From IMG/VR virus record IMGVR_UViG_3300021090_000091, positions 1 to 27,292 of that record: a stretch of DNA of 27,292 nt. One strand, 5' to 3'. Position numbers and translations under genes: made by a program. Below, in pieces: positions 1 to 27,292 of this stretch. Source of the DNA: a virus. Below the pieces are notes generated by a model that saw only the letters and a program-made list of their open reading frames with translations, did no database searches and was not told the DNA's origin. How positions within the stretch are numbered: position 1 is the stretch's first letter; each line of letters opens with the position of its first letter.

Positions 1-127
1 AGGATGTGAAAATACTTTTATCCTGTAGTCCTGTTAAAAAGTTTTCCGGTTTATCCGGGTTGTGAATACCAGGGAGAAGTATCACGAATCGCGCTTTACC
101 TTCCGTGAAGGACCTTTGAACTTTCTT
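1..127 (-). pseudogene. Host ORF fragment interrupted by the element (3' side)
   Basis: The minus strand is open through the whole left flank and runs off the window; its residues include the string FVILLPGIHNPDKPENF. Joining base 127 to base 27202, which removes the element and one copy of ACTTTCTT, keeps this frame open into the right flank as far as possible ATG codons at 27222, 27249 and 27258. I infer a host gene split near its 5' end. I do not recognise the family. Plus-strand frames here are closed. Only about 42 codons are visible, so coding status is moderately supported. Confidence 0.5.
120..127. repeat. Target-site duplication, left copy (ACTTTCTT)
   Basis: ACTTTCTT abuts the left end of the inverted repeat, and the same 8 bases follow the right end at 27194-27201. 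Phage Mu makes 5-bp duplications, so 8 bp would be unusual. A shorter duplication with chance extension (for example CTTTC) cannot be excluded. Confidence 0.7.
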
Positions 128-213
128 ATAAAGCCGCCTGATAAAGCGAGGCACAAATTCCAGATAAGTGACTTCCCAAAATCAATTGAATAGGTCAAAG
201 TTACTTTGATTTT
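128..213. repeat. Terminal inverted repeat, left
   Basis: Aligned without gaps to the reverse complement of 27108-27193, 72 of 86 positions match by hand count, and the inner 42 (172-213) are identical. It holds two GATAA-type sub-sites, CCTGATAA at 137-144 and GATAAGTGACTTCCC at 163-177. A 15-bp palindrome, TCAAAGTTACTTTGA, lies at 195-209. Paired sub-sites within each end resemble the multiple transposase-binding sites of Mu ends. No TG dinucleotide stands at the terminus. Confidence 0.85.
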
Positions 214-252
214 GATTCAACTATGCCTTCCAAAAAGCCAAAGTCAGCACTT

Positions 253-1098
253 TTAAACCGAATCTGCAAACCTGTATATTTTATAAACAAAGGTGCGTGT
301 TGTACCTGTTGTATTCGAGAGTACGAGCACTTTTGCTCCAGTGGTTTTTTCAACCATATAGGCGCTCAAGCCGGAGCCGGAATTTTGCGACAATAATACA
401 TCAGCAGCCCCGAATTTGGCATGGGCAGAATAGAAACAAGGCTCTCCATTGCTCATGCCGACGATCTCGACGGATGTTCCCGCTGCGACCGCCTGTTCAC
501 CTTCGATGATAGTATATAATTTGATCCACCGAGAAGGGATGGGGCTGAGTATATTTGTTGCGTTCGTTGCCGTGGTGGCGGTCGCGGAGTTGCCTGTGCA
601 GGAGGCCGAGCTTCCACTCACATTCCCAGCCACATTCCCTATAGTGTTGGTCGGGTTTATCAATTGAAAATTGGTGCCGTCATAACGTATTTCCACCATC
701 TTGTAGGCGGGGATATCTCCTGAAACGAGGGAGCTTGTGACCTCTTTTTTTATGCTTCTCGTTCCGAGGCCGTTGATGTTGATCGTGCAGACGCTGGTGT
801 TTGCATTTGACACGGTAAAATAGAGCGGCATGCCGGTGACGTAGCTCTGGAGGGCAGGACTGAGGGTCAGAACGTAGTTATTGGTCCCGCTTGCGGCGGC
901 GTAGGGCAGGGCTCCGTGACCGTCCGTGGCAATGCCGTCGTGATAATGGGTGTTCAATGCGTTCAGGAACGAGGCGTAGACACGGGTGCCTTTTATCCCG
1001 GTGTTGGGATCGCCGTCAATGAATGTTGTTTTTGCGGACCACGCGATAGTGGCCGCGACGAGTAAAAAGATGATAACTGCTGCTGTTTTCCTGAACAT
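253..1098 (-). CDS. Tail fibre protein with an N-terminal signal peptide
   Basis: 281 aa, last gene of the tail operon and closest to the left end, as expected for a Mu-type fibre gene. The start has a strong ribosome site (GGGAGG). Residues 1-22 (MFRKTAAVIIFLLVAATIAW and SA) form a textbook Sec signal: basic n-region, hydrophobic core, small residues before K23. The body is fibre-like, with YDGTNFQLINP near 139-149 and a low-complexity stretch of N, S, T, A and G around 154-182. Fibre proteins are normally assembled in the cytoplasm, so an export signal is odd. No fibre-assembly chaperone follows. Fibre assignment is fairly secure; receptor and localisation are unknown. Confidence 0.75.
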   Translation of the reverse strand: MFRKTAAVIIFLLVAATIAWSAKTTFIDGDPNTGIKGTRVYASFLNALNTHYHDGIATDGHGALPYAAASGTNNYVLTLSPALQSYVTGMPLYFTVSNANTSVCTININGLGTRSIKKEVTSSLVSGDIPAYKMVEIRYDGTNFQLINPTNTIGNVAGNVSGSSASCTGNSATATTATNATNILSPIPSRWIKLYTIIEGEQAVAAGTSVEIVGMSNGEPCFYSAHAKFGAADVLLSQNSGSGLSAYMVEKTTGAKVLVLSNTTGTTRTFVYKIYRFADSV

Positions 1099-1146
1099 GG
1101 TCTGCCTCCCTTTAATTTCAGCTAAGAGCCAAGAGCTGAGAGCTTA

Positions 1147-1689
1147 TTAATCATAGACAAAATAGACGTGTGTGTGCGCGGGCTTCATCTCGGTTATGAC
1201 CGATTCGAGCACCGCCGTGGCCTCCGTGCCCCAGTCCTGGAGCAGGTCGCCGGCGGCCGAGTCTCCCGCGGTGAAATACGTGAGCGTTTGCGGAGAATTG
1301 GTGATGTGCATGCGCCAGCAGTGGATCGTCGCCGGTGTGCCGCCATAGGCCCCGGAGTTCGGCGGCATCTCCTCTATATCAGCGATGAAACCGAGCTTTG
1401 CCGCCAGGTCGATGTAATACTGGATGTCGAGCCTGCCGCGCAGGCGGCGCTGCTGCGCCACGATCATGCGGCGGATCTCGGGCGTAGTCCCCGCCACGGG
1501 GATGATGCCGTATCGGGCCTCCCATGCCTCCAGTGTTTCATTGGCCATGTCGGGGTGCATCTCTCCCAGCAGGTCCTGGACACGGGCCTGAACGGCGTCG
1601 AGATACGCGCCATCGATGGCTGTGTCCGCGTTAAAGACGCCGCCCAGATCGAGGGGAAAAAGCATTTTCAGAACATCGGCATGAAGCAT
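1147..1689 (-). CDS. Baseplate/tail protein, Mu gp48-like (DUF2313)
   Basis: 180 aa, starting MLHADVLKMLFPLDLGG with AGAGGG upstream of the ATG. The pattern matches the Mu gp48/DUF2313 family: an LLGEMHPDMANETLEAWEAR-type segment, a short loop, then IRRMIVAQQRRLRG and a beta-rich C-terminus ending HVYFVYD. In Mu-like phages this protein lies between the J-like baseplate wedge and the fibre and connects the two, and that is its position here. The family is recognised from pattern and gene order, not from a search. Confidence 0.8.
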   Translation of the reverse strand: MLHADVLKMLFPLDLGGVFNADTAIDGAYLDAVQARVQDLLGEMHPDMANETLEAWEARYGIIPVAGTTPEIRRMIVAQQRRLRGRLDIQYYIDLAAKLGFIADIEEMPPNSGAYGGTPATIHCWRMHITNSPQTLTYFTAGDSAAGDLLQDWGTEATAVLESVITEMKPAHTHVYFVYD

Positions 1690-1698
1690 AAGCCCTCT

Positions 1699-2886
1699 TT
1701 AGGTTACCGTTATTGTTCCCGGCCTGAGCATGACGTATGCTCCCGGCACTACATTGGCGTTCGGTGTTGTAAGCGCTTTATATTCAGCACCATTCTGAAT
1801 GGCCAAGGAAGTCAACTGATCCAAATACAATACCTGCCCCGGCTCCAGAAGAGAAAGATATGAAGCAATGTCGAGCGCGATCTTTGCCCTGTCGACGTTT
1901 TGTCCGCTGACCGCCATAACTACGTCCTGGGTCTGGATCGTGGGAGCGAGGCAGGCCACGCGTGAGGCGCCTACACAGCGATTAGTCTCAATGTTTTTTT
2001 TGACCTGCGCAATCAAACTTCGAATGACGTATCTCTGCCCGATCGCGGTGAAGATGTCGTCCTGCACGGACAGACTGCCGGCGCCGTCCACCACGGCCAC
2101 AATGGTCTCGGTATTCAGGTCGAGGTTGTCCACCACGTCGCCCTTTACCACGGGCCGTCCGGCGTCATTGAACGCGCCCGCGGCGTCCACCAGCTTGTTC
2201 GGGGTGACGGTCGTCGCGGTGCCGGTGTGGTGATAAACGATATACGGCTCATTGGCATACTTGAAGATGTCGTCGGCCAGGGTGAGCTGTATCCCGCTGT
2301 TCACGACGGTCACCGTGGTGCTCCTGCGCTTGACCGGGTTTTCGACGATATCGCCTACAGCCACGGCCAGGGCGGTGGAGAAGTCGGCGGCGGTATCGTT
2401 TAACTTGTTTGCAGCGGCGCTGGTGGTGTTCCCGATGCGCGATGAATTGCTCGGCAGCTCCGAACCTGTTGTGCCGGCATCGGCGACGACCACGAGGTCC
2501 AGGGTGCCATCGCCCTGAGCGAGAGGAAAGGGAAAAGCATCTGCCACATTGTCAATTTCTTTGGCCCACTTGGCGTAATCATACTGGTTGCCGCCTGCGG
2601 GCGGACGGCGCTCGTCCTCCTGAAGCCGCGCGAGGAACTCCGCGTCGTCCTCTCCGGCCACAGGCACCAGCCCGCGATCGCCGCCGTGGTGCAGGAGGTT
2701 GTCATGGTCCGAGGTGTCGGGAAAGATCTGCTTCGCGGCCCGGTCGATCTCGTAATAGAGGCCGAAGAGGGCAGATGCCAGACAGCCGGAGCGGAACAGC
2801 GTTTCCTGGTCCACGGTGCCGTTCTGGTTGCGGTAATCGGTCAGGATCTTATCGTACAGCTCGTTGAAGGACTTTTGAAAAGGCAT
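1699..2886 (-). CDS. Baseplate wedge protein, gpJ/Mu gp47-like, with inserted repeats
   Basis: 395 aa from the ATG at 2886, chosen because GAGGGG stands about 8 bases upstream. The N-terminus (FNELYDKILTDYRNQNG) and the region EDDAEFLARLQEDERRPPAGGNQYDYAKWA are typical of Baseplate_J proteins, as is the C-terminal part with VAPT-like loops. Between about residues 150 and 295 there are two related beta-rich units. One contains NKLNDTAADF and VGDIVEN; the other contains NKLVDAAGAF and KGDVVDN. They look like a tandemly duplicated insert that would project from the wedge. The gene follows the gp46-like gene and precedes the gp48-like gene, the standard Mu order. Confidence 0.85.
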   Translation of the reverse strand: MPFQKSFNELYDKILTDYRNQNGTVDQETLFRSGCLASALFGLYYEIDRAAKQIFPDTSDHDNLLHHGGDRGLVPVAGEDDAEFLARLQEDERRPPAGGNQYDYAKWAKEIDNVADAFPFPLAQGDGTLDLVVVADAGTTGSELPSNSSRIGNTTSAAANKLNDTAADFSTALAVAVGDIVENPVKRRSTTVTVVNSGIQLTLADDIFKYANEPYIVYHHTGTATTVTPNKLVDAAGAFNDAGRPVVKGDVVDNLDLNTETIVAVVDGAGSLSVQDDIFTAIGQRYVIRSLIAQVKKNIETNRCVGASRVACLAPTIQTQDVVMAVSGQNVDRAKIALDIASYLSLLEPGQVLYLDQLTSLAIQNGAEYKALTTPNANVVPGAYVMLRPGTITVT

Positions 2887-2887
2887 T

Positions 2888-2930
2888 TTAACCACCCCTC
2901 ACCTAACCTCTCCCACTGAGGGGAGAGGGA
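2888..2930. repeat. Intergenic hairpin repeat (CACCCCTCAC family)
   Basis: CCTCTCCC at 907-914 pairs with GGGAGAGG at 921-928 (window positions 2907-2928). The repeat starts with ACCCCTCACC. A related copy lies upstream of the tail chaperone at 8791-8842. Read on the minus strand, the leading part GTGAGGGGTG supplies the ribosome binding site of the next gene in both places. Confidence 0.65.
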
Positions 2931-2936
2931 TTTTAT

Positions 2937-3290
2937 TTATACAACCGGGACGAACGTCTCAAACGTGACCGGCTGGTCGTTCGCCTGGGTGGCGTCCACG
3001 CGGATATTCACCTGGCCGCGCGTGTCGTCGTCCCGCTCCGCAATGGCCGTGATCGCCTTTGCCTTGCCCGCGTCGATGAGCCATTTTGCCGCCTGTTTGC
3101 AGCGTACCGGCACCAGGGCGAGGTTCTGGTCCGTGTCCTTTTTCGGGAGTGCCGGCATGCCGAATTTCGGATTTACGAACCACGCGCCTTGCTCCACCAG
3201 GATGCTGAGGGCCACGTCCGTGGCGATGGTGGCGTCCTGCTCGTGTGTCAGCTCGGGGTGGCCCTGGTTCATGATGATCTTGTAGCCCAT
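2937..3290 (-). CDS. Baseplate protein, Mu gp46-like (gpW/gp25 role)
   Basis: 117 aa, with the start preceded by GAGGT. The central text DVALSILVEQGAWFVNPKFGMPAL and the following VRCKQAAKWLIDAGKAKAI match the phage GP46 family, the small baseplate protein that links sheath and wedges in Mu-like tails. Its place between the spike (gp45-like) and the J-like gene agrees. The C-terminus ends in a short beta segment, VTFETFVPVV. Confidence 0.8.
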   Translation of the reverse strand: MGYKIIMNQGHPELTHEQDATIATDVALSILVEQGAWFVNPKFGMPALPKKDTDQNLALVPVRCKQAAKWLIDAGKAKAITAIAERDDDTRGQVNIRVDATQANDQPVTFETFVPVV

Positions 3291-3299
3291 TATTACCTC

Positions 3300-3372
3300 A
3301 GTTTGTAGCTTAGAGCTGAGAGTTAAGAGCTTGTGGCTTAACCCTTAGCTATCGGCTCTTAGCTATCAGCTT
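3300..3372. repeat. Low-complexity AGCT/CTTAG repeats in a tail-operon gap
   Basis: Repeated words such as TAGCTTAGAG, GAGAGTTAAGAGC and CTTAGCTATC fill the gap between the gp45-like and gp46-like genes. The same word family occurs at 1120-1145 and 9255-9408. No reading frame or promoter is evident. Confidence 0.6.
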
Positions 3373-3374
3373 TC

Positions 3375-3863
3375 TTATGATGCCTTCGTCTTTGCCGTGG
3401 CGACGTTCGCGATCACCAGCGGCGCATCTATTGTATGCCCGCCAAAGGTGAGGGCATTAATTGCTGTAACAATTCTTTCATCAGCCAGTTTATATTGAGC
3501 GCCGTTTCCCATCTCCACGGCCGGGGAATTCACGATCACCTTGGTCTGGCCGAGGATCTCGATCGTCTTCCCGCGCTTCATGTGGATTTTGTCGCCCTCG
3601 TCGGTATAGAGCGCCACTTCGCCGCGCGCGAGCTCGATGCGGTACCGGCGATCGTCCGAGCCGATCAGATAAAAGACGTTCCCGCGGCCTATGATGAGGC
3701 CCTCGGCGCCGTCCAGGAGCGAGGAAGCAAAACCATAGTGCTGCTGCATCTCCCTGTCCTTGAACTCTTCGTTCGGCAGTCCGGTCGCGGATATCGTCCG
3801 GATAGCTCCCTCCGTGAGGGCGTTGATAACAACGCGGCGGATGATTGTTTTAATAAGGCCCAT
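3375..3863 (-). CDS. Baseplate spike/assembly protein, gpV/Mu gp45-like
   Basis: 162 aa from the ATG at 3863 (MGLIKTIIRRVV), with GAGGGG about 5 bases upstream. The Mu Gp45 pattern is visible: an N-terminal region, then DREMQQHYGFASSLLDGAEG, the OB-fold strands around VFYLIGSDDRRYRIELARGEVALYTDEGDKIHM, and a beta-helical stretch IEILGQTKVIVNSPAVEMG that forms the needle. This trimeric spike sits under the D-like hub and pierces the target envelope. No C-terminal metal-binding HxH tip is seen, which some spikes have. Confidence 0.8.
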   Translation of the reverse strand: MGLIKTIIRRVVINALTEGAIRTISATGLPNEEFKDREMQQHYGFASSLLDGAEGLIIGRGNVFYLIGSDDRRYRIELARGEVALYTDEGDKIHMKRGKTIEILGQTKVIVNSPAVEMGNGAQYKLADERIVTAINALTFGGHTIDAPLVIANVATAKTKAS

Positions 3864-3880
3864 GTTACCCCTCAAAATCA

Positions 3881-3972
3881 GTTTTGAGTTGTGAGTTCTT
3901 AGTTCTTAGTTAAAAACGCCCTGCTCTTGCGAAAGCGCGGGTGCAGACTCAAAACTAAAAACTAAAAACTGC
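3881..3972. repeat. Low-complexity repeats in a tail-operon gap
   Basis: The words GAGTTCTTAGTTCTTAGTT and AAAACTAAAAACTAAAAACT frame a short unique core. The heptamer spacing is the same as in the CTAAGAA array at 8131-8176. Confidence 0.6.
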
Positions 3973-3987
3973 CTCTCAAAACTGCCG

Positions 3988-5061
3988 TTACGCGGTCATC
4001 CCGGGCAGGCCGAGCCTGAGCTCGGTAGTGGTGCCCTGGTCCTTTGACTTCTTGAATGTGCGGCCATAGATGAGGTATGAACCATCGAGCTCGTAGTTAT
4101 TTTTCTCATCCTTTACGTTTGCCAGCTCGTTGATGCTCCAGTTCTTTCCGTTCTGGCTGTGGCCGGAGACGGTATAGGTGGCCAGAAAACCCTCGTGGCG
4201 CATCAGTTCAAGCGCCATTCTGGCCTGCTGGTCCGGCTGGTCTCCTCCGTATTCGTCCTTCAGGAAGAACGGCTTGTAGAAAGGGAAATCTGGATCGACG
4301 ACCGTTGCCTCAATGTTTATTTGAGTCGCCGAAAACACGTTTGTGCCCTGCTTCTGCCCCACAACCGTCACCTGGCTGAAGCGCTTTGTGATGTCGTTCA
4401 GTAAATTCGAGGTTTTGATGTTGTTCCCCTTGCCGTCCATGCGGCGCGTAAGAGTAAAGGCCGGATCGCCTTTTTCCCTGGGCTTTCCAAACACAAAGAG
4501 CGGCTGATATGCCGTTGCTCCGGATCCGTGCGGCAGGCAATAGAAGATCATGCCTTTGTTCTTCGCAAACTGGCTCAGGACCTCGAAGACCGTCATGCCG
4601 GGCTCTATCTGCGACAGCGCGTTCTGCGTGTCGAAGATCCCCACCTTCGAGCCCTTGCCCTTGATGCGGCCCTTCGTGTCTTCCTCATACAGGATGGCGG
4701 CGCGCTGGATCCGCGGCAGCCTTCCGATCAGCAGTTCCGCGAGTTGTTTGAGTGTCTGGTCCTGCACGGTGATAAAATCCTGCGCGTGGGCGTCCACGAT
4801 GACGCCCATGTAATCCCGGCCGGTGATCGTGAGCTTGCTGCCGTTTTTGTCATCGACCGGGTTCGGTTTTTCGATGATCCCTGTGTGCTCCAGGGTGTCG
4901 TTGACGTAGAGTTCGCAATCCTGACCTTTTACAATGGAGGTCTCCGGATTGGCAAGTACCAGCTCGAAGGCGGCCGCGCCGGCGAACATGTCCGCGTCGA
5001 TCGAGTAGGACTCGAACCGCTCGATGCGTTTGCCGTTGACCAATAAATAAACAGTATCCAT
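3988..5061 (-). CDS. Baseplate hub protein, phage late control D/Mu gp44-like
   Basis: 357 aa from ATG 5061 (MDTVYLLVNGKRIERFESY); AAGGA lies nine bases upstream, and a GTG two codons earlier is the alternative. The family signature is present: an N-terminal beta domain, LTITGRDYMGVIVDAHAQDF around residue 80, a middle domain with GMTVFEVLSQFAKNKGMIFY, and the C-terminal YTVSGHSQNGKNWSINELAN with a final GRTFKKSKDQGTTTELRLG. It corresponds to the gp27-like trimeric hub on which the spike sits. It lies between the gp43-like and spike genes, as in Mu. Confidence 0.85.
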   Translation of the reverse strand: MDTVYLLVNGKRIERFESYSIDADMFAGAAAFELVLANPETSIVKGQDCELYVNDTLEHTGIIEKPNPVDDKNGSKLTITGRDYMGVIVDAHAQDFITVQDQTLKQLAELLIGRLPRIQRAAILYEEDTKGRIKGKGSKVGIFDTQNALSQIEPGMTVFEVLSQFAKNKGMIFYCLPHGSGATAYQPLFVFGKPREKGDPAFTLTRRMDGKGNNIKTSNLLNDITKRFSQVTVVGQKQGTNVFSATQINIEATVVDPDFPFYKPFFLKDEYGGDQPDQQARMALELMRHEGFLATYTVSGHSQNGKNWSINELANVKDEKNNYELDGSYLIYGRTFKKSKDQGTTTELRLGLPGMTA

Positions 5062-5157
5062 TTTCACAGTTCCTTAAAACGTGGGAGGTGGCAAGTCCGC
5101 TTCGCTTGGAAGAAGGATGTAACGTCCTACATCCCACGTCCTACGTCCTCACAGGCC

Positions 5158-6504
5158 TCATGCCGCGTAAAGCTTGATCGTTCCACTTACAAAGCTCGGG
5201 TTCTTGATCTGCGGATTGATCGCCAGTATCCTGTCGGCCGCGTTGTAGGGCAGGCCGTATTTCAGACAGATCAGGTGCAAGGGCATGGTGTTTTCGATGT
5301 CCACGCTGTAGATCCGCGCTATCTCGAGCTTGATCCTGCGCGCGTGCGCGACCAGCCCGTCCACGGCGGTCTTGATGCTCTGCATGGTCCGGGCGTTGTC
5401 CACGCCGGTCTGGGCGCTTGCCATTACCTCGGCCAGCACGGCCTCGATGTCCGTCACGTTCATGATGGGGTCAACGGCGGCGGCGCCAAGGAAGTTGCCG
5501 AGGACATCAAAGCTGGGTTGATTTTCTATCCGCTTCCCGGCCTGGCGGTTCAACTGGTCCGCCTTGAATGCGTATGCCGCCTCGAGCGCCAGGCGCTGCG
5601 CTGCGGCAAGCTGTACGTGCTTTGCCATGATCGCGGCCGCGGCGTTCTCGGCGATCGCCCTGACCGAGCCTGCCGGGGCGGTGGTGCGGAAGTCCAGAAA
5701 CGACTGCTCCAACTGCCCGAGGGCGTTCTTCATGCTGCTCGCAAAACGCGCGGGGGCGGTGCGCAGGTCTGAAAACGCCTCAGCGTAGCGCTCCACGGTC
5801 TCTGCGATCGCGCCGATGACGCGGCCGGGGAGATTGGTCGTATAGTCGATCGTGGCAATGATACTGTTCGCGGGCTGGGTGACCGCCGACAGTGTCCCTT
5901 CAAGGGTGCGGACACCCGCATCCACCTGCGCCACGAAGGCGCGGGCCTTGCCGGTGAGGTCCTGAAATTGAGAGAGGATGTCCTGACCCGCGACCAGCGC
6001 CCGGTCCATGAGAGCGCTGCCCTCGGTGCCGAGTACTTCGGTGACATCGGCTACGCACTGCGTCATGGCTTCCGTTTGCCCCAGTTGGAACGCTTCCTCG
6101 CACACGCCGCCGATGGACGGCTCCGCGATCTGCTCCGGCTCGATGATGCTCTCAACGAACAATATATCGATCTCCGCCAGGCGCAGGCGGTCGTCGAACC
6201 TGCGGTGCATGCGCTCGACATATCCGCGCAGGACTCCGTGTTCCGGATGGATGAACTCGATCGGACTTGACTGTTTGGAAATAGCGTCGTACAGGTCCTG
6301 GTGCAGGTCAAAATCATCGTTGTAAAAAAAACAGGTGAAATGGTGCGGGGTGCCGCGCTGGCCCATGTTCTCGACGAGCGCGCCGTCCCGGTTCGGGTAT
6401 TCGTGCTTCACGAGCGCCCACTCGACGGTGTCGGACACCCCGCGATCGGAGATCATGACCTCGATGCCTGCAAGCGTTGCCGGGTATTTGTCTTTATTTG
6501 ACAT
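5158..6504 (-). CDS. Mu gp43-like protein (DNA-circulation N-terminal family)
   Basis: 448 aa. The ATG overlaps the tape-measure stop codon (TGATG), so translation is coupled. The N-terminal 115 residues (ATLAGIEVMISDRG, NMGQRGTPHHFTCFFYNDDF, IEFIHPEHGVLRGYVERMHR) match the DNA_circ_N family found in Mu gp43. The middle is long, helical and alanine-rich. The C-terminal 45 residues (MPLHLICLKYGLPYNAADRI and a late NPQI) resemble a LysM-like unit. In contractile tails this protein is usually placed at the inner baseplate near the tape-measure end. The family name reflects an old proposal; a DNA role in a headless particle is doubtful. Confidence 0.75.
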   Translation of the reverse strand: MSNKDKYPATLAGIEVMISDRGVSDTVEWALVKHEYPNRDGALVENMGQRGTPHHFTCFFYNDDFDLHQDLYDAISKQSSPIEFIHPEHGVLRGYVERMHRRFDDRLRLAEIDILFVESIIEPEQIAEPSIGGVCEEAFQLGQTEAMTQCVADVTEVLGTEGSALMDRALVAGQDILSQFQDLTGKARAFVAQVDAGVRTLEGTLSAVTQPANSIIATIDYTTNLPGRVIGAIAETVERYAEAFSDLRTAPARFASSMKNALGQLEQSFLDFRTTAPAGSVRAIAENAAAAIMAKHVQLAAAQRLALEAAYAFKADQLNRQAGKRIENQPSFDVLGNFLGAAAVDPIMNVTDIEAVLAEVMASAQTGVDNARTMQSIKTAVDGLVAHARRIKLEIARIYSVDIENTMPLHLICLKYGLPYNAADRILAINPQIKNPSFVSGTIKLYAA

Positions 6505-8093
6505 CAGTGGTTTATCCCAAACTCGCCGCGATTGATGCGGCCGACGGTGATCCTTGTATTCAAATCAGCGGTATCGGTTTTTATTTGGTCCGGCGTGACG
6601 TACACGGTCAGATTGACGGTGTTCTGCATGGGCTGGCCGCTCATGACCTGCTGCTGCCTGGCGTAGTCATAGGGGTTTTCCGTGCGCCATTTCCTGAGCC
6701 CCGCGGCCTCGTTCTTTCCCGCCTGCTGCATGATGATCGCGGCCAGGGCCTCACTGGAGAGCACCGTGCCGGCGCCGCCGCCTAATGCCGCCATCCCCTG
6801 CACAAACCTTGTCGCGCCCGCCAGGGATATCACACCGTATATTTTTTGGAAAACGTCCAGCACCTTGCCCGCCGCAACGGAAATGCCCATGAGGCCGATC
6901 ACGGACAAGATGCCTTTGACGACGACCGGGTGGGCCTGCAGAGCGTCCAGCACGTGGGACAGCCCCTTGAGCGCGGACGCCATGTGGTCCACCTTGAACT
7001 TGTCGAGCTGATTTTGAAAGAGTTTGAGCTTTGCGGCCATGCTGTCGGACTCGGACTTGAAATCCCTTGCCAGGCTGCCTGAAGAACGCCGCAGCTCTTC
7101 CTGTTTGTGCATGATATCGCCGTACTTTTGCGCGATCATCATGAGTGTCTTCGCGGCCTCGGGCCTGCCGAATATGGCCATGGAGACTTCTTCGATGCTC
7201 TTGCCGGAGCGCTGAGCTTCATCGGCGAGCTTTTTAAATTGCGGGATGAGGTCCGCGATGCTCTTAACGCCGCCGCCCTGGTTAAAGAAGTTGATGCCGC
7301 GGCCGAGGAGCTGGCTGTTGATATCTTTATTCTTGCTGACGCGCAGCAGTCCGTTGAACAGCGCCTCGATGGATCCGCTCGCCTCGCCTGCAGACCCGGT
7401 GAACTGCGTGAGCTGCGCCTGGAGCGCCATGAGCGGGGTCACATTGCCGAGGCCCTGGGTCTTCAGGAGCTGCATGGTCTTTGACATTGAGCTGATGGAT
7501 TGCAGGAACGCCTCGGGGCTCTTCCGCACGTCCTCCATCTTCATGGCCGCGTTCAACTGGTCCTGCAGCGCGGGCAGGTCCGTTGCCGCGACCTTGTATT
7601 TGTCCATCAGCTCGCCGATGGTCTCGGCGTATATCTTTACGTCGGTTTGCGACGCCACGGCGCCCTTGCCGACCTGCGGCAGGATCGCCCTGATGACGTT
7701 CATCGAGACGCCCGTCGTGTTCAAGGCCTCGGCCATGTCCGCGAACTGCCCCTTGATGAGCGGGATGCCGGACCCGGGCGAGATGAGGTCCACGATCTGT
7801 TTGCGAAACGCGGCCATATCGATCGCGGAGGCCCCGGACGTGCGGCCCACTTTGCGGAGCACCGCGTCGAACTCCAGCAGATCCTCTGTCATTTTGTATA
7901 CGCCGAAACCCGCGCCAAGCGGGCCGAGCGCGCCGAGCCTGCTCCAACCGGCGGCCATGGATGCGTTCACGCGCTTGAAGACGTTGATGGCGTTCCTGCC
8001 GTACTTGTTCACGGCGTCATGGCCGCGGGACAGCACGTTTATGAGTTTGCTGTCGCTGGCGGTCAGGTCTATTTGGGCTTCGTTCTTCGCCAT
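6504..8093 (-). CDS. Tail tape measure protein 1
   Basis: 529 aa from ATG 8093 (MAKNEAQIDLTASDSKL), chosen by ATGAGG six to ten bases upstream and by agreement with the second copy (MGKNEARIDL). The Mu-type tape-measure pattern is visible: helical N-terminal half with a RVNASMAAGW segment, long coiled coil to about residue 380, a hydrophobic segment near 390-440 (VVVKGILSVIGLMGISVAAG) and the end INRGEFGINH. The protein sets tail length and fills the tube. By the usual rule of about 0.15 nm per residue, the tail would be near 80 nm. It is stop/start coupled to the next gene. Confidence 0.85.
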   Translation of the reverse strand: MAKNEAQIDLTASDSKLINVLSRGHDAVNKYGRNAINVFKRVNASMAAGWSRLGALGPLGAGFGVYKMTEDLLEFDAVLRKVGRTSGASAIDMAAFRKQIVDLISPGSGIPLIKGQFADMAEALNTTGVSMNVIRAILPQVGKGAVASQTDVKIYAETIGELMDKYKVAATDLPALQDQLNAAMKMEDVRKSPEAFLQSISSMSKTMQLLKTQGLGNVTPLMALQAQLTQFTGSAGEASGSIEALFNGLLRVSKNKDINSQLLGRGINFFNQGGGVKSIADLIPQFKKLADEAQRSGKSIEEVSMAIFGRPEAAKTLMMIAQKYGDIMHKQEELRRSSGSLARDFKSESDSMAAKLKLFQNQLDKFKVDHMASALKGLSHVLDALQAHPVVVKGILSVIGLMGISVAAGKVLDVFQKIYGVISLAGATRFVQGMAALGGGAGTVLSSEALAAIIMQQAGKNEAAGLRKWRTENPYDYARQQQVMSGQPMQNTVNLTVYVTPDQIKTDTADLNTRITVGRINRGEFGINH

Positions 8094-8104
8094 TACAAAC
8101 CTCA

Positions 8105-8176
8105 TTCAAAATTCAATATTCAAAATTCAAAACTAAGAACTAAGAACTAAGAACTAAAAACTAAGAACTAAGAACT
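8105..8176. repeat. CTAAGAA heptamer array
   Basis: The words ATTCAAAATTCAATATTCAA are followed by about six near-perfect heptamers CTAAGAA (8132-8175). On the minus strand the stop of the frameshifted chaperone (8168-8170) lies inside this array, so the array supplies the last codons and stop. Such arrays are prone to copy-number change. Confidence 0.7.
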
Positions 8177-8784
8177 GCCTTTACTCTTTTTCCAAACCCT
8201 CGTCACTTTGGGCTTGAAGCCCGGCGTGTCAGGCCCCTTGTACGGCTTGGGGTATGCGTCGTGCATCATGCAGATGTAGAGCCACTGCCCGCTGGTGAGG
8301 TCGCAGGCAGGCTTGCCAAATAGGTGATAAGCCCTCTCAGCGTTGTTGAATTTAAAAAGTTCGAGATCGAGGGAGTTTTTTTTACCTCGGTGAAGAGTTT
8401 GTCATACTCTTCGTCGGTCATCTTTTTCAGCGCGGGGTTGCTCTCGTTGTCCAGGGCGTTCCACTCCTCGATCAGGATGGCCTTGGCCGAGGCAAAGGCG
8501 GGGAGCTGCGCCAGCTCATCCGTCTGCTTGAACATGCGCTTGCCGGTCTCCGGGTCCACGATCGCACGGGCGAGGATGGCCGTGTTCTGCGACGCCTGGT
8601 ACGCGTCCATGGTCGCGGCCGAGAACTCGATCTGCGCGGCCTTGAAGCGGCGCTCGACCTCGAATTGGGCCTCTTCTATCTCCGCCTCGGTCAGGATCCG
8701 GAGCGTGATGCTGTCCTCCCGTCCCGGCCAGGGGATGGTGCGGGTGTTGCGCGTGCCGGCTTTTAATTGTTCGATGAGACTCAT
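8168..8784 (-). CDS. Tail assembly chaperone 1, -1 frameshift (GT-type) product
   Basis: Eight adenines on the coding strand (8383-8376) give A AAA AAA in the reading frame. Slipping back one base after codon 8379-8377 continues from 8377 to a stop at 8168-8170, giving 205 aa instead of 172. The extension includes LELFKFNNAERAYHLFGKPA and QWLYI. The other cassette's extension is its clear homologue (LEHFKFRNAKKAFAFFGKPA, QWLYI), which shows selection on both frames. In lambda-type systems the shifted form links the chaperone to tail subunits. Mu itself is reported to use a different shift; the -1 direction here is read directly from the two frames. Confidence 0.8.
8266..8784 (-). CDS. Tail assembly chaperone 1, unshifted product
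   Basis: 172 aa from ATG 8784 (MSLIEQLKAGTRNTRTI). GAGGGGTG lies six bases upstream, and the second copy starts the same way (MSLIEKLKAGTRN). The product corresponds to the G-type chaperone of long-tailed phages, which coats the tape measure during assembly and is absent from the finished tail. It is encoded directly upstream of the tape measure. The last 37 codons overlap a second open frame that encodes the shifted form, so both products come from one gene. It shares ERRFKA, LDA/MDAY and EYDKLF-like segments with the second copy at 24752-25267. Confidence 0.8.
   Translation of the reverse strand: MSLIEQLKAGTRNTRTIPWPGREDSITLRILTEAEIEEAQFEVERRFKAAQIEFSAATMDAYQASQNTAILARAIVDPETGKRMFKQTDELAQLPAFASAKAILIEEWNALDNESNPALKKMTDEEYDKLFTEVKKTPSISNFLNSTTLRGLITYLASLPATSPAGSGSTSA
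8376..8383 (-). other. Slippery sequence for -1 frameshift, cassette 1
   Basis: On the coding strand the codons are GTA AAA AAA ACT. The heptamer A AAA AAA is in the correct phase for simultaneous -1 slippage. Confidence 0.75.
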
Positions 8785-8790
8785 ATAGAT

Positions 8791-8842
8791 CACCCCTCAC
8801 ATGCCCCCCTCACCCCAGCCCTCTCCCTCCAAGGGAGAGGGA
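8791..8842. repeat. Intergenic hairpin repeat (CACCCCTCAC family), second copy
   Basis: CCCTCTCCCT at 8819-8828 pairs with AGGGAGAGGG at 8832-8841, a 10-bp stem with a 3-base loop. The CACCCCTCAC word at 8791-8800 gives the Shine-Dalgarno of the chaperone on the minus strand. Same family as 2888-2930. Confidence 0.65.
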
Positions 8843-8873
8843 GTTGGGCGGAGAGGAGGGTTTTGTCAAGACG

Positions 8874-9236
8874 TTATTCCTTATCGTCGCTCGCCCGTTC
8901 GGCGCCGAAGAGGATAGTGCTCACGATCTCCTTCTCCCCGTCGCTGTCCTGGTCGCCTTCTTCCACACAGACGACGCCGAAAAACTCCAGCGGGGTCCCA
9001 TCGTCGCCCATGACCAGGATGGTGCCGTTTTCGATACTGCCGAAATCGTACCGAGCCCCGGCCGGGATCACGTAATCGACGGAGAAGGCATGCCGGAGCC
9101 GCAACTTGACAAATCCGGTCTTGTTCATCATCTCCACGATCTTGCGGTGGGTGCGCTTGAGGCGTTTGAAATTTTTCAGATCGGTGATCTGTTCGCCGTT
9201 GATGGCGATGTCGTGACGACTGACTAATTGCTGCAT
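8874..9236 (-). CDS. Tail tube protein, Mu gpM-like
   Basis: 120 aa, close to the 118 aa of Mu gpM. The start is preceded by AAGGAGG. The visible pattern is INGEQITDLKNFKRLKRTHR, a central VDYVIPAGARYDF and GTILVMGDDGTPLEFFGVVC, with an acidic C-terminus. The product polymerises into the inner tube under the sheath. It lies directly downstream of the sheath gene, the usual order. The 178-base gap between them is filled with repeats. Confidence 0.85.
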   Translation of the reverse strand: MQQLVSRHDIAINGEQITDLKNFKRLKRTHRKIVEMMNKTGFVKLRLRHAFSVDYVIPAGARYDFGSIENGTILVMGDDGTPLEFFGVVCVEEGDQDSDGEKEIVSTILFGAERASDDKE

Positions 9237-9254
9237 GGTGGCCTCCTTGTGTTT

Positions 9255-9408
9255 CAGTCGATAGCTTAGAGTCGATAGCTTAGAGAAACAGTCGATCGCT
9301 TAGAGAAACAGTCGATAGCTTAGAGACGATAGCTTTGAGATTAAACTCTTAGCTCTAAAACTCTTGGCTCTAAGCCATTTCTTAGCTCTTAGCTCTCGGC
9401 TATTAGAC
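9255..9408. repeat. Tandem TCGATAGCTTAGAG repeats between sheath and tube genes
   Basis: AGTCGATAGCTTAGAG-type units recur about five times, some with an AAAC spacer, then grade into CTTAGCTCTTAGCTCT words of the opposite sense. The two arms can fold back on each other (AGCTTAGAG against CTCTAAGCC-like words), so a long imperfect hairpin is possible. No gene is present. Confidence 0.7.
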
Positions 9409-9414
9409 TGCCTC

Positions 9415-10872
9415 TCACATCATTATAATCTGAAGCGCGTGGACATACGCGCCGTCGCCAACGGGCGATGGGACCTTGTAATTGATCTGCTGCCGGTTCT
9501 GCACGTCGCGCTCGACGATGAAGTAGTTCTCCACCTGATTCACGCCGGTGAGCCAGTCGGCCTTTTGACACTGGTATGCCGTGTGCTTCGCGATATTCTT
9601 GCAGATATCGAGAGTGGACAGCGGATGGTCCTCGTCCTTTTCCCGGATCTTGTCCGGGGCCATGGCGCTGATGTTCGCGATCAGGGCGTCGCGCACGGCG
9701 TCCATGCAGGTGACCTTGAACAGGTCCACCAGCACCGGCTGACTGTTCGCGTCAGAGGTGTAGGTCGTAGGCATGCGAATGAGCTGTGGTTTTTCTCCCG
9801 GCCCCATGACGATGGGAGACACGCCGTTTGAAATAGCACCCTGCAACTGGCCCCAGGGCGGACGATCGGCGATGTCCGGCGCGGAGACCCCGGTCATATC
9901 GAGGTTCTTTGTCGGGGTGCCGATCTTTCTGCCCACCTCGGCAGCGGCGCCGATCGCGGCCACCATGAACGACGGTGTTTTTTTCTGTGTTGCCGCGGTA
10001 TAAGGGGCCCAGGGCGCCGCCTCCCGCAGCACGTTTACGGCGTTTGCCAATGATGTTGCCGAGGCATATGCCCCGGTCGTGGCATAGATTGCAATGGCCG
10101 ATTTCGGAGCAACAGGCCCGGAGATGGAATTGAGGTGCGTTCGGAGTGACTGGAGCGAGGGCTGATCGTTCAGACTCGTGCAGTAGATGTCGTACTTTGC
10201 GCCAACCAGGAGATCGGTCGCGTCCGCAATATTCGGGTCCGCGGCGCCGTTGGCCATGGCGACGATCGTGCAGGTCACTCCGGCCGCTCCGGAGAGCTGG
10301 TATCCGAGCCCGATCTCGTTGCCGCACTTGCCTTTGTTTTTTGCGGTGGTGGTGAGCACGCCGGCGACGTTGTCCGCCGTGGCGGGAAAATCCGCCTTTG
10401 CGTTCACCGCGGCCTTGACCGCCGTTGCGATGTCGGTTGCCGAGTCGCCGGCAGCGATCGCCACATCCACGTACTGGTCACCGATGAAGATGCGGACAGT
10501 GCCGGCCGAGGTTGCCGGGCCGGTAAAGGTGAAGGTCCCTTGCGCAGCGACCCCGCCCGCGTTGTCGTCCAGGGTGACGATCGAGAGGTCCACCTGCGGA
10601 TTACGCTTGAACGCCGCGCGCGCCATGAGGTGGGCAACGGAACCGATGCCGGACTTGGCCGCAACCTCGGCGTCCGAGAAGGGACGATACACCGTTTTTT
10701 CGGCGACCGTGCCCGCCGCAATCCGCTGGGCGATGATAATGACCTTGCGCGCACCCGAGGGCAGTCCTGCCGCGGCCTGGCTGAAATCCTGTTCGCCATA
10801 GACCCCCGGCACGACTATCCCGTCCTGTACTTCCGTTAAAACAACATATAGGGGGACCTGATAATAAGTCAT
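9415..10872 (-). CDS. Contractile tail sheath protein, Mu gpL-like
   Basis: 485 aa from ATG 10872 (MTYYQVPLYVVLTEVQDG), similar to Mu gpL (about 495 aa). Features typical of the sheath family are a first-strand segment followed by VPGVYGEQDF, a GTVRIFIGDQY domain insert, a middle region with GAYASATSLANAVNVLREAA, and the conserved C-terminal fold (VTCMDAVRDALIANISAMAP, ENYFIVERDVQNRQQINYKV). The longer frame to 10929 is rejected because the homologous start is MTYY. No Shine-Dalgarno stands before this ATG; a transposon-end-like sequence lies there instead (10848-10896). It is the first gene of the tail operon, with no head-tail joining genes upstream. Confidence 0.9.
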   Translation of the reverse strand: MTYYQVPLYVVLTEVQDGIVVPGVYGEQDFSQAAAGLPSGARKVIIIAQRIAAGTVAEKTVYRPFSDAEVAAKSGIGSVAHLMARAAFKRNPQVDLSIVTLDDNAGGVAAQGTFTFTGPATSAGTVRIFIGDQYVDVAIAAGDSATDIATAVKAAVNAKADFPATADNVAGVLTTTAKNKGKCGNEIGLGYQLSGAAGVTCTIVAMANGAADPNIADATDLLVGAKYDIYCTSLNDQPSLQSLRTHLNSISGPVAPKSAIAIYATTGAYASATSLANAVNVLREAAPWAPYTAATQKKTPSFMVAAIGAAAEVGRKIGTPTKNLDMTGVSAPDIADRPPWGQLQGAISNGVSPIVMGPGEKPQLIRMPTTYTSDANSQPVLVDLFKVTCMDAVRDALIANISAMAPDKIREKDEDHPLSTLDICKNIAKHTAYQCQKADWLTGVNQVENYFIVERDVQNRQQINYKVPSPVGDGAYVHALQIIMM

Positions 10873-10896
10873 TGAAATATCCGATAAGTGACTTCC
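10848..10896 (+). repeat. Internal copy of the element's left end, overlapping the sheath start
   Basis: Aligned with 128-176 without gaps, 32 of 49 bases match by hand count. Both diagnostic blocks are in register: CCTGATAA at 10857-10864 and GATAAGTGACTTCC at 10883-10896, with the same 23-base spacing as in the true left end. Orientation is the same as the left end. The first 25 bases are sheath codons and the rest is the untranslated leader. A degenerate relative of the inner repeat (AAAATCAAAGTTGAATTGAT) follows near 10937. It may be a relic or still active as an end or transposase-binding site. Confidence 0.6.
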
Positions 10897-11005
10897 GGAA
10901 GGTTTACGAATGCCTGACAAAGGGGTCAAAAAAAGGCAAAAATCAAAGTTGAATTGATTTTATAAAAAAGAGCGCAAGAACAGCACAATTATCTAAGAAA
11001 AAACG

Positions 11006-11154
11006 ATGAACCTATCGCAGATTGCGATCTCAAGTTTAACGGGCATAACGGCGTCCGTTACCTGCCCCATGCCTTCACCCGCGAGGGCTGCAACATCCCA
11101 GAAAAAACCACGGAGGTTATCACAGTTTGTGATGACCTCCGGCGCACCAAGGCG
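11006..11154 (+). pseudogene. Frameshifted ORF6N-domain (antirepressor) remnant
   Basis: One plus frame reads MNLSQIAISSL and, after a one-base frame change, continues as GHNGVRYLPHAFTREGCN before an unrelated tail and a stop at 11152-11154. The composite matches the core of ORF6N/KilA-N-type phage antirepressors (SQIATS...RYLPYAFTEQG). A further plus-strand frame to 11329 (PTYGPQRIAAIIGKPEFKNN) is not recognised. The 443 bases between the sheath start and the metalloprotease therefore hold decayed plus-strand coding material, not a head module. Confidence 0.5.
11014..11141. promoter_or_regulatory. Two related palindromes upstream of the tail operon
   Basis: ATCGCA-GAT-TGCGAT (11014-11028) and ATCACA-GTT-TGTGAT (11119-11133) share the form ATCRCAnnnTGYGAT, with centres 105 bp apart. 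The second sits in a longer hairpin: GGAGGTTATCACA (11112-11124) pairs with 11128-11140 with a single G-T mismatch. They could be activator sites for the late tail operon starting at 10872. The first overlaps the ORF6N remnant, so chance is possible. Confidence 0.35.
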
Positions 11155-11315
11155 TCATAGATCGGATGCCGGGACTACCAAATATCCAGATTTTCGTGAA
11201 GCTGCCTTCTTCATCAAATCACAAATGCCCACCTACGGACCCCAGCGGATCGCCGCAATCATTGGAAAACCGGAATTTAAAAACAACGTAAAGCGCTGGC
11301 TCAAAGTAAGCGCGA

Positions 11316-11903
11316 CTATAGAGGCTTAGGAACCCTGGCTCCTGCAAAAAGATCTTTATGTGACCACATAACCGATTCCAAACTTCTTACCATAGATTCA
11401 CATCCATCTCTTCGGGGGAGGGGCTGTGAAGGAAACAACGACTTCCATGCAAATCGATCCGCCCTCAATTCACACCCCCATTGTACCATCTCCGTTTTCT
11501 CTTGATTTACGGTTCCATCGACATTTCGTATTGTTTTTGATTTGGGCCATATAGGATTAAGCAGCGCATGGCCGATTTCATGATAAACAAGAAAACGATA
11601 AACTTGGTCGCGAGGAATTGACTCGAAGCTCATCTCGGGTCTGCGTGCCGTGCGGAACGCCTCCGCATCGATACAATTTACCAAGCTTATTGTGTTGCAG
11701 CGCACGGTATGCCCCCCGAAACCAATGTCGCCTTCAAACAACAGGTACGCAAACGTGAATTCGTACTGGCAGACGTTCGTCATGTTTCTCGTATCTTTGA
11801 CTTCAATAATACATCCTCCTTTGGTCCTGGCAATAGAGAGGAGTTCCGATAAAAGATCGGCCGTGAGATAGACCAAGTCCTTTGTTTTTGCACTCAATAG
11901 CAT
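11316..11903 (-). CDS. HEIGH zinc metalloprotease-like protein (downstream paralogue)
   Basis: 195 aa, start preceded by AAGGAG. A zincin motif HEIGH lies at residues 108-112 (VYRFLVYHEIGHALLNP), with a likely third ligand in CELRADRFAW (E145). The N-terminal half has no recognised domain. Residues 100-165 are close to those of the neighbouring gene at 11934-12494, so the two are tandem paralogues. Phage-encoded HExxH proteins of the ImmA/IrrE type cut repressors to release lytic promoters; a similar role here is inference. The gene lies after the sigma factor and Mor-like genes and before the tail operon. No signal peptide, so it should act in the cytoplasm. Confidence 0.7.
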   Translation of the reverse strand: MLLSAKTKDLVYLTADLLSELLSIARTKGGCIIEVKDTRNMTNVCQYEFTFAYLLFEGDIGFGGHTVRCNTISLVNCIDAEAFRTARRPEMSFESIPRDQVYRFLVYHEIGHALLNPIWPKSKTIRNVDGTVNQEKTEMVQWGCELRADRFAWKSLFPSQPLPRRDGCESMVRSLESVMWSHKDLFAGARVPKPL

Positions 11904-11933
11904 TTCAATTCTCCTTTTTGGTGATCCGCGCGG

Positions 11934-12494
11934 CTACAGCGGCTTGGGTGTCCTGATCGCTGTGAAAAGATTTTTATGCTCTATCATGAACGCCTCCAAC
12001 TTTGCAACCAGAAATTGGCAGCCCTCCGTTTTTGGGAGTGGTTGTGAGGGAAATAATGACTCCCATGCGTATCTATCCGCCCTCAATTCACACGCGCCCT
12101 TAAGCAGCCGCATTTTATCTTCATTCAAGGTTCCGTTTGCATGCCATATACTTTTTTGTAAAGGGTCAAGCAGGGCATGTCCTATCTCATGATAAACGAC
12201 AAAACGATAGATCTGATCACGTGGAATTTTTCTTCCATCTAATTCGGTCGGAATGAACGAGTAAAATAAATCCACGTCGATCGGCTCTAATAGATATATT
12301 GTGTTATTGTGTATTTCACGGCCATCGAAATCAAGATAGCCCTTCTTGTAAAACCAACCATTCGCGCCACACATGTTTTCCTTTTTTCTGAGTTCCATAA
12401 TACATCCGCCTTGTTTAGCGAGTGAAGCGAGTTCATTATAAAGATTATATGATAGAGAGATCAGGTCCCTCGCTTTCAACCCTAATTGCAGCAT
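11934..12494 (-). CDS. HEIGH zinc metalloprotease-like protein (upstream paralogue)
   Basis: 186 aa, start preceded by GGGAGG. HEIGH is at residues 102-106 and the glutamate of CELRADRYAW at 136. The architecture equals the downstream paralogue, including the openings (LKARDLISLSYNLYNELASL here, AKTKDLVYLTADLLSELLSI there), PRDQIYRFVVYHEIGHALLD and the ending SLFPSQPLP. The N-terminal halves have diverged more than the catalytic parts, as if two different targets are recognised. Both keep every visible zinc ligand, so neither looks decayed. Cytoplasmic location is expected. Substrate unknown. Confidence 0.7.
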   Translation of the reverse strand: MLQLGLKARDLISLSYNLYNELASLAKQGGCIMELRKKENMCGANGWFYKKGYLDFDGREIHNNTIYLLEPIDVDLFYSFIPTELDGRKIPRDQIYRFVVYHEIGHALLDPLQKSIWHANGTLNEDKMRLLKGACELRADRYAWESLFPSQPLPKTEGCQFLVAKLEAFMIEHKNLFTAIRTPKPL

Positions 12495-12536
12495 TTTAAA
12501 ATCCTCCCTATGTCATAAAATAAACTTTTATATTAC

Positions 12537-12980
12537 TCATTGCGAAGCGACCATTTTTATATGCGCGCGTTTGATGATGAGTTGAACACCCCTCGACGTA
12601 ATCCCATACTTTCGAGCGAGAGCGACTATCGAACCCCGAAAAGTTCCAGTTTTAACCTCCGAGAGTATCATCCGCTCTCGTGCGCGTGTCAGGGGACCTT
12701 GATTGCCGTCCAGCTTAGGCAAATAAAACGACTCACCACGGAATTCCCTTGCGAGCTTAAAGGTTGCATCGAGACCGATGACTTTGACAATATCCCCATA
12801 TCTTGCGTCCGTATCCGCCAATTCCTCAAGTCTTTTCCGATCCTGCACCTTCGGTAAATAGAAGTTCTCGCCGCCGAATTCTTTGCCGAGCCTCAAGGCT
12901 GTATCGAGCCCGATGACTTTGGCAACGTCCTTATAGCTGCTATTTAGATCCCTTTCCGTGATATCGGTGATGCCAATCAT
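12537..12980 (-). CDS. Mor-like transcription activator with tandem duplicated N-terminal unit
   Basis: 147 aa from ATG 12980 (MIGITDITERDL), supported by GGAGG seven bases upstream; a longer frame to 13115 lacks this support. Two similar units follow each other, DVAKVIGLDTALRLGKEFGG with NFYLPK, and DIVKVIGLDATFKLAREFRG with SFYLPK. These match the dimerisation part of the Mu Mor/C family. The C-terminus (TFRGSIVALARKYGITSRGV) is the helix-turn-helix. Mor-family proteins activate middle or late promoters that lack a good -35 box. A doubled N-terminal unit is unusual for the family. The gene is one step downstream of a second Mor-like gene. Confidence 0.75.
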   Translation of the reverse strand: MIGITDITERDLNSSYKDVAKVIGLDTALRLGKEFGGENFYLPKVQDRKRLEELADTDARYGDIVKVIGLDATFKLAREFRGESFYLPKLDGNQGPLTRARERMILSEVKTGTFRGSIVALARKYGITSRGVQLIIKRAHIKMVASQ

Positions 12981-13036
12981 GCCTTTACCTCCATATGGTG
13001 ATATATTACAGAATGTTCTTTTTAACACCCTCCTAA

Positions 13037-13357
13037 TTATTGATCCCCAGTGCGTGGCAGTACTCCATGCCCCTCCTTTGGTTCGATGGTTTTTTTCTGT
13101 CCCTTTTTGAGCCACGTAGCCATGGTCCTGCCTGAGACTCTGAATCGCAAGGCGAGGTTACGGATCGTATATCCGCCGCTGTCGTAGAGTTTGCACGCCT
13201 CAGCGATGTTGACATCTCGCTTCAGATTCAGGCAGCTTGGGATTGAGATGTAGCTACCGCCCCAGTGGTCTACTATCTTCATCGTGTTTTCGACCCCGAT
13301 CAATTCAGCTATTTTTTTGAGATCACCGGGCAGCTTGTCTATTATGTCCTCGTCCAA
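13037..13357 (-). CDS. Mor-like transcription activator
   Basis: 106 aa from a TTG at 13357, chosen because AAAGGAGG ends five bases upstream and directly follows the sigma-factor stop codon; a GTG at 13393 would overlap that gene and has no ribosome site. LPGDLKKIAELIGVENTMKI and DHWGGSYISIPS are the Mor dimerisation part. NIAEACKLYDSGGYTIRNLA with LRFRVSGRTMATWLKKG is the helix-turn-helix. This one has the usual single-unit layout and size. It probably acts with the element's sigma factor or the host's to turn on the tail genes. Confidence 0.75.
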   Translation of the reverse strand: MDEDIIDKLPGDLKKIAELIGVENTMKIVDHWGGSYISIPSCLNLKRDVNIAEACKLYDSGGYTIRNLALRFRVSGRTMATWLKKGQKKTIEPKEGHGVLPRTGDQ

Positions 13358-13368
13358 TGTACCCTCCT

Positions 13369-14019
13369 TTATCGGAATGGTTCCCGCACCCACCGCAGTT
13401 TTCTAAGGGCTTTATTCTCTATCTGTCGGGACCGGTCCTTCGAGACGCCGATCTTAGCGCCTATTTGATTGTGCGTTAGGTCTGCCCAGTACCGGAGAAT
13501 GATGACCCTCCGTTCTCGCTCGTCCAGGTCCGCGACAATATTTCTAACCTGATCGCTGAATATTGTCTCATCGGCGCCGGGACCCTTCGAAACAAGCAGA
13601 TCCTTGCGCGTGGTTTTGTCGTCGTCATAAACTGGATCGTCAAGAGATTCGTGCTCGTGGAGGTAATTCAACCTGATGTATTCATGGACGCGCTGTGTGA
13701 CGCCATGAACGGCATAGCTTATAAACCTGACCCCCATGGCCGGGTCGAAGGTCTTGGAGGAGATCACCATGCCTATGCAGCCCTCTGATATCAAATCCAT
13801 CAGCGGAAGGCCCGGATGCCAGTACCTGAAGACGACCTTCAGGACAAACCGGAGATTCGACTCAATGAGCAGATCAGCGGCCGCCTGGTCGCCCGCTCGG
13901 GCTCGTTGTGCGATGGCTGCCTCTTCCTCGCGCGATAGTACCGGCCGCATGTTGACATCACGTTGAAACATTCTGAGTAAATCCCTCTCAGTAGACCGAA
14001 ATTCATTTTTCGCTTCCAT
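13369..14019 (-). CDS. Sigma-70 family RNA polymerase sigma factor
   Basis: 216 aa, start preceded by AAGGGGGG. Region 1.2 to 2 is clear (LSREEEAAIAQRARAGDQAA, LLIESNLRFVLKVVFRYWHP, LPLMDLISEGCIGM, FDPAMGVRFISYAVHG). Region 4 follows near residues 160-212 (DLDERERRVIILRYWADLTH, IGVSKDRSRQIENKALRKLR). Region 3 is replaced by a short acidic linker with DDPVYDDDKTTRKDL. Compared with a housekeeping sigma (over 350 aa) it lacks region 1.1 and most of region 3. It sits ahead of two Mor-like activators in one operon, so it probably directs polymerase to middle or late element promoters. Sigma factors are rare in Mu-like elements. Confidence 0.85.
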   Translation of the reverse strand: MEAKNEFRSTERDLLRMFQRDVNMRPVLSREEEAAIAQRARAGDQAAADLLIESNLRFVLKVVFRYWHPGLPLMDLISEGCIGMVISSKTFDPAMGVRFISYAVHGVTQRVHEYIRLNYLHEHESLDDPVYDDDKTTRKDLLVSKGPGADETIFSDQVRNIVADLDERERRVIILRYWADLTHNQIGAKIGVSKDRSRQIENKALRKLRWVREPFR

Positions 14020-14134
14020 TTGCCCCCCTTTGGTGATAGAGTGGATTCACTCAAAAGGAAGCTTCCCCCAGCTTTAAGCCACGCCCCCGCCCGGTCGCGT
14101 GGCTTTATTTATTTAGCGGACTGTAAAACCCAGA

Positions 14135-14416
14135 TTAATCATTGCAACTTTGTACCAAATTGGTTTCTGAATTTTCTGGTCCCGGTTGCCCTATTTGTTC
14201 TAAACGTTTCGACATTTTATCACATGCTGCAATGAGGCCAATTTTCAGGCCAATATTCGCTTTAGTGTTCTCATCTATTTTGTGAGAAAGAAGAACGAGC
14301 CCAACCTTCAAGGCATTGTTCGCTTCAGCATTCTCGTCTATTTTTAAAGTAAGAAGGTTGAGCGTATTTCTTAATTCCTCAACCGACTTAACGAAAAAGA
14401 CATCTTCCGTTTTCAT
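14135..14416 (-). CDS. Small coiled-coil protein with internal repeat
   Basis: 93 aa, start preceded by GGGGGAAG. Two near-identical units occur in tandem, LLTLKIDENAEANNALKVGL and LLSHKIDENTKANIGLKIGL, followed by IAACDKM and a polar tail. Amphipathic helices are likely, giving an oligomer. No homologue is recognised. It lies between the transposase and the sigma factor and is well spaced for translation. Conserved repeats and a good ribosome site argue that it is real; function unknown. Confidence 0.6.
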   Translation of the reverse strand: MKTEDVFFVKSVEELRNTLNLLTLKIDENAEANNALKVGLVLLSHKIDENTKANIGLKIGLIAACDKMSKRLEQIGQPGPENSETNLVQSCND

Positions 14417-14463
14417 TTACTTCCCCCTTTCACCGCTATATCCTTCCGGACATATAATTTTAT

Positions 14464-16176
14464 TTAGCGAGCCGTGCATGCCTCACTCTGAGCCTGTTCT
14501 CCTCCATGTCTCGGCGTCTCTGCGGTGAATTCCTCCAGGATCCGCTTCACCTCCTCGGAATCGATCGCCTCTCCGTATTTTGCCCTCAACTCCTGATTGA
14601 TTTTCGGCGTCATCGCGACACCTGCGAGCACCAGCTTCTTGAGCAGCTCCGGAAAAGAGATGGACCTTGCAACACTCTCGCGGTCCACCTCGATCGCGGT
14701 ACCGCGCTTGGGCATATAGGTTAGATTATTGAGCTTGTCGGCATGATGTCCCATTACCAGCATTCCTGCGAAGGGTGTGGTATCCTTTTTCCGGTCCTCG
14801 CCGTAGGCCACGTTCTCCATCCTCTTAACTGCCTGCTGCGTTAGACTTTCCGGCATGGCCGCATATCCCTCGCCGATGATCGGGGCGTCCGCGCGGAATG
14901 CACCCATGACAGCCGGCAGCATCTCGACAGGCTCTATCTCATACGAGATTTCGTTGTAGAGGACGTTGACCTTTGGCCAAAGATAAGGATTGATGCGGAC
15001 GAGGACGCGCGATCGGCCGGGCAGCAGACCAGGGACGTGCTTTAGCCAATACTTCTTTGTCTCGCCGCTCCTGAGCGCGAAGCTGATCTGATAATTACCG
15101 CCGACGAGCCGTGTGTTTTCCTCCGCCGTATAGGAGAAGAGGGCGTTCAGCACCTCCGTGTTCGGCAGCTCGCGGAGCTGCGCCTGCTGGATTTGCATCC
15201 AAGAGGCCGTGCGCGTCATACCGTGGCGCGAGTGCTCCTTTGATGCGTTGTGATAGACCATCCAGTCGTGCGCCCAGGCATTGAGCTGCTCAATGCCGAA
15301 CGCAGGCTGGAACCGCAGGCTGCTTTCGAACCAGCACTCGACAATATTTTGTGTAGACTCGACCGAGCCCTGCCGCCTGGGATTGTGCGGCATGCCCTTT
15401 GGCGTGATGATGCCGAGCCCTTCAATAAAATGCTTCATCGCCTTCGCGCGGGCAGCGCTTGCTGAGTCCCAGAGGATCAGGAAGGGGACGCCACGGAAGG
15501 GATAGCGATCCTCCTGCTTGTGCGCCCAGGCGGAGATGAGGAAGTCGTACAGGAGTTTTTGTGATTCGCCGTCGGCGAGGTAATACTTGACATAGAAGAG
15601 ACCGGAGAAATGGTCTGTGAGAAGATAGCGGGTGATGCGCGTCTTGACCTTTGCGAGGTTTTGCATCTTCTTTTGGTTGTAGTCGCGCTCGTCGATGAGC
15701 GCTGTTTTGCCGTCCCGCAGGTAATACTGGATGCAGACGGAGGCGTCTATCTGGTGGATGTGGTTCGGGTGAAGGCTCCGCATGTCGGTGTGCGGCGTGT
15801 CCGCGTCGAGCGAGTCCTTGTTCAACTGCCGCTCCGCGAGGATATGCTGCATACGACCGACGCTTACGGATCCACTTAGGATGATGCCGTTGTCCACAGC
15901 GATCTCAAGCGCGCGCTCCACCGGCATGATGACCCCCTTGTTCTCGCGTGCGCTCTCGCGCAGGAGCCCGGCGACGAATTCTATCTGCGCGTCCGCAAGG
16001 ATGCATTCGCCAGAGTCCGCGCGTTTTTTTCGGTCAGAGATAAATCCGCAGCCCTTCGCTATCTCATAGAGATGTGATATCGAGAAGCCCGTCAGCTGCG
16101 CGTGTTGTTCGAGGATCCCGCGCCGGCTGCGAGTGGGTGCGGCGTTTAGCTGTTCGACCATTTCCATTTGCCACAT
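14464..16176 (-). CDS. MuA-like DDE transposase
   Basis: 570 aa. A helical N-terminal DNA-binding part (ILEQHAQLTGFSISHLYEIA; VSVGRMQHILAE) is followed by the integrase core. The catalytic residues fit DD(35)E: D144 in HIHQIDASVCIQ, D237 in FLILWDSASAARAK, and E273 in RRQGSVESTQNIVE. A mu-type C-terminal beta barrel follows (YWLKHVPGLLPGRSRVLVRI), then a basic and helical tail that could contact the ATPase partner. Mu A is 663 aa; this is shorter because the N-terminal enhancer-binding part is reduced. It should cut and join the element ends. The ATPase gene lies 3.8 kb upstream, instead of directly downstream as in Mu. Confidence 0.85.
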   Translation of the reverse strand: MWQMEMVEQLNAAPTRSRRGILEQHAQLTGFSISHLYEIAKGCGFISDRKKRADSGECILADAQIEFVAGLLRESARENKGVIMPVERALEIAVDNGIILSGSVSVGRMQHILAERQLNKDSLDADTPHTDMRSLHPNHIHQIDASVCIQYYLRDGKTALIDERDYNQKKMQNLAKVKTRITRYLLTDHFSGLFYVKYYLADGESQKLLYDFLISAWAHKQEDRYPFRGVPFLILWDSASAARAKAMKHFIEGLGIITPKGMPHNPRRQGSVESTQNIVECWFESSLRFQPAFGIEQLNAWAHDWMVYHNASKEHSRHGMTRTASWMQIQQAQLRELPNTEVLNALFSYTAEENTRLVGGNYQISFALRSGETKKYWLKHVPGLLPGRSRVLVRINPYLWPKVNVLYNEISYEIEPVEMLPAVMGAFRADAPIIGEGYAAMPESLTQQAVKRMENVAYGEDRKKDTTPFAGMLVMGHHADKLNNLTYMPKRGTAIEVDRESVARSISFPELLKKLVLAGVAMTPKINQELRAKYGEAIDSEEVKRILEEFTAETPRHGGEQAQSEACTAR

Positions 16177-16259
16177 ACGGCCCTTTATACTCCTTGCTCA
16201 ACTTGTTCTGTCATCGTGTTTTAAAAGCAGCGTTCATTTAAAATCGTTTTTAAGGAAAC

Positions 16260-16281
16260 CGCCGAGCGAGGGATCGGCGGC
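16260..16281 (-). terminator. Weak hairpin before the transposase gene
   Basis: CCGCCGA and TCGGCGG form a 7-bp stem with an 8-base loop, followed on the minus strand by TTTCCTTAAAA. It could attenuate transcription from the 319-aa gene into the transposase. The T-run is interrupted, so this is tentative. Confidence 0.35.
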
Positions 16282-16417
16282 ATAAATCAATAACCCATGC
16301 AGGCTGGTAATAAAGGAGGCCATTATCCCAGACTACCAGCAAATGCCCCCGCACACACGGGCTATAGCCGCGCCATGGCGCGCAGCGTTGCGAGCTTCCG
16401 GAGGAAACTATAATTGT

Positions 16418-17377
16418 TTACTTTATTATTTCGGAGCCCAACCCCTTGCCCGGAGTCCAACACTCGTCCACCTCCGCCAGATCGGCACCGTACAGCTCAA
16501 ACGCCGTATCGTACGCGGCCTTGATCACCCGACGCATATAGCCGAGCCTTTCAATCAGCGCCGCGCGCATACTCGGGGTAACGTTTGTTGGCACCAAATG
16601 CCCGTCTTCATCGCGCATGCGGTAGGTCTGCAAAGCCTCAATATTCTCCGGGTCCATATTCTTCATGTACACCCCGAAGCCCAAGAGCTTTTTATCCAAA
16701 TATTGTAAGAAGGCCTCTTCGTCAAGCGTCAGGCCTTTTTCCTTTGCGCTGCCCTCAAGATGAGCGATCTCCGAATTCAACTCTTGAATCGCTTTTGCGT
16801 TTTTTTTAAGAGTCCGATTTAAATCCTGCTTCTCGTCCTCACTTTTTGCACGTTCTTTTTTCTGCTCGTAGATTTGTTCTTCAAGCAAGGCGCGGAGTTG
16901 GGTATTGTCAGCCTTTTCGATATTGACCAGCACGCCCTCCTTGATCTGCACCCGCTGGTCTTCCGGCAGGCTTGCATAACCCAGAAAGTCCTGCCGGGTA
17001 AATCCGATTTTTGTAAATAATCCGTACTCCTCTTCCGTCAAAGCCCTTGTTATTCTTACGTTCTCAAACGCGGTATTGTACGGGATTCCGTACTTTTTGC
17101 AGTAATCGTGCACGGTTTTAATGCCGGGGATTAAGCGATAAGATTTACTCGTAATGATATCTGCTATGGATTTCATTGCGAGGTATTCATTGAGCAACGC
17201 CATCGCCCTGAATGCCTGGTGTTGTCCGGTTTTCAGGTACAATTGTTCCGATTTTTCAAGCTTGCTTTTGAGCTCTTCTACGACTGGTTCTAACGCGGCG
17301 CGGCCTGCCGCCATCAAATGCTCGGCGGTGCGTACGCTCTCATCCGTTGGCTTCAAGCGCTTCGGCTTATTTGCCAT
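16418..17377 (-). CDS. Unknown 319-aa protein with coiled coil
   Basis: Start at MANKPKRLKPTDESVRTAEH, with GGGGG upstream. Residues 30-60 are helical; 75-130 contain VHDYCKKYGIPYNTAFENVR, which could be a helix-turn-helix-like unit. From about 160 to 215 there is a clear coiled coil (LLEEQIYEQKKERAKSEDEK; LKKNAKAIQELNSEIAHLEG). The C-terminal 100 residues are mixed. It is soluble and has no signal. It precedes the transposase, where Mu-like elements often carry accessory replication or host-takeover genes. I do not recognise a family. Confidence 0.7.
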   Translation of the reverse strand: MANKPKRLKPTDESVRTAEHLMAAGRAALEPVVEELKSKLEKSEQLYLKTGQHQAFRAMALLNEYLAMKSIADIITSKSYRLIPGIKTVHDYCKKYGIPYNTAFENVRITRALTEEEYGLFTKIGFTRQDFLGYASLPEDQRVQIKEGVLVNIEKADNTQLRALLEEQIYEQKKERAKSEDEKQDLNRTLKKNAKAIQELNSEIAHLEGSAKEKGLTLDEEAFLQYLDKKLLGFGVYMKNMDPENIEALQTYRMRDEDGHLVPTNVTPSMRAALIERLGYMRRVIKAAYDTAFELYGADLAEVDECWTPGKGLGSEIIK

Positions 17378-17431
17378 TTTTACCCCCTGGCCGAGACGGA
17401 AATTCCAACTCGAAAATTATTAACACGTTGA

Positions 17432-17563
17432 TTAATTAGAGTTCACACCTGCATATGGGACGGAAATTTCCGACTCATCCGAGATACCGTTGCATCGTAT
17501 CAGACTGGCCCCGAAGTTGAGCCCTTGAAAAAAACCGCTTCTGCGTTCATGTTTTGCCGCCAT
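17432..17563 (-). CDS. Small 43-aa ORF
   Basis: ATG 17563 has a strong ribosome site (GGGAGG, five bases away) and reads MAAKHERRSGFFQGLNFGAS to a TAA at 17432. A 20-base stretch around GCATCGTATCAG (17492-17512) recurs at 17666-17685 within the preceding regulator gene, so part of this ORF may be a duplicated fragment. It contains the perfect 12-bp palindrome CGGAAATTTCCG. Function unknown; coding status uncertain. Confidence 0.4.
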   Translation of the reverse strand: MAAKHERRSGFFQGLNFGASLIRCNGISDESEISVPYAGVNSN

Positions 17564-17576
17564 GTTGCCTCCCGTA

Positions 17577-17650
17577 AAAGTTCAAATTTGGGCACTAAAA
17601 TACCTAACCCATTGTTATTATTCATTGGTAAAGTTCAAAAATTGAACTTT
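17577..17650. promoter_or_regulatory. Operator-like inverted repeat with a separate half-site
   Basis: AAAGTTCAA-AAA-TTGAACTTT at 17630-17650 is a perfect 9-bp inverted repeat. The half-site AAAGTTCAA recurs at 17577-17585. Both lie directly downstream of a winged-helix regulator gene and upstream of the next small ORF, consistent with local control. Confidence 0.5.
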
Positions 17651-17661
17651 TACCCCAAATA

Positions 17662-17884
17662 TCACTGCATCGTATCAGCCAGCCCCTTGCGCACCGCCTC
17701 AGATATTTTTGTTATCCCCTGGCCCAGCCGCCAGCCCTCGCCTGATCGCTCCACCCATCCTCGCTCTTGCATATTGTGCATGGTCCGAAATACCTGGTTG
17801 ATCGAAATCTTCAGGGCCTCGCTGACCTACCGTCACCGTTGAAAACCGCGTCACGTCCGTTGCCAGCCATCCGACGATCCGCAT
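17662..17884 (-). pseudogene. Winged-helix regulator, frameshifted
   Basis: ATG 17884 overlaps the upstream stop codon (TGATG). The first frame reads MRIVGWLATDVTRFSTVT; a one-base change near 17830 is needed to continue as VSEALKISINQVFRTMHNMQ, ERGWVERSGEGWRLGQGITK, ISEAVRKGLADTMQ and a stop at 17662-17664. The composite of about 73 residues is a clear winged helix (recognition helix NQVFRTMHNMQERG, wing VERSGEGWRLG). Without the shift the frame ends with unrelated text. Either a decayed gene or a sequencing indel; no slippery run is present. Confidence 0.6.
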
Positions 17885-18222
17885 CAGTGCTGCTGTGTGT
17901 CTATGGGATGGTCCGTTTTCGGATCGCCTTGGCTTCGATCGTGGAATTTAAGGGTTGCAATAATGACCTCTAAATAAAACTCAACAAGGCGTCGGACTTG
18001 CTCCCATTCATTGAGCGTCGCGCTTACGTCTCCATTGTGTAAAGCGACCGACATGGCCGCGCGCAATCCGGGATGTGTCTCCGCGCCCAGGGCAAGAAAC
18101 TTGATAGCAAAACGCACACGCTTGCCCTCTTCCTCCCATTTCTGTTCCTGCTTCATCTCAAAATCCTCAGCACTACAAAGCTGCGTGAACTTTTTTAATT
18201 CTTCATCGTTGAACTTCAGCAC
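17884..18222 (-). CDS. Unknown 112-aa protein
   Basis: GTG 18222 is chosen because GGAGGAGG stands 8 bases upstream; longer readings to 18333 run through a transcription terminator. The product starts with MLKFNDEELKKFTQLCS, is helical throughout, and includes EQKWEEEGKRVRFAIKFLAL and WEQVRRLVEFYLEVIIATLK, ending in a polar tail. Soluble, no recognised domain. It is translationally coupled to the downstream winged-helix frame, so the two were probably partners. Function unknown. Confidence 0.55.
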   Translation of the reverse strand: MLKFNDEELKKFTQLCSAEDFEMKQEQKWEEEGKRVRFAIKFLALGAETHPGLRAAMSVALHNGDVSATLNEWEQVRRLVEFYLEVIIATLKFHDRSQGDPKTDHPIDTQQH

Positions 18223-18296
18223 AGTACCGTCCTCCTCCAAATTGCATAATATGCAGTGTGATATTTCTCTGTCCCCGCTCTTCCTCGATATGGCGC

Positions 18297-18342
18297 AAAA
18301 TAAAAAAGCCGACAAATGGACATTGAAATCCATTTATCGGCT
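18297..18342 (-). terminator. Rho-independent terminator of the 57-aa gene
   Basis: A 14-bp stem with one mismatch (18307-18320 with 18329-18342) and an 8-base loop is followed on the minus strand by TTTTTATTTT. It lies downstream of the small gene ending at 18391. Three AAGCCAGC words stand between the stop codon and the hairpin. Confidence 0.75.
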
Positions 18343-18390
18343 GGCTTGCTATTGTGGCGCTGGCTTAATAGCTGGCTTGCCTCTTTTACT

Positions 18391-18564
18391 TTATTTCTGC
18401 AACATGCACCGATCGTTCTTCGTTGCAACGAGACGATAGGTCCCGAGAAATTTATTTTTGTTCTTTATGATGATATCCACGCAGGAATGACCGTCCAGAT
18501 TAATCTCAATCGCGCTCCTGGCTTCGGGTTTTTCCTGTTTAAGAGTAGTGACTGTATCCGACAT
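18391..18564 (-). CDS. Small 57-aa protein of unknown function
   Basis: ATG 18564 has AAAGGTG four bases upstream and reads MSDTVTTLKQEKPEARSAIE, then INLDGHSCVDIIIKNKNKFL and a basic end (NDRCMLQK), stop TAA at 18391. It forms a complete transcription unit: consensus-like promoter at 18586-18615, start 15 bases after the predicted transcript start, and a strong terminator. The 15-bp palindrome shared with the element ends lies 37 bp upstream of the -35 box. The own promoter and terminator make it likely real; role unknown, perhaps an early regulator. Confidence 0.6.
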   Translation of the reverse strand: MSDTVTTLKQEKPEARSAIEINLDGHSCVDIIIKNKNKFLGTYRLVATKNDRCMLQK

Positions 18565-18585
18565 TTTTTCACCTTTATTAAATCA

Positions 18586-18615
18586 CCTATACAACCAACA
18601 GAACACGCTTGTCAA
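18586..18615 (-). promoter_or_regulatory. Sigma-70 promoter for the 57-aa gene
   Basis: On the minus strand, TTGACA (18615-18610), an 18-base spacer, and TATAGG (18591-18586). The transcript would start near 18579, about 15 bases before the ATG. Confidence 0.6.
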
Positions 18616-18651
18616 GAAAATTATGACTCAAGACCGCAAATAACGTGATAA

Positions 18652-18666
18652 TCAAAGTTACTTTGA
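18652..18666. promoter_or_regulatory. Internal copy of the end palindrome TCAAAGTTACTTTGA
   Basis: The same 15-bp palindrome lies in the left (195-209) and right (27112-27126) inverted repeats. Here GCAAATA and TATTTGC words flank it as an outer inverted repeat, and ATAG adjoins it as in the ends. It could be an operator, or an internal transposase-binding site like the Mu enhancer. Confidence 0.5.
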
Positions 18667-18862
18667 CTATTTGCCTTAACTGAAGCTAAAACGCGAAATC
18701 GAATTTAAGGCGTTTTCCCTGGTGTCCGGGTATCAAGAGAGCCGCACTTTTTGAAATCGCCTGAAACCGCGTTTATAAACGTGTTTTTTGGGGCAATGCT
18801 GAGGTCTTTTCCAATGTCACTGATGTCCCTAAAATCAACAATCTCCCATTCTGATCGTCTTT

Positions 18863-19216
18863 TTAGCCGCCACCATCTCTTTTTTCAGCCTGGGCTTGGC
18901 GCTGGATCTCGATGAGTATCCGCCGGAATGCCTTGGCGATATCGGTTTTTGCCAGCATCGCAACGGTGTAAATCCCCATTTCGGAGTAAAAAATCCGGGG
19001 TCTTCCGCCCGAGGTTTTCGTATCGATTTGATACGAAAACCCCCCGTTCGGCGGCAGAGGTTTTCCGTACAGTTTGTCCGGAAAACCCAACCGCAGCATC
19101 CTCGTCAAAACGATATGCAAAACGGTAATCGGATAGTTCTTCCTTGTGTCTCTGATAAAAATCGCGGCGCCTTTCTGCTTTCAAATCCTCTTTATCTCGT
19201 TTGTGACCTGAATCAT
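18863..19216 (-). pseudogene. Decayed antirepressor-like (BRO-N type) gene
   Basis: Starting from ATG 19216 (MIQVTNEIKRI, then stop), coding-like text continues in other frames: LKAERRRDFYQRHKEELSDY, then GKPLPPNGGFSYQIDTKTSG and RIFYSEMGIYTVAMLAKTDI with AKAFRRILIEIQRQAQ to a stop at 18863. The last part resembles the end of BRO-N/antirepressor domains (Y-S-E-x-G-x-Y ... AKAFRR). At least two frame changes are required. The 18679-18862 stretch downstream shows no supportable gene. Confidence 0.45.
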
Positions 19217-19328
19217 CCCGTATCGCCCCTCAGAACTACCCCTGTTTTGAGTTTATAAACTATAGCGTGGGGCCTCACTGCGAAATTTCAGACCGAGCGC
19301 CGGTCTTTGTAGCCCGGCAGGTGAAAAC

Positions 19329-19344
19329 AGGGCTGAAGAGCCCT
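19329..19344 (-). terminator. Possible terminator after the RadC-like gene
   Basis: AGGGCT-GAAG-AGCCCT hairpin; on the minus strand it is followed by GTTTTC. The stem is short and the T-run weak. Its position, 26 bases after the gene, suits termination. Confidence 0.4.
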
Positions 19345-19369
19345 CCAGCGCACCTTCCCATAAAAAGAA

Positions 19370-19939
19370 TCAATTTTGATTTGGCTGTGATACCGCAACG
19401 GCGACCGCCTCACCACTATTCTTCTTTTTGGAAGATTTTCTTTTCCTTAGAGGTGCGGACATGGTGTCTCTATAAATCTGCCACTCGGTGCCGCCGCCGC
19501 TAAACAGCGCGTCTCGGAACCTCTGGTTGAACAAGCCTTGCTCATAGAAACTGAGGCCGTGGGAAGGTTTTCCGAGAATTACATGGTCCAGCACGCTTAT
19601 GCCTAAAATTCTTCCTGCATCAGACAGCCTCTTCGTTGTGTTAACATCTTCCAATGAAGGGGTTGGATCTCCTGATGGGTGGTTGTGACAAAGAATAATA
19701 GCGGCAACTCCCTTCATGGTGGCAAATCGAAACACCTCACGTGGATCGGCAACGGATTGATGTGATGATCCGAGAGAGACGAGTTCGATATATTGTATAA
19801 TATTTTTACGATTCAACCCTATTGCCCAGAGGTGTTCTCGATTGCGATCTGTTTCATGTTCGGAATTTAGAATAGCACTCATGATCTCTATAACTCTGCA
19901 ACCGCTGCCGATTTGTTCTTCTTGTTCGCTGATAATCAT
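19370..19939 (-). CDS. RadC-like JAMM/MPN+ protein
   Basis: 189 aa, start preceded by GAGGAGG ten bases away. The JAMM metal motif is intact: H85 and H87 in CHNHPSGDPTPSLEDVN, with D98. The surrounding DPREVFRFATMKGVAAIILC and ILGISVLDHVILG are typical of RadC. The helix-hairpin-helix N-terminus of chromosomal RadC is missing, as in many mobile-element copies. The C-terminal 40 residues are basic (PLRKRKSSKKKNSG), perhaps for DNA binding. RadC proteins are widespread in phages and integrative elements; the biochemical role is still debated. It follows the MuB-like ATPase in the same operon. Confidence 0.8.
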   Translation of the reverse strand: MIISEQEEQIGSGCRVIEIMSAILNSEHETDRNREHLWAIGLNRKNIIQYIELVSLGSSHQSVADPREVFRFATMKGVAAIILCHNHPSGDPTPSLEDVNTTKRLSDAGRILGISVLDHVILGKPSHGLSFYEQGLFNQRFRDALFSGGGTEWQIYRDTMSAPLRKRKSSKKKNSGEAVAVAVSQPNQN

Positions 19940-19994
19940 ATTTCAGAATCCTCCTCAATTAATTTTCACGGCGTGATGTCGATCGACGCTCTTT

Positions 19995-21248
19995 TCAGAT
20001 TGTGTTCACCACTTCGTCAGTAACCTTCTCAAAACCGTGCAATGCCGCGAAGTTCATGGCGCGGATAATATAATTGTTGACAGTGAGGGGATAGGCTACA
20101 GAAACATCGCGGCCGGATTCGTTGTTGGTGAGCCTTTTCCCGAGCGCGTCGATGGCGCCATCGGTGATGATGCTCCGGGCGTCGATGTTCACGCGCTTGA
20201 ACTTGTGGACAATGTATTCCTTGACGCTGCCGTTCAGGCCCTGGATCTCGGCGACCTGGATCCGCCGGATAACCTCGCGCATATCGTAATGATCGCCTTC
20301 ATTTAGGAGCGCACCAAGCTCAGGCTGCCCCACGAGTATTATCCCCATGACTTTCTTGGCACCGTCCTCGATCTCGTGGAAGCGCTTGAAGAGCTTGAGC
20401 ACGCGCGGACATGCCGCGAGGTCCTGGGCCTCCTCAATGAGCATTACCATTTTAATGCCGGACTTCGATCGAGCGACCAGAAGATCCTCTACCTGGCGGG
20501 ATTTCTGTTCAAGCTTACCCTTCAATTTAGCATCATGGCCGGCGAGATCGTAAATAATGGCGTCGCAAATGCTTGCGGCGGTGATGCGGGTCTTATCAAT
20601 GATCCGGGGAAAAATAATTCGGCAGTTCTCATCCTGCCGGAGCTCATGCACGAAGAGCCGACGCATCATGGTCTTTCCGCTGCCCACCTCTCCGATGACA
20701 GCGAGAAAACCGCTATGTCTTGCCGCTTCAAGCATGGCCATTTGAATGTAACGATGGTCCCCAGAAAGATAGATGTCCTTTACCGGATCGATATCATCTC
20801 CAAAGGGGCTCCGGAATATTTTGAATTGTTTCATTGCCTTTGCCGTTAGCATCTCCGCCTCCAGTGTAAGCTCAACCGCTTCGGGATCTCCCAGGGTGAT
20901 CGGCTTTCTCTTCATTCCTCTCGAAACACGCCGTCTGTGGTTTACGTCCTTTCTCCACTTGAGCCCCTTGCCGAGCGGCGCCCAAATGTCCTGTGTCTTG
21001 TAGCCGCGCTCCTGGAGCCAGACACCCGCCAGCTCACTCTTTTCGATGAGCTTCTCCACGGCCTTTCGGAATGTTGGAAACTCGGTTGGCATATAGCCCC
21101 AGCGGTTTAGGACCAGGTTGATCGTTGGCCTGCTGCATCCGACCTTGCGCGCGATCGCCGCCTGGACCATGCCGCAATCTAAAATAAGCTGCTTTAAAAC
21201 GATGGTCCGGAACTTCATTTGATATGAGCTGCTGCTATGTGTCACCAC
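19995..21248 (-). CDS. MuB/TniB-like AAA+ ATPase (target selection)
   Basis: 417 aa from GTG 21248 (AAGGG four bases upstream); GTG 21284 and ATG 21218 are alternatives. The N-terminus carries a helix-turn-helix (GMVQAAIARKVGCSRPTINL), as in Mu B. The ATPase core has Walker A GEVGSGKT near residues 186-193 and Walker B MLIEEAQD near 269-276, then a sensor segment MGIILVGQPELGALL and an arginine-rich MREVIRRIQVAEIQGL. Mu B is 312 aa; the extra length is mostly the N-terminal linker with basic patches. It should bind DNA, choose targets and activate the transposase. In Mu, B follows A; here it precedes A by 3.8 kb. Confidence 0.85.
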   Translation of the reverse strand: MVTHSSSSYQMKFRTIVLKQLILDCGMVQAAIARKVGCSRPTINLVLNRWGYMPTEFPTFRKAVEKLIEKSELAGVWLQERGYKTQDIWAPLGKGLKWRKDVNHRRRVSRGMKRKPITLGDPEAVELTLEAEMLTAKAMKQFKIFRSPFGDDIDPVKDIYLSGDHRYIQMAMLEAARHSGFLAVIGEVGSGKTMMRRLFVHELRQDENCRIIFPRIIDKTRITAASICDAIIYDLAGHDAKLKGKLEQKSRQVEDLLVARSKSGIKMVMLIEEAQDLAACPRVLKLFKRFHEIEDGAKKVMGIILVGQPELGALLNEGDHYDMREVIRRIQVAEIQGLNGSVKEYIVHKFKRVNIDARSIITDGAIDALGKRLTNNESGRDVSVAYPLTVNNYIIRAMNFAALHGFEKVTDEVVNTI

Positions 21249-21317
21249 GTTATCCCTTTTCGCTGGAGCTGCATTCGATCGCACTTTGTACTATTGACAA
21301 AGACGTTCTGCCCGCAC

Positions 21318-21806
21318 TCATCGTGTCTTTCTCGTTACCTGCTTCAAGTATTTCAAACATGTCTCTTTCAATATCACAGCCTTCACTTCTCCGCCTCGGT
21401 TGATCACGGTATCAAGGTTCTTAATGACTACGCGCAGTCGGCCTTCTGTTTCCTCTCGCGTGGACCGGCCGCCCTTCTCAATCATGCAGATTTCGTTCTC
21501 GGCCTTCCGAATCAAATATATGTCGCTCTCATAGTACTGATCGCAGTACCCGGAGACGATCTGCTCTTGATGGGCAAGATAAAGGTCGATGATCTGAGAA
21601 AGGCCCCATCTAAGATTCTGCGCCTCGGGATCTATCTCCGGAGATAGCTTTGTAGCTAAGCCCTCGTCTGTAAAATCGTCGAGGTGTGAGGATTGGAGCA
21701 GGGCACCAAAGGCCCTTAGTGCATAGCTGTGAGCATGAAGCTTGTCGTAAATTTCTGCAACGCATCCTGGGTCAAACTCGCCTTTTTTCATCGTTTCTGT
21801 CGGCAT
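21318..21806 (-). CDS. First gene of the early operon, unknown 162-aa protein
   Basis: ATG 21806 is preceded by AAAAAGGAG at good spacing and follows a strong promoter. The product is mainly helical: DPGCVAEIYDKLHAHSYALR, IDPEAQNLRWGLSQIIDLYL, and a C-terminal RLRVVIKNLDTVINRGG. Acidic N-terminal half, basic C-terminus (KQVTRKTR). No recognised family. In Mu the first early gene is ner, a small helix-turn-helix repressor; this protein is longer and shows no clear helix-turn-helix, so the analogy is only positional. Confidence 0.6.
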   Translation of the reverse strand: MPTETMKKGEFDPGCVAEIYDKLHAHSYALRAFGALLQSSHLDDFTDEGLATKLSPEIDPEAQNLRWGLSQIIDLYLAHQEQIVSGYCDQYYESDIYLIRKAENEICMIEKGGRSTREETEGRLRVVIKNLDTVINRGGEVKAVILKETCLKYLKQVTRKTR

Positions 21807-21838
21807 TTTTATTCTCCTTTTTATAGTACGACATTAAA

Positions 21839-21853
21839 GTTAAACCAGTTAAC
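21839..21853. promoter_or_regulatory. GTTAA-ACCAG-TTAAC palindrome in the early leader
   Basis: A perfect 5-bp inverted repeat with a 5-base spacer lies between the predicted early transcript start and the first early gene. A likely operator or leader element. Confidence 0.4.
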
Positions 21854-21870
21854 AATTACCTGATAATCAG

Positions 21871-21899
21871 ATAATATAGGGGTAACATAATATTGTCAA
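21871..21899 (-). promoter_or_regulatory. Early operon promoter (minus strand)
   Basis: TTGACA (21899-21894), 17-base spacer, TATTAT (21876-21871). The transcript would begin near 21864, with a leader of about 58 bases before the first early gene. Confidence 0.75.
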
Positions 21900-21909
21900 G
21901 TAATATTTG

Positions 21910-21937
21910 TTGACAAGTTACCTGCTTATCATATAAT
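21910..21937 (+). promoter_or_regulatory. Consensus promoter of the RHH repressor (leaderless)
   Basis: TTGACA (21910-21915), 16-base spacer, TATAAT (21932-21937): both boxes are perfect. The ATG is at 21947, nine bases after the -10 box, so the RNA would start at or within a few bases of the start codon. Confidence 0.8.
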
Positions 21938-21946
21938 ATCGTCCCT

Positions 21947-22159
21947 ATGAAGAAGCAAACATATAACTTCGTTCTTTCCCCAGGTATCAAGGACGCACTG
22001 GAGGTCGCCGCCAAGAAGGATCGTCGCTCGATGTCCTCTCTTGTTGAAAAGATCATTATTGACCATCTCGATAAAGAGGGAATATCCTGGGCGAACGGCC
22101 ACGAGGCGGTCGATCCCGCGAAGACTGGCCGGCCACGGAAGACAGCCGCGAAGAAATAA
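21947..22159 (+). CDS. Ribbon-helix-helix repressor candidate (RHH1)
   Basis: 70 aa. The first strand (KQTYNFVLSPGIKDALEVAA) and two helices (KDRRSMSSLVEKIIIDHLDK) fit the ribbon-helix-helix fold, with a lysine-rich tail (AKTGRPRKTAAKK) for extra DNA contact. RHH proteins bind direct or inverted repeats as cooperating dimers, and a duplicated operator lies in its own promoter. It is transcribed divergently from the early operon, the usual place of a lysogenic repressor. There is no ribosome site and no room for one; the transcript looks leaderless, like lambda cI from PRM. The best candidate for the element's master repressor. Confidence 0.75.
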   Translation: MKKQTYNFVLSPGIKDALEVAAKKDRRSMSSLVEKIIIDHLDKEGISWANGHEAVDPAKTGRPRKTAAKK

Positions 22160-22464
22160 AACATTTGCTTTCATGAAGAGGTCGTCGAAATGTGGGCGCT
22201 TATGGTAAGCAGCATTGTTGCCATCTTCATTACATCAGATCAGTCTTCCCTCCGTAGAATATCCTTCCTCACGTTGTTACTGTTCTCAATTCAACCGATC
22301 GACGCATTTTCAGAAGCAAAACTTATCATGAACCCTGAAATGAAGAAGGCCTGCCCAAAGGGGGTCTTGTCAGTGGATGAGTTGTTCGAACCAGGAGCGA
22401 TTCACGAAGAGAAAGGGATTTCTTTTCAGGATTCACCAAAGATAAAGTTCACAAAGGAATGCTT

Positions 22465-22472
22465 TGATATAA
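22465..22472. repeat. IS target duplication, left copy (TGATATAA)
   Basis: TGATATAA recurs at 23840-23847. An 8-bp duplication is what ISL3-family elements make. Confidence 0.85.
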
Positions 22473-23839
22473 GGATCAAGTGCAAACTGAGTGGGTAAAA
22501 ATGAGGAGTAAAACTCACATCACCCGCTCTGGTTAAGTGTTTTATTCTTGTCTTTGTTTGGGAAAACGTGCTATGAATCGTGCATGAGAAAGAAGACACT
22601 CAGCGATTCATACCGGTTCCCTGGTTTTACTCCACAGCGCACCGTTGTTGGTATCTTCGGTGATTCCTACGCTCGAGTGATACGGCTCACTCGGCGGGGG
22701 AAAAAACAGTTTGTGGCGTCTGTAGCACGGTTCATCGGACCTTCTATGATCATAAGATCAAGCGGGTCCGTGATCTTTCCTCTGGCGATGCCCGCATCTA
22801 TCTGGAACTACCGGTACGACGAGTCCAGTGCCGGAGGTGCGGTAAGGTGAAACAAGAGAAACTGTCGTTTCTGGCAGACAGTCCGTTCTATACTAAGCGC
22901 TTTGCCTTCTATATTGGCAAGCGGTGCAGTACTTCAACGATCAAGGATGTTGCCAAAGAGTTTCACCTTGACCGAAGGGCCGTCAAAGAACTCGAAGTGC
23001 AGTACATGCGAGAGAAGCTTCGTCGGGCCGGAAATCCCGGGCCGAAAGTTATCGGTATCGACGAAATCTCAATCCGCAAAGGCCATACGTACCGGATCGT
23101 GGTCAGCGACCTGGAGAGGCGTCGGCCCATCTGGTTCGGAGGAGAGGACCGCTCGGAAGAAAGCCTAAACTGCTTCTTTGACGAGTTGGGGCCAAAAAAA
23201 GCTAGTAAAATACGACTTGCGGTCATGGACATGTGGAAGCCTTTTGAAAAGTCCACACGTCAGAAAGCTCCGCAGGCTGCCATTCTCTACGATAAGTTCC
23301 ATATCATAAGGCACCTGAACGAGGCCTTAGACAAAATTAGAAAGAGCGAATATGCCAGACTAACCGGCAAAGATCGTAAATTCATCAAGGGTCAGAAATA
23401 TACGCTCCTCTCGCATCGAGAAAACCTTACTACGGATGGGAGAAGATCGTTAAAGACGCTTTTAACTGCTAACAAGCGTTTAAACACTGCTTACATCCTC
23501 AAGGAGGAGTTTGGGCAGCTCTGGGACTATCAGTCAGAAGCCTGGGCCAAAAAGTTCTTCGACAACTGGAAGGCTTCGTTAAAATGGCAACGTCTCGACC
23601 CCTATGAAAAGTTCGCCAAGATGGTCGAACGCCATTGGGACGGTATCGCCGCCTTCTGCAAACCCGAGAACAAAGTCGCACTCGGATTTGTCGAGGGCTT
23701 AAACAATAAGATCAGGGTCATTCAACGTCGTTCCTATGGTCTTCGAGATGAAGAATATCTTCGACTCAAGATACTGACCTCTATGCTACCTGAAATTTGA
23801 AAACCGGCTCAAAGCACCCACTCAGTTTGCACTTGAGCC
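22473..23839 (+). mobile_element. ISL3-family insertion sequence, 1367 bp
   Basis: The ends are inverted repeats starting GGATCAAGTGCAAACTGAGT on the left and GGCTCAAGTGCAAACTGAGT on the right (read inwards); 23 of 24 positions match. 8-bp target duplications flank it. It encodes one ISL3-type transposase, which carries a frame change. Size, ends with GG, and duplication length all fit ISL3. Confidence 0.9.
22584..23800 (+). pseudogene. ISL3-family transposase with a frame change
   Basis: The first frame from ATG 22584 reads MRKKTLSDSYRFPGF and RLTRRGKK up to the run GGGGGAAAAAAC (22696-22707). The second frame then reads TVCGVCSTVHRTFYDHKIKR with VRRVQCRRCGK (zinc-ribbon cysteines) and the DDE domain to 23800. 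Catalytic residues are visible: D in VIGIDEISIRKG, D in LAVMDMWKPF, E in GFVEGLNNKIRV. The composite is about 405 aa, the normal family length. The shift lies in a homopolymer, so an inactivating indel or sequencing error is likelier than programmed shifting, which is not usual in ISL3. Confidence 0.8.
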
Positions 23840-23847
23840 TGATATAA
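23840..23847. repeat. IS target duplication, right copy (TGATATAA)
   Basis: Matches 22465-22472 exactly; joins the two halves of the exported-protein gene in frame. Confidence 0.85.
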
Positions 23848-24289
23848 GAAAGTCTACATTCATTTATCAGATTGATGAACACAAGGCCATTTTCTCGTTT
23901 TACGAGACGCATCTATTGGGGAGTGGACGATACCGTCATGAACCGTGGAGTTTCGCGGCTATTGATTTCGGTAAAGAAAAAGTGAAGAACCGTATTTTTC
24001 ATGGAATTATAAAAGATGTCGGACGGTTCACGTACAAAGATCACGAAGGCATTCCGAGAACAATACCAGCATTTCAGATTATCAAGGCAACCACGGAAAG
24101 AGATTATAGGATTGAAGAAGAGTCCGATTGATAATTAAACTGTTGTTTGACCCCGGCTCAACCCTGCCGCATCAATACCTATCTTAAAACAGCACGCCGC
24201 ATTCCATAGGTCCCGCATCCCCTCTCCAGAAGGTTGCTCGTGAATATGCTTCCGATACTCACGGCCACGCCGACCCGCGAATGCTTCGC

Positions 24290-24318
24290 TTGAATGTTAC
24301 CATAAACCCAAGTATGAT
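24290..24318 (+). promoter_or_regulatory. Promoter of the RHH2/tape-measure-2 operon (leaderless start)
   Basis: TTGAAT (24290-24295), 17-base spacer, TATGAT (24313-24318). The ATG at 24326 follows the -10 box by seven bases, so the transcript would begin at the start codon. Confidence 0.6.
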
Positions 24319-24325
24319 TCCTACC

Positions 24326-24490
24326 ATGACGAGACCCAAATCGGACACAACAAGACGGCAACTCGGGGCGAGAGTGAAGGAAGACATGATCAAAAAGCTG
24401 AAACACCTTGCCATCGACAAGGCCGTCGCCTTCAACGTCCTCATCGAGGAAGCGCTTGAAGATTGTCTGAAAAAGCACAAGCAAAAGTAA
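24326..24490 (+). CDS. Small RHH-like regulator (RHH2)
   Basis: 54 aa from ATG 24326. A longer reading from 24281 has no ribosome site and overlaps the promoter, so the shorter start is preferred. RRQLGARVKEDMIKKLKHLA gives the strand and first helix, and DKAVAFNVLIEEALEDCLKK the second, as in compact ribbon-helix-helix proteins. It is a paralogue of the next gene. No Shine-Dalgarno; the start falls at the expected transcript start. It probably controls the cassette that follows. Confidence 0.6.
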   Translation: MTRPKSDTTRRQLGARVKEDMIKKLKHLAIDKAVAFNVLIEEALEDCLKKHKQK

Positions 24491-24542
24491 GCCGCTGCGG
24501 ATAAACTGGTAATTCTATCTCAACTCATTTCGGGAGGCAACC

Positions 24543-24698
24543 ATGGCACCTATTATTATGAGACAACTGTTAGACGCAAAGGTGGATGTCAACTTGATTA
24601 CGAAGCTGAAACGCCTTGAGTCGAATAAGAGGGTTCCCTTCAACGCCTTGGTAGAAGAGGCGTTTAAGGACCTCCTGAATAAATACGAGCAGCAGTAG
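24543..24698 (+). CDS. Small RHH-like regulator (RHH3)
   Basis: 51 aa with a good ribosome site (GGGAGG, five bases before ATG 24543). MAPIIMRQLLDAKVDVNLIT is followed by KLKRLESNKRVPFNALVEEA and FKDLLNKYEQQ. The latter aligns with RHH2 (KLKHLAIDKAVAFNVLIEEA, LEDCLKKHKQK), so the two arose by duplication. The N-terminal strand is shorter and more degenerate than in RHH1. It lies 53 bases before the second chaperone gene, in the same direction, so co-transcription is likely. Confidence 0.6.
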   Translation: MAPIIMRQLLDAKVDVNLITKLKRLESNKRVPFNALVEEAFKDLLNKYEQQ

Positions 24699-24751
24699 TA
24701 GGCTGTGGATTTCCGCTTCAATCCTATTTTTATACCCTTTTGGAGGTAACC

Positions 24752-25267
24752 ATGTCTCTTATCGAAAAGCTCAAAGCCGGCACGCGCAACGTGAAAGCAA
24801 TCAAATTTCCAGGGACCGAGGATGACATTGTTATGCAGATCCTCTCGAACGCCGACATTCAGGATGCCGTGTTCGCGGCCGAGCGGCGCTTTAAGGGCGA
24901 GGAAATGTCGGTCGCTTCATCCACTCTCGACGCCTACGAGGACGAGCGCACCACGCAGATACTTTTCCGGGCGCTGCGCGATCCTGACAACAGCAAAAAG
25001 CCTTTTTCCTCATCCGCCGACGAACTGCGTAAGCTTCTGACCAGGGAGCAGAAGGACTATCTGATAGCCGAATATGCAGCCTTTGAGAATGAGTGCTCCC
25101 CCAGACTGGAGAATCTCTCGGATGATAGGTTTAACGAGATATGGGAGGAGATAAAAAAAAAGCCGACAGCCTTGAACACTTTAAGTTCCGGAATGCAAAG
25201 AAGGCTTTTGCTTTTTTTGGTAAGCCAGCAATCGACCTCACCGACGCACAGTGGCTCTACATCCTGA
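24752..25267 (+). CDS. Tail assembly chaperone 2, unshifted product
   Basis: 171 aa from ATG 24752, with TGGAGG five bases upstream. It is a clear paralogue of the chaperone at 8266-8784: MSLIEKLKAGTRNVKAIKFP against MSLIEQLKAGTRNTRTIPWP, AERRFKGEE against VERRFKAAQ, and similar acidic C-terminal halves. The DNA shares 18 identical bases (AAAGCCGGCACGCGCAAC). Overall protein identity is low, so this is a diverged copy taken from a related element, not a recent duplication. It stands directly upstream of its own tape measure. Confidence 0.8.
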   Translation: MSLIEKLKAGTRNVKAIKFPGTEDDIVMQILSNADIQDAVFAAERRFKGEEMSVASSTLDAYEDERTTQILFRALRDPDNSKKPFSSSADELRKLLTREQKDYLIAEYAAFENECSPRLENLSDDRFNEIWEEIKKKPTALNTLSSGMQRRLLLFLVSQQSTSPTHSGSTS

Positions 25268-25359
25268 ACATGTCCATGCCCGAATCGGAAAAAGAGGATT
25301 CCGCAACAAACCAAGAACGTAAGGCAAAAATTATTAAGATATCCAGACCAGAGAGATAG
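24752..25359 (+). CDS. Tail assembly chaperone 2, -1 frameshift product
   Basis: The codons ATA AAA AAA AAG contain A AAA AAG (25156-25162) in phase, the most efficient -1 slippery heptamer known in bacteria. Re-reading from 25162 gives ADSLEHFKFRNAKKAFAFFG, KPAIDLTDAQWLYILNMS and a stop at 25359, for 202 aa in total. The extension matches that of cassette 1, including FKF-N and GKPA-DLT--QWLYI. A frameshift retained in both diverged copies argues that cassette 2 has been functional. Confidence 0.8.
25156..25162 (+). other. Slippery heptamer A AAA AAG, cassette 2
   Basis: Nine adenines (25153-25161) followed by G; the heptamer is in frame with the chaperone start. A possible stimulatory stem downstream was not resolved by eye. 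Confidence 0.75.
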
Positions 25360-25377
25360 TACCGCCTTTCTAAACCC

Positions 25378-26910
25378 ATGGGAAAAAACGAAGCCAGAAT
25401 AGATTTAGTAGCCGACAGCTCAAAGCTCAAATCGGAGCTGGGAAAATCCGATCGCGACGTGCGCAACTTCGGATCGTCGGTGAAGAACGTCTTCTCCAAT
25501 ATCAAGAGCAAGATTGATGAGGCTACGGATTCCTTTGGCACATTTGGAAAGGTCGCGGTTGCATACGCAGCAAGTCGGACGCTTAAGAAGCTCTTCAGCC
25601 TGGAAGAGTTCATGAAGGTTGATGATGCCCTACTCATGATGCAGGCAAACCTCAAGATGAGTGCCAAGGAGCTCGATGGATTCAAAAGCAAAATGGTGGC
25701 TATGGCAGGAAGCCACGGCGAGGATATGGGTGCACTCTTTAGCGCGTCTGCAAAACTCTCCAAGTCATATAAGCCGGATGACATCCTGAAAATCATGGAC
25801 GCTTCTTCCATGGCGTCAAACGCTATGGAGCAGGACCTCACGTCGGTGGAGGAACGCATCGTCCAGATCATGAAGATGTACCGCAAAACGCCGGACGAAG
25901 CTAAGAAGATAGCCGAGGCGCTCGTTGCATCGAACGCGGATATGGGAACGCTCGACACCCTCCTGCAACGCGGCATCTTAAAGGGCGGAGCAGGAAAGGA
26001 CTATCAAGAAATCCTCGCGCTTGCGTCTGCGATCAAAAAGGCTGGTGCGGATTCGCCTCGTGTTGTGATGGGAATAGAGAGCATCGTCAATACTATCGAG
26101 GAGAAAGCGCCTATCCTTAAGAAAGCCGGCATTGATATCTTCAAGATTGATCCGAAGACCGGGAAGAAGGTAAAAAAAGATTTAATCGAGACACTTCAGG
26201 AACTCGAACCAGTTCTCGCTAAGCGGAAAAAGATGCTGGGCGATGAAGAATACAATAAAAGGCTCGATGAAACATTCGGACAGGGCACGCATGAAGCGCT
26301 TCCTTTTCTCTTTTCTCAAAAGGACTCAATAAAAAAAGCCTTAGAGGATCAGGGCAATGCCGCGCAGATTGCAGCGCAGCGCGCAACCAAGGCTGATGAA
26401 AAGTGGAGCAAACAACTCAATAAGGTCAAGGGTCACCTGGATGCGATTAAAACAGATTCGAGCGAGATCTACGACCGCGCCAAGAAGCCTGTGAAATTTC
26501 TGGCCGACTCGCCGAATCTGACCAAAGGGCTTGGAATCGGCGCGGCGGGGCTCTCGCTCGCAGCCCTGGGCGCCCTGGCCTTTGGCAAAGGCCGTCAGTT
26601 ATTGAAGTACCTCACCCCCGGACCATGGCTTACAAATAGTTTCAACGCCGCTGCGCCTGTCGCGGCGGCCGCAGTTATAGCGGAGCCTTATTGGGAAAAC
26701 TATCAGAAAAAGGTTTTTGAAAAATTCAGCGATGTGCAGACAACTGAATCGAGAGCACAGGGCAACAGGGTATTTGGGGAAAGGGGAATCAATCCTATTA
26801 ATAACATTACTCTCTCCGTGTACATCGACAACGAAGGCCGCGTGCAGACTAATTCCAATGATATTAACACCCATATCAAAATAAATCGCGGGGAATTCAA
26901 TTCCCGATGA
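25378..26910 (+). CDS. Tail tape measure protein 2
   Basis: 510 aa, starting MGKNEARIDLVADSSKLKSE like tape measure 1. No ribosome site is close to the ATG, so translation probably depends on ribosomes ending the frameshifted chaperone 18 bases upstream. The body is helical and lysine-rich, with a hydrophobic segment near residues 380-435 (LGIGAAGLSLAALGALAFG; AAPVAAAAVIAEPYWE). The C-terminus ends INRGEFNSR, against INRGEFGINH in copy 1, preceded by similar strands (ITLSVYIDNEGRV; VNLTVYVTPDQIK). The middle is unlike copy 1. It would specify a tail about 4 percent shorter with a different lumen content. No other tail gene follows. Confidence 0.8.
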   Translation: MGKNEARIDLVADSSKLKSELGKSDRDVRNFGSSVKNVFSNIKSKIDEATDSFGTFGKVAVAYAASRTLKKLFSLEEFMKVDDALLMMQANLKMSAKELDGFKSKMVAMAGSHGEDMGALFSASAKLSKSYKPDDILKIMDASSMASNAMEQDLTSVEERIVQIMKMYRKTPDEAKKIAEALVASNADMGTLDTLLQRGILKGGAGKDYQEILALASAIKKAGADSPRVVMGIESIVNTIEEKAPILKKAGIDIFKIDPKTGKKVKKDLIETLQELEPVLAKRKKMLGDEEYNKRLDETFGQGTHEALPFLFSQKDSIKKALEDQGNAAQIAAQRATKADEKWSKQLNKVKGHLDAIKTDSSEIYDRAKKPVKFLADSPNLTKGLGIGAAGLSLAALGALAFGKGRQLLKYLTPGPWLTNSFNAAAPVAAAAVIAEPYWENYQKKVFEKFSDVQTTESRAQGNRVFGERGINPINNITLSVYIDNEGRVQTNSNDINTHIKINRGEFNSR

Positions 26911-27107
26911 GCATGTGAGGGCGGATAGATACGCGCGTGGAAGCGCCCTGAGCGCCCAAACTTCTCCCCGAGGGTCAGGGCACGGGCCATTAAAAGTGAC
27001 GATTGATTTCACCCACATCAAGCCTTTCAGTATAGCCTATCACAGCATCTCTAAAAACCGGATTCAAAAGAACGCAGAAAAGCTCCTTTTTGTAAAATTC
27101 AAACCCT
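26911..27107. other. Spacer between tape measure 2 and the right end
   Basis: The tape-measure stop overlaps a start codon (ATGAGCATG, then TGA), like the overlap with the gp43-like gene in the main operon, but the frame stops after three codons. This suggests a cassette cut just after its third gene began. The rest shows no convincing gene, promoter or terminator; a 64-codon frame here has no ribosome site and no recognisable pattern. Confidence 0.5.
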
Positions 27108-27193
27108 AAAATCAAAGTAACTTTGACCTATTCAATTGATTTTGGGAAGGCAGTTATCGGATTTTTGGGCCTTGAGTTATCGGGCCGCTATAC
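27108..27193. repeat. Terminal inverted repeat, right
   Basis: Reverse complement of the left end; the inner 42 bases (27108-27149) are identical. Read inwards it carries CCGATAACTCAAGG and CCGATAACTGCCTTCCC sub-sites and the palindrome TCAAAGTAACTTTGA at 27112-27126. Confidence 0.85.
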
Positions 27194-27201
27194 ACTTTCT
27201 T
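27194..27201. repeat. Target-site duplication, right copy (ACTTTCTT)
   Basis: Identical to 120-127 and directly adjacent to the right end. Confidence 0.7.
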
Positions 27202-27258
27202 TTCGCCTTGACATTTAATCATCTTGCCATATAATAAACGCCTGTTCATTCTTGCCAT
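27202..27258 (-). pseudogene. Host ORF fragment, 5' side
   Basis: The minus frame is open from ATG codons at 27258, 27249 or 27222 to the element, ending ...MIKCQGEKK, and continues in frame into 127-1 when the element is removed. No good ribosome site is seen, and the fragment overlaps the promoter of the divergent gene, so the true start could be the innermost ATG. Confidence 0.4.
27208..27235 (+). promoter_or_regulatory. Host promoter, consensus boxes
   Basis: TTGACA (27208-27213), 16-base spacer, TATAAT (27230-27235), pointing away from the element. The element inserted 14 bases upstream of the -35 box, leaving the promoter intact. Confidence 0.75.
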
Positions 27259-27272
27259 TTCAGGAGCGGTTC

Positions 27273-27292
27273 ATGAAAGACGCGATCATCAA
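27273..27292 (+). CDS. Start of a host gene (partial)
   Basis: ATG 27273 with AGGAG six bases upstream and a consensus promoter 38 bases before it; only MKDAII is visible before the window ends. Product cannot be named. Confidence 0.5.

Follow-up and report, generated by a model that had tools for sequence, protein, structure and literature searches.

The window, by which we mean the whole 27,292-nucleotide stretch of DNA analysed here (IMG/VR record IMGVR_UViG_3300021090_000091), contains a Mu-like element of 27,068 bp at positions 127-27194. Its inverted repeats of 85 nt (129-213 and 27108-27192) share a perfect core of 42 nt, and the sequence CTTTCT, a target duplication of 6 bp, flanks the element (121-126 and 27195-27200); the termini are better set at 127 and 27194 than at the inverted-repeat limits, 129 and 27192. 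The left end on the tail side, which carries the end motif, is denoted L (127-256, plus strand), and the right end R (27064-27194, minus strand). The closest relative, a Nitrospirota element (G002) whose transposase is 60% identical, displays the same end geometry, a distance of 37 nt separating the terminus from the start of GATAAnT...TTCC, and it too is flanked by a 6-bp duplication. An operator-like internal copy of the end palindrome, AATCAAAGTTACTTTGACT, is found at 18650-18668 (plus strand) with one mismatch. A search of IMG/VR for the exact end sequence gave no match. The host is most likely an uncultured Nitrospirota bacterium.

Tail, transposition and regulatory genes

Eleven genes on the minus strand make up a Mu-type contractile tail operon. 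Starting from the sheath (9415-10872; PHROG tail sheath, 7e-95), whose predicted model aligns to the phage Mu sheath with a TM-score of 0.80, these encode the tail tube (8874-9236; PHROG 5.5e-5, family model 1e-30), a tail assembly chaperone (8266-8793; PHROG 0.003, 44% identical to an L041 protein encoded beside a Mu-type tail), a tape measure protein of 533 aa (6504-8105; NCBIfam tape_meas_TP901, 2.5e-23, and PHROG tape measure) and a gpN/DNA circularisation protein, gp43 (5158-6504; Pfam DNA_circ_N, 7.5e-12). The baseplate is represented by the hub gpP, or gp44 (3988-5067; Pfam GpP-like, 5e-12), the spike gp45 (3375-3875; Pfam Phage_Mu_Gp45, 1e-6), gp46 (2937-3290; Pfam GP46, 8e-4, family model 2e-27), the J-like gp47 (1699-2895; Pfam Baseplate_J, 8.5e-20) and gp48 (1147-1689; Pfam Phage_Mu_Gp48, 2e-19), followed by a tail fibre-like protein (253-1098; PHROG tail protein, 2e-9, family model 4e-29). 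Not a single stop codon interrupts the 3,262 codons of the 11 genes, and a stop-free tail becomes improbable (p<0.05) past about 0.011 neutral substitutions per site. Sheath, tube and gp47 lie on long branches, indicating unusual divergence, whereas the transposase and ATPase do not. In a single-sequence query of IMG/VR, the sheath had no near relatives.

The Mu/B3-type DDE transposase (14464-16176, minus strand; PHROG transposase, 2e-60; 60% identical to L013 in Nitrospirae bacterium WY3.bin163) has the invariant catalytic residues D144, D237 and E273, with 35 residues separating the second aspartate from the glutamate. The gene for the MuB-like AAA ATPase (19995-21284, minus strand; PHROG DNA transposition protein, 2.5e-42; Pfam AAA_22) sits upstream of the transposase gene, not directly after it. 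A transposase and ATPase are accordingly combined with matching terminal repeats and a target-site duplication, as is characteristic of Mu-like transposable elements, and the original prediction that both ends and both proteins are intact is borne out. From its intact genes and ends, the element is probably still able to move within its own cell by means of its own transposase.

The other right-hand genes on the minus strand encode a MuN-like protein, whose gene is usually located just before that of the transposase (16418-17377; PHROG 4623, 3e-14, family model 2e-39), two Mor-type activators (12537-13115 and 13037-13393; Pfam Mor, 3e-12 and 3e-8), a sigma-70 family factor (13369-14019; Pfam Sigma70_r4, 5e-16, and r2, 3e-11), a RadC-like protein (19370-19939; Pfam RadC, 5e-33) and two M78/IrrE-like metallopeptidase homologues. 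The matches of the latter are weak at 11316-11903 (PHROG metallo-protease, 0.015; PADLOC capP, 3e-4) and, for Pfam Peptidase_M78, below cut-off at 11934-12494 (0.0045; PHROG metallo-protease, 8e-5). Single-sequence queries of IMG/VR with the ATPase and a peptidase homologue returned no near relatives. An M78 gene fragment adjoining the right end was not used because its exact match, only 19 nt, was too weak.

Two further features had been overlooked in the original prediction. An ISL3-family insertion sequence at about 22467-23845 (plus strand; 30-nt inverted repeats; DDE_Tnp_ISL3, 9e-71) matches a Nitrospirota genome with 92% identity across 630 bases; the transposase was absent from 14 genomes of the order holding this closest copy. 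At the end of the element opposite the tail operon, an intact second chaperone/tape-measure pair spans 24740-26910 on the plus strand. Its chaperone (24740-25267) is 43% identical to that at 8266-8793 (4e-49), and its 510-aa tape measure (25378-26910) is an end-to-end homologue of the first (21% identity, 6e-9) with a conserved start and a conserved C-terminal INRGEF. A single-sequence query of IMG/VR revealed no near relatives of the second tape measure.

A third transposon end at the sheath start codon

A degenerate third end, denoted J (10847-10965, plus strand) and oriented like L, lies exactly where the sheath gene starts. In register, J matches L or R at 37 of 51 positions, compared with 32 for the next best place in the window and 33 for the best of 40 simulated windows; L and R taken singly are matched at 33 and 31 positions, and of the 37 positions at which L and R agree, 10 are no longer conserved in J. 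The three motifs of the outer ends recur in J, the first two at the identical spacing of 34 nt, together with a copy of the palindrome at 10941. The first nine codons of the sheath gene (MTYYQVPLY) fall inside J; judged against relatives, the junction replaces only the opening codons, and it leaves the sheath an in-frame start. For the gap before the sheath, the original prediction had named a decayed antirepressor fragment; we rejected this assignment, as readings of both strands gave no PHROG match, and it is the third end that occupies this place.

Base composition changes at the junction. The GC content falls from about 57% to 46% at ∼11 kb, and the tail genes have GC3 values of 0.71-0.85, apart from the fibre at 0.59, compared with 0.45-0.49 for the genes immediately to the right of the junction. 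The transposase, with a GC3 of 0.74, is like the tail genes and unlike its own neighbours. As in a composite element, an extra internal transposon end thus lies at a module boundary (10847). That J cuts off the head side at the sheath start codon points to a rearrangement. The junction was seen in a single copy, and no precursor or relative sharing it was found.

Missing genes and comparison with relatives

Family models built from relatives were run on all six-frame ORFs of at least 25 aa, with the tail families as positive controls. All tail families were recovered; terminase, portal, capsid and head-tail families gave no match, nor did gp36, gp37 (the tail terminator), gp38, Gam, GemA or the tail-fibre chaperone; these models thus brought no hidden head or terminator gene to light. 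For lysis, no SLT or GH19 family was matched by the six-frame models, and no lysis gene appeared among the Pfam and PHROG matches of the annotated ORFs. The element thus lacks the head, packaging and lysis genes of a complete Mu-like phage. It has the intact sheath, tube, tape measure, baseplate and fibre genes of an R-type tailocin, without the terminator/collar gp37 or a recognisable lysis cassette, both of which functioning headless tail weapons retain. According to PMC11915804, every myophage and every contractile injection system has a tail terminator. The element is unable to package DNA, and its tails, as it stands, could not be capped or released. The original prediction was right about the missing head, terminase, portal, head-tail joining and lysis genes, and its view that this is a Mu-type mobile element instead of a phage finds support in the coherent ends, the target duplication, the intact transposition genes and the absence of packaging and head genes. 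Its complete tail held for the Mu order and open frames from sheath to fibre, but not for gp37, gp38 and the tail-fibre chaperone.

All 71 comparable sheath relatives, the two naturally headless ones included, encode gp37 upstream of the sheath, and head or terminase genes adjoin the sheath in 69. Transposase relatives on long enough contigs likewise adjoin head or terminase genes, and six of them (G001-G003, L007, L016 and L021) carry a terminase. Both halves occur together in a Desulfobacterales element (G006), a complete phage whose Mor and sheath genes are separated by about 13 kb. Head modules at this place in close relatives had been named as evidence against a headless design; these were largely found, in relatives of both halves, with G006 uniting the two.

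The element shares its transposase/ATPase pair, Mor activators and transposon ends with phage Mu, Klebsiella phage ST405-OXA48phi1.1, G002 and G006, and its sheath-to-fibre order with those of them in which this order was compared, namely phage Mu, the Klebsiella phage and G006. It differs from Mu-like phages in lacking terminase, portal, capsid, gp35-gp38, lysis genes, Gam and GemA, and in having a third internal end, an ATPase gene upstream of the transposase gene and a second chaperone/tape-measure pair. Contractile tail operons without head genes are also seen in the Mu-derived R-type tailocins of P. syringae (PMC12090994) and in the P2-like BceTMilo (PMC5411513). BceTMilo, however, has kept its lysis genes and lacks just a single tail gene, whereas the element has neither terminator nor lysis genes and retains transposase and ends.

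The present analysis is the first to recognise contig G466 (IMG/VR 643692026_000002) as a headless Mu-like element. Like our element, it combines transposase, ATPase and Mor with a whole Mu-type tail and no head; unlike it, G466 has the gp37 terminator, a cell-wall amidase and a tail-fibre chaperone, and its transposase and tape measure are different. A group of four contigs of the G468 type, with no terminase upstream of the sheath, was rejected as headless because it keeps a protease and gp36 and, in G468, the only member read for it, a capsid-like protein.

Two Mu-like elements on Vibrio plasmids (L009 and L012) are compact, 10.8 and 11.3 kb, with intact ends and 6-bp target duplications. 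They resemble our element in their transposase, ATPase, two Mor genes, tape measure adjoining an end and absence of packaging genes, but have no sheath or baseplate, and L012 has a capsid gene (gpT). Their gene set may also include a chaperone. The idea that these elements use a shortened tape measure in the manner of a satellite is unsupported, the tape measure of the complete Vibrio phage 1.028.O matching at full length.

Origin of the headless tail

We consider the element to be probably a mobile mosaic of Mu-like transposable myophages, with the tail portion of one phage fused to the end of a related element, and not a functioning tailocin. In this view, positions 127-10846 would stem from one phage and comprise its tail half and tail-side end. 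At the first codon of the sheath gene they would have become linked to J (10847), the end of a second, related element that contributed the transposase and ATPase, the sigma factor and Mor regulators, the peptidase-like genes and the second chaperone/tape-measure pair; the whole of 127-27194 would then have transposed as one unit by L and R. Equivalently, the related element may have inserted into one phage where the sheath gene begins, the head genes being lost afterwards. The ends and target duplication are observed directly and the order of events is inferred; under either history, headlessness would result from a transposition-type rearrangement. In favour of the mosaic we count the outer ends and duplication, J, the GC/GC3 shift, the missing gp36-gp38, head and lysis genes, and the head-bearing relatives. 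Counted against it are the open tail genes beside a decayed J, the in-frame sheath start, the predicted Mu-like sheath fold, the transposase GC3 and the want of a relative with the junction or precursor.

The open tail genes would also fit a transposable tailocin, whose headless contractile tails kill or inject neighbours and which spreads within genomes by transposition. The long branches of sheath, tube and gp47, not shared by transposase and ATPase, are expected of a repurposed tail; headless Mu-like elements with a transposase exist elsewhere (G466), P. syringae has R-tailocins that derive from Mu (PMC12090994) and some eCIS loci have no lysis genes (PMC10598620). We nevertheless regard this reading as unlikely: the gp37 terminator, present in both other headless loci, is absent here, lysis genes are absent as well, and a transposon end formed the junction at the sheath start codon. 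The self-transposing tailocin or injection particle originally proposed is therefore unsupported for this copy, while the general idea of a transposon-borne headless tail is vindicated by G466.

The two intact chaperone/tape-measure pairs could instead suggest a phage satellite that supplies its own tail and an alternative pair and borrows head, terminase, terminator and lysis functions from a helper Mu-like phage. The two compact Vibrio elements, with little beyond transposase, ATPase, two Mor genes and a tape measure between intact ends, lend this some precedent. With no helper identified, no known packaging signal, a whole tail that a satellite would not need and only one copy seen, a satellite appears improbable. 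Least probable is an assembly artefact joining tail and transposase segments of two molecules, as the single copy and the composition shift at 11 kb might suggest; the match of J to L and R is too poor for a misassembly repeat, and the target duplication is common to both outer ends.

Had J and one of the outer ends originally been identical, the stop-free tail would imply selection on the tail ever since. Selection since head loss, which we hold to be rather doubtful, would make the element a contractile tail carried on a transposon, its two chaperone/tape-measure pairs being interchangeable; it would act either as a transposable tailocin obtaining terminator and release from the host or another prophage, or as a tail-donating satellite.

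Taken together, if the element is only a mosaic, it provides a concrete route from phage to headless tail: the end of a related transposon arrives at the first codon of the sheath gene, after which the ends of two relatives mobilise the tail as a unit. If the tail has been selected, the element, G466 and G467 would form a class of headless Mu-like elements moving by transposition, and a tail weapon or satellite would be spread in this way, as G466 also suggests. Both the origin of tailocins and their movement from one genomic site to another thereby become open to test.

Outer ends and a third end at the sheath start

The record is a linear IMG/VR virus sequence of 27,292 bases, and the element within it is bounded by inverted repeats of 85 nt that include a perfect core of 42 nt. 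Alignment of both ends placed the termini at 127 (TATAAAG) and 27194 (CTATACA), flanked on either side by CTTTCT as the target duplication. In the closest complete relative, G002 (contig C23), the best candidate ends, at 3272 and 40277, came from a scan for duplications; they are flanked by CTGCCC (6 bp) on both sides and share the motif GATAAnT...TTCC, beginning 37 nt in. The two outer ends of the element have therefore moved as a pair.

The end structure recurs at 10847 (denoted J), where TATA...CCTGATAA is followed by CCGATAAGTGACTTCC 34 nt after the start and then by the AATCAAAGTT...TTGATT palindrome in imperfect form. A 16-mer of the end, with up to three mismatches, was found only at the left end, the right end and J. 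Scored on 51 positions, J reached 37, against 32 for the runner-up position in the window and a maximum of 33 over 40 simulated windows. Plain local alignment of J to the ends yielded weaker similarity, within reach of shuffles, and the claim of a third end therefore relies on the fixed geometry, for which G002 provides independent confirmation. The J boundary coincides with codon 28 of a long ORF, the position of the start codon in relatives, and J itself encodes the nine N-terminal residues (MTYYQVPLY) of the sheath as it now stands. At the junction, GC drops from about 57% to 46%.

Gene content and missing functions

The right part of the window encodes a transposase (catalytic residues D144, D237 and E273), a MuB-like ATPase, a MuN-like protein, two Mor activators, RadC and two peptidase-like genes. 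Between the transposase and Mor genes lies a 216-aa factor of the sigma-70 family (13369-14019), which could drive the tail operon. The left part holds the Mu tail operon (253-10872, minus strand) in canonical order; the predicted sheath model compared with the phage Mu sheath gave a TM of 0.80. Some of the tail genes are separated by short tandem AACTAAGAACT / AGTCGATAGCTTAGAG repeats (1118-1142, 3298-3364, 3880-3970, 8110-8176 and 9241-9343), an unusual feature in a phage operon, where genes are tightly packed.

A second intact chaperone and tape-measure pair (24740-26910), preceded by an ISL3 element, lies on the strand opposite to the tail operon and adjoins the right end. The chaperone is 43% identical to the first; the tape measure is 21% identical, with homology end to end. 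The pair could be a spare for recombination, or could interfere with tail assembly of other phages. Defence by the small protein Tab works via a tape measure, that of Mu-like Pseudomonas phages (PMC10884400). A 19-nt exact match, with a frame reading RADRY in both copies, connects peptidase-like gene b (12067-12085) with the sequence just 3' of the second tape measure (26908-26934), possibly a fragment of that gene beside the right end.

Models built from relatives matched all tail families in the window, and found there no gp35-gp38, capsid, protease, portal, head morphogenesis or terminase gene and no lysozyme, Gam or GemA. The original prediction described the tail as complete. As these models found no gp37, the tail terminator, and a recent Mu structure paper (PMC11915804) states that siphophages, myophages and contractile injection systems all encode a terminator or collar protein, this description is incorrect.

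Head genes in relatives and other headless elements

Terminase or head genes adjoin the transposase relatives on contigs of sufficient length (G001, G002, G003, L007, L016 and L021), and head or neck genes adjoin the Nitrospirota and Desulfobacterota sheath relatives. The Desulfobacterales element G006 (contig C36) is a complete phage that combines the transposase type of the window with its tail type. Among 80 sheath relatives in IMG/VR, 71 extend at least 1.5 kb upstream of the sheath; this region contains head genes in 69, gp37 in all 71 and gp38 in 66. The Mu-like loci L094, L119 and L148 (contigs G468, G469 and G470) run from Mor directly to protease, gp36, gp37, gp38 and sheath, with no terminase or portal in the sequence read; in G468, a capsid-like ORF was also seen by reading.

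The headless exceptions among the 71 are G466 and G467, neither of which matched the capsid gpT model. Both retain the gp37 terminator and cell-wall enzymes, and G466 additionally the transposase and ATPase. Alongside a repressor, Mu transposase, ATPase, Mor and Amidase_2, G466 (29,987 bp; locus L128, G466:C1:1-20825) encodes gp37 (Pfam 1e-51), sheath, tube, a GH19-domain tape measure, gpN, gpP, gp45-48, fibre and a fibre chaperone; it has no head. A tape-measure fragment adjoins its repressor side, and P2-like tail genes past the repressor were identified by reading the sequence, not by search. G467 (22,082 bp; locus L144, G467:C1:1-15910) starts at Mor and encodes a VanY-like enzyme as well as gp37, the tail and multiple sets of fibres, again with no head. 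These contigs stop before the ends and are better transposable-tailocin candidates than the window.

Vibrio plasmids carry two compact Mu-like elements, L009:17189-27949 (10,761 bp) and L012:5946-17206 (11,261 bp), whose ends are intact and flanked by 6-bp target duplications (TCATGC and ATATAA, respectively). They contain transposase, ATPase, two Mor genes, two unknown PHROG families and a tape measure separated from the end by 102 bp, L012 additionally capsid gpT and a chaperone, and neither contains terminase, portal or sheath. They are candidate transposable phage satellites.

Probable host, tail-gene evolution and proposed history

Of 396 Nitrospirota genomes, 60 contain relatives of the ISL3 element, one of these relatives being 92% identical over 630 bases, and the closest transposase (60%) is in Nitrospirae bacterium WY3.bin163; together these make a Nitrospirota host likely.

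GC3 is 0.71-0.85 in the tail genes other than fibre. The 3,262 tail codons contain no stop; past about 0.011 substitutions per site, neutral drift would probably have produced one. Of 194 columns that are otherwise conserved, the sheath departs at 105, which ranks it first of 70. Root-to-tip branches are longest of 83 for the sheath, second of 79 for the tube and second of 40 for gp47, and ordinary for gpN (21 of 58), transposase (19 of 28) and ATPase (11 of 28). Because conserved motifs served to choose the sheath comparison set, ascertainment accounts for part of this contrast. Tail genes that are intact yet fast-evolving fit either recent rearrangement or repurposing.

A real, mobile, headless, Mu-like element, as originally predicted, is upheld; a complete transposable tailocin is not, and the element is most likely a mosaic derivative. 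The end of a related element would have become fused to the tail operon where the sheath begins, and the left and right ends would then have mobilised the combined unit. Without help, no particles would be expected to exit the cell, and transposition inside the cell may continue.
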